A stretch of DNA of 64,000 nt from Levilactobacillus wangkuiensis (GTDB taxonomy: Bacteria > Bacillota > Bacilli > Lactobacillales > Lactobacillaceae): assembly GCF_016861605.1 (NCBI RefSeq), contig NZ_BOLM01000011.1, forward strand, positions 1 to 64,000, in the 5' to 3' direction. The notes beneath the pieces were generated by a model, which was not told the DNA's origin, searched no databases, and saw nothing but the letters and a program-made list of their open reading frames with translations. The stretch's first letter is position 1. Each line of letters begins with the position of its first letter. The position numbers and the translations under genes are program-made. Below, piece by piece: positions 1-64,000 of the stretch.

Positions 1-1
1 G

Positions 2-1321
2 TCACCTAACCAATACCCGAAACACTTCACTGTAAATCGTTAATTTAACAACATTCTTATTGACAAGCCGTAGAAAAGAGTATCTGTGAACAGGATCTTT
101 GCCTATCACATACTTCCCAATTAAAAAATAATAATTACCGGCCTGATCGCCACCCTCGGGAAACTGCGCTTGGTCACGAATATTCGCAAAGTCGAGTCCT
201 CCCTTGCCATCTTCCGTGACCGCGCCACCCTGGGTGTACCAAAAAGTAACGCCCTCACCGCCGTGACCCAAGGCGCCACCCTCATAATTGTGGACCAAAT
301 ACATATCCTCAAGGTGCTGGTCGACACCCGTGGCTAGCTCGCCGTTCTGTAAGTGAATTGGAATAGTCAAATGGGCTTTACGCGTCCATGAGTTCACCTT
401 GATGGGATCTGGAAATATGTACTGATATGTCTGATTGTCACTGACATCGGCCGGAATGTTTTTCAGACTTGAAAAATCCGCGATGAAATTATCATGAAGC
501 CGTAACTCCGTGAGATTAGTTAGTCCCGCCAACGGCGTTACATCACTGATTTGGTTATTGCTCAACCATAAGGTTTTTAGGCTAGTCAGTTTTTTTAACG
601 GCGAAAGGTTCTTGATATTGCCAAAATTTTGATAGGGCGCTTCATCCGTGCCCCCGCCGCCCATCATAAGGGTTTCCAAATTAGTAGCGTACTCCAGTCC
701 ATCCAGCCGGTATTCTTCGCCGCCTGGGTTGTAGGTCGACTCACCATTCTCACCGCCGTAATAACCGATAAATAATGCCTTCAACCGTTTCATGTCGGCC
801 TTCGTGATGTCGGCGATCGACTGCCAGGTCTTGTCATCATCCGGGACAGGAATGAGATGGATCAATTGATAAAAGATTGCCCTTTGGAGCCGTTTATTTG
901 GCATCCACTGGTCAATTGACTCGGCAACTTGTTTACTGGTCTCACGTGGTCGGTCAACCCCAACAACAGCCGGCTTCGGTGTGTCAGGTTTCTTTGGTTT
1001 GACCCCGGTTTCCGTTGTCGCCGTTTCATGAGTGGCCACGGTACTCGACTCAACCGTTGTGGGCTCGGTGACTTCCGTTGCCGGCAGCCTTGATTCACTG
1101 CCACTGTTTTCGCTCAGCCTGTCCGCTGAAGACGAGCTCCCCAAGAGTGCCTCCCCTGAACGATTTTCCAGAGTCTGTTCGGCCGTCGCGGGGGTCGCCG
1201 CTAGGGCCCTCACCGGTGTGATGAGTGGCCCACCAATTTCGGTTAAAATAACTGCGGTGACCATCCAGCTTTTAATGTGTCGTGTGGCTTGGTGTCGACT
1301 GGCTTCTGCTCCCCAATGCAT
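2..1321 (-). CDS. Secreted leucine-rich-repeat (internalin-like) surface protein
   Basis: A 439-residue protein with a complete reading frame; the TGA stop lies at positions 2-4. Residues about 15-42 look like a long signal peptide (hydrophobic run ending ALAATPA). A Ser/Thr/Glu-rich linker follows at about 43-120. Internalin-type leucine-rich repeats are visible at about 205-300, for example SLKTLWLSNNQISDVTPLAG and NLTELRLHDN. A beta-rich tail follows. No LPXTG sorting signal, SLH domain or membrane anchor is present, so the protein either ends early or is held non-covalently. LRR surface proteins of lactobacilli usually continue into MucBP or Ig-like repeats, so truncation is possible. It is transcribed divergently from the secreted protein gene at 1755. 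Confidence 0.7.
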   Translation of the reverse strand: MHWGAEASRHQATRHIKSWMVTAVILTEIGGPLITPVRALAATPATAEQTLENRSGEALLGSSSSADRLSENSGSESRLPATEVTEPTTVESSTVATHETATTETGVKPKKPDTPKPAVVGVDRPRETSKQVAESIDQWMPNKRLQRAIFYQLIHLIPVPDDDKTWQSIADITKADMKRLKALFIGYYGGENGESTYNPGGEEYRLDGLEYATNLETLMMGGGGTDEAPYQNFGNIKNLSPLKKLTSLKTLWLSNNQISDVTPLAGLTNLTELRLHDNFIADFSSLKNIPADVSDNQTYQYIFPDPIKVNSWTRKAHLTIPIHLQNGELATGVDQHLEDMYLVHNYEGGALGHGGEGVTFWYTQGGAVTEDGKGGLDFANIRDQAQFPEGGDQAGNYYFLIGKYVIGKDPVHRYSFLRLVNKNVVKLTIYSEVFRVLVR

Positions 1322-1754
1322 GTCAAAATCCTCCTGAACCTGTGGTAATGGTTACTGACTACCATTGATTACCCCAGAATAATAATGATTACTCATCTGT
1401 TGTGAGTTGATTTTAGTATATCGAAATTCATTTTGCTTTTCTATAGGTCATTAACATTTTATATTGTATCTAATTGGTAATCTGCTTCGACACCAATTGA
1501 TTGTAGCCTATAATCATTCGATGGAGCGTTGTACTTGTTTTGCCAATCTGTCCTCCAAAATTTGCGAATTTTCGGCTGCGTCTAGCCAGTTTTACTTGCT
1601 TTCTTCTACGCAATTTTCCCTTCACAAACGTGTGCTTGTCACCCCGCTGCTTTAGTTCTAAAATGGTGAGTGATTGCCAGTAAGTAAGCTTGCAACCAAA
1701 GTACATCGGAGATTAGTCAGATTGTTTTTAGGGGTAATGGGAGGAAAATTACTT
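1322..1754. other. Divergent intergenic region without a convincing gene
   Basis: This 433-bp spacer separates two divergent surface-protein genes and must hold both promoters. It is AT-rich around 1395-1480. Two short open frames on opposite strands (about 1464-1706) have no ribosome binding site and no recognisable similarity; I do not call them. Confidence 0.4.
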
Positions 1755-2528
1755 ATGAAAAAAGTTATACAAGCACTAATGGTTTTGGGAGTTGGAGCTG
1801 GCGTTTTAGGGGCAACCAGTGTCACAGTTTCCGCGAACAGTCAGTATTCAGCGGCTCGGTCCAAGTCCGTCCGCTTGGTTTGGCGTAAAAGCATGAAACG
1901 TCATGCTCTGATGGCCACTACCGGGGCGCGTTATTCAAAGCACCTGGGGATTCGTTATAGTAATAATGACGTGACCCCCACCGTTATCTGGTATACGGAT
2001 GCTCACGAAAAACTGTACGAAAAAAATAAGGGTGTTAATGCCATTTACTATCACGTCAAGAGTGGCGATGGGACCCTTCAAGGTTGGATTTGGCGGGGCT
2101 ATTTAACATCAGCCACTGCGAAAAAGCCAGCTTCATCTACGGTGACGACTCAGACCAACCCAGCTGATCCAGCGGAAAATTTGCCAATCGCAAATGAAAA
2201 CACCCTAATTCAAGAAATCTTGAGCTTATTCCCAGGAACGACGGTCGACCAAAAATTGTCTAATCAGGCGGGGAGCGTCGTTTACACTGACGATGGTGAG
2301 CAATCGCCAACGGTGCCAGCCGGTGAAACCTACATTCACTTGAGTAACTCGTCTACGACCATGGACACGCAAAATTATCAAAACCTGTTGACGCAGGCTG
2401 GCTACCCAGCTGCTAAGCGGGCCCAGTACCGTGGCTGGCACATTGGTGTCCGCGTGCAAACCGAAGATGGTTATGGCGAAGGCGTCAATCAAGGAGATGC
2501 GGCTATTTTCTTGGCCCCAGCAAAGTAA
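1755..2528 (+). CDS. Secreted protein with S-layer-like SH3/GW-like module
   Basis: The start is placed at the ATG at 1755 because GGGAGG sits about 10 bases upstream and the next residues (MKKVIQALMVLG) begin a classical signal peptide ending near SANS. The 257-residue precursor has an N-terminal module (about 30-120) with the pattern IYYHVKSGDGTLQGWIWRGY. This is closely similar in form to the SLYYYV...ISGWIYSG repeats of the S-layer proteins at the right end of the window. A Thr/Pro linker follows, then a C-terminal domain of about 100 residues that I do not recognise. It ends at a strong bidirectional hairpin. The likely role is cell-wall-associated; no enzymatic motif is visible. Confidence 0.65.
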   Translation: MKKVIQALMVLGVGAGVLGATSVTVSANSQYSAARSKSVRLVWRKSMKRHALMATTGARYSKHLGIRYSNNDVTPTVIWYTDAHEKLYEKNKGVNAIYYHVKSGDGTLQGWIWRGYLTSATAKKPASSTVTTQTNPADPAENLPIANENTLIQEILSLFPGTTVDQKLSNQAGSVVYTDDGEQSPTVPAGETYIHLSNSSTTMDTQNYQNLLTQAGYPAAKRAQYRGWHIGVRVQTEDGYGEGVNQGDAAIFLAPAK

Positions 2529-2570
2529 TCCAACACTTAAGTCGTCTTTGAAATCTCGTTAAATAAATGA

Positions 2571-2620
2571 ACGTCAAATAGGACCAGCCCCTCAACTGTG
2601 GGCTAGTCCTATTTGGCGTT
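2571..2620. terminator. Bidirectional intrinsic terminator
   Basis: A long inverted repeat (CAAATAGGAC..GTCCTATTTG extended by AGCCC/GGGCT) lies between the convergent genes ending at 2528 and 2630. It can serve both. Confidence 0.75.
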
Positions 2621-2629
2621 CTCGACTAT

Positions 2630-2887
2630 TTAGCTAGCGTCTGCATCTTCCGTCACAAACGTATGCTTGTCATCCAGCACGTACTGAAATTCAACGGCGT
2701 TGAGCATTAGGCTTGCCCGGAACAGCGCCTTGATTCCCTGTTCATTACTCATGACCACGAAGAATTCACGGTCGGTACCGCTGATGCGTTGGAACGTTTC
2801 GTACTCACCCTTGAATCCTTCTTTTCTAAACAGTGCAATAATCTTCATCATTTCAATTTGTGATACTTCTTTGTTTGCCAAATTCAA
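2630..2887 (-). CDS. Conserved hypothetical protein, 85 aa
   Basis: A small acidic, soluble protein with mixed alpha/beta character and no signal peptide or membrane segment. I do not recognise the family. The start is uncertain: the longest frame begins with TTG after AAGAG, while an internal Met-Met at residues 13-14 lacks a clear Shine-Dalgarno sequence. The gene is bounded by the bidirectional terminator at its 3' end and the gpmA terminator just upstream, so it is probably monocistronic. Confidence 0.5.
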   Translation of the reverse strand: MNLANKEVSQIEMMKIIALFRKEGFKGEYETFQRISGTDREFFVVMSNEQGIKALFRASLMLNAVEFQYVLDDKHTFVTEDADAS

Positions 2888-2948
2888 TCTCTTTTCTCTT
2901 TATGGGTTAGCTGCGAATTATCTATACTGATAGCCAGTTTTAGGCCAC

Positions 2949-2980
2949 GAAAAAGCCGCCCCCCATGTGCGAGGCGGCTT
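2949..2980 (-). terminator. Terminator of gpmA
   Basis: The stem AGCCGCC/GGCGGCT is followed on the minus strand by TTTTT, 14 bases after the gpmA stop. Confidence 0.85.
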
Positions 2981-2993
2981 CGATTCAGAAGGA

Positions 2994-3686
2994 CTACTTG
3001 CCCAACTTCGTCTTGTTAGTCATGTTTAACTTGTCATCGAAGTCGTAGACAACTGGTTCACCAGTAGCCATTTCGAGGTCCATGATGTCATCGTCGGAGA
3101 TCCGTTCGATGTACTTGCTTAAAGCACGTAATGAGTTACCGTGGGCTGCGATGATGACGTTCTTGCCATCAAGCAACTTAGGAGCCACTTGGTCCTCCCA
3201 AAATGGCATTACACGTTCCAGGGTAACCTTCAAGTTTTCACCACCGGGTACGATGTTAGGGTCCAAGTTAGCGTAACGTGGGTCCTTAACAGCTGAACCT
3301 TCAGCGTCTGCATCCAAAAGTGGAGGCAAAACATCGTAAGAACGACGCCAGATGTGGACTTGGTCATCGCCGTACTTTTCAGCGGTTTCCTTCTTGTTCA
3401 AACCTTGCAAAGCACCGTAGTGACGTTCGTTCAAACGCCAAGTCTTGGTTTCTGGAATCCAAAGTTGGTCGGATTCTTCCAAAACGTAGTGTAACGTCTT
3501 GATTGCCCGCTTCAGAACTGACGTGTAAGCGTAGTCGAACTTCAAGCCAGATTCCTTGATCTTGTTCCCAGCTGCCTTAGCTTCTTCGACACCTTTTTCG
3601 CTTAAATCAACGTCAACCCAACCAGTGAACTTGTTTGCCAAGTTCCATTCACTTTGGCCGTGGCGAATCAATACTAATTTTGCCAT
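2994..3686 (-). CDS. gpmA: 2,3-bisphosphoglycerate-dependent phosphoglycerate mutase
   Basis: This enzyme interconverts 3- and 2-phosphoglycerate in glycolysis. The active-site [10 protein letters not shown] (catalytic His near residue 9) is at the N-terminus, followed by [13 protein letters not shown] with the conserved acid/Arg patch, and [13 protein letters not shown] carries the second His. The length of 230 residues is normal for bacterial dPGM. The ATG at 3686 is preferred over an in-frame GTG one codon upstream because AGAGG lies 9 bases before it. It is monocistronic with its own terminator. Confidence 0.96.
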
Positions 3687-3819
3687 CACTTATAACCTCT
3701 TTCTGTCGTAGAATACTTTGTCATTTTACACCATCTAGCCGCGAATTTCAGCTAAATTGTGTGGTTCTTTACATGAAACCGTTTTCTTCTGTGAGAACTC
3801 TCAGAGCACCCGCAACCTA

Positions 3820-3856
3820 ACAAAAAGTGGCGCTCACCATTTCGGCTGCGCCACGT
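3820..3856 (-). terminator. Terminator of the AI-2E family transporter gene
   Basis: The stem GTGGCGC/GCGCCAC at 3827-3854 is followed on the minus strand by TTTTTGTT. Confidence 0.85.
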
Positions 3857-3860
3857 TCAT

Positions 3861-4952
3861 TTACTCTTTTTTATCACTATTCGGACCGTAATTGCGCCGA
3901 ATTTCACGTAATTTTTGCACGTCCACGTGGGGTGGCTGGTGCAGGCCATGGACCGGTCGGACACCCAGGATATCCAGGAAGAAGGTGAAGATTGGCACCC
4001 CAACGATCAGGCCCCAAACGCCAAACAGTTGCTCACCCGCTAACAACACCACAAAGGTGTAGAAGATGGGGAGTTCTGTTCTGCTCGACATGAATTTGGG
4101 ATTCAGCACGTAGGCCTCCAGCGCGTGGACCACGACGATCATCACTAGGATGTAGACCACGTAGCGGAACCCGCCGACCGAATAGCCCAGAATCGTCAGC
4201 GGCACCACGGACACGATGACCCCGGCCACGGGAATCAGGCTCAGGATGAAGATCATAATCGCCAGCGTTGGCAGCTGCGGCATCCCCATGAAGGCCAGCA
4301 CAATCGTGGTGATCACGGTGTTACACAGGGCAATGAAGAACTGCGCTTCCAGCACGACCCCAAACGTGTTGACGAACTTGGTCGCGAAGAAGTTGATATC
4401 CTCAAAAAACCAGCCGTACGTACTGGTCAGGAAGCGTTTGGAAAACTCGCCCATCTGCTTACTTTCAATCGTGAAGAAGAAACTCAAGATCATTGACATA
4501 AACAGCGTCGCCCCGAACGAGCCAATCGTGGAAACGTACGTCAAGACTAGCTTAGCGCCATTTTGCAGTTGGCTCACAATGTCGGACGTCTTGATGTAGT
4601 TCGCCACGTAACTGATGATTTCGTTGCTGTCATTTTTCGGATTCTGGTAGAACTTAAACAACTGTTCAATACCGTGCATCGACGAATTCAAAATCTGTGG
4701 TAAATAGGTCGTGACCGCCCAATACAGGCCGCCAATGATGACGACGTAGGTCACCGTGACGATTAACGCCGGCGGTAATTTAACGACCTTGCGCACCGCC
4801 TTGACCAGCTGCAGCACCAAAAACGTGAAAATAAACGTCAGTAGAATCATGTTCATTTCCGCTCTGATCAGCCACAGGACAAAGATAATCAGCGCCAGCA
4901 CCGTGAATCGCCGGAGCCGGACATTTTCTACGAAGCGTTGCCATACACTCAC
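3861..4952 (-). CDS. AI-2E family (PerM/UPF0118) transporter
   Basis: A 363-residue polytopic membrane protein with two N-terminal helices, a soluble loop and about five C-terminal helices, the arrangement of the AI-2 exporter/PerM superfamily. The C-terminal stretch with LIPVAGVIVSVVP and EAYVLNPKFMSSRTELPIF is the family's signature region. I favour the GTG at 4952 because GGGGGAG lies 8 bases upstream; the ATG seven codons earlier would contain that ribosome site inside the gene. Family members export small signals or act in ion homeostasis, and the actual substrate cannot be read from sequence. It stands alone between gpmA and a cluster of repeats. Confidence 0.85.
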   Translation of the reverse strand: MSVWQRFVENVRLRRFTVLALIIFVLWLIRAEMNMILLTFIFTFLVLQLVKAVRKVVKLPPALIVTVTYVVIIGGLYWAVTTYLPQILNSSMHGIEQLFKFYQNPKNDSNEIISYVANYIKTSDIVSQLQNGAKLVLTYVSTIGSFGATLFMSMILSFFFTIESKQMGEFSKRFLTSTYGWFFEDINFFATKFVNTFGVVLEAQFFIALCNTVITTIVLAFMGMPQLPTLAIMIFILSLIPVAGVIVSVVPLTILGYSVGGFRYVVYILVMIVVVHALEAYVLNPKFMSSRTELPIFYTFVVLLAGEQLFGVWGLIVGVPIFTFFLDILGVRPVHGLHQPPHVDVQKLREIRRNYGPNSDKKE

Positions 4953-5061
4953 TTGTGAATCTCCCCCATCCATTCAATAGCTTTATTATACCGTATCTCG
5001 CCAGATTCCCTAGCAGTTTACCTGGAAAATATTCGCTGGCTGACGAGTTCTACGAAGCCAT

Positions 5062-5249
5062 GCCGCCTGCGGCCTCCAGGTACGCCACCAGCTGTGGGGC
5101 CCGCTTCCGGCCTGAGGAACGGTCCTCCAGCTCGCTTTTAAGCCGCGAAGCCCACGCGTCTCAAAAGTCGTCCCGTGCTGTAGGGCCGAGCAGCCCCCTC
5201 GGTCCAACACCACCGACACAGCAGGCTCTGTACCTGGCTGCCTCCGGCT
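5062..5249 (-). repeat. Cloverleaf repeat E1, subtype A
   Basis: The closing arms are GCCTGCGGCCTCCAGGTAC and GTACCTGGCTGCCTCCGGC. Inside, on the minus strand, are GACACAGC-type junction sequence, an H1 hairpin, H2 (CTTTTAAGC type) and H3 ending in CCCCACAGC. It is one of three elements packed between 5.06 and 5.88 kb. Confidence 0.7.
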
Positions 5250-5319
5250 CAAGTTGGGTGGTGCCCAGCGAATTTGTTTCGGTTCGTAAACGACTACGGT
5301 TGGCGCGTCCATTCTGGCA

Positions 5320-5518
5320 TTCGTTCCCGGCGGCGGGTTCAACCTGCCCTGCTGTGGGGTACGGTTCCAGCCTGCGAAACGGGCTTCCACCTCGCCTTGA
5401 AACCTCGCTAAGAATCGCGAGTTTCCAAGGTCGACCCATGGCCTAAGCTGAAGCAGCCCCTTCAGCTAATGCCATCGACGCAGCTGTTCAGGTTGACCCG
5501 CCTCTGGTCACTCAGACT
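5320..5518 (-). repeat. Cloverleaf repeat E2, subtype B
   Basis: Typical subtype B borders are present: CGTTCCCGGCGGCGGG on the left and CGCCTCTGGTCACTCAGAC on the right. The H3-H2-H1 order on the plus strand includes CCCTGCTGTGGGG, CTTCCACCTCG and CATCGACGCAGC. Confidence 0.7.
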
Positions 5519-5651
5519 GACCAACTCGTTTACTGTGCCGAGGCCAAGATTATTTTTCAGCTAAATATTAGCCTCAACGTAACTCACTCAACAGCCGTCC
5601 GCTGACTAACGTTGAACAACTCCCTACCCTGAAGAGAGGCACCAATTTATT

Positions 5652-5880
5652 TGCCCTTAAAACCAGTCCAAGCCGGGAGGGCGGGGCAAATAGGCTCAGC
5701 CGGGGGATTTATAATTAGCCAGCAAAGCTGACTAATTATAAATGGCGACTTTGAAACTCGTGATCTTCGAGGTTCAAAGCGAGGCTGAAGACCGCTCTTT
5801 GGCTTCAGCCGTCCTCCCCCCAGCGTTCCGGCCTATTTGCCCCGCCCGGTAAGGCGCCATCAACGACTAGTTTCAGGGCA
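5652..5880 (+). repeat. Cloverleaf repeat E3, subtype C
   Basis: The outer arms TGCCCTTAAAACCAGTC and GACTAGTTTCAGGGCA are partly complementary. The H1 arms ATTTATAATTAG (5707-5718) and CTAATTATAAAT (5732-5743) are perfectly complementary. H2 has TTTGAAACTCG and H3 has GGCTGAAGACCGCTC. It lies 3 bp downstream of the terminator of the ROK gene. Confidence 0.75.
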
Positions 5881-5882
5881 AA

Positions 5883-5913
5883 ATAAAAACTTCTGTCCGC
5901 GATGAACAGAAGC
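5883..5913 (-). terminator. Terminator of the ROK regulator gene
   Basis: The stem CTTCTGT/ACAGAAG is followed on the minus strand by TTTTTATTTT, 26 bases after the stop at 5939. Confidence 0.85.
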
Positions 5914-5938
5914 CCTTACGTATGCCGTTTCGTTTTCG

Positions 5939-7123
5939 TTATGCTTCGACTCCCTCTAAGACTGCCGACCGCTGATTGCTAAAGGTCAGTTGTAAGTCGT
6001 CCAAGGCCAGCGCCCGGTGAATGATGGCTGACGCGCCACCCATCAGTGAGGCTTCCTTGGAGTTCTTGGTTAACAGCAAAGGTGCTTTTCTTAAAATTTC
6101 TAACTTGCCCACGTAGTCACGTACCTGATCCATCAGTTCTGGCAACAGCTCCAAAATTGGGGCATTGACGATGATGGCGTCTGGAGCGAACGTGCTGGAC
6201 AGGTTACCCAGAACCTTGCTCAGGTAGTAGGCAAACTCGTCCAAAATGGACAACAGTTCTGGCCGGTGACCCAGGTAATCGCGCCGAATTCGGTTGACGT
6301 CGACCCGGTCAATGTTTTGGTAGGCCATGATCCGTTGTAAGACGTTGCCCTCCGCGACATAGTGGTTCACCGTTTCCATATTATCTTCTTTATACCGGTC
6401 AGCTAACGGACAGTTACCGATGTTGCCGGCCTCGCCGTTGTGCCCCCGATACAGGTGACCTTCCGTAATGATTCCGGCCGAAACTTGATCACGAATCGTG
6501 ACCGAAATCAGGTTTTGATAAACGCCCTCGCCGGAGAAGTCCCGTTCGTAAATTGCGGACTCGTTGGCCAAGTTTTCCAAGACCACCGGCACCTGGAATT
6601 TATCACTAAAGTATTTTGCCAAATCAAAGTTCTTAAAGCCCTTCAGTGAGGCGCCTAAAATCTGATTCTCATAAATCGTGCCATCCAAGCCAAACGCGAT
6701 ACCTAATAACCGGGTCTGGCTTGCCGCCATGATGTTGGCGATACGTTCGTCGATCATATCTAACACGGACGTCAGATCAACGTCTCTGGTCGACACGCTT
6801 TCGTAGTTCTCAGACCGCCCGTCCAATCTGCAAGTGATCATTGAGAAGCGAGAACGTAAAATGTTGATACTGATGACATAACCATACCCCACGTTTAGTA
6901 ATGCCATAACGGGCTTCCGCCCACCATTCCGGGTGCTTACGCCGTGACCAACCTCACGGATCAACCCTTCATGAAGTAACTGACTATAAATATCCGAGAC
7001 CGTAACTTTATTCAAACTAAGATTTCGTGATATCTGGCTCCGCGAAATCGGGCCAGCATTCACAATCTGCTGCAAAACCTGTTTCTCATTGGTGGTGCGC
7101 ATAATGTGTTTGTTGATAATCAT
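5939..7123 (-). CDS. ROK family transcriptional regulator (XylR/NagC type)
   Basis: The protein has 394 residues. Residues 1-75 form a winged helix-turn-helix (GPISRSQISRNLSLNKVTVS, then the wing GVSTRNGGRKP). The rest is the ROK actin-like fold, with a glucokinase-like LLGIAFGLDG near 140-150, ENLANESA near 200 and the GHLYRGHNGEAGNIG segment near 235. The Cys-rich zinc motif of sugar kinases of this family is absent, as is common in regulators. The family represses sugar-utilisation operons and releases DNA on binding the sugar. No sugar genes are adjacent, so the regulon is unknown. The start codon has only a weak AAGAAAA upstream, and a structured leader precedes it. Confidence 0.85.
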   Translation of the reverse strand: MIINKHIMRTTNEKQVLQQIVNAGPISRSQISRNLSLNKVTVSDIYSQLLHEGLIREVGHGVSTRNGGRKPVMALLNVGYGYVISINILRSRFSMITCRLDGRSENYESVSTRDVDLTSVLDMIDERIANIMAASQTRLLGIAFGLDGTIYENQILGASLKGFKNFDLAKYFSDKFQVPVVLENLANESAIYERDFSGEGVYQNLISVTIRDQVSAGIITEGHLYRGHNGEAGNIGNCPLADRYKEDNMETVNHYVAEGNVLQRIMAYQNIDRVDVNRIRRDYLGHRPELLSILDEFAYYLSKVLGNLSSTFAPDAIIVNAPILELLPELMDQVRDYVGKLEILRKAPLLLTKNSKEASLMGGASAIIHRALALDDLQLTFSNQRSAVLEGVEA

Positions 7124-7300
7124 AATTTTCTTGATAACGTGCCCCTAAAAATAGCTTGTGGCGATTCGGGAATCAAATCAGTTTAGGTTGCCCCATCCCC
7201 CAAGATTGGTGCTCACCCGCTATTTGCGGGGGTCGCGTTACCTAACCCCCCTTGTAGATTCTGATTCTAACTATATAGTAAATCCTCCTAACGAATATAG
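7124..7300 (-). promoter_or_regulatory. Structured 5' leader of the ROK regulator gene
   Basis: Upstream of the gene the minus strand can form nested pairings: CCCCCGC with GCGGG, TTAGGT with ACCTAA, and GATTC repeats flanking the block. AGGAGG occurs at about 7286 without a usable long frame after it. This may be an attenuator or an autoregulatory operator; I cannot decide which. Confidence 0.3.
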
Positions 7301-7552
7301 CATGGAAAACGACTCGTGAATTTTTTGGCGGTTTTTTAAGGAATATTCCCGACAAACCGCATGCCTATTGGGATACAGCTCGTGAAATCACTAAATGTAT
7401 TAGTCATTTAGCCAATCAGTTGATTAACCGATTTGTTTACTAACCTACCTTACATGTCAAGTTTTGACCCCGAATCGTTGGAAATGGTAAGGTTTCTTAC
7501 TTAATCAGCTTAACTCTTTTTGCATTAATCCATTCTGGCGGTCGTTGAATGT
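7301..7552. other. Intergenic stretch, nothing recognised
   Basis: AT-rich sequence without an open frame, hairpin of note or repeat-family copy. Confidence 0.4.
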
Positions 7553-7748
7553 ACTCCGCCTGCGGCCTCTGGGCATTGCGCCTGCTGTGGGGCACGGTTC
7601 CGGCCTGAGGAGCGGTCCTCCACCTCGCTTTGAAACCTCGCTAAGGCCCGCGAGTTTCCAAAGTCGTCCCGTGCTGTAAGGCTGGGAAAAGCCCACCCAG
7701 TCTAACACCACCGACACAGCCGTCTCCATGCCCAGCTGCCTCCGGCTC
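7553..7748 (-). repeat. Cloverleaf repeat E4, subtype A
   Basis: Nearly identical to E20: CGCCTGCGGCCTCTGGGCAT on the left, AACACCACCGACACAGCCG and GCCCAGCTGCCTCCGGC on the right, with the H2 arms GAAACCTCGC/GCGAGTTTCC in between. Confidence 0.75.
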
Positions 7749-7814
7749 CGTGGCAACGACCACCAAATTTCTTAATGGCCAATCACCACTTCTATATTTA
7801 TTGTAGTCTCTGTA

Positions 7815-8012
7815 TCGCCTCCGGGGCGGTGAAAATGAGACCGGAACGCGGTGGGCGCCCGTCTGGAGCCAAAGGACGGTCTCCAGACTTACTTTGAGCC
7901 GAAGACCACGTCTCAAAGATAGCAGTTCCCTAAGCGGCCCAACCCGCCACTAAGGGAACTCCCACGGCTAAGCTCATTTTCACCACCCCTGCGGCTGACA
8001 CTGGTTTAGCCC
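7815..8012 (-). repeat. Cloverleaf repeat E5, subtype C
   Basis: The border TCGCCTCCGGGGCGGTGAAAA pairs with TTTTCACCACCCCTGCGGC. H1 is AGTTCCCTAAGCGG with its complement CCACTAAGGGAACT. It is followed by ACACTGGTTTAGCCC, the common outer-arm motif. Confidence 0.8.
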
Positions 8013-8075
8013 GTGGCCATCATGGTCCATACGACACTGATCATCACATAATCAATTGGCCAATCATACTCCAGC

Positions 8076-8124
8076 TAAAATAAAAAGAACGTCTCGCACC
8101 AACAATAGTCGATGCAAGACGCTC
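8076..8124 (-). terminator. Terminator of the Ser-rich membrane protein gene
   Basis: The stem GAACGTCTCGCACC/GATGCAAGACGCTC is followed on the minus strand by TTTTTATTTTAGC. It lies 326 bases beyond the stop codon at 8450, with repeat E6 in between. Confidence 0.75.
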
Positions 8125-8202
8125 TCCAAAATCAAATTAAATTATCACATTCATTACAAAACATACCAACCCACCGTCACGAACAGAAACTGAAGTCGCC
8201 AC

Positions 8203-8447
8203 CTTGGTGGTCGAACCCCACTGTCAGCCGTGAGGGCGGCGAAAATAAACTCAGCCGGGGGAATGGTCTTAGTGGCGTATGCGCCGCTTAGACCATTGGT
8301 GTCTTTGAGAACTAGTTCTCCCGTGTTTCACACTGCACGTCCGGAGACCGCCTCTTGGCTTCAGCCGTCCTACCCCCAGCGTTCCGGCCTATTTGCCCCG
8401 TCCGGTAAGGCGCTGGCAACGCACAATCTAGGTCCTCGACCACCAAG
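8203..8447 (+). repeat. Cloverleaf repeat E6, subtype C, in a 3' untranslated region
   Basis: The outer arms CTTGGTGGTCGA (8203-8214) and TCGACCACCAAG (8436-8447) are perfect complements. The H1 arms AATGGTCTTAGTGGC (8262-8276) and GCCGCTTAGACCATT (8283-8297) differ by one G-T pair. The right arm ends 2 bp before the stop codon of the gene at 8450, and that gene's terminator lies beyond the left arm. Confidence 0.8.
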
Positions 8448-8449
8448 AC

Positions 8450-9352
8450 CTACTTCAGATACTGTTCCGTGTACTTGGTGAGGGAGATACCCTTCTTGCT
8501 GGCCGTTTGTAAAGCGACCCGGACGTCTTGATCACTCATGGCGTCTGCCTGGCCACCGGCCGCGTTGATGGTCTTGCGGGCACTGGTGATTTGGCCGGCC
8601 GTGATGGTCTTGCCGTCCAGCTCCTTTTGCTTTTGCGTGACCGTGTATTCGTTGCTACCGGAATAATTGTTGGCCGCTGACTGTTCTGACGACGTCAATG
8701 ACGCGTTGGAACTGTTGGTGGCACCGGTGTTGCTACTGCTGGACGCCGTTGACGACGAGGAACTACTACTGCTGTCACTCGAGGCTGCCGACGTTTGCCC
8801 GGCATTGTTGGCCTTGCGCAGGGCTAAGGCTTGATCGTACAGGTTCTTGTAGTACTTCTGGCGGAACTTGGCGTTGTTGAAGAGCTCATCCAACGTGGTG
8901 TTCGATTGCCCGTAGTTCAACGCTTGGTTCTGGCCCGAAGCCGTCTCCAAAATCTGCTTAAATTGTTTAACGTTGGCGCGAATTCCCTTGACCAATTTGG
9001 CCTGGGTGGTTGCGCGCTTGACCAGCACCGTGGATGCGTTAGTCGTGTGCTTGACCTCGGCATAGTGGTCCGCTGCGCTAGCAAATTTCAAATCGTCCAG
9101 CGCATTTTCCGCTGACACGAAGCGTTGCGTTTGCGTTAAGTAGCGTTGGGCTGGCTTATCGTTCAGCCGCCGCTTTAAAGCGTTTTGGAAATAACTTTCC
9201 GCTTGCGTATAATGTTTATCTTGAATGGCAGTCCGACCGTTGGCCATTGCCGCTTGGTACTCCTTGGCTGTCGCGTGATGATTGGAATACGCGTACCCGC
9301 CAATCAGCAGTGCCACAACGATTGTTGCCACGACCCATACCCATTTTTTCAA
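8450..9352 (-). CDS. Membrane-anchored Ser-rich protein with TPR-like N-terminal region
   Basis: The 300-residue protein starts at a TTG preceded by GGAGG with 8-base spacing. Residues 5-24 form one membrane segment or uncleaved signal anchor. Residues 30-190 are alpha-helical with TPR-like pattern (GRTAIQDKHYTQAESYFQNA, then FASAADHYAEV). A poly-Ser linker follows at about 195-235, with a globular C-terminal region of about 70 residues. No catalytic motif is visible. It is probably an extracytoplasmic protein tethered to the membrane, perhaps a scaffold. The Ser/Thr linker is a candidate for glycosylation. It is monocistronic and I do not recognise a family. Confidence 0.6.
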   Translation of the reverse strand: MKKWVWVVATIVVALLIGGYAYSNHHATAKEYQAAMANGRTAIQDKHYTQAESYFQNALKRRLNDKPAQRYLTQTQRFVSAENALDDLKFASAADHYAEVKHTTNASTVLVKRATTQAKLVKGIRANVKQFKQILETASGQNQALNYGQSNTTLDELFNNAKFRQKYYKNLYDQALALRKANNAGQTSAASSDSSSSSSSSTASSSSNTGATNSSNASLTSSEQSAANNYSGSNEYTVTQKQKELDGKTITAGQITSARKTINAAGGQADAMSDQDVRVALQTASKKGISLTKYTEQYLK

Positions 9353-9444
9353 ATGAAAGACCTCCGCTGGTTAATTGTATCTCCATTATACCATGCAAGC
9401 TGAATGAAACCCCCAATTTTACCGCGGACTAATCGCAAATTAAT

Positions 9445-9458
9445 GTTAACCGCTTTCA
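9445..9458. promoter_or_regulatory. cre-like site upstream of cfa
   Basis: GTTAACCGCTTTCA matches the catabolite-responsive consensus TGWAANCGNTNWCA at 12 of 14 positions. It lies about 40 bp upstream of the cfa -10 box, a position from which CcpA could repress or activate. Confidence 0.35.
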
Positions 9459-9495
9459 CCAAACCTCCCCCTTACCCTTTACCCACTTAAAGGCG

Positions 9496-9501
9496 TATAA
9501 T
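9496..9501 (+). promoter_or_regulatory. -10 box of the cfa promoter
   Basis: There is a consensus TATAAT with only a weak -35 upstream. The predicted transcription start is near 9508, which excludes the in-frame GTG at 9508 as the translation start. Confidence 0.6.
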
Positions 9502-9567
9502 GACCAAGTGAATTTTATTTTCTTTGTGTCCAAATTCAAACCTAGAAAACCGGAAAGGACCCCTGTC

Positions 9568-10764
9568 ATGCTTGAAAAAACATTTTACAAAACGTTTCTG
9601 AGTCACACTTTCAACATCCCCGTTCGCGTTAACTATTGGGACGGGACTTCCGATGTCTATGGGACTGGCACTCCCGACATCACGATCACCTTCCACGAGG
9701 CCATTCCGGTCAAGGAAATCTCCCGCAACGCGTCCATCGCGCTGGGTGAAGCCATCATGGACGGCACCATCGAAATCGATGGGAGCATCGAAGACTTACT
9801 GACGGCCGCTTACGAAAATGCCGACAGTTTCTTCCACAATAAGAAGTTCATTCATTTCTTACCTAAACAAAAACACACGGAAAAGGAAAGTATCACCGAC
9901 GTTCAAAACCATTATGATATCGGTAATAATTTCTACAACTTATGGTTGGATGACACCATGACGTATTCCTGTGCCTACTTCAAAACGCCGGAGGATAGCC
10001 TCTACACGGCGCAAATGAACAAGGTCCACCACATCATCAAGAAGTTGAACCCGCAACCGGGCAAGACCCTCTTGGACATTGGTTGTGGCTGGGGTACCCT
10101 GATGTTGACGGCAGCCAAAGACTACGGTCTGCACGTTACCGGGATCACGTTGAGCCAAGAACAATTCGACTACGTGAACCAACAAATCAAGGACCAAGGC
10201 CTCGAAGACGTCGCCGAAGTTCGCCTGGAAGACTACCGGGAATTGGGCAACGAACAATGGGATTACATCACTTCCGTTGGGATGTTTGAACACGTTGGTC
10301 AAGAAAACTTGGGCCAATACTTCGACTGCGTTCAAAAGTACCTGATGAACGACGGTGTCGCCTTGATTCACGGGATTACCCGTCAACAAGGTGGGGCCAA
10401 CAATGGTTGGTTGAACAAATGGATCTTCCCAGGTGGCTACGTGCCCGGCTTGATTGAAAACACCACGCACATCATCGAAAGCGGCTTACAAATTGATGAT
10501 ATGGAACCCCTGCGCCGTCACTACCAAAAGACGGTGGAAATTTGGGATGATAACTTCAACGCCCACCGCGATGAAGTTGCCAAGATGTTTGACGAAAACT
10601 TCGTGCGCATGTGGGATCTTTACCTGCAGGCTTGCGCGGCTTCCTTCAAGTCTGGTAATATTGACGTGATTCAATATTTGATTTCGAAGGGCCCTTCTGC
10701 CCGGATGCTGCCAATGACGCGGGACTACATGTACGATGAGACCCACGACAAGGTCGCTAACTAA
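9568..10764 (+). CDS. cfa: Cyclopropane-fatty-acyl-phospholipid synthase
   Basis: The enzyme transfers a methylene group from S-adenosylmethionine to cis double bonds of membrane phospholipid acyl chains, a stationary-phase and acid-stress adaptation. The 398 residues include the family's N-terminal lipid-binding region, [20 protein letters not shown] (near 115-135), the SAM motif [11 protein letters not shown] (near 170-180) and the FEHVG segment. The ATG at 9568 follows GGAAAGGA with good spacing; the longer frame starting at 9508 would begin at the predicted transcription start. It is monocistronic with its own promoter and terminator. Confidence 0.95.
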
Positions 10765-10798
10765 TTCAAATGACTCGGGTGACCGCGGATCACTCGAC

Positions 10799-10847
10799 TA
10801 AAAAACACCTGCTAACCGGATTGATCACCGGTTGGCGGGTGTTTTTT
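10799..10847 (+). terminator. Terminator of cfa
   Basis: AAAACACC and TAACCGG pair with CCGGTT and GGGTGTTTT, followed by TTTTTT. A-runs on the left make it plausible in both directions. Confidence 0.85.
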
Positions 10848-10870
10848 GCGTTTAGCTTGGTGCCTGGCCA

Positions 10871-11063
10871 TCGCCTCCAGGCTGGTGAAAATGGCCTGGA
10901 ACGCTGGGGCGGACGTCCAGAGCCATGGAGCGGTCTCTGGACTTACTTTGAGCCTCACAGGACGAGTCTCAAAGCTACCAATTCAGTAAGCGGGCTGGCC
11001 CGCTTACTGAATTCCCACGGCTTAGGCCATTTTCACCAGCCTTGCGGCTAACACTCGTTGGGC
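10871..11063 (-). repeat. Cloverleaf repeat E7, subtype C
   Basis: TCGCCTCCAGGCTGGTGAAAA pairs with TTTTCACCAGCCTTGCGGC. The H1 arms AATTCAGTAAGCGGGC (10980-10995) and GCCCGCTTACTGAATT (10998-11013) are a perfect 16-bp match. It lies just beyond the cfa terminator, antisense to cfa. Confidence 0.8.
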
Positions 11064-11429
11064 CCAAATACCCGCCCCTTCTTCGTTACGCTGTGTTATT
11101 TTGCCAGATTCATTGAAAATACAACCATCTAGTTTTCATAACTATGTCTGCGGACTTTGATAACGTATTTTCATCAGGCTTACATGTCTCGTCATGGTTC
11201 TCGAAACCATAATTTCACAAAGTTTTTAATATCCAGATTGTGAAAATGGCACTTTATGTAATCGTTTCATTTACCGTCTAGTTCAGATTTCCTCAATCTC
11301 ACATTTAGTGAAGTGATGGCCCTCAACCGTTGTTTGTGATTTTCAGTTGTCCTTTTTTCGGCTTGGTTTTCATGATAAACTCTGGGTACACAATTAAATT
11401 GTGCCTACTAAAGAGTAAGGAGACTTCAT
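11064..11429 (+). promoter_or_regulatory. Upstream region of the first Ig-like secreted protein gene
   Basis: This is 366 bp without an open frame. Near the right end, TGATAAACT (about 11373-11381) is a possible extended -10 box and AAGGAG precedes the ATG at 11430. The rest is AT-rich and I recognise nothing else in it. Confidence 0.4.
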
Positions 11430-12305
11430 ATGATTACGGGGATTAAGCAAGCGCTGTTACTGACAACAGCTGTGACGCTTGCCGCCGGCGGGGAAATCAG
11501 CGCGCTGGCCGCAACCAAGACCATTGGCAAGCTCACTCAGGTCCGGGTGACCAAACACACTCTGACTGGCAAAACGACCAAAAACGCTAAGGTCCAGCTC
11601 TTCAACGCTCGGGGGAAGTCGTTGGCGAGTGGCCGGACCAATCATCTCGGCAAGTTCAAACTCAGCTTGAAGCATCAAAACTTGGGGAAGTTGAAATTCA
11701 AGCTGGCCGCTTCGAAGCCGGGGTATCGGTCGCGGACGTTTACCAGCCAGCAGATCAATAAGGCGGTCACGCAGGCGTTGGCTAATCAGGTGGCAAGCAC
11801 GCCAACCAAGCCAGCACCTGCCAAACCGGGGAAGCCCGTCAAACCAACGCGGCCTACTCAGTCGACGAGCAATAATCGGCCCAGCACCAGCGGTAATTCT
11901 GGGGGGAATGCCGCGGATACTGGGGCCAACGTGTCTAAACTGATTCTGGCCAAGCGCGCAGAAATCGCAGCAGCTAAGGCAGAATATCTTCGGCTGACGC
12001 AGCAGTTAGCGCCGACGTCCAATCGGATTGCGGCATGCGGCACTATCATCCTTAACCAAAGAGCCAATCGTGACGTCGTCAAAAAAGATTTAGCCGACGC
12101 CATCGCCAGGCAAGATGCGGCGAAAATCCAATCAGCTAAGCAGGAGATTGCCAGGCTCAACGCTACCATCATCGCGGCACAGGACGAACGCGCCGAGTTG
12201 TACAAGTATCTGATTCCATTGGAAGACGCGCGGACGAAGCTCAGCAGTCTAATAGACGAGCTGGAATCACTAGATAAGACCTATGTGCCAGAGGAGATTA
12301 GGTAA
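11430..12305 (+). CDS. Secreted Ig-like-module protein with helical C-terminal domain (paralog 1)
   Basis: The 291-residue precursor has a signal peptide ending about ISALAA (residue 28). A beta-rich module of about 70 residues follows (KVTKHTLTGKTTKNAKVQLF-like pattern, ending KPGYRSRTF), resembling bacterial Ig-like (Big_6/Big_9) domains. Next is a Pro/Lys/Thr/Ser linker, and residues 165-291 form an alpha-helical, coiled-coil-prone region (KRAEIAAAKAEYLRLTQQL). There is no LPXTG or membrane anchor. It is the first of three adjacent paralogs that share the signal peptide and first module but differ completely downstream. AAGGAG is 9 bases before the ATG. The role is probably in the cell wall; the function is unknown. 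Confidence 0.65.
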   Translation: MITGIKQALLLTTAVTLAAGGEISALAATKTIGKLTQVRVTKHTLTGKTTKNAKVQLFNARGKSLASGRTNHLGKFKLSLKHQNLGKLKFKLAASKPGYRSRTFTSQQINKAVTQALANQVASTPTKPAPAKPGKPVKPTRPTQSTSNNRPSTSGNSGGNAADTGANVSKLILAKRAEIAAAKAEYLRLTQQLAPTSNRIAACGTIILNQRANRDVVKKDLADAIARQDAAKIQSAKQEIARLNATIIAAQDERAELYKYLIPLEDARTKLSSLIDELESLDKTYVPEEIR

Positions 12306-12334
12306 GCAACACACTATTTGGGGGGAAATGAGGA

Positions 12335-12367
12335 CGAAGCACACGGTGGGGGCTGTGTGCTTTTTGC
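12335..12367 (+). terminator. Terminator after paralog 1
   Basis: The stem AAGCACAC/GTGTGCTT is followed by TTTTTGC. Confidence 0.8.
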
Positions 12368-12542
12368 TTTGGTCTCCCCTATTAGCTGGCTCATATCCGT
12401 TTAGCTATTTTTACATACCCATTTATTAATTTTTGACACAACTGTATTTATTGTGAAAACGTGTGGCCCCTGGATTGCCGTCACCATTGGTGATTTGTAC
12501 GGCTAATTGTATGAACCTTTTTCATTGATTTTCATCTCTGCT

Positions 12543-12570
12543 TTTGCCGGAGCGACCCCCATGCTATAGT
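12543..12570 (+). promoter_or_regulatory. Extended -10 promoter of paralog 2
   Basis: TGCTATAGT provides an extended -10 box (TATAGT at 12565-12570), with TTTGCC 16 bp upstream. The same arrangement precedes paralog 3, so the three genes are transcribed separately. Confidence 0.5.
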
Positions 12571-12626
12571 AGCTTCAACCAGCAGAATAGTTGGCCAACT
12601 AAGATATAAAGGGGATTATATTTAAG

Positions 12627-13487
12627 ATGGATATGAAGAAGATTGTTATGGCTGCCACGTTGCTTTCGATTGTTACCGGGGGAGAAGTTAGTGCTCTAGC
12701 TGCCAAGACCCAACACTCTGTCGCTAAGATTACGCACGTTAAGGTCACGAAGCACAAGGTCACAGGCTACACGACCGCCCAGTCCCACGTCAAACTGATG
12801 AAGCTGAAGCACGGGGAAAAGGTTTCAGCTACTGCCAACAAGCACGGTAAGTTCACGCTGAAGGTCAAGAGCAATAACCTGACGAAGCTGAAGTTTAAGC
12901 TGAAGGCCACTAAGACTGGCTTGAAGGCCCGGACTTACACGCATAAGGTTAAGAAGGCTGTGCAGTCGATTGATGATGGCGCTACTACCGAGACACAGAC
13001 TGCCCCTGCTTCGGTTAAGCCTGATAGTTCTAGTGCGGATAAGAAACCTGAAAAGGGTAAAGATAACAAGAAACCTAATGTTAGCCATCCAAACTATGTA
13101 AAGGTTCCTATTAGAGACTGGAGCGTCGTGAAACAAGAGGTTCAGAAAGCTAAAACAGATTTAACTACTGCTCAGAACAGATTTGATGAAAAGACAGGTC
13201 TTGATAGTACTAAATCTGAAGATACTGACAAGATTACATTAATCAAAGAAGTTCTGAAAGCACAAATTGATAAAAAGGGTAATTTGACCGAGGCCGAAAC
13301 AACCAACATTTTACACAATTCAGCTAATGCAGAAGCGATTAGATCGATTCTCACCTCTGATAATAAGAAGCTAATTGAGCTGTACAAAAATCTCACTAGT
13401 GCTCAAAATCACTGGAACGAAATCGTGAGCATTGTAACACCGGCTCCAGCTAAACCTGCTCCGGCTGCATCCCATCCTGGTTCCTAA
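12627..13487 (+). CDS. Secreted Ig-like-module protein (paralog 2)
   Basis: The 286-residue precursor has a signal peptide and first module nearly identical to paralog 3 (for example GGEVSALAAKTQ and the shared HVKVTKHKVTGYTT). A Lys/Pro/Glu-rich linker follows, then a mostly helical C-terminal half with RDWSVVKQEVQKAKTDLTTA that I do not recognise. From about 13010 onward the DNA becomes clearly more AT-rich than the module-encoding part, which suggests that a C-terminal cassette was exchanged. The end is Pro/Ala-rich with no anchor motif. The spacing from GGGG to the ATG is long (about 12), so the exact start is less certain. Confidence 0.65.
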   Translation: MDMKKIVMAATLLSIVTGGEVSALAAKTQHSVAKITHVKVTKHKVTGYTTAQSHVKLMKLKHGEKVSATANKHGKFTLKVKSNNLTKLKFKLKATKTGLKARTYTHKVKKAVQSIDDGATTETQTAPASVKPDSSSADKKPEKGKDNKKPNVSHPNYVKVPIRDWSVVKQEVQKAKTDLTTAQNRFDEKTGLDSTKSEDTDKITLIKEVLKAQIDKKGNLTEAETTNILHNSANAEAIRSILTSDNKKLIELYKNLTSAQNHWNEIVSIVTPAPAKPAPAASHPGS

Positions 13488-13499
13488 ATCAATACTCTT

Positions 13500-13537
13500 A
13501 AAAGGTCGAGGCTAAACTGCTTCGACCTTTTCTTTTG
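13500..13537 (+). terminator. Terminator after paralog 2
   Basis: The stem AAAAGGTCGAG/CTTCGACCTTTT is followed by CTTTT. Confidence 0.8.
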
Positions 13538-13667
13538 AGAACACTAATATTAATCACGACGGACTTTGATCAATATCAATTTCATACTCAAAACATGTCC
13601 ACTCACCTCTACTGATATCCACCATCACTTATCATACAATCATTTATTATCGATTTTCATCTCTTCT

Positions 13668-13695
13668 TTTGCTGGTCTACATTTCATGATATAGT
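13668..13695 (+). promoter_or_regulatory. Extended -10 promoter of paralog 3
   Basis: TGATATAGT gives TATAGT at 13690-13695, with TTTGCT 16 bp upstream. The block from ATTTTCATCTCT to the -10 box is shared with paralog 2. Confidence 0.5.
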
Positions 13696-13750
13696 AATTT
13701 CACCAGCACAACAGTTGGTAAAAACAGTTATAAGGGAGATTATACTTGTT

Positions 13751-15277
13751 ATGGATATGAAGAAGATTGTTATGGCCGCTACGTTAGTCTCAATCGTTAC
13801 TGGTGGAGAAGTTAGTGCGCTAGCCGCTAAGACCCAACAATCCGTTGCTAAGTTTACCCACGTCAAGGTCACGAAACACAAGGTCACTGGTTATACGACA
13901 GCAAAATCCCACATCGAACTGCTAAAGCTGAAACACGGAGAAAAGGCTTCGACAACTGCCAACAAGCATGGTAAGTTCACGCTTACGGTTAAGCACAATA
14001 ACCTCACGAAGTTAAACTTCAAGCTCAAGGCAACGAAAGTGGGCTTAAAGGCACGTACTTACACCCACAAAGCAACTAATAATATGGGATCAACGTCAAA
14101 TTCACATCCAAGCAAACCAATCGCACCTTCTGAAAGCTCAAACCTGCAGGAAAAGCCAAACAAGCCAAGTCTTCCAAGTCACCCAATCAAGCCTGGAAAA
14201 CCCGGTACTTCCGGAACGACCAACCCAGGCACCACTAATCCGGTCAAGCCTGGGAAACCTGGTAATCCGGGAACGACCAACCCAGGTACTACCAATCCAG
14301 TCAAGCCTGAGAAACCTGGTAATCCGGGAACGACCAACCCAGGCACTACCAATCCAGTCAAGCCTGAGAAACCTGGTAATCCGGGAACGACCAACCCAGG
14401 CACTACCAATCCAGTCAAGCCTGAGAAACCTGGTAATCCGGGAACGACCAACCCAGGCACTACCAATCCAGTCAAGCCTGGAAAACCTGGTAATCCGGGA
14501 ACGACCAACCCAGGCACTACCAATCCAGTCAAGCCTGAGAAACCTGGTAATCCGGGAACGACCAACCCAGGCACTACCAATCCAGTCAAGCCTGGAAAAC
14601 CTGGTAATCCGGGAACGACCAACCCAGGCACTACCAATCCAGTCAAGCCTGAGAAACCTGGTAATCCGGGAACGACCAACCCAGGCACTACCAATCCAGT
14701 CAAGCCTGAAAAACCTGGTAATCCGGGAACGACCAACCCAGGCACTACCAATCCAGTCAAGCCTGAGAAACCTAGCAAACCAGACCAGCCTAACACTGGA
14801 CAACCAGAACAGCCTGGCACGGGTACTGGGTCTAACGATGGCAACAATACAGGTGACGGCACCAATACCAGCAATAACACAAACTCTAATGGTAATGGCA
14901 CCAACACCGGCGATAGCACAAACTCTAACACTAATGGCACCATCACCAGCGATAACACAAACTCTAACGCTAACGGCACCGATACCGGTGACAGCACAAA
15001 CTCTAACACTAATGGTACCAACACCGGCGATAGCACAAGCTCTAACACTAATGGTACCAACACCGGCGATAACACAAATTCTAACGGCGGCAGCACCAAC
15101 ACTGGCGATAACACTGCCTCTAACGGTGATGACAACGTATCGACGACTACTGATGATAAAAAGCCTATCAATCCAGTCGTCCCTGCCGAACCTGCCCCAG
15201 CCCAACCCGATGAATCCAACCCTACTAATCCAGAAAAGAATCCTGACCACTCAGAAACAACAGGCCCAAACGCATAA
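13751..15277 (+). CDS. Secreted Ig-like-module protein with collagen-like Pro-rich and Asn/Thr repeats (paralog 3)
   Basis: A 508-residue precursor. I start it at the ATG at 13751 (MDMKKIVMAATL), which is identical in context to paralog 2; twelve upstream codons in frame look untranslated. Domain order: signal peptide, Ig-like module (about 30-115), nine perfect-length 19-residue repeats NPVKPEKPGNPGTTNPGTT with E/G alternation at one position, an Asn/Thr/Gly/Ser-rich region of about seven 13-residue units (GTNTGDSTNSNTN), and a Pro/Ala/Asp tail. There is no LPXTG, membrane segment or known wall-binding domain. Long extended repeats of this kind usually space a domain from the cell surface. 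The Asn/Thr/Ser units could be glycosylated. Long frames antisense to the repeats are by-products of the repeat composition. Confidence 0.7.
   Translation: MDMKKIVMAATLVSIVTGGEVSALAAKTQQSVAKFTHVKVTKHKVTGYTTAKSHIELLKLKHGEKASTTANKHGKFTLTVKHNNLTKLNFKLKATKVGLKARTYTHKATNNMGSTSNSHPSKPIAPSESSNLQEKPNKPSLPSHPIKPGKPGTSGTTNPGTTNPVKPGKPGNPGTTNPGTTNPVKPEKPGNPGTTNPGTTNPVKPEKPGNPGTTNPGTTNPVKPEKPGNPGTTNPGTTNPVKPGKPGNPGTTNPGTTNPVKPEKPGNPGTTNPGTTNPVKPGKPGNPGTTNPGTTNPVKPEKPGNPGTTNPGTTNPVKPEKPGNPGTTNPGTTNPVKPEKPSKPDQPNTGQPEQPGTGTGSNDGNNTGDGTNTSNNTNSNGNGTNTGDSTNSNTNGTITSDNTNSNANGTDTGDSTNSNTNGTNTGDSTSSNTNGTNTGDNTNSNGGSTNTGDNTASNGDDNVSTTTDDKKPINPVVPAEPAPAQPDESNPTNPEKNPDHSETTGPNA
14237..14749 (+). repeat. Nine tandem 57-bp coding repeats
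   Basis: Nine in-frame units of 57 bp encode 19 residues each; a tenth degenerate unit starts at 14750. Third-position differences are few, so the array is recently homogenised and prone to change copy number. Confidence 0.9.
14851..15120 (+). repeat. Degenerate 39-bp coding repeats
   Basis: About seven units of 39 bp encode GTNTGDSTNSNTN-like 13-residue blocks, more diverged than the 57-bp array. Confidence 0.75.
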
Positions 15278-15289
15278 CCTAATGTAATC

Positions 15290-15324
15290 AAAAAGGCGGA
15301 GCTAACTCACAGCTCCGCCTTTTC
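15290..15324. terminator. Terminator after paralog 3
   Basis: The perfect stem AAAAGGCGGAGCT/AGCTCCGCCTTTT is usable in both directions. Confidence 0.85.
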
Positions 15325-15464
15325 ATATAGCATCTATCTTAAGTTAGGTCATAAAACATATCGAAATATATACGTCCCATCATCTAGGTACTAACCAAAT
15401 TATTTATAAACTAAGGAAATTCTCCGGATAAAGTACAAGTATCAGTTCAATGCCCTTCAATCGG

Positions 15465-16961
15465 TCACATCTTCTTAAACATCTGCCGCATCAAGTCCGG
15501 CATAGCTTGAAATTGAGCTAAAACCTGATTCTGTGTTTGTCTGATTACATACCTCGTCGCTCTAGCCTTACCAGTACGCTCGATAATTTTTTTATCAATC
15601 AATTTACTCAGCTCCTGGTTGACCACTGAACGAGAATATCCGGTCTGGCTTTCAATATCCTTATGAGAAAGTAGCTTTCCTGGCTGACTGATTATCACCT
15701 TGATGATATTACGTTCTCTATCTGAAACCTCTTTTCCAGAGAATGAATCGGCTAAATCGACCTTCCAAATCTTCAAGGAAGTTTGACTGATGTCTGTAGT
15801 AATCTCAGGCGACTTGAACTCATTAACCAATGCCGATTCATAAATCTTTTCTCCACCATGACCCGCACGTTCACCATAACCCGCTTGCAAAAACAGCTTC
15901 GAAATCACCGTGTTCCGATTACGCGATTTGTTAGTCGTAAAAAAGTCCGACGAGGCAATCTTCATTTTTCCTGGATTAGTAAACTCATAATAATTGATGG
16001 TATTATTCAACGTTAATGGCATTCTCTCAAAGTAATCCGCATGCATCAGCATATTTATTAGCCCTTCACGCAAGGCCACCGACATAGCCCCAAATGTATC
16101 AATTCGCTGTCCTTTATCATCCAGCTTAAATGATCCTGGCGCAGAAACCTGAAGCAACTCATCCACCTTTTTAAAGAAACTATACACATTAAGGTTCTGT
16201 TCAATCGAAGATATTCGCTTACGCCAACGGTCTTGATTAGGCTGTGTCTTATCAAAGTAGTCCAATTGAAAATCAGGAAAGCGATGTAAAATTGCGTTGT
16301 TGTTGCCAAAGAATAGCAACCCGCCTGCAGTTAAACCTAGCTCACCAGTCCCTGAAAAGTCCTTTGAAATAACGCCGATTTTACTCAAAAATTCTGGCAT
16401 TGGAAAACGTTCATAACTTCTATATGTCTCACGTGCTAACAACTCTTTACGGTAGCTATTCACATCTTCCATGTTTAGCTCATCAATTCCATAGTTCTTA
16501 AGCACCTCAATATCTAGGCTCTCCTGTGATAGTCGAATTAACGCCTTTAAGTTTTCTCCCTTTGCTTGACCATCGATAGCCCCCTCCCTAATGAAGGTCC
16601 GATGGATATCTTTATTCAAAAATACTGGTTTCTTATTGTCAGGCGCTTCATCCACTCTGATCTCAATCACTGCTTTACCACTATCAAGCTCTGACACAAT
16701 TATGCTTTCATTTGAAATGGAACTATAACTCAGAAAACCCTTATTGATTGCAGACCAAAAATCATCCAAGATTTTCTGACGTTCATTAACTCCCTCCGCT
16801 GCAAACGAATGATTTGAATTTTCAACAATACCGAGGAATAAGCTCCCACCATCTGTATTTTCGAATGCCGAGATTGTTTCCCACGCTTCTTTAGGGAATG
16901 CGTTCTTGGCCTTCTTATATTCACGATGTTCATTCTCAATGGGAATCTCATCAAATTCCAT
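15465..16961 (-). CDS. AlbA_2 / HATPase_c_4 domain regulator with C-terminal winged helix
   Basis: A 498-residue protein. The N-terminal 130 residues match the Schlafen AlbA_2 pattern (EYKKAKNAFP, then ISAFENTDGGSLFLGI). The middle has the GHKL-like ATPase signature of this family (GLINMLMHADYF near 290, GYGERAGHGGEKI near 370). The last 100 residues form a winged helix-turn-helix (SHKDIESQTGYSRSVVNQEL). Such proteins are annotated as ATP-binding transcriptional regulators, often in accessory or defence regions; the nucleic acid target is unknown. The DNA is more AT-rich than the neighbours, consistent with acquisition. A duplicated 17-bp sequence upstream may be its operator. Confidence 0.8.
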   Translation of the reverse strand: MEFDEIPIENEHREYKKAKNAFPKEAWETISAFENTDGGSLFLGIVENSNHSFAAEGVNERQKILDDFWSAINKGFLSYSSISNESIIVSELDSGKAVIEIRVDEAPDNKKPVFLNKDIHRTFIREGAIDGQAKGENLKALIRLSQESLDIEVLKNYGIDELNMEDVNSYRKELLARETYRSYERFPMPEFLSKIGVISKDFSGTGELGLTAGGLLFFGNNNAILHRFPDFQLDYFDKTQPNQDRWRKRISSIEQNLNVYSFFKKVDELLQVSAPGSFKLDDKGQRIDTFGAMSVALREGLINMLMHADYFERMPLTLNNTINYYEFTNPGKMKIASSDFFTTNKSRNRNTVISKLFLQAGYGERAGHGGEKIYESALVNEFKSPEITTDISQTSLKIWKVDLADSFSGKEVSDRERNIIKVIISQPGKLLSHKDIESQTGYSRSVVNQELSKLIDKKIIERTGKARATRYVIRQTQNQVLAQFQAMPDLMRQMFKKM

Positions 16962-17033
16962 AGACTTTTACCTCCTCAAGCCCCATTACGCCCTTATGTA
17001 GTAATCACCCTTCACATTAATCACATCGAATCA

Positions 17034-17152
17034 ATCTGCAGATAACCTGCAGATTCTCGAAAAGTACAGAGTCCATTAAAAGCCCGTCATATCAGCGTTA
17101 ATCTGCTTTGTTTTCTCAGTTAAGAATTAAGTAATGCAGATAACCTGCAGAT
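17034..17152. promoter_or_regulatory. Duplicated 17-bp operator-like sites
   Basis: GCAGATAACCTGCAGAT occurs identically at 17038-17054 and 17136-17152. Each contains TGCAGAT twice with a 4-bp gap, and the first copy is entered through the palindrome ATCTGCAGAT. The sites lie 77-191 bp upstream of the AlbA_2 regulator gene, so autoregulation is likely. Confidence 0.5.
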
Positions 17153-17247
17153 ACTTTGGAAATTTCAAGTCACCAAGTTTCCATTTTAAATCTGAAGACA
17201 ACCATTATTTTCCATGTCTTCAGTATACCAACATCCCATCTAAATAA

Positions 17248-17278
17248 AACAAAAAGGCGAGGAGAGTCCCCCGCCTTA
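17248..17278 (-). terminator. Terminator of azlCD
   Basis: The stem GGCG(GGGG)/..CGCC is followed on the minus strand by TTTTTGTTTTA. Confidence 0.7.
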
Positions 17279-17305
17279 CAACAAACTCAATTTAATTAAC
17301 CCACG

Positions 17306-17653
17306 TCACGCAATAAACATGCTCAACAGGAACACGGCTAGTAAGCCGGTGACCACCGAAATGATCATGGAGCGCGTGCGGTAGGCAATGATGACGACGA
17401 TGACCGCCGCAATCATTTCAGAAAAATGGTTAAAGATAATTTGATAAGTGGCACTGTCGATGAAGATGTCCTTCACGATCAGCGCGGTAAATAATGAAAC
17501 CGGCACAAACTTCATCCACTCGTTGAACCATTCGGGAATGGCCCGCTTCGTGAACAACATTAAGGGAATGAAGCGCGGCACGAAGGCAACACAAAAGCCA
17601 AGAATGATCAACCAAAAGTGTTGCGTACTGTTCCACGTATTAACTGCATTCAT
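17306..17653 (-). CDS. azlD: AzlD family branched-chain amino acid transport subunit
   Basis: A 115-residue hydrophobic protein with about four membrane segments and the family's typical FVPRFIPLMLF and PVSLFTALIVKD motifs. With AzlC it forms a two-component exporter for branched-chain amino acids or related compounds. CAGGAG precedes the ATG, and the gene follows azlC by 17 bp, as is usual for the pair. Confidence 0.85.
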   Translation of the reverse strand: MNAVNTWNSTQHFWLIILGFCVAFVPRFIPLMLFTKRAIPEWFNEWMKFVPVSLFTALIVKDIFIDSATYQIIFNHFSEMIAAVIVVIIAYRTRSMIISVVTGLLAVFLLSMFIA

Positions 17654-17670
17654 ATAGCGTCTCCTGTATC

Positions 17671-18477
17671 CTAATCAGCGTCCGATTCACTCTCCACCGT
17701 TGACTTCTTCGAGCCCGGACTGCGGAGTTTCCACAGCCAGTGGCTATCTGGCAAGCGTTTGCGCAACGTCGTCTCCAGGAAGAACCCAATCAATGAAGCA
17801 ATAATCGTCGAAATAACCAGCCCTAACGTACTCTTGGTGAGCATCATGCAGAGCGCTGCCAGCACCCCAGAAAGCACACAAATGGCAATCGTCAAGCGGT
17901 TCTTGATCTGCATCACAATCATGTACAAGAACAACGCCGTTAGCGCAAAGTTCACGACTCCCAGGTCAATCTTCAGCGTGCTACCGATCAGACTCCCGAT
18001 AACGTTGCTGACGGCCCAGAACAGCAAGGAATAGTGCTCCACCATCAGGGCTTCCTTACCCGTCCACTTTTTATCCGTGGCAAATTTTAAGTAGTTTATG
18101 GCGTAATTTTCATCGTTTAAAGAAATCGCAAACGCAAATAAAAAGCGATTGGATTGGCCTTTTAAGTAAGGCGATAAACTCGAACTCAGTAATGCATACC
18201 GTAATTCCAAAAAGAACAACATCAAAACAATTGAAAGTAGTGGGGAATTAATGGTCAACATCGTGGCAATTAAGAATTGTGCCCCACCAGAAAAGATCAA
18301 TATCGAAACTAATCCAGTCAGTAAGGTATTGAACCCTGCCGCGTGTAGCAAAATCCCACAAGCCAGCCCAATCGGAATGTAACTCAAATTAAGGGGCATG
18401 GCTACCCGCAGTGTCGACCGCCATAAGGGTTCATTGGGGTCCGGCACCTGCTTGGGGTTTGGCCGTCGTTTATTCAA
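17671..18477 (-). CDS. azlC: AzlC family branched-chain amino acid transporter
   Basis: Signature segments are PLNLSYIPIGLACGILLHAAG and SGGAQFLIATML near the N-terminal third, followed by LRYALLSSSLSPYL and further membrane helices. I place the start at the TTG at 18477 because GGAGG lies 9 bases before it and gives 268 residues; the longest frame would add 23 residues containing that ribosome site. The role is export of branched-chain amino acids together with AzlD. Confidence 0.85.
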   Translation of the reverse strand: MNKRRPNPKQVPDPNEPLWRSTLRVAMPLNLSYIPIGLACGILLHAAGFNTLLTGLVSILIFSGGAQFLIATMLTINSPLLSIVLMLFFLELRYALLSSSLSPYLKGQSNRFLFAFAISLNDENYAINYLKFATDKKWTGKEALMVEHYSLLFWAVSNVIGSLIGSTLKIDLGVVNFALTALFLYMIVMQIKNRLTIAICVLSGVLAALCMMLTKSTLGLVISTIIASLIGFFLETTLRKRLPDSHWLWKLRSPGSKKSTVESESDAD

Positions 18478-18669
18478 GAATGTTTGCCTCCGTCGAATAC
18501 TCTGAGATATGAAGCAAGTTAATGGGTTTACATGATAAAACCACACGATGATATTTTAACATGTTTCACGTCATTTTCATATAACAGTTGTGATATTTAG
18601 CAAAGGTCAGCCCCGTTAACCCCTCGTTTGATTAGAGGTTTGTGAAAAAGTCCAGCGAATTTTCATCGT

Positions 18670-19173
18670 TTACTCGTCGGTTAAATGCTTGCCGTAGACT
18701 TCCAAATCGGCCGTGAAGCCCTGCATGTCGGCAATCGCTGGCAAATGGCCCCAGTGTTCATAACCGTGCTTCTCAAATAAATGACGACTGGCCTGGTTGT
18801 GGCCAAAGATCCGTGAAATAATCGTCGTCAGTCCCAGGCGTTTTCCGGCCCTCTCAGCCCATTCCACGGCTTGTCCACCTAAGTGGTGGCCCTGCGCCTC
18901 AGACGCCAAATACAGGGCAATTTCGGCCGTTTGCGCGTAGGCTACGCGATCACTGTAGGGTTCCAGCCCGACAAACCCGACAACTTGGCCATCCGCTTCG
19001 ATGACCCACAACGGAAAGTGGTCCGCGGAGAACTCTTGAAACCATGGCTGACGCTGAGCAACCGTCATCGGCGTCAGGTCGGCGGTACTCCCCTTGGTGG
19101 CAATTGCCTGATTATAAATTTCGACCACCCGCGGCTGATCAGCGGTGGTGGCTAACCGAAACGTGACTGACAT
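18670..19173 (-). CDS. GNAT family N-acetyltransferase (phosphinothricin acetyltransferase-like)
   Basis: A 167-residue GNAT fold with LATTADQPRVVEIYNQAIAT at the N-terminus, VGFVGLEPYSDR, and the acetyl-CoA region LYLASEAQGHHLGGQAVEWA followed by GHNQASRHLFEKHGYE. This order is typical of the PAT/YwnH group that acetylates small amines. The second ATG (19173) is favoured because GAGGG directly abuts the first one. The substrate is unknown. Confidence 0.8.
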   Translation of the reverse strand: MSVTFRLATTADQPRVVEIYNQAIATKGSTADLTPMTVAQRQPWFQEFSADHFPLWVIEADGQVVGFVGLEPYSDRVAYAQTAEIALYLASEAQGHHLGGQAVEWAERAGKRLGLTTIISRIFGHNQASRHLFEKHGYEHWGHLPAIADMQGFTADLEVYGKHLTDE

Positions 19174-19211
19174 ATCCATCCCTCATTTCTCTCAATAAAA
19201 TCGATTATACG

Positions 19212-19249
19212 CAAAAAGCGCCGCAAAACCAGTGGTTTCACGACGCTTC
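19212..19249 (-). terminator. Terminator of the YhgE/Pip gene
   Basis: AAGCGCCG/CGACGCTT is followed on the minus strand by TTTTTGCG. Confidence 0.75.
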
Positions 19250-19260
19250 CATTTTAAATT

Positions 19261-22200
19261 TTATGAATGTGAATTCGACTCTGGGTCTTCAACGGCCTGG
19301 AGTTTTTGATTATCATCCAGTTGTGACTTGCCCATGAGATGCTTCTTCTGCAGCCAAATCATCGTTGGCCAGAGCAGTGCTAAACCAATGATGGTAAAGA
19401 GTGCTAAGACCCATAAGGCTTGACCGACCATTCCCGACATCCCCGACGTAATGGCTTCACGGAATCCGAGGATTGAGTAAGTCATTGGCAAGAATGGGTG
19501 AACGACGTTGTAGAAGTGGTTGGTGACCTCCATTGGGAACGTCCCACCGGAACCACCAAGTTGCAACATCAGGAGAACCATGGCGATGAAACGACCAGGG
19601 TTGTCCAGTAACATCGACAGGAACATGACGATAAACATCGACGCTTCCGCGAAGAAGATGGAAATCAGAATCATTTGACCTGGGTGATCAACACTCAAGC
19701 CACCTAACATCATCAGGACGGGTTCGATCAGACCCATGGCGAGCCCTTCGGCGGCACCAATGGAAACCTTACTCAAGTACCAGCCAGTGGCACTCCCACC
19801 TTCGCGTGAAACCTTCCGAATTGGGAAGGCAAAGTTGAAGACCAGGGCCCCAACGTAGAGGGCAACGGATAACACGTAAGGTGCTAAGGCGTGACCATAG
19901 TTAGGCACGTAGCTGTAGCTCTCGTGCTTCAAATGCGTTGGTGCGGCAAACATGTCGGCCGTCTTGTTGGTCAACGGTTGCGCCTTGAGTTGATCAGCAC
20001 CACTCTTCAGGGACTTGGCCAGCGTGCCATTCCCCTTCTTGAGCTTGTTGGCACCCTGCATCAGCTTGTTGCTGTTGTCGTCCAATTGTTGTGAGCCATC
20101 GGCCAGTTGGTTGACCCCGCTGGTTAAAGCAGGCACCTTGCTGTTCAAGGTGTTCAACCCAGAGGTCAATTGACCGGCACCGTTGGTCAGTTGGCTAGAA
20201 GCACTAGTCAGCTTGTTGCCAGCGGCGGTCAGCTTAGGCGTGTTGGCGTTGAGCTTGTTGCCGGCAGCCGTTAACTTGCCCGTATTGGCGTTCAACTGGT
20301 TCACACCAGCAGCGGCCGTCTTCAGCCCACCGTTCAATTGCGTAGCCCCAGCAGCAACCTTCTTGGACCCACTCTTCAGGGCAGGACCGTTCTTAGCTAA
20401 CTTGGCCGTCCCATTCATGATCTGGGTGACCCCGTCGGTTAAGGTTGGCACTTGTTTATTAAGACTTGATAAACCATTACTTAAGGTAGTTGACCCGGCA
20501 AAGGCTTGATCAACACCAGAAGTATATTGGCCAAGGCCCGTATTAAGAGTGGAAGCACCTTGACTGACTTGTTGTGCACCATCCACCAGTTTTTGAAGCT
20601 CAGCAGAATTAGAAGACAATGACTGTAATGATGACAATCCCGTCTGCAATTTATCAAAATTAACATTTTCTGCTGCTAATACAACATTAGCCAATTCTGT
20701 CGTAGTTGCTGTATCAATACCACTTGTGCTCAGTTGTGTCAGAATACCATCCAGTGTCTTCTGAACATTAGCTGTAGCAGTGGTCACGGCTTGTGTAGCT
20801 GCATCTAAATCACTAATCTCGCTCGTCAAATTAGCTGAACGAGTCTGAGTAACTGCCTTGTTGCTCGTAGTGCCGTCCTCTTGAATACTCTTTAACTGGC
20901 CTTGCAGTGTTTCGGCTGCAGATTTAACTTTTTCGCTATCGTCGCTATTCGCAATAATGGTTTGTGCAGTTTTTTGTGCAGCCGCAGCGTCATTCTTAAC
21001 GTCTGAATTAGCAGTCGCTTCATTTGTCGTAGTTGTTGAACCCTGGGCTGCACTACTCTTGAGGGCATCAGCTGCCTTCTTTTGTGCCTCTGTAGCAGCA
21101 GCTAGCTCTTGCTTGGCCTTTGCTAATTCTGTCAAGGATGGTGTTAATGCTGTCGCTGCTTGTTGAACCGCCTTATTGCTCTTCAATGGTGCAATGCTTT
21201 GAATCAGGCCTTGAACTTTTGTCAATTCTCCTGCAATCGAGTCACCATTATCATCTTTAGCAGTCAAACCGCTTAGTTGCGATTGCACGGACAGAACGCC
21301 CTGATAAACTTGATTAGCGCCACTGGTTAACTCACCCGCACCAGAGTTCAGTTTTTTAGAATTACCGCTAAGCTCTGATAAACCACTATTCAGTGACTTA
21401 CCGCCGGTGTACAACTGAGAAACACCATCTGCTAACGGCCCAACACCCTTACCCAAAGTCTTCACCCCAGAGTTCAACGTGTAAACCCCATTAACGTAGG
21501 TGTAAGTCCCAGACTTTAAAGACTTGGCCCCGGAAGCTAATTGGGAAGTCCCGGCGGTCAACTTAGGCATCCCCGCACTCAGTTTGCTGACACCACCGGT
21601 AAATTGGTTAACCCCACTAGTGTATTGGCCAACCCCACTAGTATAGGTATTAACCCCACTAGCGAATTGTCCCACACCAGCCGTGTAGGTGCCTAAACCG
21701 GTCTGTAACGTCTTCGCCCCGGTCGATAATTTTTGAATCCCGGTAGCTAATGGCGTCACGGACGTCTTCATTTGTTGCAGGCCGTTGTTCAACGTGTGAA
21801 CCCCGGTCGTGTAAGTGTTCAGGCCATCCGTCAAGGTAACCGTCCCGTTCTTCAACTGAGCGGACCCCTTGGCAGCCTTGTCCATCCCCTTACCAACGGC
21901 GAAGATTTGCTTAAAGGTAGCTTGGGCATAGGCCTTCGTCACCTTGGCACGAATTTCGCTGTCCAGCTTGGAGGACCCTACTTCACTCATAACCTGAGCG
22001 ATGTAGTTGGCGGAACCGTTCGTCTTGTAGGTAAACGTCATCTTCTTCGGGTGCTTGTTCAGCGCCGTCGCAGCGTTTGCCGAAAAGTTCTTAGGGAACG
22101 TAATAACGGTATAGTATTTGTGGTGCTTCAGCCCGTCAGCCGCCGTCTTAGCGGAAACGAACTTCCATCCCAACTGCTTGTTCTTCTTCAAGTTGGTAAT

Positions 22201-22419
22201 CGTTTGATCCCCAACGTTTAATTTTTGGCCTTGGTAAGTCACCGGCTTATCCTGGTTAACCACCGCAACGGGCAGTTCACCGGTTTCACCGTACGGGTCC
22301 CAAACCGATTTCAGAAAGAAGATACTGTAGAGGAATGGAATAAACATAATGGCCAACACGGAGATCAAAATCAACCGGTTGTGCCGAATGTAATTCCACT
22401 CGCCTTTAATCATGTTCAC
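19261..22419 (-). CDS. YhgE/Pip domain membrane protein (phage-infection-protein / ESX-like ABC-2 family)
   Basis: The protein has 1052 residues. One N-terminal membrane helix with NRLILISVLAIMFIPFLYSI is followed by DPYGETGELPVAVVNQD, the YhgE signature. A very long extracellular part then carries dozens of LxxGxxxLxxG repeats (residues about 190-860), and the C-terminus has about five helices (VRKVSREGGSATGWYLSK onward). Homologs are phage receptors in lactococci (Pip), and others resemble type VII secretion EsaA. GTG 22419 is chosen because AAGGGAG lies 9 bases upstream. The central part (about 20480-21330) is Ala/Thr-rich, predicted coiled coil and more AT-rich than the flanks, like an inserted variable segment. 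A small palindrome upstream could be its operator. Confidence 0.85.
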   Translation of the reverse strand: MNMIKGEWNYIRHNRLILISVLAIMFIPFLYSIFFLKSVWDPYGETGELPVAVVNQDKPVTYQGQKLNVGDQTITNLKKNKQLGWKFVSAKTAADGLKHHKYYTVITFPKNFSANAATALNKHPKKMTFTYKTNGSANYIAQVMSEVGSSKLDSEIRAKVTKAYAQATFKQIFAVGKGMDKAAKGSAQLKNGTVTLTDGLNTYTTGVHTLNNGLQQMKTSVTPLATGIQKLSTGAKTLQTGLGTYTAGVGQFASGVNTYTSGVGQYTSGVNQFTGGVSKLSAGMPKLTAGTSQLASGAKSLKSGTYTYVNGVYTLNSGVKTLGKGVGPLADGVSQLYTGGKSLNSGLSELSGNSKKLNSGAGELTSGANQVYQGVLSVQSQLSGLTAKDDNGDSIAGELTKVQGLIQSIAPLKSNKAVQQAATALTPSLTELAKAKQELAAATEAQKKAADALKSSAAQGSTTTTNEATANSDVKNDAAAAQKTAQTIIANSDDSEKVKSAAETLQGQLKSIQEDGTTSNKAVTQTRSANLTSEISDLDAATQAVTTATANVQKTLDGILTQLSTSGIDTATTTELANVVLAAENVNFDKLQTGLSSLQSLSSNSAELQKLVDGAQQVSQGASTLNTGLGQYTSGVDQAFAGSTTLSNGLSSLNKQVPTLTDGVTQIMNGTAKLAKNGPALKSGSKKVAAGATQLNGGLKTAAAGVNQLNANTGKLTAAGNKLNANTPKLTAAGNKLTSASSQLTNGAGQLTSGLNTLNSKVPALTSGVNQLADGSQQLDDNSNKLMQGANKLKKGNGTLAKSLKSGADQLKAQPLTNKTADMFAAPTHLKHESYSYVPNYGHALAPYVLSVALYVGALVFNFAFPIRKVSREGGSATGWYLSKVSIGAAEGLAMGLIEPVLMMLGGLSVDHPGQMILISIFFAEASMFIVMFLSMLLDNPGRFIAMVLLMLQLGGSGGTFPMEVTNHFYNVVHPFLPMTYSILGFREAITSGMSGMVGQALWVLALFTIIGLALLWPTMIWLQKKHLMGKSQLDDNQKLQAVEDPESNSHS

Positions 22420-22503
22420 GAATGCCAACTCCCTTTTCCTCAAAATAATCTTAAAATTGCGCGTTCTCAGCTAATGTTAAACAGTATCTTCGCACATTAA
22501 TAC

Positions 22504-22515
22504 TTGACTTGTCAA
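22504..22515. promoter_or_regulatory. Small palindrome upstream of the YhgE/Pip gene
   Basis: TTGACTTGTCAA (arms TTGAC/GTCAA) lies 85 bp before the start, in the promoter region. It could be a TetR-type half-operator, but no adjacent regulator supports this. Confidence 0.25.
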
Positions 22516-22773
22516 AACAACAACACGCCATCAACAATCTAACGTAATCGCCACCAACAGTGTAAAATCAACGTTTAGCCAACTTTTTATAAAATAAAAT
22601 AAATTTCAGACACCTTTAAGGTTGGTGCTTAACTACATAAAATATTATATCCCACGCGTCAACTAGGTACATTGATTTGAATCAAGCGGGCCGGGTCTGC
22701 GGCTGTCTCTGACTTCCAGGGGGCCCCGCTATGGCTCCTACCAGTTGAACAACTAGTCACACTTCAATCACAC
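22516..22773. other. Intergenic stretch, nothing recognised
   Basis: Between the YhgE promoter region and a duplicated terminator. A GC-rich patch at 22685-22735 contains GGGCC/GGCCC but does not match the repeat family. Confidence 0.4.
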
Positions 22774-22816
22774 TAAAAAATCCCCAACCAGAGTAACCAC
22801 TCCGATTGAAGATTTT
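22774..22816 (-). terminator. Terminator, left copy of a duplication
   Basis: AATCTTCAATC..GAGT pairs with ACTC..GTTGGGGATT, followed by TTTTTAGTG on the minus strand. A second copy stands at 23136-23176. Confidence 0.6.
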
Positions 22817-22865
22817 AACTTACACATTTAATTGAAACCATTCACACAAACGACAACCGTCAGTT

Positions 22866-23100
22866 TGTTCTAAACCTGTGTCAGTCCCAGGGCCGGTGAA
22901 AATGGACCGAGCGTGGTCAGTCTTAGTGACCAGAGGCGGATCAAGGTGCCCGGCTGTGTCGATGGCCTTGGCTGGGGTATTCTCCCAGCCTAGCCCATGG
23001 GACAACCTTTGAGACCGCTCCCCAGGCTCAAAGTTGAGGTGGAAGCCCGCTCCTCAGGCTGGAACCGACCCCACAGCAGGGCACCTTGAATCCGCCATCG
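22866..23100 (+). repeat. Cloverleaf repeat E9, subtype B behind a subtype C left arm
   Basis: It starts like E10 (GTTCTAAACCTGTGT, then GGGCCGGTGAAAATGGAC) but then switches to a complete subtype B body (GACCAGAGGCGG to CACCTTGAATCCGCC). No right-hand subtype C arm is present, so one end was lost. The H1 arms GGCCTTGGCTGGG and CCCAGCCTAGCCC are near-perfect. Confidence 0.75.
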
Positions 23101-23135
23101 AATGTACTGCAAAAGGATAACCTAACCTACACCAT

Positions 23136-23176
23136 TAAAAAATCCCCAACCAGAGTAACCACCCTGATTGAGGATT
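23136..23176 (-). terminator. Terminator of dacA, right copy of a duplication
   Basis: Same hairpin as at 22774-22816. It lies about 260 bp beyond the dacA stop with repeat E10 between them. Confidence 0.7.
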
Positions 23177-23222
23177 CTAACTTACACTTTTAAATGAAAC
23201 CACCCAAACGACAATCGTTGGT

Positions 23223-23446
23223 TTGTTCTAAACCAGTGTTAGCCGCAGGGCTGGTGAAAATGGACTCAGCCGTGGGAATTCTCTTAGCGGCTTTGCCGCT
23301 TAGAGAATTGGTATCTTTAAGACTCGCTTCTCAGAGGCTTAAAGTAAGCCTGGAGACCGCTCTTCGGCTCCAGGTGTCCGCCCACAGCGTCCCGGTCCAT
23401 TTTCACCAGTCCGGAGGCGCGGACAAGACACCAAGGTTTAGAACAA
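23223..23446 (+). repeat. Cloverleaf repeat E10, subtype C (clearest copy)
   Basis: The outer arms TTGTTCTAAACC (23223-23234) and GGTTTAGAACAA (23435-23446) are perfect complements, and the right arm contains the last codons and stop of dacA. The second stem is GCTGGTGAAAATGGAC with its complement near 23396-23411. H1 is AATTCTCTTAGCGGC/GCCGCTTAGAGAATT (23277-23309), H2 is CTTTAAG/CTTAAAG (23315-23344) and H3 is CCTGGAG/CTCCAGG (23349-23374). Together they form a four-way junction. Confidence 0.85.
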
Positions 23447-24760
23447 TGCGACGATGGCGCGCCACATGCGGACGAAGACGTTCGCCTTCTCCACCGCTCC
23501 AGTAACCTTAACCGGCACGCGAGTCGTCTTGGTATTCCCCAAGAAGCCCAGTTGATCGCCCTTCAAGGAAATGTTGGCGGTCCCAACGACCGTGTTCTTG
23601 GCAACGGGTGCTTCCAAGGCCTTGTTCTTAACCAGCTTGCTCTTCAGCGTCGTGGTGGATTGGACATTGCTAGCGACTTGGTCGTTGCGAATCCACAGCT
23701 TCAGGCCCTGGGTCAACACGGTCTTAGCCGTCTTTTCCTTGGCATCGTTGGTCTTGACCGTCTTACTGCCAGTCACCTGGCTACCGGCCTTGACGTTAAT
23801 CGTCTTGAAGTTGTTGTAAACGTAAGACATCATCTTCTGCGTTTGCTTGAAACGAGAAGGGTCGGTCTCGGACTTGTGGGCCGCGTGTAGCACGACGGTC
23901 ACGATCCGGTTACCGTCATTATTGGCGGTCCCGGTAAAGTTGGCGCCGGCCGCGTCGGAGGTCCCGGTCTTCAAGCCGTCCACGTGAAGTTTTGCGTATG
24001 AGGCGGACAGGCCCTTCAACATCCAGTTCCAGTTTTCCATCTTGGTGGCGTCGTTGGTGCCCTTTTCAAACCACATCTTCTTAACGCTGGTGGTCTGCAG
24101 GACTTCTGGATACTTGTTTAACAGCGCGACGGCCAATTTAGCTTGGTCGGCAGCGGACCATTCGTTTTCGGCGGAACCGGCCTCGTTGTCGTAGCCCAGC
24201 TTACCGACTTGCTTGTTCGTCAGCCCACAAGCGTTGTAAATTTTGACATTTGTCATGCCCAATTTCTTGGCTTGGGCCCGCATCTTAGCCACGAAGGCGT
24301 GTGGTGACCCGGCAACCGCCGTCCCCAGGGCTTCGATGGCCCCGTTGGCGGAGTAAATCAGGGACGCTTGGTACAGCGCCTTGACCGTGTACTTGTGACC
24401 CGCGCGTAGCGGCACGTTGGACAGGTTGGTGTTTTGTGCGACCTTGGCCGTAGCTTTATTAATCGTGATTTTTTGGTCCCACTTCAGCTGACCGTTGTGG
24501 ACCGCGTCGAGCACCAAATAGATGGACAACAGCTTGGTCATCGAGGCGACTGGCAAGGCTTGATCACTATTTTTATCATAGAGAATCTGTCCAGTCTTGG
24601 CATCGACGGCAATCCCGGCCTTGGCCTTCAGGTTGACCGTGGTGCTGGTACTGGTCGTGGCCGCCTGGGCCGTGACCGGCGCGCTAAGGGTACTGAGGCT
24701 TCCGGCAAACAGCGTCATTGCCGTTACCAAGCCCATAACAACTCGTTTTAAACGTTTCAT
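23438..24760 (-). CDS. dacA: D-alanyl-D-alanine carboxypeptidase, PBP5 family
   Basis: The enzyme trims the terminal D-Ala from peptidoglycan pentapeptides outside the membrane. The 440-residue precursor has a signal peptide ending near VTAQAA. The penicillin-binding motifs are ASMTKL (SxxK, about residue 72), YSAN (SxN, about 137) and DGLKTGTSD (KTG, about 258). The C-terminal part (from about 310) is the PBP5_C beta domain, and the last residues FVRMWRAIVAL form an amphipathic membrane anchor. The ATG at 24760 has GAGGAG 9 bases upstream. It follows the histidine kinase gene by 49 bp, so it is probably controlled by that two-component system. Confidence 0.93.
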   Translation of the reverse strand: MKRLKRVVMGLVTAMTLFAGSLSTLSAPVTAQAATTSTSTTVNLKAKAGIAVDAKTGQILYDKNSDQALPVASMTKLLSIYLVLDAVHNGQLKWDQKITINKATAKVAQNTNLSNVPLRAGHKYTVKALYQASLIYSANGAIEALGTAVAGSPHAFVAKMRAQAKKLGMTNVKIYNACGLTNKQVGKLGYDNEAGSAENEWSAADQAKLAVALLNKYPEVLQTTSVKKMWFEKGTNDATKMENWNWMLKGLSASYAKLHVDGLKTGTSDAAGANFTGTANNDGNRIVTVVLHAAHKSETDPSRFKQTQKMMSYVYNNFKTINVKAGSQVTGSKTVKTNDAKEKTAKTVLTQGLKLWIRNDQVASNVQSTTTLKSKLVKNKALEAPVAKNTVVGTANISLKGDQLGFLGNTKTTRVPVKVTGAVEKANVFVRMWRAIVALF

Positions 24761-24809
24761 CAATGAAAACTCCTCTATCTTATGTAGTTACCGGAAAAGT
24801 CCGGCAGCT

Positions 24810-25985
24810 TTAGTTGACCGCGCCCGCCGTTTTTAACCGCTGGGGAATGGCCAAGGGTTGATCATGTTTAACAGGTAAATGAATCACGAAACTGGTCAGG
24901 TCGTCGTCGGATTCGACGTAGATGTACCCGCCGTGCAGGGCCACGATGCTTTGCGCAATCGCCAGCCCCAACCCGGTCCCGCCAGTTTCCTTGGAACGGG
25001 ATTCTTCCACACGGTAAAACCGTTCGAAAATGAGGGCCAGCGACTCCTTGGGAATCTTAGGACCATCGTTGGTCACGCGGACCTCCAACTCGTTGTCGCT
25101 GACGCGCTTGGCTAGCAGGTTGATTTCTTTCCCGCCATCGCCGTACTTCAGCGCGTTTGAGACCAGGTTGTTAAACACCCGGACCAACTTCTCGGGGTCG
25201 GCTTCCATCATTAAACTAGCCGGCTCGCTGGCCGCACCAATCGTCATGCCCTTCTTCTGGGCCTCCAACTCGAAGCTGGCGCCCAGCTGTTCTAGCATGG
25301 CGGCCAGGTCGATGGTCGTCAGGCTCAGCGGCGTGTCCGTCTGGCGGACCTTGGTGTACTCGAACAGGTCGTCCACCAGGGACTTCATCTGTTTCGATTT
25401 CAAAAAGGCCGTGTGCGTGTATTTCAAAACGTCTTCTTGACTGTGATACTGCTGGTCTTCGATCAAGCCCAGGTAGCCGATGATCGACGTCAACGGCGTC
25501 CGGATATCGTGGCTAACGTTGGTGATCAGTTCGTCCTTGGACTTCTCAATCGCCCGCTCCTCATCCATCGAGTGAATGACGGAATCGACCAGGGCATTGA
25601 CAGAATCCACGACCCGCTGCACGTCGCCGCTGACCCGGAACGGAATCCGGTGGTCAAAATGGCCGTTGGCAATGTAATGCAGCTCCTCAATGATATGGTG
25701 CAGCTGCATTTGCCGGTAGCGCCGAATCAGCCGCCACCAGACGACCAAGGCGTCCGCGATGATCATGAAGCCAATGAAGACATTTTCCCAGCTCCACAGC
25801 TGAAAGTGATTCGGGCCAAAGACCACGGACCGTTTGATGATAAAAATCCCGTCCCGTAGTCCGGGGTTGCTCTGAATGGCTTGGCTGATCAGCACCAGCA
25901 GCGCCAGGTTCAGCATCAACAGCAGGATGACCGTGACGACGCCTTCCATGAACAGCGCGCTTTTCTCGCGAGTGGTTAGCTTCAT
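24810..25985 (-). CDS. Sensor histidine kinase (VanS-like)
   Basis: A 391-residue membrane sensor kinase with two membrane segments (about 10-35 and 60-80), a short extracellular loop and a HAMP-like region. The dimerisation/phosphoacceptor box is ELITNVSHDIRTPLTSIIGY (His near residue 170), the N box is VFNNLVSNALKYG and the G boxes include GGTGLGLAIAQSIV. I start it at the ATG at 25985, which overlaps the TGA of a 17-codon leader frame; an upstream in-frame ATG at 26027 has a poorly spaced ribosome site. It pairs with the response regulator at 26745-27434 although two repeat elements separate them, and probably controls dacA and envelope homeostasis. Confidence 0.9.
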   Translation of the reverse strand: MKLTTREKSALFMEGVVTVILLLMLNLALLVLISQAIQSNPGLRDGIFIIKRSVVFGPNHFQLWSWENVFIGFMIIADALVVWWRLIRRYRQMQLHHIIEELHYIANGHFDHRIPFRVSGDVQRVVDSVNALVDSVIHSMDEERAIEKSKDELITNVSHDIRTPLTSIIGYLGLIEDQQYHSQEDVLKYTHTAFLKSKQMKSLVDDLFEYTKVRQTDTPLSLTTIDLAAMLEQLGASFELEAQKKGMTIGAASEPASLMMEADPEKLVRVFNNLVSNALKYGDGGKEINLLAKRVSDNELEVRVTNDGPKIPKESLALIFERFYRVEESRSKETGGTGLGLAIAQSIVALHGGYIYVESDDDLTSFVIHLPVKHDQPLAIPQRLKTAGAVN

Positions 25986-26035
25986 GCTGCGGCCCCCCGC
26001 GGACGATTCTGTTGGACTTGTTCCCATTTGCCCAT
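25982..26035 (-). CDS. 17-codon leader peptide frame translationally coupled to the kinase gene
   Basis: AAGGAG with 6-base spacing precedes ATG at 26035. The frame encodes MGKWEQVQQNRPRGAAA and its TGA overlaps the kinase ATG as ATGA. This is the best Shine-Dalgarno in the region, so ribosomes may load here and restart into the kinase. Whether the peptide itself matters is unknown. Confidence 0.4.
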   Translation of the reverse strand: MGKWEQVQQNRPRGAAA

Positions 26036-26106
26036 AACTTACTCCTTCTCCAATTGGTGAAACTTCTGTTTTAAATTAGATTGTGTTAGTGCAAAGTGCT
26101 CATGCT

Positions 26107-26299
26107 GGCCGCCTGCGGCTTCCAGGTACTACGCCTGCTGTGGGGCCGGTTCCCGCCTGTGGTGCGGGCTCCCACCTCGACTTTAAGCCCTGCGAAGTTC
26201 ACGCAGGTCTCAAAGGTCGTCCCGTGCTGTAAGGCCGAGAAAAATCGCTCGGTCTAACACCACCGACACAGCCGTCTCCGTACCTGGCTTCCTCCGGCT
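26107..26299 (-). repeat. Cloverleaf repeat E11, subtype A
   Basis: GCCTGCGGCTTCCAGGTAC pairs with GTACCTGGCTTCCTCCGGC. It carries GTCGTCCCGTGCTGTAAGG and AACACCACCGACACAGCCG. It sits between the response regulator and the kinase genes. Confidence 0.75.
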
Positions 26300-26518
26300 C
26301 AGATGGTGTGCTCACGTGAAACTAGTTGCGGGCGGGTCCACCCATTGGCTTGGTGGACGGGTAACCGCAGCCGAGCGACACCACTGGAATGGCCACGTGG
26401 AAAGAAACCCACGCCAACCATACAGAGTGAAACCGCCAGCGAATGATGCCAGCAACGGCAACCACACAAACCCAAGTAGCTACCAGCTTGACTCACATGG
26501 CTTTCGCTGCCATTAAAA
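26300..26518. other. Spacer between repeats E11 and E12
   Basis: 219 bp without a gene. GGTCCACC/GGTGGAC (about 26335-26358) can form a hairpin and CACGTGAAAC at 26312 resembles one half of a parS site. I recognise nothing else. Confidence 0.35.
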
Positions 26519-26707
26519 ACCAGTATATGCCGAGAGGGCGGGAAAAATGGACTCAGCCGTGGGATTTATCACGCGCGTGCGCGTGATAAATGGTGACTTT
26601 GAGACTCGTTTCTCAGAGGCTCAAAGCAAGTCCCGAGACCGCTTCTCAGGCTCGGGGCGTCCTCCCCACAGCGTTCCGGTCCATTTTTTCCGCCCGGTAA
26701 GGCACTA
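26519..26707 (+). repeat. Cloverleaf repeat E12, subtype C
   Basis: GAGGGCGGGAAAAATGGAC pairs with GGTCCATTTTTTCCGCCC. The H1 arms ATTTATCACGCGC (26564-26576) and GCGCGTGATAAAT (26579-26591) are perfect. It begins 38 bp beyond the response regulator stop. Confidence 0.8.
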
Positions 26708-26744
26708 GCACCAACTACATTATCTTTAACACAACAACCAAAGA

Positions 26745-27434
26745 CTAGTGTGATTCAATCTTGTAGCCGACGCCCCAGACGGTCTGGATGACCTTTTCCC
26801 CGTTAGTCGCGTCTTCGATCTTATCACGCAAATGGCTCACGTGGACCATGACGGTCTTAGCGGAGACAATGCTTTCTTGCCGCCAAACGCGTTCGAAAAT
26901 TTCGTCAGCGGAGAAGACTCGGTTGGGGTGGCTCGCTAACAGGTAGAGAATCCCGAACTCTAAGGCCGTCAGGGAAATCGTCTTGCCGGCAATCGTTTTG
27001 ACTTCGTGAGAATCCTTGTTGATGGTCAACGTCCCAATGTCCAGAACGTCTGGCGCATCGTCAGTCACTTGGTCTTGGCTCCGCCGCAACAGTGACTTGA
27101 CCCGTGCCATAACTTCTAGTGGGTTAAATGGCTTAGTGACATAATCATCGGCACCGGAAATCAATCCCTGAATCTTGTCCATGTCACCGGTCTTGGCTGA
27201 CAGAATCAGAATGGGAATTTGGGAGTCTTTCCGAACTTCCTTCATGACTTCGATCCCGCTCATTTCAGGCATCATAATGTCCAAAATCATCAGGGCAATG
27301 TCCGGCGTGGTGTGTAATTTGGTCAGCGCTTCCTTACCGTTGTAGGCGGTCAGGGGTTCGTAACCTTCGTTTTTAATATAAATTTCGAGTAATTGCGCAA
27401 TTTCTTTATCATCATCGACAACTAAAATTTTCAT
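26745..27434 (-). CDS. OmpR/PhoB family response regulator (VanR-like)
   Basis: The 229-residue protein has a receiver domain with the acidic pair DDD (residues 7-9), the phosphoacceptor Asp in LMILDIMMPEMSG (about 53), Ser/Thr in ILSAKTGD and Lys in DDYVTKPFNPLEV. The C-terminal winged helix (about 130-229) ends with KVIQTVWGVGYKIE, typical of the OmpR family. GGAGA precedes the ATG. With the downstream kinase it forms a two-component system next to dacA. Confidence 0.93.
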   Translation of the reverse strand: MKILVVDDDKEIAQLLEIYIKNEGYEPLTAYNGKEALTKLHTTPDIALMILDIMMPEMSGIEVMKEVRKDSQIPILILSAKTGDMDKIQGLISGADDYVTKPFNPLEVMARVKSLLRRSQDQVTDDAPDVLDIGTLTINKDSHEVKTIAGKTISLTALEFGILYLLASHPNRVFSADEIFERVWRQESIVSAKTVMVHVSHLRDKIEDATNGEKVIQTVWGVGYKIESH

Positions 27435-27650
27435 AATTGGGCTAATCTCCTTTAACAGCTAGGTAATAACACTAGCGGTCTTCCCCGTAGGTTTACGTCT
27501 ATTCTAGCAAATAAACCGCGTGACGTGACCGGAAAACCCGAACCTTTAGTCGGGCGTAAGGCACTTTACCATTCCTTAATCTTACACTATTTGCGGGCGA
27601 CTCGCCAACCCGGCGTTAAGCTCCGATTAAGTCCTAATCTTTGTGTTTGT

Positions 27651-27880
27651 CAGCGCCTCCGGGATGGTGAAAATGAGAGCGGCAAGTCGCCGGCGTTCCC
27701 GACGGCGGATTCAAGATGCCCTGCTGTGGGGAACGGCGCCAGCCTGAGGAGCGGTCTGGCGCCTCGCCTTTGAGCCCAAATTCGGTCTCAAAGGTCGTCC
27801 CGTGCTCTAAGCTGAGAAAAACGCTCAGCTAAGACCACCGACACAGCTGGTCACCTTGATCCGCCTCTGGTCACTCAGAC
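27651..27880 (-). repeat. Cloverleaf repeat E13, subtype B behind a subtype C left arm
   Basis: CAGCGCCTCCGGGATGGTGAAAA is followed by a subtype B body from GCCGGCGTTCCCGACGGCGG to CGCCTCTGGTCACTCAGAC. The right C arm is missing, as in E9. Confidence 0.7.
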
Positions 27881-27933
27881 TTGCTGCGCATTTTCTACCT
27901 ACCCCGTCCGCTTCCACCACACATTGCTCGTAC

Positions 27934-28188
27934 TTACTCCGTTTTTGACTTTGTTGTCTGCTCATCCCCGCCAAATTCAGCCAATACCTGTGCCATCGAA
28001 ACGGTCGACTGGTCCTTGACATGGTAATGTTTGTACGCGGACTCAGCTATCAAGGCATCGTAGGTATCTTCAAGCTGGTCAAAGGAATACGTCAGAATCA
28101 GCGCCGACAACGATAACCCATAGAACTCAGCCATCTGCTGTAACCACATCTTTTCAGTAGCACTTACTCGAATAGAAATTGTTGCCAT
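27934..28188 (-). CDS. DUF6290-type RelB/StbD-like antitoxin, apparently orphan
   Basis: An 84-residue protein starting MATISIRVSATEKMWLQ, a ribbon-helix-helix beginning typical of antitoxins of the RelB/DinJ/DUF6290 group, with the neutralising C-terminal tail STVSMAQVLAEFGG. The ATG at 28188 is preferred because GAGG lies 8 bases upstream; the GTG three codons earlier lacks one. A RelE-like toxin normally overlaps or directly follows. Here only about 50 bp without a frame separate the stop from repeat E13, so the toxin seems lost. Confidence 0.7.
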   Translation of the reverse strand: MATISIRVSATEKMWLQQMAEFYGLSLSALILTYSFDQLEDTYDALIAESAYKHYHVKDQSTVSMAQVLAEFGGDEQTTKSKTE

Positions 28189-28249
28189 CCGACTCACCTC
28201 ACTTGTCCTGAAGTATACGCCACCACACTGACAATCCCAGAATTGGCGC

Positions 28250-28287
28250 TCAAAAAAGGCTAACCAGAAATTTTCCGGTTAGCCTTC
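28250..28287 (-). terminator. Terminator, probably of guaB
   Basis: The stem AAGGCTAACC/GGTTAGCCTT is followed on the minus strand by TTTTTTGAGCG. Repeat E14 lies between it and the guaB stop at 28683. Confidence 0.75.
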
Positions 28288-28375
28288 TGTTTATCTCATT
28301 TAAATTTACACAACCACACAGCCAAATCACCTGACTGCGACAACCCACAAACAAAACCGTTGCGGGTCAAACCAG

Positions 28376-28415
28376 TTGGAGCCGTGAGGGCGGTTTAAAA
28401 TGAACTCAGTAACCA
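28376..28415 (+). repeat. Remnant subtype C left arm
   Basis: ACCAGTTGGAGCCGTGAGGG followed by CGGTTTAAAATGAACTCAG matches the left arm of E6/E12 but has no body or right arm behind it. Confidence 0.5.
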
Positions 28416-28485
28416 CACGACCACCGTCCCCGACACGACCAAATCACATCAGCGCGTATCTACCAATCGGGCGCTAACCCGTTGG

Positions 28486-28668
28486 AACCGGAGGCTGACA
28501 GTCTCGAAAGCCTGTGTCGGTGGTGTTAGTCGGCGTTTTTCAGCCGGCTTACAGCACGGGACGACCTTTGAGATGCCGGTTTTTGGCGGCTTAAAGGCGA
28601 GTGTGGAGACCGCTTCCCAGGCTCCACACGTTCCCCACAGGCTGGAAGAGACTGTCAGCCGCAGGTGG
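28486..28668 (+). repeat. Cloverleaf repeat E14, subtype A
   Basis: The GGAGGCTGACAGTCTCG and GACTGTCAGCCGCAGG borders pair. It contains GCCTGTGTCGGTGGTGTTAG, CAGCACGGGACGACCTTTG and TTCCCCACAGGC. It lies between guaB and its terminator, antisense to guaB. Confidence 0.75.
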
Positions 28669-28682
28669 AAACCTGTCAGCGC

Positions 28683-29861
<1,179 letters not shown>

Positions 29862-29889
29862 TTAGGAATCCTGGGAGATATTGTTTCTT

Positions 29890-29918
29890 AATTTACCAGT
29901 CTAGGCCATTCAGGTCAA
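29890..29918 (-). promoter_or_regulatory. Promoter of guaB
   Basis: On the minus strand, TTGACC (29913-29918), 17 bp, TAAATT (29890-29895). The leader is about 60 nt; no purine-riboswitch core is visible. Confidence 0.6.
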
Positions 29919-30020
29919 GGCTTCTCATTGAACTATCATGGAGCAATTAACGGCAGTGATTAAATGGGTCAGGTGACGAACTACTTTAAATCGCATTTAT
30001 CTAGCCGCCAAATTACCCAT

Positions 30021-31712
30021 TCACTGACGCAGACGTCGCCAAGTTTTCCAGCCGAGCCAGCCCAGCAACGCCACCCACGCCAACGCAGAGAGCCACGCTG
30101 ACACGCGTTGCAGCGGCGTCGCCACGTAGGCCACTCGAATGGTATTGCTTCCTTGCTTGACGTTGGCCAGCAGAATCGCCATTCGGTTCTGGCGCAACGG
30201 TTGCCGGTGGCCATTGACGGTCACCTGGTAGCCCGGATAGGCCAGATGTGGTAGCTTCAGGCGCCGGGCGCGACGACTCCAGAGACGGTAGGTAAATGAA
30301 TCCGCCCCAACCTGGCGACTGGTCTGCCGTAGCGTGGCCTGCCCTTTCGTTGGGTTCATCACCACAATGGAATGCGCTTTTAGCGCCGGCATCGCGGGCA
30401 ACGAGACCGGTTGGACGTAATCCGTGCTAGCCACGCCCGTTGCCACCGTGTGATAGCTTTCGGGCGTAATCGCATTGTTGTACGGATTTTGAAAGTAGTT
30501 AATAAAACTCGCAACATTTAGAATCATACCCAACGCAACCATGGCTGCCAGCAAGATTCTCCGAACGCGGCGGGTATTTCGTGGTAAGACCAGCACTAGC
30601 GCCCGGGTCCCCACTAAGGCAATCAGAAAACTGGCAATCGCCAGGAAGCGCCAAGGAAATTGAATCGTCCCCAGCACACCCTGAAATAACGACCACGGGA
30701 ACCAGGTCGTCGCGAGCCACACGAAGACGACTGCTAACCCAACCAGGTAGCGCTCAACGCCGTTAAATTTCCAGCAGACGCCGAGCGTCAGGAGTAAGAG
30801 CATCAGCATCAGCCAACCCAGGTTGATTTGATTCGACCCCATCTGGTTGACCGCCGAGTTGACCAGAAACGGCCATGGCTGCACCGCACTGCTGGCCAGT
30901 TGAAATTGCATGATGCCGAGGCCCTTCATGTGATGGAGCTGTTCCATCAGTGGCGCTAGGAAGGTCAGATCCAGTAAGCCGGTCGTGACCACCGCTAGGA
31001 ACAGGGCGCCCAGTCGTTGCTTGAGTCCCGTTCGTTTCAGGAAAAAGAGTCCCAGCGTCAACAGGACCAAGACGGACGCCAAAATCAGCGAGACCACGTG
31101 GGTCAGGCCAATCAGCGCCATCCCCAGCGTGAGCCAGTACCACTGATGAACGTCGCCGATGGCAATGCTATAGGCCCCGTAAAAGACCAGCGGGAGAAAC
31201 GCAAAGACGATACCCTCGGCCAAGGCGCCCCGCACGAAGAAGTCCAAAACCCGGTACTGCGAGAAGCTGTAGAGCACCGCCAGCAGTAGGCCCTGGTAGT
31301 AGCTGCCCAGTACCCGTTGCCCCACGAATCGGGTCGTGTACAGGGTGAGTAGCGTAATCAGAAACAGGAACATCGCGTACGCGTGCACCCCGCCGACCCA
31401 GACCTGGAGAACGGCCATGGGCAGTAGCGTGTACGCCGGGTAAAACAGATTGATTGGGTAGCCCCACCCCTGAAAGGTGGTCGTGGCGATGTGGCCCAGA
31501 CCCCAGTGACCAGAAATCAACTGTTGGTACAGGCCTTGAACCCGGTTTAGGTGAAAGCTCAGGTCATCCCCGAGATAAATCTTCCCCTGTGCCGCCCACA
31601 AAAAGAGCCAGAACAGGCTCAGACAGCTAAACAGGCCCAACTCTAACAGCCAGCGGTACCGTCGCAGCCAATCCGACCGGGACGGCCCGTTTGTCGTGTC
31701 ACTCGTTGACAT
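30021..31712 (-). CDS. PTPS-related multi-pass membrane protein (GT-C-like)
   Basis: The 563-residue protein has about 11 membrane segments. The first outside loop contains YLGDDLSFHLNRVQGLYQQL, an acidic motif like those of GT-C glycosyltransferases. The C-terminal about 100 residues are soluble and beta-rich (LPHLAYPGYQVTVNGHRQPL). Proteins of this layout are annotated as 6-pyruvoyl-tetrahydropterin-synthase-related or YfhO-like membrane proteins; they do not make pterin, and a role in cell-surface glycosylation is inferred. The start ATG follows AAAGGGG. It begins 6 bp after the GT-C gene upstream, so both are in one operon. Confidence 0.6.
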   Translation of the reverse strand: MSTSDTTNGPSRSDWLRRYRWLLELGLFSCLSLFWLFLWAAQGKIYLGDDLSFHLNRVQGLYQQLISGHWGLGHIATTTFQGWGYPINLFYPAYTLLPMAVLQVWVGGVHAYAMFLFLITLLTLYTTRFVGQRVLGSYYQGLLLAVLYSFSQYRVLDFFVRGALAEGIVFAFLPLVFYGAYSIAIGDVHQWYWLTLGMALIGLTHVVSLILASVLVLLTLGLFFLKRTGLKQRLGALFLAVVTTGLLDLTFLAPLMEQLHHMKGLGIMQFQLASSAVQPWPFLVNSAVNQMGSNQINLGWLMLMLLLLTLGVCWKFNGVERYLVGLAVVFVWLATTWFPWSLFQGVLGTIQFPWRFLAIASFLIALVGTRALVLVLPRNTRRVRRILLAAMVALGMILNVASFINYFQNPYNNAITPESYHTVATGVASTDYVQPVSLPAMPALKAHSIVVMNPTKGQATLRQTSRQVGADSFTYRLWSRRARRLKLPHLAYPGYQVTVNGHRQPLRQNRMAILLANVKQGSNTIRVAYVATPLQRVSAWLSALAWVALLGWLGWKTWRRLRQ

Positions 31713-31718
31713 GTTGGC

Positions 31719-33368
31719 TTACCCCTTTCGTTCAAACAGCCAGTACTTCACGTCGACCTGTTCAAAGACCTGGCGATGCACCTTGACCAGCCGGTAATGC
31801 CGGTAGAGCGACTTCGCCAGCTTGGACGTGCCGGGGTTCAGATTCCCGCTGGAAATGCGGCCGGGAATTTCTTTATTCCCTGCCCATTCGCGCACGGATT
31901 GCTTGGTCGGCGTGTTCAAGACGACCCACTGGACCTGGTGGCGCTGAATCACGCGTCGTTGGGCCCGCAGAATCTGGGGAGCCGCCTTCTCTGGGATATT
32001 ATAATTTTGAAAATAATAGGTGGTCGGCACGGCATCGGCCGCCGTGTAGAAGCCCATGTCGATCGACCCGTAATTTAACAGCGTTGGGTGTGCAGACTGC
32101 TGGCGCATGATGTTGCCAAACTCCACCTGCGCGGGCTGTTGCGGCTTGCGCGTGCTACGTTTGGTAATCGCCGCATTGTTCGGAAATAGCCGCGAGACCG
32201 TCACGTTGTCATTCACCCCGAGCACCAGGAAAAAGCTGAGCACCAGGGTACTTAAAATGATAAACGGATCATCCACGGACGGAAGCCGGACCCAGTTGAA
32301 AAATAGATTCAGGAAATAAATGAACGGCACCACGAAGAAGGCAAAGTACACCAGCTGATAGTACTGGTAGAGCGAACCCGTCTGGTAGCCGTAAAGCGCC
32401 AGCAGGTCGGTCCCCAGGAACACCAGCAGGTACAGTACCCGCGTCAGCCGGCGTGTCAGAATCGTCCGTTGGAACAGAATCAGCAGCGTGCCACCGACCC
32501 CCAACAGGAAGAAAAAGACGTCGCTCAGGTAGAAATTGGCCACCAAGATGGTCGACTGAATCAAGTTGGAAAAGAATGACACGGACGAGGTCATATAAAC
32601 TTTGGTATTAAATAAAATATAGACATTAATAAAAGAACCCAATGACCCGGTCGCCAGGAAGTAGATCAACCAGGGCACCGTCGCCAGCAGGAAGCCCGCC
32701 CCACTCCAAAGGACGAGTTGGCCCAGTAACCGCCACTGCTTTTTGACCAATAAGTAGCCGCCATAGGCCAGGTAAAAGGCGATCCACGCCCCCAGCAGGG
32801 TGTATTTGGCCAGGAAGACGATCCCGACAAATAACCCCTGCGCGAAGAACCACCACGGACTGACCGTTAGCTGGTGCTGGTCGAGCAGAAAAATCAGGTA
32901 GATCAGCGACAGCAATAACGGTAGCGTAAAGAACTCCACCGTGTCCCCGTAATTGTAGTAGGGATGGTAGAGAAACAGCATCGGTGAGAGCATCGCCACC
33001 AGAAAGGCCGGTAGCTCGGCTAATTTCATGACCCGGGCAATCTTAAACGTTAAGATCATGGCCGCCACCAGCACGCCAATTTCCACCACGAAAATCAGGA
33101 TGAAGCTACGGTGACTGACCAAGTAGGCCAACCCATGTAAGAGGTACACGTAGGGCCCCTTCTGTTCAAAGATGTCCTTGTACGGCGTAATCCCGTGCAT
33201 CATGGCCTTGCCGACCGTGAAGAAGGCGTTGTTATCCGGCGAGGTGTCGAAGTAATACGCTGGTGAGGTGTAGGAACAAAACGCCATCATAAAAATCCCA
33301 ATGAACGCGAGTAAGATGAAATACTGAGTTTCGTGGCGCTGCATTTTTTCCTTGATTCGTAAGTACAC
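31719..33368 (-). CDS. GT-C family membrane glycosyltransferase, copy 1
   Basis: A 549-residue protein with about 11 membrane segments. The first outside loop carries YYFDTSPDNNAFFTVGKAMM with acidic residues placed as in GT-C (ArnT/PMT-like) catalytic loops, then YKDIFEQKGPYVY. The C-terminal 150 residues form an extracytoplasmic domain (YGSIDMGFYTAADAVPTTYY). GTG 33368 is chosen because AAGGAG lies 8 bases upstream; this gives a length matching copy 2. Members use lipid-linked sugars to glycosylate wall polymers or secreted proteins. Copy 2 at 35529 is strongly similar over the full length. It is flanked by secreted Ser/Thr- and Lys-rich protein genes. Confidence 0.75.
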   Translation of the reverse strand: MYLRIKEKMQRHETQYFILLAFIGIFMMAFCSYTSPAYYFDTSPDNNAFFTVGKAMMHGITPYKDIFEQKGPYVYLLHGLAYLVSHRSFILIFVVEIGVLVAAMILTFKIARVMKLAELPAFLVAMLSPMLFLYHPYYNYGDTVEFFTLPLLLSLIYLIFLLDQHQLTVSPWWFFAQGLFVGIVFLAKYTLLGAWIAFYLAYGGYLLVKKQWRLLGQLVLWSGAGFLLATVPWLIYFLATGSLGSFINVYILFNTKVYMTSSVSFFSNLIQSTILVANFYLSDVFFFLLGVGGTLLILFQRTILTRRLTRVLYLLVFLGTDLLALYGYQTGSLYQYYQLVYFAFFVVPFIYFLNLFFNWVRLPSVDDPFIILSTLVLSFFLVLGVNDNVTVSRLFPNNAAITKRSTRKPQQPAQVEFGNIMRQQSAHPTLLNYGSIDMGFYTAADAVPTTYYFQNYNIPEKAAPQILRAQRRVIQRHQVQWVVLNTPTKQSVREWAGNKEIPGRISSGNLNPGTSKLAKSLYRHYRLVKVHRQVFEQVDVKYWLFERKG

Positions 33369-33395
33369 GGACCCGACTCCTTTTCCTAAAAAATG

Positions 33396-33428
33396 AGAAA
33401 AGAAAAGACGTGGTTCTGCCACGTCTCC
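33396..33428 (-). terminator. Terminator after the Lys-rich secreted protein 1
   Basis: The stem AGACGTGG/CCACGTCT is followed on the minus strand by TTTTCTTTTC. The GT-C gene's start lies just beyond, so read-through is probably needed for the latter, or it has its own promoter. Confidence 0.8.
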
Positions 33429-33450
33429 TCAATGCTTGTTTTAAAAAGCT

Positions 33451-33909
33451 TTACTTCTTGATGGTAACCTTAACAGTGTAAGCTTTGTAGCCCTTCTTGG
33501 TAACAGTCATGGTGAACTTCTTACCCTTGTTAAGCTTCTTAGCTTGCTTCTTGGTCAACTTCAAGGTCTTCTTGCCGCTCTTCTTAACGGAGAACTTCTT
33601 AACGGATTGCTTCTTGCTGTTCTTCAAAGCAATGCTTGAACCCTTGGTAGCCTTCTTGATGTAAACTTTACGAGCATTCTTCTTGTACTTCTTGCTCAGT
33701 TTGATGCGCTTTGACTTCTTGACAGTCTTCTTAGTTGCTTTCTTAGCAACCTTCTTGGAACTGCTTGAAGCAACGACACTAGAAACACCACTACCGCTAC
33801 CACTAGTAACTGCGGCATTGTTGCCGGCAGCGTTAGCAGTCGTAGCAATGACACCAGCAAACGTTAATGCGGCTAACAAACTAAGAACGTAACCAAATAC
33901 TTTCTTCAT
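33451..33909 (-). CDS. Secreted Lys-rich protein 1
   Basis: The 152-residue precursor has a signal peptide MKKVFGYVLSLLAALTFAGV ending near ANA, a short Ser/Gly-rich stretch (SGSGSGVSSVVASSSS), a run of KK-rich residues, and a C-terminal module of about 85 residues rich in lysine (KSGKKTLKLTKKQAKKLNKG, ending KKGYKAYTVKVTIKK). The start at 33909 has GGGAGG upstream. A predicted pI above 10 suggests electrostatic binding to teichoic acids. Two paralogs follow this design within 4 kb. Confidence 0.65.
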   Translation of the reverse strand: MKKVFGYVLSLLAALTFAGVIATTANAAGNNAAVTSGSGSGVSSVVASSSSKKVAKKATKKTVKKSKRIKLSKKYKKNARKVYIKKATKGSSIALKNSKKQSVKKFSVKKSGKKTLKLTKKQAKKLNKGKKFTMTVTKKGYKAYTVKVTIKK

Positions 33910-34049
33910 GAAAAATTCCTCCCAGATATGTAATTCTAATAAAACCATAAACCGATTTTACTACTAAACAATCGTAGTTCTTTCGAATGATTCCGTCAAG
34001 GGGCATTTTCAATTATCTTGGCAATTAATGTAAGCCTAGATAATTAAAT

Positions 34050-34090
34050 CTAAAAATGGGTAACTGCCCGTTGAAGACAGCTACCCATTG
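34050..34090 (-). terminator. Terminator after the Lys-rich secreted protein 2
   Basis: AATGGGTAACTG/CAGCTACCCATT is followed on the minus strand by TTTTAGATTTAA. Confidence 0.8.
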
Positions 34091-34111
34091 GTTACGGATT
34101 TATTTAGAAAA

Positions 34112-34897
34112 TTAAGCCTTGATCGTGTACTTGATGGTGTAAGGCTTGTAGCCCTTCTGCGTCACCGTGACCGTGAAGTAATGTTTGTTCTTCTTGGTGC
34201 GGTTCAGCTTCTTGGCTTGCTTCTTGCTCAACTTGATGCTGAGCTTACCAGACTTCTTCACCTTAAGGGTCTTAACCACTTGGCCCTTGCTGTTCTTCAA
34301 AACGACCTTGCTACCCTTAACGGCCTTCTTGAACTGAACGCGGCGGGAATTCTTGGCGTAGTGTGTGCGACCACGCATCTTCTTCGCCTTGGCAACGGTC
34401 TTCTTGGCAGACTTTTTAGTGGTCTTCTTGACCGTCTTGGTCGTCTTCGTGGCCGGCTTAGAACTGCTGGTGGCAGCTACTTGGCTGGAACTTGAAACAG
34501 CCGTACTAGTTGCGCTTGATACGGGCGTCGTGTTGCCGGTGTTAACAGTCGTACCAGTCGCCGGCTTACTGGTACTTGATATTTCAGCATCCGGTTCGCT
34601 GGCACTTGATGTTTCAGCGGCTGGTTCGCTGACACTTGATGTTTCAGTAGCCGGTTCGCTGACACTTGATGTTTCAGTAGCCGGTTCGCTGGCACTTGAT
34701 GTTTCAGCAGCTGGTTCGCTGGCACTTGATGTTTCAGTAGCTGGTTCGCTGACACTCGATGTCTCAGAGCTTGATGTCTCAGCACTCGGCGTACTGCCCG
34801 TAGCATCTCCGTTTGCAGCATTTGCAGACGTTGCCAGTACCCCACCAAAGGTCAAAGTGGCAACCAAAGCTAAAACGTATCCATAAATTTTCTTCAT
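34112..34897 (-). CDS. Secreted Lys-rich protein 2 with Ser/Thr/Glu repeats
   Basis: The 261-residue precursor has a signal peptide MKKIYGYVLALVATLTFGGV, then seven 10-residue repeats of the type ETSSVSEPAT, a Thr/Ser linker, and the C-terminal Lys-rich module shared with proteins 1 and 3 (KSGKLSIKLSKKQAKKLN). TAGGAGG precedes the ATG at 34897. The low-complexity Ser/Thr region resembles glycosylated stalks of adhesins; the neighbouring GT-C genes make that plausible but it is inference. No LPXTG is present. Confidence 0.65.
   Translation of the reverse strand: MKKIYGYVLALVATLTFGGVLATSANAANGDATGSTPSAETSSSETSSVSEPATETSSASEPAAETSSASEPATETSSVSEPATETSSVSEPAAETSSASEPDAEISSTSKPATGTTVNTGNTTPVSSATSTAVSSSSQVAATSSSKPATKTTKTVKKTTKKSAKKTVAKAKKMRGRTHYAKNSRRVQFKKAVKGSKVVLKNSKGQVVKTLKVKKSGKLSIKLSKKQAKKLNRTKKNKHYFTVTVTQKGYKPYTIKYTIKA
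34560..34768 (-). repeat. Seven tandem 30-bp coding repeats
   Basis: In-frame 30-bp units encode ETSS(V/A)SEPA(T/A). Near-identity between units marks a slippage-prone array. Confidence 0.85.
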
Positions 34898-35036
34898 GAA
34901 ATTCCTCCTAAAATATGTAAATTTCAATCAAGCCATCTGTGGTGTTGATTACGCCTCCACCCTAGTTCCAATTTATGAAAACATCAAGGCAACACTTTTC
35001 ATGATATGGCCCTTAGCTGAAAATGAATTTATACAT

Positions 35037-35073
35037 AAAAAGGAAGAAACATTCGTTATATTAGAATGTTTCC
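35037..35073 (-). terminator. Terminator, probably of GT-C copy 2
   Basis: The perfect stem GAAACATTC/GAATGTTTC is followed on the minus strand by TTCCTTTTTATG. Repeat E15 lies between it and the stop at 35529. Confidence 0.6.
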
Positions 35074-35197
35074 CCTAACAAATATATTCATAAATTGAAT
35101 ATTTCTAGTTACTTCAAGTAAGCAAATATTTCAAAGAAAGTGTGAATCGGTGAACCACTTACCACCGCCCACCAAACCAATGAAAGTAAGAGCGCAA

Positions 35198-35385
35198 TCT
35201 GAGTGACCAGAGGCGGGCCAAGGTTCCCAGCTGTGTCGATGGTCTTAGCTGAGCGATTTTTCTCAGCTTAGAGCATGGGGCAACCTTTGAGACCGCTTCT
35301 CAGACTCAAAGTTGAGGTGAAAGCCCGCCTCTCAGGCTGAAACCGACCCCACAGCAGGGAACCTTGAGCCCGCCGCCGGGAACGG
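35198..35385 (+). repeat. Cloverleaf repeat E15, subtype B
   Basis: CTGAGTGACCAGAGGCGGGCC begins it and CCTTGAGCCCGCCGCCGGG ends it. The H1 arms CTTAGCTGAG/CTCAGCTTAG pair; H2 is CCTTTGAGACCGC..CTCAAAG and H3 is GAAAGCC..GGCTGAAAC. It is antisense to the GT-C gene whose 3' region it occupies. Confidence 0.8.
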
Positions 35386-35528
35386 AAAGATTTAGCCAAC
35401 CTTACTTTCCAAAACGTGTTCCCCAAGGCAGCTGGTTCCGCTTAACCCCACTAAGCAAACGACCCAGGTTCGGGGTCATTCACTTAGTGACGTTAATGCT
35501 CGCCAGCTAACCGCCTTGACTCACACTC

Positions 35529-37163
35529 TTATTTTCGTTCAAACAACCAATAAGTCACGCTCACCCCTTCAAACACCTGCGTATGCTTGCCCACCGGCAG
35601 GTAATTGCGGTACAGCGTCTTGGCCAATTTGCTAGTGCCCGGGTTCAGGTTGCCGCTGGTAATGCGGCCGCCACCGCCCTGCCACTCGCGGACCGTTTTG
35701 CCGGCTGGCGTGTTGAGGACGACCCATTCGACCTTGTGCTGGCGAATCTGATCGACCTGTGAGCGTAGAATCTGGGGCGCCGCGCTCTGGGCAATATTGT
35801 AGTTCTGGAAGTAATACGTCGACGGTACCGCCCCAGAGGCCGTGTAAAAGCCCATGTCGATCGACCCGTAATTTAGCAGCGTCAGAGGCAGGCCACTCTG
35901 CCGCATGTAGTTGCCGAAGTCCACCTGGGCCGGCTGTTGCGGCACGCTGGTCGTCTCCTCGGTGACCGACGCGTTGTTGGGAAAGACCTTCGAGTTGGTC
36001 ACGTTGTTATTGACGCCGAGCACCAGGAACCAGCCAATCACCAGCGTCGCCAGGATGGCAAAGCTGTCATCCCCATTTGGCAGGCTCAGGTGACGGAACA
36101 GTAGCTGGCAGAAGACCGCGAACGGCAGCACAAAGCTCGCGAAATAAATCAATTCATAATACTGGTACACCGCCCCGGCCTGGTAGCCGTACAGGGCAAA
36201 CATATCGCTGCCCAGCGTCGCCACCAGGTAGAGTCCCCGGGTGAAGTTGCTGTGGAAGACGCCACGTTCAAAGGTGACCACCAGCGTCCCCACGACTCCC
36301 AGCAGGAAGAACAGCACGTTGCTCAGGTAAAATTGGGACACCAGCGCCATCGACTGGATCAGGTTAGCGAAAAAGGCCACCGACGAGGTCAGGTACACCT
36401 TGGTATTGAACAGAATGTAGACGTTGATGAAGGCGCCCAGGCTCTTGGTCGCCAGGAAATAAACCAGCCACGGTACCGTCGTCAGTAGGAACCCCGCCGC
36501 ACTCCAGCCAATCAGTTGGCCCAGCGCCCGCCATTGGCGTTTGACCAGCCGGGTGACCAGCATCACCAGGTAAAAGACGATCCAAGCGCCCAGCAGCGTG
36601 TGCTTGGACAGGAAGACCACGCCGACCAGCGCACCCTGCGCGAAGTACCACCAGTGACTAACGGTCAGGTCGTGACGGTCCAGCAACAGAATCAGGTAAA
36701 TCAATGAAAGCAGAAACGGTAGCGTGAAGAACTCCACGGTGTCGCCGTAATCGTAGTACGGGTGGTACAGGAACAGGACCGGCGATAGCAAGGCCGTCAA
36801 TAGTGCCGGTAGCTCGTGGGCGTCCAGCAACTTGGCGATGCGGTAGACCAGGTACATCGCGGCCACCAACGTCGCAATTTCATACACGAAGATCAACGCG
36901 AAACTGCGATGGCTCACCAGGTAGGCTAACCCGTGGAGGAAATAAACGTACGGCCCCTTTTGCTCAAAAATGTCCTTGTAGGGCACGATGCCGTGCATCA
37001 TGGCCTTGCCGACCGTGAAGAAGGCGTTGTTGTCCGGCGACACGTCGAAATAGTAAGCCGGGGAGGTGTACGAACAGAAGGTCATGATGAAAGCCCCGAC
37101 AATGGTAAACAAGCCAAATACTTGGGCGCTGCGCTTATGCAGCATTAATCTAATGCGTTCCAT
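35529..37163 (-). CDS. GT-C family membrane glycosyltransferase, copy 2
   Basis: A 544-residue paralog of the protein at 31719-33368, with the same YYFDVSPDNNAFFTVGKAMM loop, YKDIFEQKGPYVYFLHGLAYL, HPYYDYGDTVEFFTLPFLLS and C-terminal YGSIDMGFYTASGAVPSTYY. Similarity extends over the whole chain, so the pair arose by duplication. GGGGAGG precedes the ATG. It follows the gene for Lys-rich secreted protein 3 by 88 bp with a terminator between them. The substrate sugar and acceptor are unknown. Confidence 0.75.
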   Translation of the reverse strand: MERIRLMLHKRSAQVFGLFTIVGAFIMTFCSYTSPAYYFDVSPDNNAFFTVGKAMMHGIVPYKDIFEQKGPYVYFLHGLAYLVSHRSFALIFVYEIATLVAAMYLVYRIAKLLDAHELPALLTALLSPVLFLYHPYYDYGDTVEFFTLPFLLSLIYLILLLDRHDLTVSHWWYFAQGALVGVVFLSKHTLLGAWIVFYLVMLVTRLVKRQWRALGQLIGWSAAGFLLTTVPWLVYFLATKSLGAFINVYILFNTKVYLTSSVAFFANLIQSMALVSQFYLSNVLFFLLGVVGTLVVTFERGVFHSNFTRGLYLVATLGSDMFALYGYQAGAVYQYYELIYFASFVLPFAVFCQLLFRHLSLPNGDDSFAILATLVIGWFLVLGVNNNVTNSKVFPNNASVTEETTSVPQQPAQVDFGNYMRQSGLPLTLLNYGSIDMGFYTASGAVPSTYYFQNYNIAQSAAPQILRSQVDQIRQHKVEWVVLNTPAGKTVREWQGGGGRITSGNLNPGTSKLAKTLYRNYLPVGKHTQVFEGVSVTYWLFERK

Positions 37164-37213
37164 AATGGTTGCCCCTCCCCATTAGTTCGCTTAACAATCA
37201 ATCTGACGCCATA

Positions 37214-37242
37214 AGAAAAGACGCGGTCACCCGCGCCTTTTC
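37214..37242 (-). terminator. Terminator after the Lys-rich secreted protein 3
   Basis: The stem AAAAGACGCGG/CCGCGCCTTTT is followed on the minus strand by CTTATGG. The T-run is short. Confidence 0.7.
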
Positions 37243-37251
37243 ACTAGCAAG

Positions 37252-37851
37252 CTAGTAAATCTTAACCTTGACTTCGAAAGCTTTGTAACCCTTGGCCTTA
37301 ACCTTGATCAAAAAGCTCTTTTCACCCTTAGCTAACTTCTTAGCTTCCTTCTTGGTCAAGCGAATGTCAAATTTGCCGTTCTTCTTGACCGTGCACTTCT
37401 TAACTAATTTGCCCTTGCGAGTCAGCAGTTCAATCTTTTCACCCTTGCGACCCTTTTCCAGGTAGAGAATCCGGGCATCCTTGCGGTAGTGCTTGCGGAG
37501 CTTAACGCGCTTGGACTTGGCTAAAACTTTGGCCTTAGCTGGTTTTTGCAATGGCTTCTGAGATTCTGAAATTGCGGAGGAGCTGTTGGCGGCTGAACTG
37601 CTTGCGGCGGATTCGCTGCTGGCGACTGCACTAGAGCTGTCGGACGCAATGATTGCGCTGCTTGAGCCCGCACCGGCACCGGTATCTGTGCCGCCCCGTG
37701 GCACGACTAATCCGCTTGTCGCGGCATCGCTACCTGAACTCCCACTCGCAGCATCCGCACTACTCCCGTCAGCGTTTGCGGTCGTGGCAATCGCCCCGGC
37801 AAAAGTCAGCGCCGCAACCAAACCTAAAACATACCCAAAGATTTTCTTCAT
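37252..37851 (-). CDS. Secreted Lys-rich protein 3
   Basis: The 199-residue precursor has a signal peptide MKKIFGYVLGLVAALTFAGA ending near ANA, a Gly/Ser/Ala-rich stretch with a poly-Ser/Ala zone (SSESAASSSAANSSSA), and the Lys-rich C-terminal module (KNGKFDIRLTKKEAKKLAKG ... KGYKAFEVKVKIY). GGGGAGG precedes the ATG at 37851. It is paralogous to the proteins at 33451 and 34112. Confidence 0.65.
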   Translation of the reverse strand: MKKIFGYVLGLVAALTFAGAIATTANADGSSADAASGSSGSDAATSGLVVPRGGTDTGAGAGSSSAIIASDSSSAVASSESAASSSAANSSSAISESQKPLQKPAKAKVLAKSKRVKLRKHYRKDARILYLEKGRKGEKIELLTRKGKLVKKCTVKKNGKFDIRLTKKEAKKLAKGEKSFLIKVKAKGYKAFEVKVKIY

Positions 37852-38147
37852 AAGAAATCCTCCCCGAGATGATGACATATTTTTCGTCGAACTACTCTCT
37901 AGCTCGATTACTTGTGAGCATCATAGTGCCATCGAAAGAAAGGGTCAAGCATCCGTCTTTCAGGTTTCACTAGGAAAATGAAAGTGCGACTGTAAATGGC
38001 GTCAGGCCTTAAGTTTCGGGCGTTTACGGCATCCTTAGTGCCCCGTGGATTTTGTCTAAGGGGGTAAGTCACTCACGCGCGACGTCGTTTAAAACCTGTC
38101 GCAAAAATCTTTTTTCACTTAGGCCGCCCGCCTTACTAAACAAGCCC
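37852..38147. other. Promoter region of Lys-rich protein 3 and spacer
   Basis: No open frame or repeat copy. It must contain the promoter for the gene ending at 37851, but no clear -35/-10 pair stands out. Confidence 0.35.
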
Positions 38148-38370
38148 CCAGGGTTGCATAACCGACTCGCCTCCGGGATGGTGAAAATGGGTCGGAACGC
38201 TGTGGGCGCACGTCCGGAGCCTAAGAGCGGTCTCCGAACTTACTTTGAGCCGCCAGGACCGCGTCTCAAAGATAGCACTTCCCTAAGCGGCCAAGAACGC
38301 CACTAAGGGAAGTCCCACGGCTGAACCCATTTTCACCATCCCTGCGGCTAACACTATTTTGGCCCTCTGG
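38148..38370 (-). repeat. Cloverleaf repeat E16, subtype C
   Basis: TCGCCTCCGGGATGGTGAAAA pairs with TTTTCACCATCCCTGCGGC. The H1 arms ACTTCCCTAAGCGGC and GCCACTAAGGGAAGT pair. The outer sequence is CCAGGG/CCCTCTGG. Confidence 0.8.
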
Positions 38371-38467
38371 TCGGTTTCCCTTGGCACATGACGTGTCACT
38401 CAGTTAGACACGCATACGCTTTCTAGGATCTGATCGATAGCCACCGTAAAAGTAGGTCCAATTGCAA

Positions 38468-38572
38468 GAGTGATCAGAAACGATTCAATGTGGCCAGCTG
38501 TGTCGATGGCCTAAGCTGAATGATTTTTTCAGCTTAGGCCACGGGACGAGCCTTGAGACCGACGCAGAACAA
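38468..38572 (+). repeat. Truncated cloverleaf repeat E17, subtype B
   Basis: Only the left border, H1 (GGCCTAAGCTGAA..TTCAGCTTAGGCC) and the start of H2 (CCTTGAGACCG) remain. It is cut off exactly at the T-tract side of the terminator at 38570. Confidence 0.65.
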
Positions 38573-38619
38573 AATAAAAACGAGCAAGCAATCCCAATAT
38601 GGAATCACTCACTCGTTTA
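38570..38619 (-). terminator. Terminator of the rsmG-to-DUF1129 block
   Basis: AAACGAG and TGATTCC pair with GGGATTG and CTCGTTT, followed on the minus strand by TTATTTTG. It lies about 630 bp beyond the last stop codon, with E18 and E19 in between. Confidence 0.7.
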
Positions 38620-38697
38620 ACTGATCTAAGACTCTAATGTCTAGATTAACGTTATTTAATTGGCAAAACCAGCCAACCTAGTCAGCGAGCACAACCG

Positions 38698-38940
38698 CTC
38701 ACCAACCACCCCCCACCACAAAATTCGCGGCGGGTTCGGGCCAAACCAATGTTGCCAGAGAACCACAACATCAGCGACCGGAGGCGGCCGGGGCTCAGCC
38801 GGGGGATTTACGGTGCGCAGCAGCGTAAATGGTGACTTTGAGACGCGTTTCTCAGCGTCTCAAAGCAAGTCCGGAGACCGCTCTCTTTGGCTCCGGGCGT
38901 CCTCTCCCAGCGTTCCAGCCCCAGGGAGCGACCAGCTGTC
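38698..38940 (+). repeat. Cloverleaf repeat E18, subtype C, first of a tandem pair
   Basis: It has a shortened closing stem (GGGGCTCAGCCGGGGG / CTCCCAGCGTTCCAGCCCC). H1 is ATTTACG..CGTAAAT, H2 is CTTTGAGACGCG..CTCAAAG and H3 is CCGGAG..CTCCGG. It is duplicated with its flank as E19, offset 268 bp. Confidence 0.75.
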
Positions 38941-38969
38941 GTGCACCTAAGCACTCAGCCAGTTTTCAC

Positions 38970-39214
38970 CCAACCATCACCCACCACCAGACTCGTGGCG
39001 GGTTCGGGCCAAACCAATGTTGCCAGCGAACCGCAACATCAGCGACCGGAGGCGGCCGGGGCTCAGCTGGGGGATTTACGGTGCGCAGCAGCGTAAATGG
39101 TGACTTTGAGACGCGCTTCTCAGCGGCTCAAAGCAAGTCCGGAGACCGCTCTTCGGCTCCGGGCGTCCTCCCCCCAGCGTTCCAGCCCCAGGACCGCCGC
39201 AGGGAGCGACCAGC
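38970..39214 (+). repeat. Cloverleaf repeat E19, subtype C, second of a tandem pair
   Basis: Near-identical to E18, including the GGGTTCGGGCCAAACCAATG flank. Both copies lie between the DUF1129 stop codon and the terminator at 38570, antisense to the gene. Confidence 0.75.
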
Positions 39215-39245
39215 TCCCGCACGCCCCTAGGCACTGAACAAATTT

Positions 39246-39971
39246 TTACCCGAAGAACCCGCCACGAATCTTGTAGGTGCGGCGGAGCCAGTACATGAGG
39301 GCGATTGACACAACCCCCAGAATGATACTTGGCCAAGGCATCAGCACAGGGTTGATGACGCCAGGTAAGAGTTGGGCAGCGTAGAACAGGATCATCCAGA
39401 CGATGAACCCTAACAGCACGAACAAGGCGCGAATCCAGCCGTTGTACTTGTGCTTGATCTTAGGATCGAACAGCCGGGGCATGATGGGCAAGATAAACCC
39501 AGCCACAACGGCACTGACCGTGATGGCCGTGATCCCAACGGGTTGGCTACTGGTCATCAATTTTGGACTGAAGAGGTACATGATCCCGAACATCAAGTTA
39601 AAGATCATGAAGAACGTCAGCGCGTTGTAGATCATGTTGGGCCAGTAGTTGGGCCCACCGATAACGGCCGTGGCCGATACGGGACCGTCAACGACAGCCT
39701 TCACACGAGCATCGACGTCGCCGTAAAGGTTCTTGGCGGTCTTCCCCGCCTTTTGGCCTTCAACCAGTTCGGTAACCATGTCTTGAACGGCGCTAGCCTT
39801 CTTTTCTGGGCTCAACTTAGTCTTGTCTAAGGCCTTGTTGAACCGGAACATGTAGTCCGCGTTACGCTTGGTCAGCCCGACGTTGTCGAAGGCCGCCCGT
39901 TCGTTCACGGCCACGCTATTGCGGTCCTGACGAACACCGGCGTTACGCGGCGTTTGCTTGTTATCACTCAT
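39246..39971 (-). CDS. DUF1129 family membrane protein
   Basis: The 241-residue protein has a soluble N-terminal half (LTKRNADYMFRFNKALDKTK) and four membrane helices in the C-terminal half. The arrangement and its position directly after ychF fit the DUF1129 family of lactobacilli. The function is unknown. It starts 17 bp after the ychF stop and is the last gene of the partition block. Confidence 0.8.
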   Translation of the reverse strand: MSDNKQTPRNAGVRQDRNSVAVNERAAFDNVGLTKRNADYMFRFNKALDKTKLSPEKKASAVQDMVTELVEGQKAGKTAKNLYGDVDARVKAVVDGPVSATAVIGGPNYWPNMIYNALTFFMIFNLMFGIMYLFSPKLMTSSQPVGITAITVSAVVAGFILPIMPRLFDPKIKHKYNGWIRALFVLLGFIVWMILFYAAQLLPGVINPVLMPWPSIILGVVSIALMYWLRRTYKIRGGFFG

Positions 39972-39988
39972 TTATAGTTGTTTCCCTT

Positions 39989-41089
39989 CTAAACGTTGAA
40001 ACGGAATTCGACGATATCGCCGTCAGCCATCACGTAGTCTTTCCCTTCGACCCGCAGCTTACCGGCTTCCTTCACGGCAGCTTCGGATTCGAGCTTATCT
40101 AAATCATCAAAGGCCATGACTTCGGCCCGGATAAACCCACGTTCAAAGTCGGAGTGGATGATACCGGCCGCTTGAGGGGCCTTGGTGCCCGTCTTAAACG
40201 TCCAAGCACGGGTTTCCTTACCACCGGCCGTAAAGAACGTTTGCAGGCCTAAGAGGTGGTATGAGGCCCGAATCAGGCGGTTCAAACCAGGCTCTTCAAC
40301 GCCTTCAGCTTCCAAGAAGTCTTGCTTCTCGTCATCGTCCAGTTGGGCGATTTCTTCTTCGGCTTCGGCGGCCACGGCAATGGCTTCGGCGCCTTCCTTG
40401 GCAGCGTAGTCCTTGATAACGCCAAAGTACTTGGAGTTTTCGGGATCAGCCATGTCGTCTTCGGCAATGTTAGCCACGTACAGGACGGGCTTGGAGGTCA
40501 GGAGGAACAGGCCTTTAACGATTGGCATTTCATCTTCATCAAAGGCAATCGTGCGGACGGCCCCACCGGCTTCGAGGACGGGCTTGATCTTTTGCAAGAC
40601 GTTCAATTCCGCCTTGGCTTCCTTGTCGCTCCCCTTGGCAGCACGTTCGACCTTGGCCAAGCGCTTGTCAACGGCGGCTAAGTCGGACAGGCCCAGTTCC
40701 AAATTGATGGTTTCAATATCATCAATTGGGTCGATTTTCCCAGAAACGTGGGTGATGTTGTCGTCGTCAAAGGCCCGCACAACGTGGACGATGGCGTCGA
40801 CCTGGCGAATGTTTTCCAGGAATTGGTTCCCGAGACCTTCACCCTTGCTGGCACCCTTAACGATCCCGGCAATGTCGGTAAACTCAAACGTGGTGGGCAC
40901 AACTTTTTTCGCTGGAATTAGGTCTTGAATACGGTCTAACCGGCTATCTGGGACTTCCACCATGCCGACGTTTGGGTCGATCGTGGCGAAAGGATAGTTC
41001 GCCATTTCGGCCCCAGCCTTTGTAATCGCGTTAAATAACGTGGACTTCCCAACGTTTGGTAGCCCAACGATCCCTGCAGTTAATGACAT
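39989..41089 (-). CDS. ychF: Redox-regulated ATPase YchF (OBG family)
   Basis: The 366-residue protein has the P-loop GLPNVGKSTLFN (residues 8-19), switch region and G3 FTDIAGIVKGASKGEGLGNQ, the adenine-selective NxxE variant in LYVANIAEDD, and a C-terminal TGS domain (ETRAWTFKTGTKAPQAAG). YchF binds ribosomes and hydrolyses ATP rather than GTP, with a role in stress response. It is co-transcribed with DUF951 upstream (5 bp gap). Confidence 0.95.
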   Translation of the reverse strand: MSLTAGIVGLPNVGKSTLFNAITKAGAEMANYPFATIDPNVGMVEVPDSRLDRIQDLIPAKKVVPTTFEFTDIAGIVKGASKGEGLGNQFLENIRQVDAIVHVVRAFDDDNITHVSGKIDPIDDIETINLELGLSDLAAVDKRLAKVERAAKGSDKEAKAELNVLQKIKPVLEAGGAVRTIAFDEDEMPIVKGLFLLTSKPVLYVANIAEDDMADPENSKYFGVIKDYAAKEGAEAIAVAAEAEEEIAQLDDDEKQDFLEAEGVEEPGLNRLIRASYHLLGLQTFFTAGGKETRAWTFKTGTKAPQAAGIIHSDFERGFIRAEVMAFDDLDKLESEAAVKEAGKLRVEGKDYVMADGDIVEFRFNV

Positions 41090-41094
41090 AACAA

Positions 41095-41298
41095 TTATTC
41101 ACTCTTTCCATTATTGGCGTCGGCCTTGACCAGCACCTTTTTCAATTTCTTTTCAAACTCACGGCGTGACAACATGACAACGTGGCCGCAGTTGGTACAC
41201 TTGATCTTGATATCCGCGCCCATCCGGGTAATTTCCCAGCGGTTGGTGCCGCAGGGGTGGGCCTTTTTCATTTCTACCAAATCACCTAAATCGTACAT
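41095..41298 (-). CDS. DUF951 family protein with zinc-ribbon-like motif
   Basis: A 67-residue protein; HPCG near residue 15 and KCTNCGH near residue 34 give the His/Cys ligands of a small zinc ribbon. It is conserved between parB and ychF in Firmicutes. The molecular function is not established. Confidence 0.85.
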   Translation of the reverse strand: MYDLGDLVEMKKAHPCGTNRWEITRMGADIKIKCTNCGHVVMLSRREFEKKLKKVLVKADANNGKSE

Positions 41299-41318
41299 GG
41301 CGTTCCCTCCAATGCTCG

Positions 41319-42203
41319 CTAATCTAAGTGGATGTCCAGCAAATCTAGGATGCGGTTCAGATCATCATTGGACAGGTATTCGATTTCAATCCGACCCTGA
41401 TGATCCTTGTTCAGAGCTTCGTTGATGGAAACCTGGGTCCCGAACCGTTCTTGTAATTGATTTTCAGTCGACCGAAGGAACGGGGACTTCTTCTTGGCGG
41501 GCTTCTTGGCTAATTTCTTAGCGGCGCCGTTCAGCTTGTTGACTTCGGCTTCGACCGCGCGGACGGTCATCCCCTCGGCCACGGCCTTCTTGGCCAACGC
41601 CACCAACTTGGTCTTATCCTTTAAGGACAGCAGCGTCCGGGCCTGGCCCATCGACAGCTCGTTGTGTTGTAGCATATCTTTGACCGCCTTAGGTAGCCCC
41701 AGCAAACGCAGGTAGTTGGCGATGTACGGCCGGCTCTTGCCCAAGCGTTCGGAGACCTGGGCCTGCGTCAAGGTGAGCTTGGTCATCAAGGTATCGTAGG
41801 CTTCGGCTTCTTCCAAAGGCGTGAGGTCTTCGCGTTGCAGGTTTTCCAGCACGGCGATCTCCATCATTTGTTCCTCGGTAATGTCGCGGATGATGCCCGG
41901 AATCGTGGTCTTACCAGCGATTTTAGACGCCCGGAAGCGACGTTCGCCAGCTAAGATCTCGTAGCGTTCCAACGTCTTGTCCGGTTGGCGGACGATGATG
42001 GGTTGGAACACCCCGGTCTTTTTAATCGAAGCAGCCAGATCGTCCAGCCCCTTCTTATCAAATTTCTGCCGTGGCTGATACGGGTTGGGCCGGATGTCGG
42101 CTAGCGTCAGGTCAACAACGGTTTCTTCAGCGGTATCCACGCCATTTTCCGCAAACAGCGCGTCAATTCCCCGTCCTAAACTTTTCTCTTTCTTACTTGC
42201 CAT
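41319..42203 (-). CDS. parB: Chromosome partitioning protein ParB (Spo0J)
   Basis: The 294-residue protein has the GRGIDALF N-terminal ParA-stimulating motif, the CTPase boxes PNPYQPRQKFD and ILAGERRFRASKIAG, ENLQREDLTPLEEA, the helix-turn-helix LTQAQVSERLGKSRPYIANY, and a C-terminal dimerisation tail. It binds parS sites, spreads and recruits SMC. Its ATG overlaps the parA 3' end by 11 bp. Confidence 0.95.
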   Translation of the reverse strand: MASKKEKSLGRGIDALFAENGVDTAEETVVDLTLADIRPNPYQPRQKFDKKGLDDLAASIKKTGVFQPIIVRQPDKTLERYEILAGERRFRASKIAGKTTIPGIIRDITEEQMMEIAVLENLQREDLTPLEEAEAYDTLMTKLTLTQAQVSERLGKSRPYIANYLRLLGLPKAVKDMLQHNELSMGQARTLLSLKDKTKLVALAKKAVAEGMTVRAVEAEVNKLNGAAKKLAKKPAKKKSPFLRSTENQLQERFGTQVSINEALNKDHQGRIEIEYLSNDDLNRILDLLDIHLD

Positions 42204-42960
42204 GGGCAGCTAGCACTTCCTTTGCGAGTTCAGAGTAAACTTCCGCACCCTTAGACTTGGGCGCGTAATCAATGATTGGCATCCCGTGACTTGGTGCCTC
42301 CGCTAACTGCACGTTACGCGGAATAATTGTGGCATAAACCTTGTTTTGGAAATACTTTTTAACTTCTTCATTGACCTGTTTCCCCAGGTTGGTCCGGGCG
42401 TCATACAACGTCAGGAGGACGCCTTCGATCTTCAGGTCGCGGTTAAAGTGTTTTTGCACCAATTTGACGGTGTTCAACAGCTGCGTCAACCCTTCCAGCG
42501 CATAGTATTCACTCTGCACGGGAATCAGGATGGAATCGGCGGCCGTGAACGCGTTGATGGTCAACAGACCCAGCGAAGGCGGACAGTCGATCAAAATGTA
42601 ATCGTACTGGTCCCGAACTTCGTCGAGGGCGGCCTTCAGCCGGGTTTCTCTGGCCATCATCGGGGTCAACTCAATTTCGGCCCCAGAAAGCTGGATGGTC
42701 GCCGGAACGATGTCTAACCCGGGGTGTTCCGTGTGAATGATGGCGTCTTGAATCGGCGTCTCGTTGACCAGCACATCGTAAATTTCTTGTTCAATGGTGG
42801 CCTTCTGAACGCCGACCCCGCTGGTAGCGTTACCCTGGGCATCGGTGTCCACAAGTAAGACTTGCTTGCCATCGGTGGCTAAAGCGGCGCCTAAGTTCAC
42901 GCCGGTCGTGGTTTTACCCACGCCACCCTTTTGATTGGCTAATGCAATAATGTAGCCCAT
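42193..42960 (-). CDS. parA: Chromosome partitioning ATPase ParA (Soj)
   Basis: The 255-residue protein has the deviant Walker A ANQKGGVGKTTTGVN at residues 8-22 (signature Lys), the A' box LLVDTDAQGNATSG and Walker B YDYILIDCPPSLGLL. The ATG at 42960 is preferred: AGAGG overlaps the noc stop codon and the GTG four codons earlier sits inside it. It positions origins together with ParB and regulates replication initiation. Confidence 0.95.
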   Translation of the reverse strand: MGYIIALANQKGGVGKTTTGVNLGAALATDGKQVLLVDTDAQGNATSGVGVQKATIEQEIYDVLVNETPIQDAIIHTEHPGLDIVPATIQLSGAEIELTPMMARETRLKAALDEVRDQYDYILIDCPPSLGLLTINAFTAADSILIPVQSEYYALEGLTQLLNTVKLVQKHFNRDLKIEGVLLTLYDARTNLGKQVNEEVKKYFQNKVYATIIPRNVQLAEAPSHGMPIIDYAPKSKGAEVYSELAKEVLAAHGK

Positions 42961-42974
42961 ATGTCGTTTCACCT

Positions 42975-43808
42975 CTAGCTTTCTTTGGGAATGTCAATAA
43001 TAATGCGGTAACCGTCCGCGGTTTCTTCTTCTTTGGTGGTGAGCGTCATGCCCGCGTCGCTGACCATCTTCACCGACTTGCGAATGGTGTTGACGGCCAC
43101 GCGGGTGTCGCCGGAAACGCTGTGTTTGGTGACTTTGCGGCGGCGCTTCTTGGGGTGCTGTTGCTTGGCGATGAGCGCTTCGGTCTCCTTGACGGTCAAC
43201 TTGTCAGCGATAACCGTCTGCAACACGGCGACCTGAGCGGCTTCGTCTAAGGCCAACAGGGCCCGCCCATGGCGTTCGGAAATGTCGCGGTTCAAAATGG
43301 CCTCACGCACCGGTTCGGCCAGCTTCAGGAGCCGTAGCTTGTTGGCCACGAACCCCTGACTCTTGCCAATGCCCTCAGCCAGTTGCGACTGGGTCATGTG
43401 GTTGAGTTCCATCAGTTTCTGGTAGGCGTGGGCCTCTTCCACGGCGGTCAATTCCTCCCGTTGGAGGTTTTCAATCAGGGCCATGGAAGCCGTTTCGTCA
43501 TCATCCATTTTTTCTAAAATGGCCGGGACCGTGTCCCATTTCAGACTCGAAACGGCCCGAAAACGCCGTTCACCAGCGATGATCTCGTAGTGGTCGTCCT
43601 CGTATTCCCGTAAGACAATGGGTTGGAGGAGGCCATGTTCTTGAATCGTTTGGGCCAGTTCGGCGATTGCCGTTTGGTCAAACCGTTGCCGGGGTTGAAA
43701 CCGGTTGGGAATGATCTGGGCGACTGGAATCATCACCACATTTTGTTTCACGGGATGGGCCGGATGCGTGGCCTTCTCCCGATTATTTCCAAATAATGAA
43801 AATGGCAA
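42975..43808 (-). CDS. noc: Nucleoid occlusion protein Noc
   Basis: A 277-residue ParB paralog with PNRFQPRQRFDQ, ILREYEDDHYEIIAGERRFRA-type boxes, ENLQREELTAVEEAH and the helix-turn-helix MTQSQLAEGIGKSQGFVANK. The N-terminal PFSLFGNN resembles the amphipathic membrane-targeting helix of Noc. The position between rsmG and parA distinguishes it from ParB. The start is TTG with GGGGG 8 bases upstream. It prevents division over the nucleoid. Confidence 0.9.
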   Translation of the reverse strand: MPFSLFGNNREKATHPAHPVKQNVVMIPVAQIIPNRFQPRQRFDQTAIAELAQTIQEHGLLQPIVLREYEDDHYEIIAGERRFRAVSSLKWDTVPAILEKMDDDETASMALIENLQREELTAVEEAHAYQKLMELNHMTQSQLAEGIGKSQGFVANKLRLLKLAEPVREAILNRDISERHGRALLALDEAAQVAVLQTVIADKLTVKETEALIAKQQHPKKRRRKVTKHSVSGDTRVAVNTIRKSVKMVSDAGMTLTTKEEETADGYRIIIDIPKES

Positions 43809-43827
43809 TTATCTTACCCCCATCCCA

Positions 43828-44556
43828 TTAATCTTCTAACGGCTCCCGGTTGGGCGTGCCAGCTTTACGCGGGTAGCGCTTGGGTGTGTGCTTGACCTTA
43901 TCCACGACCACAATGTGCCGTGGGTCGTTGGATTCTGGTAAATTGAACGCAAAGTCCCCGGCCACCTGGCCACCTAGCGTGGTGATTCCGGTCTGGCTAA
44001 CGGCCAATTCGTTCTCGGTCTGAGCGGCTTTCAAGGCCACGAACTGCCCACCGACCTTGGTCAGGGGTAAACACAGTTCGCTCAGGACAGACATGCGGGC
44101 CACGGCGCGGGCAGTGACCAGGTCAAAGCCCTCGCGGTATGGCGCCCGCTTGCCACCGAATTCCTCAGCCCGGGCGTGATGAAAGGCCACGCCGGTCAGG
44201 TTCAGCTTGGCGGCCAGTTCATTTAAGAACGTGATTCGCTTGTTTAAGGAATCCACGATGGTCACCTGGAGCTGTGGAAAGACGATTTTCAGTGGTAGTG
44301 ACGGGAACCCGGCCCCGGCGCCGACGTCACAGAGTGTGAGCGGCTCGGTCCGGATTGCGGGCACGTAAAAAGCGGGGGTCAACGAGTCGTAAAAATGTTT
44401 CAAGTAGACTTCGGGCTCCGCAGTAATGGTCGTCAAATTGACGTGTTCGTTCGTCGCTACCAAGAACTGATAATAGTCAGCAAATTGTTGTTGCTGTGTT
44501 GCGTTTAATTCGATGCCTTGCGCCGACAGCGCGGCACGAAATTCTTCAGGATTCAT
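43828..44556 (-). CDS. rsmG: 16S rRNA (guanine527-N7)-methyltransferase RsmG (GidB)
   Basis: The 242-residue protein has the N-terminal helical [22 protein letters not shown], the SAM-binding [35 protein letters not shown] and [15 protein letters not shown]. It methylates 16S rRNA G527; loss gives low-level streptomycin resistance. It is the first gene of the rsmG-noc-parA-parB block. Confidence 0.95.
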
Positions 44557-44581
44557 GCAATATCTCCCTGCTCAGTTCTCT

Positions 44582-44612
44582 GTGAAACACAATTGTTTCA
44601 CGTTTGATTATA
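44582..44612 (-). promoter_or_regulatory. rsmG-noc-par promoter with everted parS-like half sites
   Basis: A TATAAT -10 box (44607-44612, minus strand) is followed at the start-site position by GTGAAACACAATTGTTTCAC (44582-44601). Its arms are the two halves of parS (TGTTTCAC/GTGAAACA) in everted order. Autoregulation by ParB or Noc is possible. Confidence 0.4.
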
Positions 44613-44796
44613 CTTTACCTTACTTACAGGCGAAACGCAACCGAACCGGTTGGGCTTCGCCATAGCGTCGTTACCTATTATACCGAAAATCCCCGCCACA
44701 TGAAACGCCTATCGGTTACTTTTGGGTTTTGCTGGTCTGGCTTACCGGAAACGTCACTGACTTACGCTGACTACCAATTTAGTCTGGTTGAGGTGT

Positions 44797-44999
44797 GGTC
44801 GCCTGCGGCCTCCAGGGATTCCGCCTGCTGTGGGGAACGGTTCCGGCCTGAGGAGCGGTCCTCCACCTCGCTTTGAAACCTCGCTGAGGCCCGCGAGTTT
44901 CCAAAGTCGTCCCGTGCTGTAAGGCCGGCAGCCCACCGGTCTAACACCACCGACACAGCCGTCTCCATCCCTGGCTGCCTCCGGCTAAGCTTGATCACC
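44797..44999 (-). repeat. Cloverleaf repeat E20, subtype A
   Basis: GTCGCCTGCGGCCTCCAGGGAT pairs with ATCCCTGGCTGCCTCCGGC. The body is almost identical to E4 (CCGGCCTGAGGAGCGGTCC, AAAGTCGTCCCGTGCTGTAA). Confidence 0.8.
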
Positions 45000-45220
45000 A
45001 ACATGAAATTTTCTGGAACGCGTCAGTGGCTCGTCCGGTGTGGCTGGACGAGCGAAAACTGGAAGAACCGATTGGCTTTTCATGTTAGGTTGTTTCTGCG
45101 ATGGGCATTCGACGTTGAGAAAGATTGAAACTACACTGGCTCGGAAAATTTCTATAACCCCTACGTTTTAACACAACTGCTAAAAACCAAATGACCGCCC
45201 AATGGTATTGGCGCTAGTCA
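45000..45220. other. Spacer with an unassigned hairpin
   Basis: It contains the perfect stem GCTCGTCC/GGACGAGC (about 45030-45051) without a T-tract, plus a weaker hairpin at 45197-45213. No gene is seen. Confidence 0.4.
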
Positions 45221-45513
45221 CGGGCTAAACCAGTGTTAGCCGCAGGGCTGGGAAAACTGGGCCGGCCGTGGGAGTGACCAGAGGCGCGCCAAGGTGCCCG
45301 GCTGTGTCGATGGCCTTGGCTGGAGTTCTTTTCCAGCCTAGCCCATGGAACAACCTTTGAGACCGTCCTTTGGCTCAAAGTTGAGGTGGAAGCCCGCTTC
45401 TCAGGCTGGAACCGGCCCCACAGCAGGGCACCTTGAGCGCGCCGCCGGGAACGGACGCGACCAGGCCCAGTTTTCACCAGCCCGGAGGCGAGTACAACGA
45501 CTCGTTTAGAACG
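45221..45513 (+). repeat. Cloverleaf repeat E21, subtype B nested inside complete subtype C arms
   Basis: The outer arms CACGGGCTAAAC and GTTTAGAACGTG pair with an internal mismatch. Next are GCCGCAGGGCTGGGAAAACTGGG and CCCAGTTTTCACCAGCCCGGAGGC. Inside is a full subtype B body from GACCAGAGGCGCGCC to GCGCGCCGCCGGGAACGG. It demonstrates that subtype B replaces the inner part of subtype C. Confidence 0.8.
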
Positions 45514-45518
45514 TGAAA

Positions 45519-45557
45519 TAGCGCCACAAAACCGTTGGTGCTGGTTTTGTGGCGCTA
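45519..45557 (-). terminator. Terminator of the metallophosphoesterase gene
   Basis: A perfect 15-bp stem TAGCGCCACAAAACC/GGTTTTGTGGCGCTA, 11 bp after the stop. The T-tract is weak (TTTC). Confidence 0.65.
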
Positions 45558-45567
45558 CGTTGGTAGG

Positions 45568-46449
45568 TTAAATTAGGGGCAGGCCATTTCCCGCCCGGCG
45601 CGGATTAGTCAGCCGCGGCCGGTGCTTAGCGAAACCCGTGTTGGTGATGTCAATCGTGTCAATCACGGACTGACCCAGGTAGAGCGGATGGTTGGTGATA
45701 CTGGCCATCCCCCGTTGAATCGTGATGACGTTATAGCTAGTGGCGTCGTGGACCTCGTGGTGGTGTGGGTCTTGACAATCGATATAGGTCGAGGCCGAGG
45801 CCACCGTGGTAACCGGAATAGTCGTATCCACTAAATAGTTGGCCCCGAAATGCAGGTGACCGGCGAAGATACCGCCGATGTTGTGGCCATGTAGGATGGC
45901 CAACAACTCCCGGTTATTTTGTAAGAGCGCGTACCGCATTCCCCGCAACGCCGGTGCATCCAGTGGATGATGCAGAAACAAAAAGGCGCGTCGGCGTGGC
46001 GCTAGATGAAGATTTTTATTGAGCCAATCCAATTGCTCACGGTCCAGCCACCCGGCCTCTTTGTTCGGCTCCCATTTGGAATCCAGAAAGTAAAAATCCA
46101 TATTCTGATAAACCTGTTTGTAGGCATAGTACGGCTGATGAGGCTCACCCAAATAGCCCAAGTTAAAGGCCTCGCGGTCGTCCTGGTCGCCCAAGATAAC
46201 CTGAATGGGCGCCTGCAGCCGGTCGGACTGCGTGGCTAAGTAGTCGCGTAGCTTGGCATAATCGCGGCTCGTACCGGCCGTCAGTAGGTCCCCACTAATG
46301 ACGACGAGGTCCGGTTGTAGGTCGTGCGCGATAATGTCATCAAAGATACGTTGTAGTTTGGTTGCCGGCGGGAGATGTTGGTTGTACTGTGGCCCATTGG
46401 CCGCCGATAACTGTGGATCTGATAAGTGAACAATTGTGAATTTATTCAT
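45568..46449 (-). CDS. Metallophosphoesterase, CpdA-like, with altered metal-site motifs
   Basis: The 293-residue calcineurin-like fold has HLSDPQL at residues 9-15, VVISGDLL near 50, LGDQDD near 85, FLFLHHPL near 160 and FAGHLHFG near 196. The usual family motifs are DxH, GDxx, GNH(D/E), H and GHxH. Here the His of DxH is Gln and GNHD is GDQD, so two metal or catalytic residues are replaced while the later His motifs are kept. Activity is therefore uncertain. Homologs hydrolyse cyclic nucleotides or phosphodiesters. It is monocistronic. Confidence 0.75.
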   Translation of the reverse strand: MNKFTIVHLSDPQLSAANGPQYNQHLPPATKLQRIFDDIIAHDLQPDLVVISGDLLTAGTSRDYAKLRDYLATQSDRLQAPIQVILGDQDDREAFNLGYLGEPHQPYYAYKQVYQNMDFYFLDSKWEPNKEAGWLDREQLDWLNKNLHLAPRRRAFLFLHHPLDAPALRGMRYALLQNNRELLAILHGHNIGGIFAGHLHFGANYLVDTTIPVTTVASASTYIDCQDPHHHEVHDATSYNVITIQRGMASITNHPLYLGQSVIDTIDITNTGFAKHRPRLTNPRRAGNGLPLI

Positions 46450-46617
46450 ACCCCCGTGGCCCCCATCAAATAAGTCGCCATTACCGGGGCACCACCCGGC
46501 AACAGTCCCCGACTATTACTAAGTTAGGTCCAGCATACCGAAGCGATGTAAAGATTTGATGTTATCCCCGTCAACATCTTGTAAAATTTTTGCCAACGGT
46601 GAGCAAAGTCTCCGCAA

Positions 46618-46652
46618 TAAAAAACCCATCACGCCACTCTCGCTGTGATGGA
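46618..46652 (-). terminator. Terminator of the small hydrophobic peptide gene
   Basis: The stem CCATCAC/GTGATGG is followed on the minus strand by GTTTTTTATTG, 18 bp after the peptide stop. Confidence 0.75.
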
Positions 46653-46669
46653 TTTTAATTTTACTTTTC

Positions 46670-46759
46670 TCACGGCCGTTTCGGCTTCTTCACGAAGAAT
46701 AATATTGGTAACCAAGTGACGACCAGCAGCACGAGCGTGTCAAAATTCATGGCAGACAT
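46670..46759 (-). CDS. 29-residue hydrophobic peptide, putative type I toxin
   Basis: AAGAGG with 8-base spacing precedes ATG 46759. The peptide has one membrane segment (residues about 8-23, TLVLLVVTWLPILFFV) and a basic tail KKPKRP. Size, topology and its own terminator fit the Fst/Ldr/holin-like small toxins of type I systems. An antisense RNA antitoxin was not identified. It is too small to recognise by similarity; it could also be a regulatory small membrane protein. Confidence 0.5.
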   Translation of the reverse strand: MSAMNFDTLVLLVVTWLPILFFVKKPKRP

Positions 46760-46854
46760 GTGATCATCCTCTTTCCCCTGATTTTCCTTTAGTCTACCAA
46801 GCTCGTGTAACGATTTCGTATGGATTACCCACCCATTCGTGTAAAGTTTTTCAA

Positions 46855-46886
46855 ACAAAAAAGCCTGGGATTGCTCCCAAGCTTCT
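46855..46886 (-). terminator. Terminator of the nucleoside hydrolase gene
   Basis: The stem AAGCCTGGGA/TCCCAAGCTT is followed on the minus strand by TTTTGTTTG. Confidence 0.85.
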
Positions 46887-46916
46887 TTGCGTGCTGCATC
46901 TAATTTTTCGGTTGAA

Positions 46917-47831
46917 TTAGTTCTTAATGGCGCGAACTTCTTCGAGGAACCACTTGTTGAAGGCTGCGGCGTCGATATCAACAGATACCTTGGCGTTAGT
47001 CTTGCCATCGTGGTAAGCCCCACGGATGTCACCGACCGTTTCACCAATGGCTGGGCCATCAGTTTGCACGTCGATCCACATGTCTTGGGTCTTGATGGCT
47101 TCTGGGTGCAGCAGGTAGAAGATGGTGTTGACATCGTGCATGGCAATCCCATTTTCATTGTTGTCACCGTCGTTGATGATGATGTCGTGTAACATCTTCC
47201 CAGTTTCACTGATCTTTGGTAATTCTTCGATGCTTTCGTGGGTCAGCAAAGCCTTCATGGTGATGTCCAAACCAACCATGACGATTGGTACACCAGACTT
47301 GTAAACGATAGCGGCAGCATCTGGGTCGGTGAAGACGTTGAATTCAGCGGCACTGGTCATGTTCCCTTTGCCCAGAGCACCACCCATGGCAACGATGCGG
47401 TCGATGTGGCTCTTAACTTCTGGGTATTCGGAGAAGAGCAAGGCAATGTTCGTGTATGAACCGGTTGGCACCAAAGTAATTGGGTCAGCGCTGGCCATAA
47501 TTTCGTCATGCAAAGCTTCAACGGCCGTCTTGTTAATTGGCTTAGGTAAGTCGGTTGGGAATTCGTAACCAGGCATCCCTGAGGCACCGTGAATCCGGGC
47601 AGCATCTTCGAAATCCTTGAACAATGGTTGTTCAGCACCGGCTGCGACTGGAATGTTTTGGTTGAAGAACCGAACGATCTTCAAGGCATTGATGGTGGTC
47701 TTGTCAACAGTGACGTTACCAGCAACGGTCGTGATCAATTTTAAATCGATCTTGGGGTCGTTGATCGCCATAGTTAAGGCAGCAGCATCGTCAATCCCGG
47801 GGTCAGTATCCATAAGAACTTTAATAGTCAT
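46917..47831 (-). CDS. Inosine-uridine preferring nucleoside hydrolase
   Basis: It cleaves the N-glycosidic bond of ribonucleosides to release base and ribose. The 304-residue protein begins with KVLMDTDPGIDDAAAL, the calcium-binding DTDxxxDD motif. Further family motifs are PVAAGAEQPL, VPTGSYTNIALLFSEYP, GGALGKGNMTSAAEFN and the C-terminal HDVNTIFYLLHPE. The ATG at 47831 follows GGGAGG. It lies downstream of the purine permease; together they take up and cleave nucleosides and salvage bases. Confidence 0.92.
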   Translation of the reverse strand: MTIKVLMDTDPGIDDAAALTMAINDPKIDLKLITTVAGNVTVDKTTINALKIVRFFNQNIPVAAGAEQPLFKDFEDAARIHGASGMPGYEFPTDLPKPINKTAVEALHDEIMASADPITLVPTGSYTNIALLFSEYPEVKSHIDRIVAMGGALGKGNMTSAAEFNVFTDPDAAAIVYKSGVPIVMVGLDITMKALLTHESIEELPKISETGKMLHDIIINDGDNNENGIAMHDVNTIFYLLHPEAIKTQDMWIDVQTDGPAIGETVGDIRGAYHDGKTNAKVSVDIDAAAFNKWFLEEVRAIKN

Positions 47832-47870
47832 AATAAAATTTCCTCCCAATGAAAAGTTATGTTTTTTGTG

Positions 47871-47884
47871 AAGCGGAACCGCTT
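47871..47884. promoter_or_regulatory. Operator-like palindrome before the nucleoside hydrolase gene
   Basis: AAGCGGAACCGCTT, with arms AAGCGG/CCGCTT and a 2-bp spacer, lies 40 bp upstream of the start. It resembles LacI-family or CcpA-like operators but lacks the central CG. No regulator gene is adjacent. Confidence 0.4.
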
Positions 47885-47911
47885 ACGTTTAAAACTAGCG
47901 AAAAGTTCGCG

Positions 47912-49225
47912 CTAGAGCATGGCACTGAAGACCAAGTCGAGCAGGAACAGAACGCCTAACAAGTAAACTGGCCAGGTCAGGTCTTTAGCCTTCCCTAAAG
48001 CCACTTTCATAACGGGGTAGCACACGAAACCGAATGCCAACCCGGTGGAAATACTATTGGTAAATGGAATCAGCACGATAATTAAAAAGGCTGGGAACCA
48101 TTCGGAGAAGTCGGCCATCTTGATATTGCCGATGGCAGCCATCATCAAGGCCCCGGTGATGATAATCACGGGCGCAATGGCTGCGGACGGCACATAGGCC
48201 AACAGCGGCACGAAGATCAGTGATAAGGCGAACAGGACTGCGGCGGTCAACGCCATGATCCCGGTCCGGCCCCCACTTTCAATCCCGGAAGCACTTTCGG
48301 CAGCGGCAACGGTGGGACTCGTTCCCAGAAAACTGGAAATGAACGTCGTGACGGAGCTGCCTTCGAAGGTCTTCTTAAACTTCTTCTGATTTGGCAGCAG
48401 GCCCTGTAGCAGCCCCATGGATTCGAAGACCAAAATCATGGTCATCGAGAAGGCCGCCAGAATAAATGGCGTGCTGAAAATATGTGAGAAGTCGTTTTGG
48501 AAGACAATCTTGTGGTACTGGCCCAACCGTGCTAAATCAACGGTTGGCGTGTCGCTATCCTTCACGCCCAGGAAGAACGCCAACAAACTCGTGGCGATGA
48601 TGGCAATGAAAAAATTCCCTTTGATCTTGCGAATGTACAGAATCAAACTGAGAACCAGTCCAAACAGCGCCAGCAGTGGCGTCGGTTGGGTCAGGTCGCC
48701 CAGGACGATCAGGGAAGACTTACCGGCGACAATCAGGCCCGCCTTTTCCAGGCCAATTTCGACCAGGAAGAGCCCAATCCCCGCGGTAATCCCACTCTTC
48801 AGTGACTCCGGAATGGCTTCCGAGAGAATCGTGGACACCTTAGTGAAGGCAATCAACATATAAATGAAACTGGCGACTGCCGCAATCCCTAAGGCTTCGC
48901 GCCAACTCAGCCCCATGTTCACGACAATGGTGTACGTGAAGAAGGCGTTGACCCCCATCCCTGGCGTCAAGATGACTGGTGCATTTGACCAGAAGGCCAT
49001 AATCAGACAGCCGATGACGGACGAGAAGATGGTGGCGAACACGCTGAGGTCAGTGGGAATCCCCGCATCCTTTAAAATCAACGGGTTCACAATGATGATG
49101 TACGAGATGGCAAAGAAACCAGTCACTCCGGCAATCAGTTCGTTGCGGACGATATCCTTATGCCGCAGGGCTTCTCTTAGCGTCATGTGATTGGCTAAGT
49201 CTACCTGCGATTGTTGCTTATCCAT
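47912..49225 (-). CDS. NCS2 family purine (guanine/hypoxanthine/adenine) permease, AzgA-like
   Basis: The 437-residue protein has 12-14 membrane segments. Family signatures are ELIAGVTGFFAISYIIIVNP at the N-terminus, GMGVNAFFTY, SGITAGIGLFLVEIGL and the ESASGIESGGRTG segment near residue 310. The start is placed at 49225 (MDKQQSQVDL) with AGGG upstream; 16 extra in-frame residues have no ribosome site and would overlap the structured leader. It imports purine bases by proton symport. It forms a salvage set with NupC and the nucleoside hydrolase. Confidence 0.9.
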   Translation of the reverse strand: MDKQQSQVDLANHMTLREALRHKDIVRNELIAGVTGFFAISYIIIVNPLILKDAGIPTDLSVFATIFSSVIGCLIMAFWSNAPVILTPGMGVNAFFTYTIVVNMGLSWREALGIAAVASFIYMLIAFTKVSTILSEAIPESLKSGITAGIGLFLVEIGLEKAGLIVAGKSSLIVLGDLTQPTPLLALFGLVLSLILYIRKIKGNFFIAIIATSLLAFFLGVKDSDTPTVDLARLGQYHKIVFQNDFSHIFSTPFILAAFSMTMILVFESMGLLQGLLPNQKKFKKTFEGSSVTTFISSFLGTSPTVAAAESASGIESGGRTGIMALTAAVLFALSLIFVPLLAYVPSAAIAPVIIITGALMMAAIGNIKMADFSEWFPAFLIIVLIPFTNSISTGLAFGFVCYPVMKVALGKAKDLTWPVYLLGVLFLLDLVFSAML

Positions 49226-49445
49226 AAAAATCCCTATCTTTCGGTACGCCAGAGACCGGCGCACAGACTTCACGGGCTTTGCAACCGAATGCTTTCACCC
49301 ATCCGGCTGGGTTTCACTCCCCTCTTCAGGAAGGTCGGCACCCGTACGGACTGACCGGGTTACCCCGTCAGCCGCAATGGCTTTCTTTCGCCATAGTGAC
49401 ACAGATAGCCCAGGAACGAAGGGCCCCTGGGCTATCAAGTCAACC
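49226..49445 (-). promoter_or_regulatory. Structured leader of the purine permease gene
   Basis: It lies between the NupC stop and the permease start. It holds a perfect 11-bp hairpin GATAGCCCAGG/CCTGGGCTATC, ATGGC/GCCAT, CTGAC..GTCAG, and at 49266-49327 a block similar to one upstream of nupC (shared GGTTGCAAAG, AAGTC, GAAG-GGGG). There is no match to the purine riboswitch core that I know. Candidate cis-regulatory RNA. Confidence 0.45.
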
Positions 49446-49470
49446 CCAAGTGAACTGAGGTTTTATTTTT

Positions 49471-50730
49471 TTACCAAACGAAGAGACCAACGATTCCGGC
49501 TGATAGCAAGGAAACCAGGATCCCGGAAAGTAACATGTAACCAACGTTCTTAGAAATAAGTTCGTTGTTTTCACGGTCAACGATCCCCTTGAAACAACCG
49601 ATAATCATCCCAGTAGTTGAGAAGTTAGCGAATGAAGTCAAGAAGACAGTCAAGATGGCCCGGTAGTGATTAGAGAAAGCACCCGTGTTGATGGTTGAAG
49701 AAATCTTACCCATAACAACGAATTCGTTCGTTACTAACTTAGTCCCCATGTATTGGGCAAAGCCGAAGGCATCGTGCACGTTCAGACCCATTAACCAAGC
49801 AAATGGGAACATGATGATCCCTAAGATGTGTTCCAATGAGAGCCATGGGTTGAATAAACCAAGCAGACGGTCAATCAAAGCAGCTAAGGCAACGAAAGCG
49901 ATAACGTTAGCAGCGATGATTAAGATCAGACGGCCGGCACCAAGGATAGAGTCACCCAAGAATGAGAAGAATGGTTCCTTCTTGCCGTCGTCTTCAACTT
50001 CACCGTCTTCAGCTGCAGCAGAGTTAGAACCACCGATACGAGCAATGGTGTCTTCTTCTGGGGCAACTTCAACAGGGTTCAACATGTTGGTCACGATGAT
50101 GGCGTTCAAGATGTTAATTGGAACGGCCGTCAAAACGAATTGACCAGGAACCATTTGGGTATATGCACCCAGAATGGAGGCAGTGATACATGACATGGAC
50201 ATCATGGCAAGGGTCAAGTTACGTTCCTTACGCATGCTCTTTAATTGTAATTGTGAAACGGCTAAGGCTTCAGTGTTCCCTAAGAACATCATTTCAACAG
50301 AGAAGAATGATTCGAACTTAGGTTGACCAGTAATGAAGGAAAGACCACGACCAACCCACTTGATGATCCAAGGAAGAATCCCGATGTAAGTCAAGATATC
50401 AAACATTGGAACAACTAATAAGATTGGCAGCAATGAACTGGTAATGAAGTTCATTGACTTGGCAGTCCCACCGAACTGTGGCGTAACCCAGTTAGGTAAG
50501 GCGAAGACGATCCCTTGGTAAGCCACTTGGACTAACCAGTTGAAACCATCGGCGGCACCCTTAACGATGTCTTGCCCGAGTGAGAAACTAGTGAAGAACC
50601 AAGCCAAGACTAAGTTAAGAACTAAGACAATGGCCGTTGACTTCCAGTTGATTTTCTTCTTGTTCTTGGAGAACAAGAAAGCGATTGCGAGGTAAACAAT
50701 TACCCCTAAAATATTGACTGCGACTAGCAT
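49471..50730 (-). CDS. nupC: Concentrative nucleoside transporter, NupC family
   Basis: A 419-residue CNT permease with about 10 helices. Typical segments are FALPNWVTPQF, MMFLGNTEALAVSQLQLKSM, MSCITASILGAYTQMVPGQF and GAFSNHYRAILTVFLTSFANFSTTG. It imports nucleosides with protons or sodium. AGAGG precedes the ATG, and a leader of about 290 nt precedes the gene. Confidence 0.92.
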   Translation of the reverse strand: MLVAVNILGVIVYLAIAFLFSKNKKKINWKSTAIVLVLNLVLAWFFTSFSLGQDIVKGAADGFNWLVQVAYQGIVFALPNWVTPQFGGTAKSMNFITSSLLPILLVVPMFDILTYIGILPWIIKWVGRGLSFITGQPKFESFFSVEMMFLGNTEALAVSQLQLKSMRKERNLTLAMMSMSCITASILGAYTQMVPGQFVLTAVPINILNAIIVTNMLNPVEVAPEEDTIARIGGSNSAAAEDGEVEDDGKKEPFFSFLGDSILGAGRLILIIAANVIAFVALAALIDRLLGLFNPWLSLEHILGIIMFPFAWLMGLNVHDAFGFAQYMGTKLVTNEFVVMGKISSTINTGAFSNHYRAILTVFLTSFANFSTTGMIIGCFKGIVDRENNELISKNVGYMLLSGILVSLLSAGIVGLFVW

Positions 50731-51010
50731 TGGTCAAAATACCTCTTTCCGATATTATTCTTTGATGCATGGCACGATTACCACACAAAAGTTGACGCGA
50801 TGTGTTGCTGCAGAAATTATGTAAAGCATAACTTCTGTTACGAACGAACGATAACCAGTTCATAACAGTTGGATTTCAGTAAACCATCAGTTAAATGGTG
50901 AAATTAAACGGTGAATAATATCTGAATACTCTCTGATGACTTACTGACCTTTGCAACCCAACGTTGCGTTCCGGCTTTGGTACCTTCTCACCCCCCTTCA
51001 AGGTTCGTTC
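50731..51010 (-). promoter_or_regulatory. Leader region of nupC
   Basis: The 62-nt block at 50938-50999 resembles the block at 49266-49327 before the purine permease. Nearer to the gene, AAATGGTGAAATTAAACGGTGAA forms a tandem motif next to a hairpin CCAT..ATGG. No gene is present. Possible riboswitch or protein-binding leader. Confidence 0.4.
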
Positions 51011-51024
51011 GACAAAATGAATTT

Positions 51025-51849
51025 TTATTGCGTAATCTCATTTAAAAAGCTATGTCCGGCTGCATGACCAGCCAGGCCGAAATTCTCTAAGACTGTGGCA
51101 CCCACATCGGCGAGCGTCCGACGAATCCCCAGCGCGTGAACACTCGGCCGCGATGGCGAGTACGCTATTAATGGTAAATACTCGCGGGTCGGGGTCGTTT
51201 CACTAGCCGGATCATCGGCGTGTGTGGCGGTGATGAGCAACAGGTCGTTGGCGTTCAAGTCGTGTTGGACTTGGGCCAAGTAATTGTCGGCACTCATCAG
51301 AGCACTCGCAAATCCTTCAGCGTCTCGTTGCTCCCCGGCGAACCGGAAGTCTGGCAACATGACGTAGGTCAGGCCAGAAGCATTCTGGTTCAATTGATCA
51401 TAGAGAATCCGAAACGCATCTTGGTTACTGCCAAGTTGAAAGCGTTGCGCGGCGCTCTGCGTCTGCAGGTAGCTGAGAAACGGTCCCGCCAACGTCACAG
51501 CGTAACCCGCTGCGGGTAAGGTGGCAAATACCGTTTCCGTGCGGTTGGTTCCCGGATAATCCCACATCTCACGGAGGCCCGTTGCCCGGCGGTTGCCTTG
51601 GGCCTGCACATGCAGGCGACCAAAGAAGCCAGCCGGATGATCAACCGGTTCGACCCCCGGTAGTGGGTGGTCAACCCGAATATTACCTAGTCCTAACCGC
51701 TGTAATGTTGGAAGATTTAGTTTATCCGTGCAACTAACCGCCACATGACCCAACGTGTCAGCGCCCACCGATTGAAAGCGGTTAGCGTCTGGGGCTTCCC
51801 CCAAACCTAATCCAGCAAAGTCAATCACAAAGATGCGATGAAAGGCCAC
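51025..51849 (-). CDS. Degenerate phosphopentomutase (DeoB)-like protein
   Basis: The 274-residue protein has the DeoB beginning (RIFVIDFAGLGLGEAPDA, SVGADTLGHVA, LPTLQRLGLGNI) and the terminal alkaline-phosphatase-fold part (TREYLPLIAYSP). Full DeoB has about 390 residues. Much of the cap region is missing, the GKDTxTGHWE phosphoacceptor loop reads GNRRATGLREM, and ADHGxDP with the following DHTREY reads ATHADDP and TPTREY. Metal ligands and the Thr nucleophile are therefore lost. A non-catalytic or altered role in nucleoside metabolism is likely. GTG start after AGGAG. Confidence 0.75.
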   Translation of the reverse strand: MAFHRIFVIDFAGLGLGEAPDANRFQSVGADTLGHVAVSCTDKLNLPTLQRLGLGNIRVDHPLPGVEPVDHPAGFFGRLHVQAQGNRRATGLREMWDYPGTNRTETVFATLPAAGYAVTLAGPFLSYLQTQSAAQRFQLGSNQDAFRILYDQLNQNASGLTYVMLPDFRFAGEQRDAEGFASALMSADNYLAQVQHDLNANDLLLITATHADDPASETTPTREYLPLIAYSPSRPSVHALGIRRTLADVGATVLENFGLAGHAAGHSFLNEITQ

Positions 51850-52212
51850 TATTTCTCACTCCTTAGGTCAGTCTTTGGTAAGACTTTCTGCCAAAAACTT
51901 TTTCGGTCTAGTAACAATATACCTTTTCTTAAGCGCCCTGTAAATGGCCGATTGCAGAAAAGTTCATATCATCAATTTCCGAACATTACCACCCTGAATC
52001 AGTTACGGGAACCGGTCCGTCCGGAGGCTAACCGAACGACCCATAGTTTTTGCTAAAAGGATTTACCTTTAACATTTTCCCTAGTTTTCAAAGAGCAAAA
52101 GGAAGCGCGACCGCTTACCAACACGGTAAGATGAGGCCGTTTACATTAATTAATACCGCTATAACTAAAACTGTAAAGTCTGAGGTACCCGAACGTCATC
52201 CTCCTGAGAACA
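51850..52212 (-). other. Upstream region of the DeoB-like gene
   Basis: No convincing gene. On the minus strand GGTC-TTCGG/CCGG-GGACC (about 52010-52042) can form a hairpin in what would be the leader of the DeoB-like gene. TAGCGGTATTAATTAATG is AT-rich promoter-like sequence. The rest is unassigned. Confidence 0.35.
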
Positions 52213-52259
52213 TAAAAAACGGGCTTCAAGTTTAGTGTTAGGAAATCACTTGAAGTCCG
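52213..52259 (-). terminator. Terminator of the large noncoding RNA
   Basis: The stem GGGCTTCAAGT (52221-52231)/ACTTGAAGTCC (52248-52258) is followed on the minus strand by GTTTTTTATG. Confidence 0.8.
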
Positions 52260-52799
52260 CTAACTCTCGGAAAGGAGGTTGTGATTACTACTAAATTCCC
52301 GTTTCGTAATCATTGTAATTCTTAATCGCCTCATAACTAGAATGTTTCGCCGAGCGGCCGCAGCCAACAAATCATATTAATTAGTTTCTGGCTGCCGTTT
52401 CAGCTTGTTACCAGTGGAACTTAATTCCTTCATTACTGACACAAGACACGCTACTAACGATTCTACTTGAAATCCTCGCATGATCCTTGCAACCGTAACA
52501 TCCGAGCTCTAGCTACTACCTGGAACTGTTTACTAGTCTTTAAACATTTGACGCTTACTTACAAGCACTAAGTCTAAAATCTATTCAGTTTTGATGGTAC
52601 CTGATTCTGTGGAGCCGAATCTGTGAAACCATTGCCTGGAACTGCTAGAGTTCGTTAGAAGGTTTATCGGAGTTGTCTCTATCTTTCAGTATCTCGGAGC
52701 TACTTTAAAACCTGACTCACGTTGAAGCGGAAATCGGTTTTAAAACATTGATGCAATTTGATGCTGTGGAACGTCACAACTCTTAATTCCTTTCCGCAC
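52213..52799 (-). ncRNA. Large structured noncoding RNA, about 590 nt (ROOL/OLE/GOLLD-like candidate)
   Basis: A gene-free, AT-richer block is bounded on the minus strand by a good promoter and a strong intrinsic terminator. The 5' end CGGAAAGGA (52788-52796) pairs with TCCTTTCCG (52268-52276), and GTTGTGA (52774-52780) pairs with TCACAAC (52278-52284). Together they give a long-range closing helix that spans the transcript. Internal hairpins include TTTAAAACC/GGTTTTAAA, GCAGCCA/TGGCTGC, GATTC/GAATC nested in ATGGT/ACCAT, GAACT/AGTTC, and the duplicated CAGTTCCAGG. No reading frame of note runs through it. Length and end pairing are what I know of ornate large RNAs, ROOL in particular; assignment to a named family is not established. 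Confidence 0.6.
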
Positions 52800-52803
52800 C
52801 ATA

Positions 52804-52832
52804 ATAGTATCATAGGCTGTAAGCGTTTGCAA
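52804..52832 (-). promoter_or_regulatory. Promoter of the large RNA with overlapping cre-like site
   Basis: On the minus strand, TTGCAA (52827-52832), 17 bp, TACTAT (52804-52809). TGTAAGCGTTTGCA (52818-52831) matches the cre consensus at 13 of 14 positions and covers the -35 box, so CcpA repression is expected. Confidence 0.6.
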
Positions 52833-52884
52833 TAGAAACACCCAAACTTCTTGTATTTTTTTGAACAAGTGGATTGGGTACGGC

Positions 52885-53174
52885 GGTTACGTTGGTGTTA
52901 TGGCATCGCCTCCGGGATGGTGAAAATGGGCCTGGTCGCGTTCGTTCCCGACGACGAGCTCAAGGAGCCCTGCTGTGGGGTCGGTTCTAGCCAAAGGACG
53001 GGCTTCCACCTCAACTTTGAGCCTGAGAAGCGGTCTCAAAGGTTGTCCCATGTTCTAAGCTGAGAAAAATCGCTCAGCTAAGAACATCGACACAGCCGGG
53101 CACCTTGGCTCGTCTCTGGTCACTACCACGACTGGCCCATTTTCACCATCCCTGCGGCTAACACTGGCGTAACC
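52885..53174 (-). repeat. Cloverleaf repeat E22, subtype B nested in complete subtype C arms
   Basis: The outer arms GGTTACGTTGGTGTT and AACACTGGCGTAACC pair, then CGCCTCCGGGATGGTGAAAATG and CATTTTCACCATCCCTGCGG. Inside is subtype B (GTTCCCGACGACGAGC to CGTCTCTGGTCACTACC). It is the mirror orientation of E21. Confidence 0.85.
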
Positions 53175-53335
53175 CCACGCACCAATCCACTTTTTGGTTT
53201 TGGTTTTTACTGTGAGCTCCCTGTTGATACTGGTTTGGAGATGGCGGTCGAGTTAATTGGGCGTCTGTGCTTACTGAACTCGCTTCCCGTCTAAGATCCA
53301 TGTCAAAGGCAAGTTCAATGACGCTGGTAACTGCT

Positions 53336-53584
53336 AACGGTATTTTTTCTCCCTTGTTGCCAGAGCGGAGGCCACCAGGTGCGGAAAGCCTGTGTCGGTG
53401 GCGTTAGACCGAGTGTTCTTCTCGGCCTTACACCACGGGACGCGTTTGGAAACTCGCGCTTCTCAGCGAGGTTTCGAACCGAGCTGGAGGACCGCCTCTC
53501 AGGCCGGAAGCGTTCCCCACAGGCAGGGAGCACCTGGTGGCCGCAGCGGTACCCCCACAAATCTGAGCGCAAAAAAATACCGTT
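53336..53584 (+). repeat. Cloverleaf repeat E23, subtype A
   Basis: The outer arms AACGGTATTTTTT (53336-53348) and AAAAAAATACCGTT (53571-53584) match and include the T-tract of the terminator at the right. The body has GGAGGCCACCAGGTGC/GCACCTGGTGGCCGC, GCCTGTGTCGGTGGCG and TTCCCCACAGGC. Confidence 0.75.
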
Positions 53585-53604
53585 GGCGCTTAACCAACGA
53601 TATT
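53571..53604 (-). terminator. Terminator overlapping the right arm of E23
   Basis: ATACCGTTGG/CCAACGATAT is followed on the minus strand by TTTTTTTGCGC. It probably serves the NAD(P)-binding protein gene at 53847. Confidence 0.65.
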
Positions 53605-53846
53605 CCGCAACGTATGAATCAATTCCCGGCAAATCCATGGGTTCTTGTTTGGAGGAAAAGTTTCACAGAATGAGCTTAGTAAATTGATTCCAATCTAAAT
53701 AAGTAAATCCCAAGTCGTGCGGAGACATTCTCAACGCACACCATAGTTATACCGCGAAACCGTGACCATTGCACACTTTTTGAATCGCAAATTTTGCGGT
53801 TGCTGGACTAAATGTTAACGCACGGGCATTTATGATAGAAAACTTT
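53605..53846. other. Spacer downstream of the SDR gene
   Basis: No gene or repeat copy recognised. GCAAATTTTGC at about 53792 is a short palindrome. Confidence 0.35.
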
Positions 53847-54485
53847 TTAATACCAGGCTGGCTTGTCGCCGTCCGTGTTGGGCTTGTTGACACCGAGTGA
53901 CTCGTGGATGGCTTGACTCGGATCGGCGACCAATTTGGCAACCAGGGCCGCGATACTCTTGCGAGAAACCTCGGTGCCCTTGAAGGCCTCACCCTTTTGC
54001 GTGGTCTCGTAGGCCACTTCATCGTTGTTAGAGAGCCAAGCCGGCCGAATGATCGTGTAGTCCAGGTCGGAGTCCTCGATGGTCTTGGCTGCGGCACCAT
54101 AGGTTTCCAGGTAGCCGCCGTCCAGCATCTGGTGATTCCATTTGCCAAAGTTCCCAGGGACTTCATCGTAAATGCCCAGCGTGGAAATCCAAATCAGGCG
54201 CTTCAGACCACTGGCGTCCATCGCGGCCACGACGGCCTTGGCTTCGGCTTCGATGCTGCCGGCCAAGTTGGCGTACACGATGTCGGCGTCGGCCATGGCA
54301 GCCTGCAGGTCGGCCTCGCTCGCCGCGTCACCCTCGACGACCTGAACCCGGTCACTGGCTGTGTCTGCTAACCGCTTGCTGTTGCGTAAGAACAACGTTA
54401 AGTGGTTGTCTGGATTTGCCAGCAATTGGGCCGTCGCTAATTTGGCAATCTTACCGTTCGCACCTAAAACTAATACATTCGTCAT
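53847..54485 (-). CDS. NAD(P)H-binding SDR-like protein (NmrA/YwnB type)
   Basis: A 212-residue Rossmann fold with NVLVLGANGKIAKLATAQLL (glycine-rich nucleotide loop at residues 6-13), GDAASEADLQAAMADADIVY and LIWISTLGIYDEVPG. The YxxxK catalytic pair of classical SDRs is not evident, as in atypical NmrA-like members. Probable redox-responsive or reductase role. Monocistronic. Confidence 0.8.
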   Translation of the reverse strand: MTNVLVLGANGKIAKLATAQLLANPDNHLTLFLRNSKRLADTASDRVQVVEGDAASEADLQAAMADADIVYANLAGSIEAEAKAVVAAMDASGLKRLIWISTLGIYDEVPGNFGKWNHQMLDGGYLETYGAAAKTIEDSDLDYTIIRPAWLSNNDEVAYETTQKGEAFKGTEVSRKSIAALVAKLVADPSQAIHESLGVNKPNTDGDKPAWY

Positions 54486-54568
54486 ATGAATACCCCTTTT
54501 CGTTTTTGTCTACGGTTATACTGTAATACTCATAGTTACATTTAGCAAGTCAAAGGGTTCAGGGTAAA

Positions 54569-54604
54569 TAAAAAAGCCCCACAGTCCAACGACTGCGAAG
54601 CTTA
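54569..54604 (-). terminator. Terminator of the gene at 54609
   Basis: AAGC..CAGTC/GACTG..AGCTT is followed on the minus strand by TTTTTTATTTACC. Confidence 0.75.
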
Positions 54605-54608
54605 AAAA

Positions 54609-54875
54609 TTAAATCAACATTAACGTAACGCCTTCGACTGGCGTCAAACTGTCGCCGAGATCGCCAAAGACTAATTCTTTTTTGAAGACGGGTTGACTCA
54701 ATTCGGTTAGGTTAGTTTTTTGAATGGTCAGATGATAACGGCCATGCCGATCACGCTTTAATTCATAGTTCACGAATTCTTGTTCAGGGGCGTAGTCAGC
54801 GAAACGGACGGCATAAGTGCCGAGTTGGTGCGAAACGACCAACCGAATTCCGTTTTCATCTCTAAAGATATGCAA
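54609..54875 (-). CDS. Conserved hypothetical protein, 88 aa
   Basis: The start is placed at the TTG at 54875 because AGGAG lies 10 bases upstream and the sequence LHIFRDENGIRLVVSHQLGT begins a compact beta-rich fold. The longest frame (to 54944) would add residues reading through promoter-like sequence. There is no membrane segment or motif I recognise. Confidence 0.5.
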   Translation of the reverse strand: MHIFRDENGIRLVVSHQLGTYAVRFADYAPEQEFVNYELKRDRHGRYHLTIQKTNLTELSQPVFKKELVFGDLGDSLTPVEGVTLMLI

Positions 54876-55168
54876 AATTTGTTCACTCCTATATTGATTA
54901 GATGCCGCACGATGTGGAAAAGAAAAAGGAAAAGCCGCCACCACGGCTCCTCCTCGATATCGTCATTCGCTCAATCAAAGATTTTTAGAACCGCCGCGAC
55001 TATTTCGACAATCACGGCTAAAAAACCAATGATTAACCTCCATGCGCACAGTGATGTTAGCCTGGCCAAACCACGTCCAGTTTGGTATCACCAGATAATT
55101 CCTCTATGTACCTTGATTGTACCATACTTGCCTGTAAAAGATTAGCTTCCCCGGAAATTGTCTTCTCC

Positions 55169-55477
55169 TTGGGCTAAACTTGTGTTGTTGGTCGCCTCCG
55201 GGCCGGTGAAAATAGGTCGGGACGCTGTGGTAACCTGTCGTTCCCGCCGGCGGGTTCAAAACGCCCTGCTATGGGGTCGGTTCCAGCCAAAGAACGGGCT
55301 TCCACCTCGACTTTGAGCCTGAGGACCGGTCTCAAAGGTCGTCCCGTGGGCTAGACTGGGAAAGGACCCCAGTCAAGGCCACCGACACAGCTGGGCATTT
55401 TGACCCGCCTCTGGTCGCTGACACTAGCCAAGAACCCTATTTTTACCGGTCTTGCGGCTAACACAAGTTTAGCCCAA
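55169..55477 (-). repeat. Cloverleaf repeat E24, subtype B nested in subtype C arms
   Basis: The outer arms TTGGGCTAAACTTGTGTT (55169-55186) and AACACAAGTTTAGCCCAA (55460-55477) are a perfect 18-bp inverted repeat. Then GCCTCCGGGCCGGTGAAAATAG faces CTATTTTTACCGGTCTTGCGGC, around a subtype B body. Confidence 0.85.
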
Positions 55478-55833
55478 ATGAAGGCATTGTCCTGGTCGCT
55501 TAGCCTTCACCTATCATTCCGTGGTCCAATGCCATTCAGTCAATCTGGTAGCCTGTTCAATCATCTCTTGTACTTCTCACTCCTCTGATGCCAAGTAATT
55601 ATCAATTTTTCCTATTAAGATCCTAATAATTAACAAAAACACCAGTCAATTCACCCCAGCCCCTTGCCAGCCATGGGTTAGAAATGTTTCAATAATTAAT
55701 AATAGCTGGTTTAGGGCAACTGACTACAATTATTAATCAGTCACTTAATACTAAACCAGTTCAAAATATCCAACTTCAATCAATACCCAACAAATAAACA
55801 CCAATTCAGCACAACGATGACTACGCAGCTCGT
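55478..55833. other. AT-rich intergenic stretch with a long hairpin
   Basis: CTGGTTTAG..CTGACT pairs with AGTCA..CTAAACCAG (about 55708-55768). There is no T-tract and no gene. Its arm sequence is the inverse of the common repeat outer arm, which may be coincidence. Confidence 0.4.
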
Positions 55834-56043
55834 CACAGTTGGTTAGCGGGTTAAACGTGTGTCAGCCGCAGGGTCGGTGAAAATGAGCTCAGCCGTGGGA
55901 GTCATCTTTGAGACTCGCACTTAGAGGCTCAAAGTAAGCCTGGAGACCGCCCTTTGGCTCCAGGCGGCGCCCACAGCGTCACGGCTCATTTTCACCGACC
56001 CGGAGGCGAAGGAACAACACAAGTTTAACCCCAACCAACTGTG
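55834..56043 (+). repeat. Cloverleaf repeat E25, subtype C lacking H1
   Basis: Very long outer arms: CACAGTTGGTTAGCGGGTTAA faces TTAACCCCAACCAACTGTG, then GCAGGGTCGGTGAAAATGAG and CTCATTTTCACCGACCCGG. H2 and H3 are present, but GCCGTGGGAG runs directly into H2, so H1 is deleted. It ends 30 bp before the ATG at 56073. Confidence 0.8.
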
Positions 56044-56072
56044 CGGGCTTGAAGAGTAATGGAGGATGAATC

Positions 56073-56675
56073 ATGGCAAACACGAAAAACAGTCAAGCAG
56101 CAAAGATTCGGCAACAAATTATCACCTGGCTTCAAGACGACCAGCAAACACAGGTCGTGTCCGAGGCCAAGTTCCCCGGCATCCGCGGCATTCGGGCCGT
56201 GAACCTGCGCCAAATGCTGGGTGACCTGGGTTACAAGGCGTCCGTGGTCATGGGGGCCGTTTCCGCTGCGCCTTCGACCGACCCGCGGATCAAGAAGGCT
56301 GCGGTCAAACCACGCGAAGTCTATTACTATTTTGATGTGAACACGCCGGCCCCCGCCAAGGTTCAGGCGGACGCGGCCAGTGCTGCCACGAGTGGTGCTG
56401 GTGTCACCTCTTCTGCTGCCACGGTAACGACCCCATTGGCGCTCTCCGCCGTTAAGGGCCTCGCCGGCACCCCAGCCTTCGCGCAGGTCGTCAACACCAA
56501 TCAACACCTCAGCCAGGCCATTGACGACCTGCTGACCGCTGCCCAGGCCCAACGTCCCCTGACCGACCTTGAATTGAGCTTCCTGACGGACTTTGCCGCC
56601 CAGGTCGCCAAACAGAGCGAGTTGTTACAAAACTTTGCGACGCAATCCAAGATTGATCAACTGCGGCGGGGCTAA
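56073..56675 (+). CDS. Hypothetical protein, 200 aa, with N-terminal helix-turn-helix-like region
   Basis: Residues 1-75 are helical (AAKIRQQIITWLQDDQQTQV ... LRQMLGDLGYKAS) and end in VYYYFDV, resembling a small winged-helix domain. A Pro/Ala/Thr/Ser linker (about 95-130) and a helical C-terminal region (ALSAVKGLAGTPAFAQVV) follow. GGAGG is 7 bases before the ATG. I do not recognise the family. Confidence 0.55.
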   Translation: MANTKNSQAAKIRQQIITWLQDDQQTQVVSEAKFPGIRGIRAVNLRQMLGDLGYKASVVMGAVSAAPSTDPRIKKAAVKPREVYYYFDVNTPAPAKVQADAASAATSGAGVTSSAATVTTPLALSAVKGLAGTPAFAQVVNTNQHLSQAIDDLLTAAQAQRPLTDLELSFLTDFAAQVAKQSELLQNFATQSKIDQLRRG

Positions 56676-56847
56676 TTTCACAAGCCCGTTATTCTCGTGT
56701 TTATACCGTTAGTTAACGAATCACCCCGCAAAAGACTGAATTCGCAAATATTTTAACAGATTTCGACTATTTTGTCGGAAAGTTCTTGACTTTTAGTCAC
56801 TCAGCCATTACTCTGTTATAAATTACTTTTATGGGGGACGAACGCTA

Positions 56848-57105
56848 ATGGCACTACACGAAAATAATCGGGTGTTTTGTGAAAAGACGGAGCTCTTCTC
56901 CGATTCTTTCTATGGCACCATCACGAAGATGTACGAACACTCAGCAATCGTAAAGGTTGAACCCGACCAACTCTCTAAGAAGGAAACGGATAAGATCGAT
57001 TCCTTCGGCGACCTGGTGGTCATTCGCCATACCGAGCTTCAATTGGTCGACGCTGAGGGGAACGCTATCGCTGAACCTGAAGAAGAACTTGAAGCAGCTG
57101 AATAA
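56848..57105 (+). CDS. DUF2187 family protein
   Basis: An 85-residue protein with an SH3-like beta barrel and acidic tail (EPEEELEAAE). The order NRVFCEKTELFSDSFYGTIT, AIVKVE and LVVIRHTELQLV is typical of DUF2187. The function is unknown. GGGG precedes the ATG and a terminator follows directly. Confidence 0.75.
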   Translation: MALHENNRVFCEKTELFSDSFYGTITKMYEHSAIVKVEPDQLSKKETDKIDSFGDLVVIRHTELQLVDAEGNAIAEPEEELEAAE

Positions 57106-57115
57106 CATTAGTTAA

Positions 57116-57146
57116 GGGTCTGGGCCATTTGCCAGGCCTTTTTTGT
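57116..57146 (+). terminator. Terminator of the DUF2187 gene
   Basis: The stem GGTCTGG/CCAGGCC is followed by TTTTTTG. Confidence 0.85.
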
Positions 57147-57213
57147 TGCCCGCATTTTCTAACGCCAATACAAAAGGAGCGGCGACCAGCTGGCCCCCAC
57201 TCCTTGCTAAGAC

Positions 57214-57594
57214 TCACTTTAAAATCTCTGTCAGCTGTTTCATCAAGATTGGCAACTCCGCCGACAGCGTTTCGTTCACGTGTTCTTCAATCTTACGACC
57301 CCGAGCCGTTACCTGGAAAACGTGGTAGCGCCGGTCCGTTGGCAACGTTTCATCCTGAATATACCCACCATTTAACAGGCGGCTAATTTGAATGGAAACC
57401 ATTGACTGGCCAACGTTCAAGCGGCGAGACAACTCGCTGGTGCTAATTTTTTCCGCAACCAGTTCGTGTAGGATCCGGTATTGTTCAAACGTCAGGGCGT
57501 CCCCGCTACTTGGACGTTTGATGAATGGCCGTAAAAGTGAATTCAACTGGTGGATTCGCTGGACATCGCCAGCAAGCTTTTGCGTGTCGATCAT
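57214..57594 (-). CDS. MarR family transcriptional regulator
   Basis: A 126-residue winged helix-turn-helix: LTFEQYRILHELVAEKISTS, ELSRRLNVGQSMVSIQISRL as recognition part, and the wing GGYIQDETLPTDRRYHVFQVT. The ATG at 57594 has AGGAGG upstream; six additional in-frame codons would include it. The target is unknown. Confidence 0.85.
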   Translation of the reverse strand: MIDTQKLAGDVQRIHQLNSLLRPFIKRPSSGDALTFEQYRILHELVAEKISTSELSRRLNVGQSMVSIQISRLLNGGYIQDETLPTDRRYHVFQVTARGRKIEEHVNETLSAELPILMKQLTEILK

Positions 57595-57848
57595 GATTCT
57601 CTTCCTCCTCATGACCCCCGACGGCCTTATGCCGATAATTTTTACTTCCGCCGGTAAGTCTAAACATAGTCCGCATTCAAAATAATTCGTTAGTGGGCAA
57701 AAAGGTTGACCCCTAACGCATCACTCTTAATATACTAGCATAAATGACCGACTATATTATAAACAAATCACATCTCAGCCGAAATTTGTTATAAATTCAC
57801 TCATATTAAGTTGTCACTTACCCCTCTCACTCCCCGTCACTCTAGGAA

Positions 57849-58634
57849 TCAGCTCCGCTCATTGATGAAATCGTAAGAACGCCCTTCGCCCTGATACAGG
57901 CTGTGTAACGCCTTCTCTAAAAGTTGCGGGTCGGGGTCGAGCCCCGTTTTGCTAAAAATCTCACCAATCAACCGACAATCCCGTTTCTCTTGAAACTGCC
58001 TTGCCACTTCCATCACGGGACGAATTTTCCCTGCTGGTGGCACCGTTACGTGTTGTTGCGCAATTTCTTGCTGGATCTGTTGCTGGAGCATCAAGATTTC
58101 TCGTGCTTCAGCAACTTTCTTACGGAGCCGCGCCGCCGTGTCATGGACAATCAGTGCCAGCCCATTGTTGAGCAAGACCCGCACTTGGCGTTCCTGCATG
58201 GTTCCATTGATGTGGGTCTCAAACTGACACCCCAACCAACTGGTATAGCCTGACCCAGACGGCCGGTCCGTTGAAACGAGAACGATGGGTCCCAGAACAA
58301 AGGGAACTGGACTACTCAACTGTAGAAATTCCACCATGGTGTTCATGTCGAACCAAGTCAGCACCTGCGTCGTCGTGAGTCGATCCATGGCGGCCTTCGA
58401 CGAACAGTTCGTTCGGAAAAAGCCCTCATCGTTACTCCAGATGACGGTGCCGCCAGCCTGGCTACCTTGAAAGTTCTTGATGTAGATCACCGCCGACCAA
58501 TCAAGGTCCAGTTGTTCGGCGGGGACTTGCCGGATCACGTCCTCGGGCCGCAACTCATCAAAGTTGACGATTCCCTGGGCATTAATCTGATTACGATACA
58601 CGCTTGATAAGCCATTCAAACAGGCTTTATTCAA
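57849..58634 (-). CDS. ComK-like competence transcription factor
   Basis: The 261-residue protein starts at the TTG at 58634, 10 bases after GGAGG. The first about 160 residues match the ComK pattern loosely: GTVIWSNDEGFF, then VPFVLGPIVLVSTDRPSGSG (beta strands), WLGCQFETHINGTMQERQVR and VLLNNGLALIVHDTAARLRK, parallel to the FSNGKTMELP and following segments of B. subtilis ComK. A helical C-terminal extension of about 90 residues is not found in the Bacillus protein. The assignment is from remembered similarity and is moderate. Regulators of DNA-uptake genes with this fold occur in lactobacilli. Confidence 0.5.
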   Translation of the reverse strand: MNKACLNGLSSVYRNQINAQGIVNFDELRPEDVIRQVPAEQLDLDWSAVIYIKNFQGSQAGGTVIWSNDEGFFRTNCSSKAAMDRLTTTQVLTWFDMNTMVEFLQLSSPVPFVLGPIVLVSTDRPSGSGYTSWLGCQFETHINGTMQERQVRVLLNNGLALIVHDTAARLRKKVAEAREILMLQQQIQQEIAQQHVTVPPAGKIRPVMEVARQFQEKRDCRLIGEIFSKTGLDPDPQLLEKALHSLYQGEGRSYDFINERS

Positions 58635-58937
58635 GATGTCGCATCCCCTCCGAAAACTACGTGGGTAATCGGTTAAACATCTCTCCGTTACCCGGCTATA
58701 GATTCTCACAAAACACGAATAATAGCAAGAAAGACGTCTCGTTTTTAAAAGATAAAATTCGCAAATAATTCGGTATAAATTGCGGGATTAATGGTGTTTA
58801 CGGGAAATGATTACCGGTAGTATTAACGAACTATAAATATTTTAATATCGTATTCATTCGGATATTCTCATTAAAATTTCACAAGGATGCCAGAAAAGGT
58901 TGGTATAATGCGGATATAATTAGTGAGGAGGAGTTCG

Positions 58938-59594
58938 ATGACAATGAGACGGCAAAGTTTGGGCACGGTTTTGACTAGCGCCCGAAAAATTTTGATGAAC
59001 GGTGCCACCCCCGCAGAAGTCTTGTGCGACGTGGATGTACCGGCTTGGTACCTAGCGGAGTTAGAACGTGACCATATCACGCAACCAAATGAAGATTTGC
59101 TGACGTTGATTTGTCAAGCTTACGAACTAGCGGTTGCCGACGTGGCCGACCTGCGTCAGTCACCCCAACTCACCACCGATTTAACCGAATTGGCGGCGCA
59201 ACGTGATCGGGCAACGGCCACCTTCCTTCGCCAGCAACGACTGGATTGGCCCGACAGCGCACTGGCTGCCAAACAATCGGGTAGTCTGAACCAGACCGAT
59301 CCCGCAGCCAGCCATAGTTACGCGGACATTTTGCGCTGCCTGCGAATCCAGATTGACCACGACCCCATCATGGCCGCCAGCGTCTACTACCGGCTGTCGC
59401 CCATGGCTTACTGGCAAATGGAGGCCGCCCAGCTCGCCATCACGGATGAGGTTGAACGCCTGCTGTGCTACCGGCTGGAGGTTGAGGACTTGAGTCGGTT
59501 CTTCTACGTGGACGACCTGTTTAGCGCGCTGTGTGGACAGTTAGACATTTGCAAATACTCGTTGGAACCGGTGAAGATGCCTGGGAATTATTAA
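58938..59594 (+). CDS. XRE-like helix-turn-helix regulator with helical C-terminal domain
   Basis: The 218-residue protein has an N-terminal about 65 residues with helix-turn-helix layout (LGTVLTSARKILMNGATPAE, VDVPAWYLAELERD, NEDLLTLICQAYEL). The remaining helices resemble ligand or peptide-binding regions of Rgg/XRE regulators only in general form. GAGGAGG is 7 bases before ATG 58938; five extra codons upstream overlap it. The target is unknown. Confidence 0.6.
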   Translation: MTMRRQSLGTVLTSARKILMNGATPAEVLCDVDVPAWYLAELERDHITQPNEDLLTLICQAYELAVADVADLRQSPQLTTDLTELAAQRDRATATFLRQQRLDWPDSALAAKQSGSLNQTDPAASHSYADILRCLRIQIDHDPIMAASVYYRLSPMAYWQMEAAQLAITDEVERLLCYRLEVEDLSRFFYVDDLFSALCGQLDICKYSLEPVKMPGNY

Positions 59595-59605
59595 TTTTAT
59601 GTATA

Positions 59606-59640
59606 GTAAAAGCATCGCCCTTGGTGGACGATGCTTTTTG
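59606..59640. terminator. Bidirectional terminator
   Basis: AAAGCATCG/CGATGCTTT with TTTTT on the plus strand and TTTTACT on the minus strand. It serves the convergent XRE-like and S-layer genes. Confidence 0.85.
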
Positions 59641-59657
59641 TATTGCTTGGTTAAAAC

Positions 59658-61028
59658 TTATGCAAAGTAGTTAGCACTTGAACCGTTAGTTTGTGCATCA
59701 ACGGGAGAAGCACCAGATACTTCAGTAGCAGTGTAGAATGCTTTAGCATTCGTAGTCGTGCTGTAAGTACCAGCTACAGCGTTGTTAAACGTGTACTTAG
59801 TATAAACTTGGTCACCCTTAGCATTCTTGTATGAAGGCGTGTTTAACGTGTTCAAGTTGTTACTAGTCAAGTAAGCTTGCAGGTCGCCAGTTGTGTACGT
59901 TGCATCAGCAGCGCCAGTAAAGGCAGCGTTAACTGCAGGGAACACAACCGTGGTTGCAGAAGCAGCCTTGGTGTCTTTAGTGTATGCAGTCAGCGCTGTA
60001 GCACCTTTGGTTTGATCACTGTTTAAAGCGTAGAATTGAATCTTCGTAGCAGCATCAGCATTCTTGGTAGCAACCAAGGTAATGGTGTCACCAGTCTTAG
60101 CTGAAGCTAATGCCGCTTTGTTAGCAGTATCAGACTTTTCATACGTGTAACCAGTACCAGCTAGAACAGCTTTACCCCAATCGTTAGTAGCTTGTTTAGC
60201 TGCGGAATCACCAACAGCAGTCCCAACAGCAGTTGAAACCTTACCATCAGCACCCGTCAGGCCAGTCAAGGTAGTAGACTTGATGTTCGTACCATCAATC
60301 GTCTTGATGTTAACCTTAACGTCAGTCTTTTCGTTGTAAGTGTTGGCAGTCGTAGCAGTATCAGTAACGGCACCGGAGTAGATCCAACCACTGATAGCTG
60401 GGTTCTTAGCATCCTTAACGTAGTAGTACAATGAACCTTCACGCGTCTTGGTAGCGGCATCCGTAACAGTCAAAGGATCGCTGGCATAAGCCGTGGTATC
60501 CTTGATTTGCTTAGAAGCCTTGTATTGAGTGTACTTAGGAGCATCCCACGTAACGTTGCTCTTACCAGGCTTGGTAAAGTAAACGGTCGTCTTGGCAGGC
60601 ATAGCAGCTTTAGTAGTCGTGTTAGCAGAATCAATTCCACCAGCAAAAGTACCAGCCTTCTTACCGCCGTAGATGTAACCACGGTACTTACCGTTCATAG
60701 AAACGATTTTGTAGTAAACGGAGCCCTTGTTAGTGGTCTTTTGGTAGTAAGCACGGAAGTAATCAGCAGACTTCTTGGATGAAGCCAACTTAGCCATCGT
60801 CTTCTTGGAAGCAACAACCTTGGCACCCTTAACAGTCCCTGGCTTTGAGTAAAGAGCATTCTTGCCCGTTACTTCAACGTTACGAGTGTCGGCAGCAGTC
60901 TTCAAGGTTTGGCTTGAAGTAACCTTGGCCTTGCTAGCAGCGTTGGCAGTAGTTGAGACCGTAGCAACGGCACCAAAACTCAACGCAGCTAAACCAATGT
61001 AAAGCGATTTTGCTAAACTTGATTGCAT
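59658..61028 (-). CDS. slpA: S-layer protein, L. brevis SlpA type
   Basis: The 456-residue precursor has a signal peptide ([20 protein letters not shown] ... TTANA) and an N-terminal wall-binding region with [47 protein letters not shown] and [20 protein letters not shown]. These agree closely with what I remember of L. brevis SlpA over the first about 220 residues. The C-terminal self-assembly half is divergent, as expected. Length and Thr/Ala/Lys composition fit. AGAGGAG is 10 bases before the ATG. It forms the paracrystalline surface array. Expression is presumably very strong (extended -10 promoter, preferred codons). Confidence 0.9.
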
Positions 61029-61074
61029 ATTATAATTTCTCCTCTGAAATATAAGTTTATTTGTTAACGGAATA

Positions 61075-61083
61075 CAGTATACC
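61075..61083 (-). promoter_or_regulatory. Extended -10 promoter of slpA
   Basis: On the minus strand TGGTATACT gives an extended -10 box about 47 bp before the ATG; no clear -35 is seen. S-layer genes often carry further upstream promoters. Confidence 0.5.
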
Positions 61084-61147
61084 AAAAATCTTCACAAATT
61101 ACGCATATTTAGACATTTTTAAACTACCTTAAGACGGTTGGAAATGC

Positions 61148-61193
61148 TTAAAAAGCCGCTAACCACGGACTTTCTTGTGGGTAGCGGCTTTTG
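61148..61193 (-). terminator. Terminator of the TerB_N-Mrr gene
   Basis: AAAAGCCGCTAACCAC/GTGGGTAGCGGCTTTT is followed on the minus strand by TAAGC; it directly abuts the stop at 61194. Confidence 0.75.
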
Positions 61194-62768
61194 TCAGACT
61201 AATTCACTTCCTTTATGGATTCGCAAGCCTTCACTCCAGTATCCACGAAAAATTTCCTCGTTCCATAATTCAACCTTTAATTTACTTGCTAATTCAACAG
61301 CACTTTCCGTAAAATCACTTGTTGTGACTACAATCACCTTGTCGCAAGCGTAATACGTCCGCCCTGAATAGGCTTCTTGTACAGCTTTGTTCCCAACGTT
61401 ATTAATATATCTTTTGCACTGAAAACCAATTTTTATATTCCCTTTATGTGCTATAATATCTAACCCTTGATCTCCACTGGCTCCGATAACCGACACCTTC
61501 TCATATCCATTTAAAACTAATACTTGATAAACTATACGTTCAAATTGCTGACCTGACAGTTTTGCTAGTTCATTAAATCGTAATTTTCCAGTTCTCACTG
61601 CATCATCTGATACGAAGCTTATCTGTGGATTTCCCTTCTTTTTTTCAGCCATGTAGGCACGTGCCTTTTCTAAAACATTTTGCACTACTCGTGCATAGTG
61701 CTTATCCTTACTCAAAGGTTTGATAACTACCTTTCTGTAACCTATACTGTAATTTCCTAATACACACTCAACCTCATATCCTTTAATTTGCTCATCTCTA
61801 TCGCAAGTTTTAGACTCTATTTTTACGTCATTATATAATGTCTGGTCATAATCCGTATCTTCCAATGCCATAATTAAGCACTTTCGTCTAGCCTTCTCAC
61901 CTAGTTCGAATCCAAGTGTTTCCTCCAGCAATGGACTAACGGTCGGATTCCTCGCAAGCAAGTACAAGTCGAGTTCCCTGACTCCTTTTTCACTTAACAC
62001 TGAAAAAATGACTTTCTTTTCCTGACTTTCATATGTCCCCATTACTATACTTGCTTTATATTCTTTAATATATTTCAAATCTCCTGTACTTAAAGCGTAA
62101 TACAGGAAGGCATTAACTATTTCATCAGTAACAATATAATTCAAGTAGAACGCGTTCTGTAAGTAGCTCATCCATTTAAACGCCATTTTTTCATGCCCAT
62201 AAACTATCTTTCTTTCTAGCCCCTTAATAAACATCATCGCATAAAAATTGTTTCCAAGTCCTATGACATTTTCCGTACCATTTGGCTTGTTTGATAGCTT
62301 AAATAACCAGTCAATATAAGCCCTACGTTGTTTCGGTGTTGCTTCACGATAACTAAATTTTTCAATGCTTCCTTTATAAGAATTCAAACAATCTGACGTT
62401 AGATCTAAAGTTCTGCTTATCGGCAACTTCGAATCAATCATCGAAATATCACCTCCCATGTAATATTCATCAATATAAATTGCTTTTCGTATATTTATTG
62501 GTAAGCTTTCTAGCAGCCTTTTCCTTTCAACTTCAGACAATTCATATGGGTCAATTTCCTTAATTTTTTCCTGATTTCTTTCCTTTTCCTTTCCCTCCTG
62601 GATTAGTACTTCGTTGCATTCTTTAATCTTTTTAACCTCCGACTTACGACTAGTAAATTCTATTTCTTGTGTAATGGACTCGTCCTCTTTTTCATTCGTG
62701 GAACCAATCCAAAAAACAAATACTAATCCAACTGCAATAATTCCAAACAACACAGCAATCACCACCAT
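61194..62768 (-). CDS. Membrane-anchored TerB_N and Mrr-like nuclease fusion
   Basis: A 524-residue protein. Residues 2-22 are a membrane helix, followed by a charged coiled region (to about 75). A TerB_N-like domain (about 110-300) carries RRAYIDWLFKLSNKP and FIKGLERKIVYG. The C-terminal 120 residues form an Mrr-type restriction endonuclease fold: LSGQQFERIVYQVLVLNGY, GDQGLDIIA (catalytic Asp), FQCKRY (QxK) and VVTTSDFTESAVELA. The DNA is markedly AT-rich with rare codons, unlike the S-layer genes on both sides, which indicates recent acquisition. A defence role against foreign DNA is inferred from the Mrr domain. No clear Shine-Dalgarno precedes the ATG. Confidence 0.75.
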   Translation of the reverse strand: MVVIAVLFGIIAVGLVFVFWIGSTNEKEDESITQEIEFTSRKSEVKKIKECNEVLIQEGKEKERNQEKIKEIDPYELSEVERKRLLESLPINIRKAIYIDEYYMGGDISMIDSKLPISRTLDLTSDCLNSYKGSIEKFSYREATPKQRRAYIDWLFKLSNKPNGTENVIGLGNNFYAMMFIKGLERKIVYGHEKMAFKWMSYLQNAFYLNYIVTDEIVNAFLYYALSTGDLKYIKEYKASIVMGTYESQEKKVIFSVLSEKGVRELDLYLLARNPTVSPLLEETLGFELGEKARRKCLIMALEDTDYDQTLYNDVKIESKTCDRDEQIKGYEVECVLGNYSIGYRKVVIKPLSKDKHYARVVQNVLEKARAYMAEKKKGNPQISFVSDDAVRTGKLRFNELAKLSGQQFERIVYQVLVLNGYEKVSVIGASGDQGLDIIAHKGNIKIGFQCKRYINNVGNKAVQEAYSGRTYYACDKVIVVTTSDFTESAVELASKLKVELWNEEIFRGYWSEGLRIHKGSELV

Positions 62769-62789
62769 TTTCTAATATCGTCTCTATGT

Positions 62790-62828
62790 CAATAGGGGAA
62801 CAATCCCTTAGAATCGTTCCCCTATTTA
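62790..62828 (-). terminator. Hairpin terminator after the second S-layer gene
   Basis: The perfect stem AATAGGGGAAC/GTTCCCCTATT lies 30 bp after the stop. The T-tract is poor on the minus strand. Confidence 0.55.
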
Positions 62829-62857
62829 TTAATATTTCTTCTATATAGATTTAAATG

Positions 62858-64000
62858 TTAATAATCCGTCGTATTCCCATTATCTGCATTAGGAATATCC
62901 GTTACCTTTGTGGCACTAATCGTTACAACCTTCAATACCACTCTGATAGTATCACCATATTTAACATTTGAGTTTGCAGTTTTAGTGGCACCTGCATCAT
63001 AACTATACTGTTTATAGAATTTTTCACCCTTTTTAACTACATTATTACTGTCATCCGTAAATTCATTAGTAGCAGTCAATACCTTTGAATAGATTGGCTT
63101 TGAGAAGAAACTATCAGTAATCGTTCCGCTAGCAGTGAGAACACTCTTAGTAACGTCTCCAGTTAAAGATGCTGCCTGAGGTTTTGTAATGGCTGGTTTA
63201 CCATTCAAGAATTCAGTGTCTTTGATTTCTGTACCTGCATCAACCGTGTTTCCTGAGGCAAGATAGAAAACAATCTTTGAAGTTGCAGACTTGTATACCT
63301 TAACGTTTACTGTACCACCATACATCGCTTTTTCAGAATCTACTACTGTGCTACTATCTACGGAGTAACCTTCTGGTGCATTCTTTGAATCTTTAGCAAA
63401 GACTGCAAGGGTTTGACCGTTAATATTCTTAGAGTCATTGCCCACCATACCATCTTTCTTAGTATCAGTAAGCGTCGTAATAAACGTCGACTTACCTACA
63501 GAGTTACCGTTAGGAGCCAAGTAGTTAACCGTCACACTGTTGTTCTCAGTTGGCGTTGCTTCGGCCATCGTCATGGACAAGCCGCCGAGTTCTTGGGTGG
63601 TTGCGCTAGCGTTGTAACCCTTACCCGCAAAGATCCAACCGGAAACATCAGAGTTCTTATCGGAAGTCACGTAGTAGTACAGTGAACCTTCCTTAGTTTT
63701 AGTTTCTGCCTTAGACACAGTAAAGGTATCTTCCTTAGTCGTCCCATACATGTTCACCTTGTGGGCCTTGTAAGTCGTGTGTTGTGGTGCGGTCCACAAC
63801 GTGTTCTTCTTCACGTCCTTGATGTGGAAACCAGCCGTCCGTGTTGGCATCGTAGCTTCCTTGGTCGTTTGAGCTTCCTTGATACCGGCACCAATCGTCC
63901 CCTTGACCTTACCGCCGTAGATGTAACCACGGTACTTACCGTTCATTGAAACGACCTTGTAGTAGACCGTTCCCCGGTTCGTAACGGCCATGTAGTAGGC
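62858..64000 (-). CDS. S-layer protein, L. brevis SlpA type, second gene (5' end outside the window)
   Basis: The frame is open to the window edge; the visible 381 residues start within the wall-binding region (AYYMAVTNRGTVYYKVVSMN). They contain [32 protein letters not shown] and WIFAGKGYNASATTQELGGL, very similar to L. brevis S-layer proteins. The C-terminal half is divergent from the slpA gene at 59658 and more AT-rich from about 63540 down to 62860. The two genes share the N-terminal part but would assemble different outer surfaces. Confidence 0.88.
   Translation of the reverse strand, partial: AYYMAVTNRGTVYYKVVSMNGKYRGYIYGGKVKGTIGAGIKEAQTTKEATMPTRTAGFHIKDVKKNTLWTAPQHTTYKAHKVNMYGTTKEDTFTVSKAETKTKEGSLYYYVTSDKNSDVSGWIFAGKGYNASATTQELGGLSMTMAEATPTENNSVTVNYLAPNGNSVGKSTFITTLTDTKKDGMVGNDSKNINGQTLAVFAKDSKNAPEGYSVDSSTVVDSEKAMYGGTVNVKVYKSATSKIVFYLASGNTVDAGTEIKDTEFLNGKPAITKPQAASLTGDVTKSVLTASGTITDSFFSKPIYSKVLTATNEFTDDSNNVVKKGEKFYKQYSYDAGATKTANSNVKYGDTIRVVLKVVTISATKVTDIPNADNGNTTDY

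What the first reader, a model, noticed from the sequence alone, without database searches (positions are those of the whole stretch)
5062..56043. A dense family of about 24 intergenic cloverleaf elements
About 24 copies of roughly 100-310 bp are scattered over 51 kb, none inside a gene body. Three sequence subtypes (A, B, C) share few long identical stretches. Nearly all keep the same layout: a closing stem with GCxGTG/CCCACAGC near the junction, then H1 (variable), H2 (CTTTGAGACCG..CTCAAAG) and H3 (..GGAGACCGCT..CTCC..). This is a four-way junction, like a giant tRNA cloverleaf. I do not recognise it as REP/BIME, BOX, RUP or a known MITE. It could be a structured RNA, a non-autonomous mobile element, or both.
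Basis: seen in the sequence. Interest (0 to 1): 0.85.

Follow-up and report, generated by a model that had tools for sequence, protein, structure and literature searches.

The report
Orientation-locked cloverleaf repeats in lactobacilli
Between its genes this lactic acid bacterium carries a very abundant family of DNA pieces that fold into cloverleafs, seem to have spread as mobile elements, and nearly always point the same end towards the nearest gene, a rule not found in the papers searched.

Summary
In detail: 24 copies lie in the window, all with midpoints outside genes. The window is only somewhat denser than the rest: a 464-kb sample of the genome holds 133 copies, about 900 if extrapolated. 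The cloverleaf model finds relatives in 92 of 397 Lactobacillaceae genomes, 10 of 40 genera. The fold (closing stem plus three hairpins) has strong covariation. Rfam, plasmid, phage and one viral-contig search give nothing.

A strict rule emerged. Of 124 neighbouring pairs less than 700 nt apart, in seven genomes sampled, 79 diverge (-+), 45 are tandem, none converges. Where an intergenic region has one copy, its 3' end is nearer a gene in 117 of 133, whichever way the gene points. The 3' end often abuts a stop codon or follows a terminator, and a minority of copies carry an inverted copy of the gene's last codons on their far side.

Best reading: a non-autonomous, structured mobile element, apparently undescribed, inserted with fixed polarity at edges of intergenic DNA. 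Insertion is inferred from orthologous sites without copies; enzyme, mechanism and any RNA function are not shown.

The parts
5065..5259 (-). copy, type A; 3' end faces start of gene 3861-4973 (92 nt)
   Evidence: absent in G015, present in G017
5316..5524 (-). copy, type B
5657..5874 (+). copy, type C; a terminator-like hairpin of gene 5939-7123 lies between stop and copy (read by eye); H1 arms differ from G015/G017 by blocks of paired changes
7558..7750 (-). copy, type A
   Evidence: only a fragment left in G015
7800..8010 (-). copy, type C
8220..8421 (+). copy, type C; left flank carries a decayed inverted copy of the 3' coding end of gene 8450-9352
10852..11063 (-). copy, type C; directly behind a terminator-like hairpin of gene 9508-10764 (read by eye)
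22867..23109 (+). copy, type B (right outer arm lost), in tandem with the next copy
23226..23437 (+). copy, type C; outer stem runs into the stop codon and last codons of gene 23438-24763
26111..26309 (-). copy, type A, between a response-regulator and a histidine-kinase gene
26514..26722 (+). copy, type C; left flank matches (16 of 19 nt) the inverted coding end of gene 26745-27434
27642..27909 (-). copy, type B (type C at the same place in G015)
28479..28666 (+). divergent copy, type A (type C in G015 and G017)
35195..35409 (+). copy, type B
38151..38363 (-). copy, type C
38446..38561 (+). truncated copy, type B
38791..38921 (+). short copy, type C, first half of a 268-bp tandem duplication
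39059..39187 (+). short copy, type C, second half of the duplication
44801..44995 (-). copy, type A
45225..45498 (+). copy, type B with full outer arms
52897..53172 (-). copy, type B with full outer arms
53366..53547 (+). copy, type A (type B in G015)
55182..55473 (-). copy, type B; with its 5' tail absent from G015 (about 425 nt)
55849..56027 (+). copy, type C, 46 nt upstream of gene 56073-56675; long outer stem of sequence peculiar to this copy and its G015 counterpart

Best explanation
A family of non-autonomous mobile elements, about 215 nt (type C) to 290 nt (type B with outer arms). The unit is one strand that folds into a long stem closed by a three-hairpin cloverleaf. It inserts at the edge between genic and intergenic DNA with its 3' (right) end joined to the genic side, whichever way the gene runs. 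Two insertions in one intergenic region therefore end up tail to tail (-+), and further ones line up behind them. During insertion or later, copying across the hairpin writes an inverted copy of the flanking host DNA beyond the left arm, so each copy's outermost stem has its own sequence. SHOWN: structure and covariation, presence or absence at orthologous sites, unit boundaries, orientation rule, abutment to stop codons or terminators, inverted host copies in a minority. INFERRED: that a single strand is the mobile form; that polarity comes from joining one end at a single-strand/double-strand edge of melted intergenic DNA; that the inverted copy arises by fold-back synthesis. No enzyme has been identified.
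For: Sites without copies: the region at 26028-26744 is 717 nt with two copies here and 707, 707 and 667 nt in three relatives, but 28-34 nt without copies in G030, G012, G013, G023 and G005 (also 49 nt in G029, 311 nt without a copy in G010, not measurable in G034). G006 alone has a C/A pair where own, G015, G030, G005 and G034 have none. Five dispersed G017 copies (six listed pairs 94-96% identical) share sequence from about CGGGCTAAACC to GGAGGCGCTGACAAC, with unrelated flanks. Orientation: -+ 79, ++ 29, -- 16, +- 0; single copies with 3' end nearer a gene: 44 of 46, 20 of 23, 33 of 37 and 20 of 27. Of 125 gene-adjacent stop-facing copies, 98 have no terminator detected between stop and copy (median 14.5 nt from the stop) and 27 lie behind one (median 88 nt); 0 have one on both sides. 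Inverted copy of coding ends: 20, 13 and 6 of 83 exceed the 95th, 99th and 99.9th percentile of mismatched pairs (some are orthologues of one another).
Against: No mobility protein is linked to it: IS200-type transposases are absent from this genome though found in 23 of the 35 genus genomes searched, and reverse transcriptases occur in 10 of 35, two genes in this genome. No target duplication was seen. Several differences between own and G015 look like deletions. The near-identical G017 copies are not fresh: for two of two checked, own and G015 have the copy at the same place, so their similarity may reflect conversion or constraint. 63 of 83 stop-adjacent copies show no inverted-copy signal above the 95th percentile. 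The A+T difference between the two sides is modest, so the melted-edge idea is weakly supported.
Confidence: 0.55

Rival explanations
1. The copies are functional structured RNA elements of transcripts: sense in 5' UTRs and, on the other strand, large hairpins behind stop codons that shield mRNA ends or act as regulators; they persist through selection.
For: Strong covariation. Many copies sit between stop and terminator or shortly upstream of start codons. Against G006 the elements are more conserved (0.776) than 4-fold sites (0.644) and the rest of the same intergenic regions (0.464). G-U departures exceed A-C 184:100. The fold is kept across ten genera. Dispersed copies older than the species split are still 94-96% identical.
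Against: The G-U bias is alike for start-facing and stop-facing copies (97:49 and 87:51), although a transcript of the gene would contain opposite strands. No promoter enrichment. 27 of 125 stop-facing copies lie behind the terminator. Against G015 and G017 the elements are no more conserved than 4-fold sites (0.860 and 0.896 against 0.872 and 0.876) and less than intergenic regions without copies (0.974 and 0.969). In two congeners none is detected (G004, G012).
Confidence: 0.27
2. A DNA-architecture element: outward-facing cloverleafs extrude as cruciforms at the borders of intergenic regions and bind a nucleoid or topology protein.
For: Rule symmetric about the intergenic centre and independent of gene direction; it also holds in the three genomes outside the genus that have neighbouring copies; near-perfect Watson-Crick stems.
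Against: Copies are absent from most intergenic regions under 400 nt (9 of 116 between 100 and 400 nt have one) and not detected in two congeners; 53 of 86 regions with copies have one only. No protein candidate.
Confidence: 0.1
3. A REP/REPIN-type repeat moved by a RAYT (tyrosine HUH) transposase.
For: Palindromic intergenic repeats, often in inverted pairs; strand-specific folding would fit.
Against: 0 PF01797 matches at E 1e-5 in this genome; units of about 215-290 nt with three hairpins; the repeated unit is a single copy, not a pair.
Confidence: 0.04

Closest known systems
REP / REPIN elements with RAYT transposase (recalled; REP size from an abstract in the listing)
   Same: many intergenic palindromic copies, often inverted pairs, no own protein
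   Different: far larger, three-hairpin cloverleaf; a single unit is repeated; no Y1 transposase in this genome; strict outward orientation
BOX, RUP, ERIC and EFAR-type intergenic repeats (recalled; some named in passages of PMC2267715)
   Same: intergenic, foldable, non-coding
   Different: no sequence or structure link tested; the genome table of PMC2267715 that I saw has only L. johnsonii among lactobacilli; no such orientation rule known to me for them
MITEs (recalled)
   Same: short, non-coding, dispersed, inverted ends
   Different: no target duplication seen and no relative with matching ends and a transposase found; ends taper into host-derived inverted copies
attC sites / IS200-IS605 ends (recalled)
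   Same: folded single-strand recognition with a preferred strand
   Different: no cassettes and no fixed insertion motif seen; integrases were not searched for
ROOL, GOLLD and similar large Lactobacillales RNAs (recalled; PMC12286853 seen in a search listing only)
   Same: large structured elements in Lactobacillales
   Different: Rfam search negative; hundreds of short copies instead of one long RNA

Membership tests
Known Rfam RNA family | match at gathering score | tested here: not met
   0 matches in the window and in 80 kb from three other genera; only chance-level matches with relaxed threshold on 701 bases
Structured RNA | covarying base pairs | tested here: met
Structured RNA | transcribed and folded as RNA | not testable with these tools
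   no expression data
REP/REPIN-RAYT | cognate Y1 transposase in the genome | tested here: not met
   0 in own genome; 23 of 35 genus genomes have some
REP/REPIN-RAYT | unit of 20-40 nt | tested here: not met
   copies are 116-292 nt in the window; the GTAG/CGTC tag was not searched for
MITE | dispersed copies with definite ends in unrelated flanks | tested here: met
MITE | target-site duplication | tested here: inconclusive
   few comparable sites; none showed a clear one
MITE | autonomous relative with the same ends | tested here: inconclusive
   of 157 left-arm hits in about 1.2 Mb, 135 pair with a right arm at 150-400 nt, 9 at 400-1000, 1 at over 1000, 1 under 150, 11 unpaired; no protein-bearing unit recognised, but most of each genome was not sampled
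Phage- or plasmid-borne element | present in phage or plasmid records | tested here: not met
   no match for one C copy in 72,556 plasmids or one B copy in 50,697 phages; one exact pattern absent from viral contigs

The most novel reading that the evidence does not exclude
A new class of mobile nucleic acid: a protein-less cloverleaf that recognises the border between genic and intergenic DNA by physical state and not by a sequence motif, always joins its 3' end to the genic side, and writes an inverted copy of the adjoining host DNA, stop codon included, into its own outer stem.
Probability: 0.25. Interest if true: 0.92.

Novelty: new variant of a known kind. Interest (0 to 1): 0.78.

Why it matters
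About 900 copies would make up roughly 5-8% of this genome and enlarge hundreds of intergenic regions, yet no description turned up in nine full-text searches (PubMed Central open-licence papers only; listings, several of them capped). The rule that no two neighbouring copies converge is a quantitative constraint that any mechanism must meet. It makes testable how an element without protein or evident target motif can sense where a gene ends. Block-wise paired changes in orthologous copies also warn that covariation in such repeats may come from copying or conversion and not only from RNA selection.

Tried and rejected
Terminal-repeat hypothesis (a -+ pair as one transposon with two ends): rejected, because type combinations in 61 divergent pairs are near random (largest departure A with full B, 7 against 3.0 expected) and the repeated unit is a single copy. 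Whole pairs found in one lineage only remain compatible with two insertions.

Own promoter in the 5' flank: no excess over shuffled sequence, 131 stop-facing and 115 start-facing copies. Pure UTR-RNA reading: the location-specific G-U test gave no difference; the first count (298:64) was inflated by columns fixed as G-U and was replaced by the filtered one. Five-prime tail captured from a donor: beyond the element's own arm the tail of the 55182 copy matches nothing substantial elsewhere in the genome. Partner enzyme: PF01797 and PF00078 do not track the family. Protein-bearing version: none recognised among 157 left-arm hits. The family-wide search used stricter filters and may miss weak relatives.

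Limits: genes come from my own hexamer caller. Copies under 40-150 bits were dropped before some counts (50 for distances, 90-150). A2 used 30 of 69 available B cores; A1 all 15 C cores that met my pattern. Copies in own, G015 and G017 are partly orthologous and so not independent. My terminator scan finds one in 185 of 361 control genes without copies, so 'none detected' is weak.
Full report
WHAT IS THERE. Profile searches with seeds from the three subtypes find 24 clusters in the window, 50 in C2:1-200000 and 59 in C3:1-200000 of the same genome: 133 in 464 kb, 132 of them assigned to intergenic regions. Extrapolated to 3.14 Mb this is about 900 copies. Reversed sequence gives no hits. The window belongs to a Levilactobacillus: an exact 28-nt pattern of the outer arm occurs in contigs of L. 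mulengensis, L. lanxiensis and L. cerevisiae and in one metagenome-assembled genome. Contig lengths suggest that G017 and G015 are the first two of these species.

ANATOMY. From outside in, a full copy consists of: an outermost stem peculiar to each copy; an internal loop GCCGCAGGG/CCCGGAGGC; a stem that usually reads GGTGAAAATGG/CCATTTTCACC; the closing stem with GCCGTGGG or GCTGTG/CCCACAGC; and three hairpins, H2 and H3 with a bulged A in GAGAC. Type B with outer arms has the arms of type C with another core inside. Type A has its own arms. Relatives in other genera keep the plan with different stem sequences. Covariation: 15 C cores, 42 pairs, 22 with double changes; 30 B cores, 38 pairs, 16 with double changes; 0 of 500 shuffles reach the observed values and slid controls collapse. 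Alignments across own, G015 and G017 (35 A, 123 B, 92 C) give 26 of 60, 37 of 64 and 40 of 67 pairs with at least two Watson-Crick types, each in two or more copies.

CAUTION ON COVARIATION. In orthologous copies whole blocks of both arms change together: in the 5657 copy, ATAATTA/TAATTAT here is GCTCTAG/CTAGAGC in G017 (as I read the alignment); in the 26514 copy the outer arm differs as a block from G015 and G017. Types also switch at the same place (27642, 28479, 53366). Conversion between copies or copying across the hairpin explains this at least as well as stepwise selection. Among well-paired columns, G-U departures outnumber A-C 97:49 at start-facing and 87:51 at stop-facing positions: a modest preference for folding of the + strand, independent of which strand a gene transcript would contain.

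MOBILITY. The region between the response-regulator gene (26745-27434) and the histidine-kinase gene (24810-26027) is 717 nt with two copies here and 707, 707 and 667 nt in G015, G017 and G006, but 28-34 nt without copies in G030, G012, G013, G023 and G005, and 49 nt in G029. G006 alone has a C/A pair in the region corresponding to 46450-46916. Five dispersed G017 copies (six listed pairs 94-96% identical) agree from about CGGGCTAAACC to GGAGGCGCTGACAAC; outside, the flanks are unrelated. That defines one cloverleaf unit of about 215 nt as the thing that multiplies. These copies are not fresh: for the two I checked, own and G015 match through the copy and its neighbouring gene, although 4-fold sites between own and these relatives are only 87-88% identical. 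Their similarity may therefore owe something to conversion or constraint. Non-orthologous pairs above 93% identity are commoner within species (2 B, 10 C) than across species (0 B, 1 C). Several differences between own and G015 look like deletions.

THE ORIENTATION RULE. In this genome, 86 intergenic regions with copies show only the patterns (-)*(+)*; among 46 neighbouring pairs 26 are -+, 15 ++, 5 -- and 0 +-, never reached in 20,000 random orientations. G015 gives 16, 3, 3, 0 and G017 20, 13, 4, 0. Four genomes outside the genus, one of them without neighbouring copies, give 14 -+, 4 -- and 0 +-. Without gene calls, neighbours less than 700 nt apart give 79 -+, 29 ++, 16 -- and 0 +-. In regions with one copy the 3' end is nearer a gene in 44 of 46, 20 of 23, 33 of 37 and 20 of 27 cases; of the 16 exceptions 7 are in the genomes outside the genus and 4 in G017. 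The rule does not depend on gene strand. In divergent regions of this genome the copy has the strand of its nearest gene in 16 of 18; in convergent regions it has the opposite strand in 15 of 16.

WHERE THE 3' END LIES. In this genome the 3' ends of outermost copies lie a median 19 nt from stop codons (51 copies) and 93 nt from start codons (53 copies). Of 125 gene-adjacent stop-facing copies in own, G015 and G017 (12 inner ones set aside), 27 lie behind an intrinsic terminator, 50 have the terminator 52-225 nt beyond their 5' end, 48 have none detected, and none has both (the same scan finds a terminator in 185 of 361 genes without copies). In outgroups without copies the terminator lies close behind the stop codon where I read it by eye. 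So many stop-abutting copies appear inserted between stop and terminator. In the two sites checked (22444 and 26028) the native stop position is unchanged.

INVERTED HOST COPY. For 83 stop-adjacent copies I compared the left flank with the last 27 coding bases, stop excluded, of the gene beyond the 3' end. 20 exceed the 95th percentile of mismatched pairs (about 4 expected), 13 the 99th (0.8) and 6 the 99.9th (0.1). Some of these are orthologues: the 26514 copy counts three times and the 8220 copy twice among the 14 shown. The coding ends have counterparts in relatives without copies, so they were the template. A broader test of the outer flanks agrees and shows the signal fading about 40 nt beyond the internal loop (89 copies).

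SPREAD. Model R1 finds relatives in 92 of 397 Lactobacillaceae genomes, 10 of 40 genera as the tool numbers them, with E-values to about 1e-22 outside the genus (stricter filters). Within the genus a C-copy blast finds 26 of 35 genomes. Blast-negative G009, G033 and G034 are model-positive; G004 and G012 are negative in both; ten congeners do not appear in the rows. The tool gives no genus names and I offer none.

FUNCTION AND CONSERVATION. Identity of element positions: 0.860 (G015), 0.896 (G017), 0.776 (G006), 0.480 (G030, mostly not the same copy); 4-fold sites 0.872, 0.876, 0.644, 0.607; other bases of the same intergenic regions 0.901, 0.880, 0.464, 0.616; intergenic regions without copies 0.974, 0.969, 0.939, 0.753. 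Only the G006 comparison suggests constraint on the elements. Promoter scores upstream do not exceed shuffled sequence. No Y1 transposase is found in this genome, and reverse transcriptases do not track the family.

MECHANISM PROPOSED. The rule is symmetric about the centre of the intergenic region. That is what one expects if one end of a folded strand is joined at a single-strand/double-strand edge: the left edge of a melted zone read on one strand is the right edge read on the other. The inverted host copy fits fold-back synthesis from that junction. Both steps are inference. The alternative, selection on UTR structures, explains positions but not why stop-facing and start-facing copies share the same folding strand.

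LITERATURE. Nine full-text searches showed no description (listings only, several capped; two searches returned no paper). In PMC2267715 I saw passages: L. johnsonii is the only mention of Lactobacillus. Statements on REP, BOX, RUP, ERIC, EFAR, MITEs, attC and IS200 are recalled unless a call is named.

Noticed in passing
window 26028-26744: Two copies split a two-component operon (response regulator and histidine kinase, 28-34 nt apart in five congeners), so transcription must pass through both or restart between them.
   Followed up: partly
window 13715-15277: ORF made largely of 57-bp and 39-bp tandem repeats, no Pfam match; perhaps a repetitive surface protein.
   Followed up: no
window 34112-34927: ORF with 30-bp tandem repeats, no Pfam match.
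   Followed up: no
window 31719-33422 and 35529-37163: Two paralogous ORFs 3.8 kb apart (segments 71-78% identical), no Pfam match.
   Followed up: no
window 38702-39152: Tandem duplication with 268-bp period (183 nt at 94% identity) including a type C copy; G015 and G017 have one such copy, G006 two.
   Followed up: partly
window 22867-23437; similar arrays in own, G015 and G017: A right-truncated type B copy followed in tandem by a type C copy recurs (pattern +Bs +C in 7 intergenic regions; paired matches at further loci), as if the composite also spreads.
   Followed up: partly
G000:C11:69116-69691, just right of the window: A reverse-transcriptase domain (PF00078), one of two in the genome.
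   Followed up: no
G030 copies (loci L074, L075): Five type C copies are on average 87% identical to each other but 66% to those of this genome, suggesting a separate amplified subfamily.
   Followed up: no
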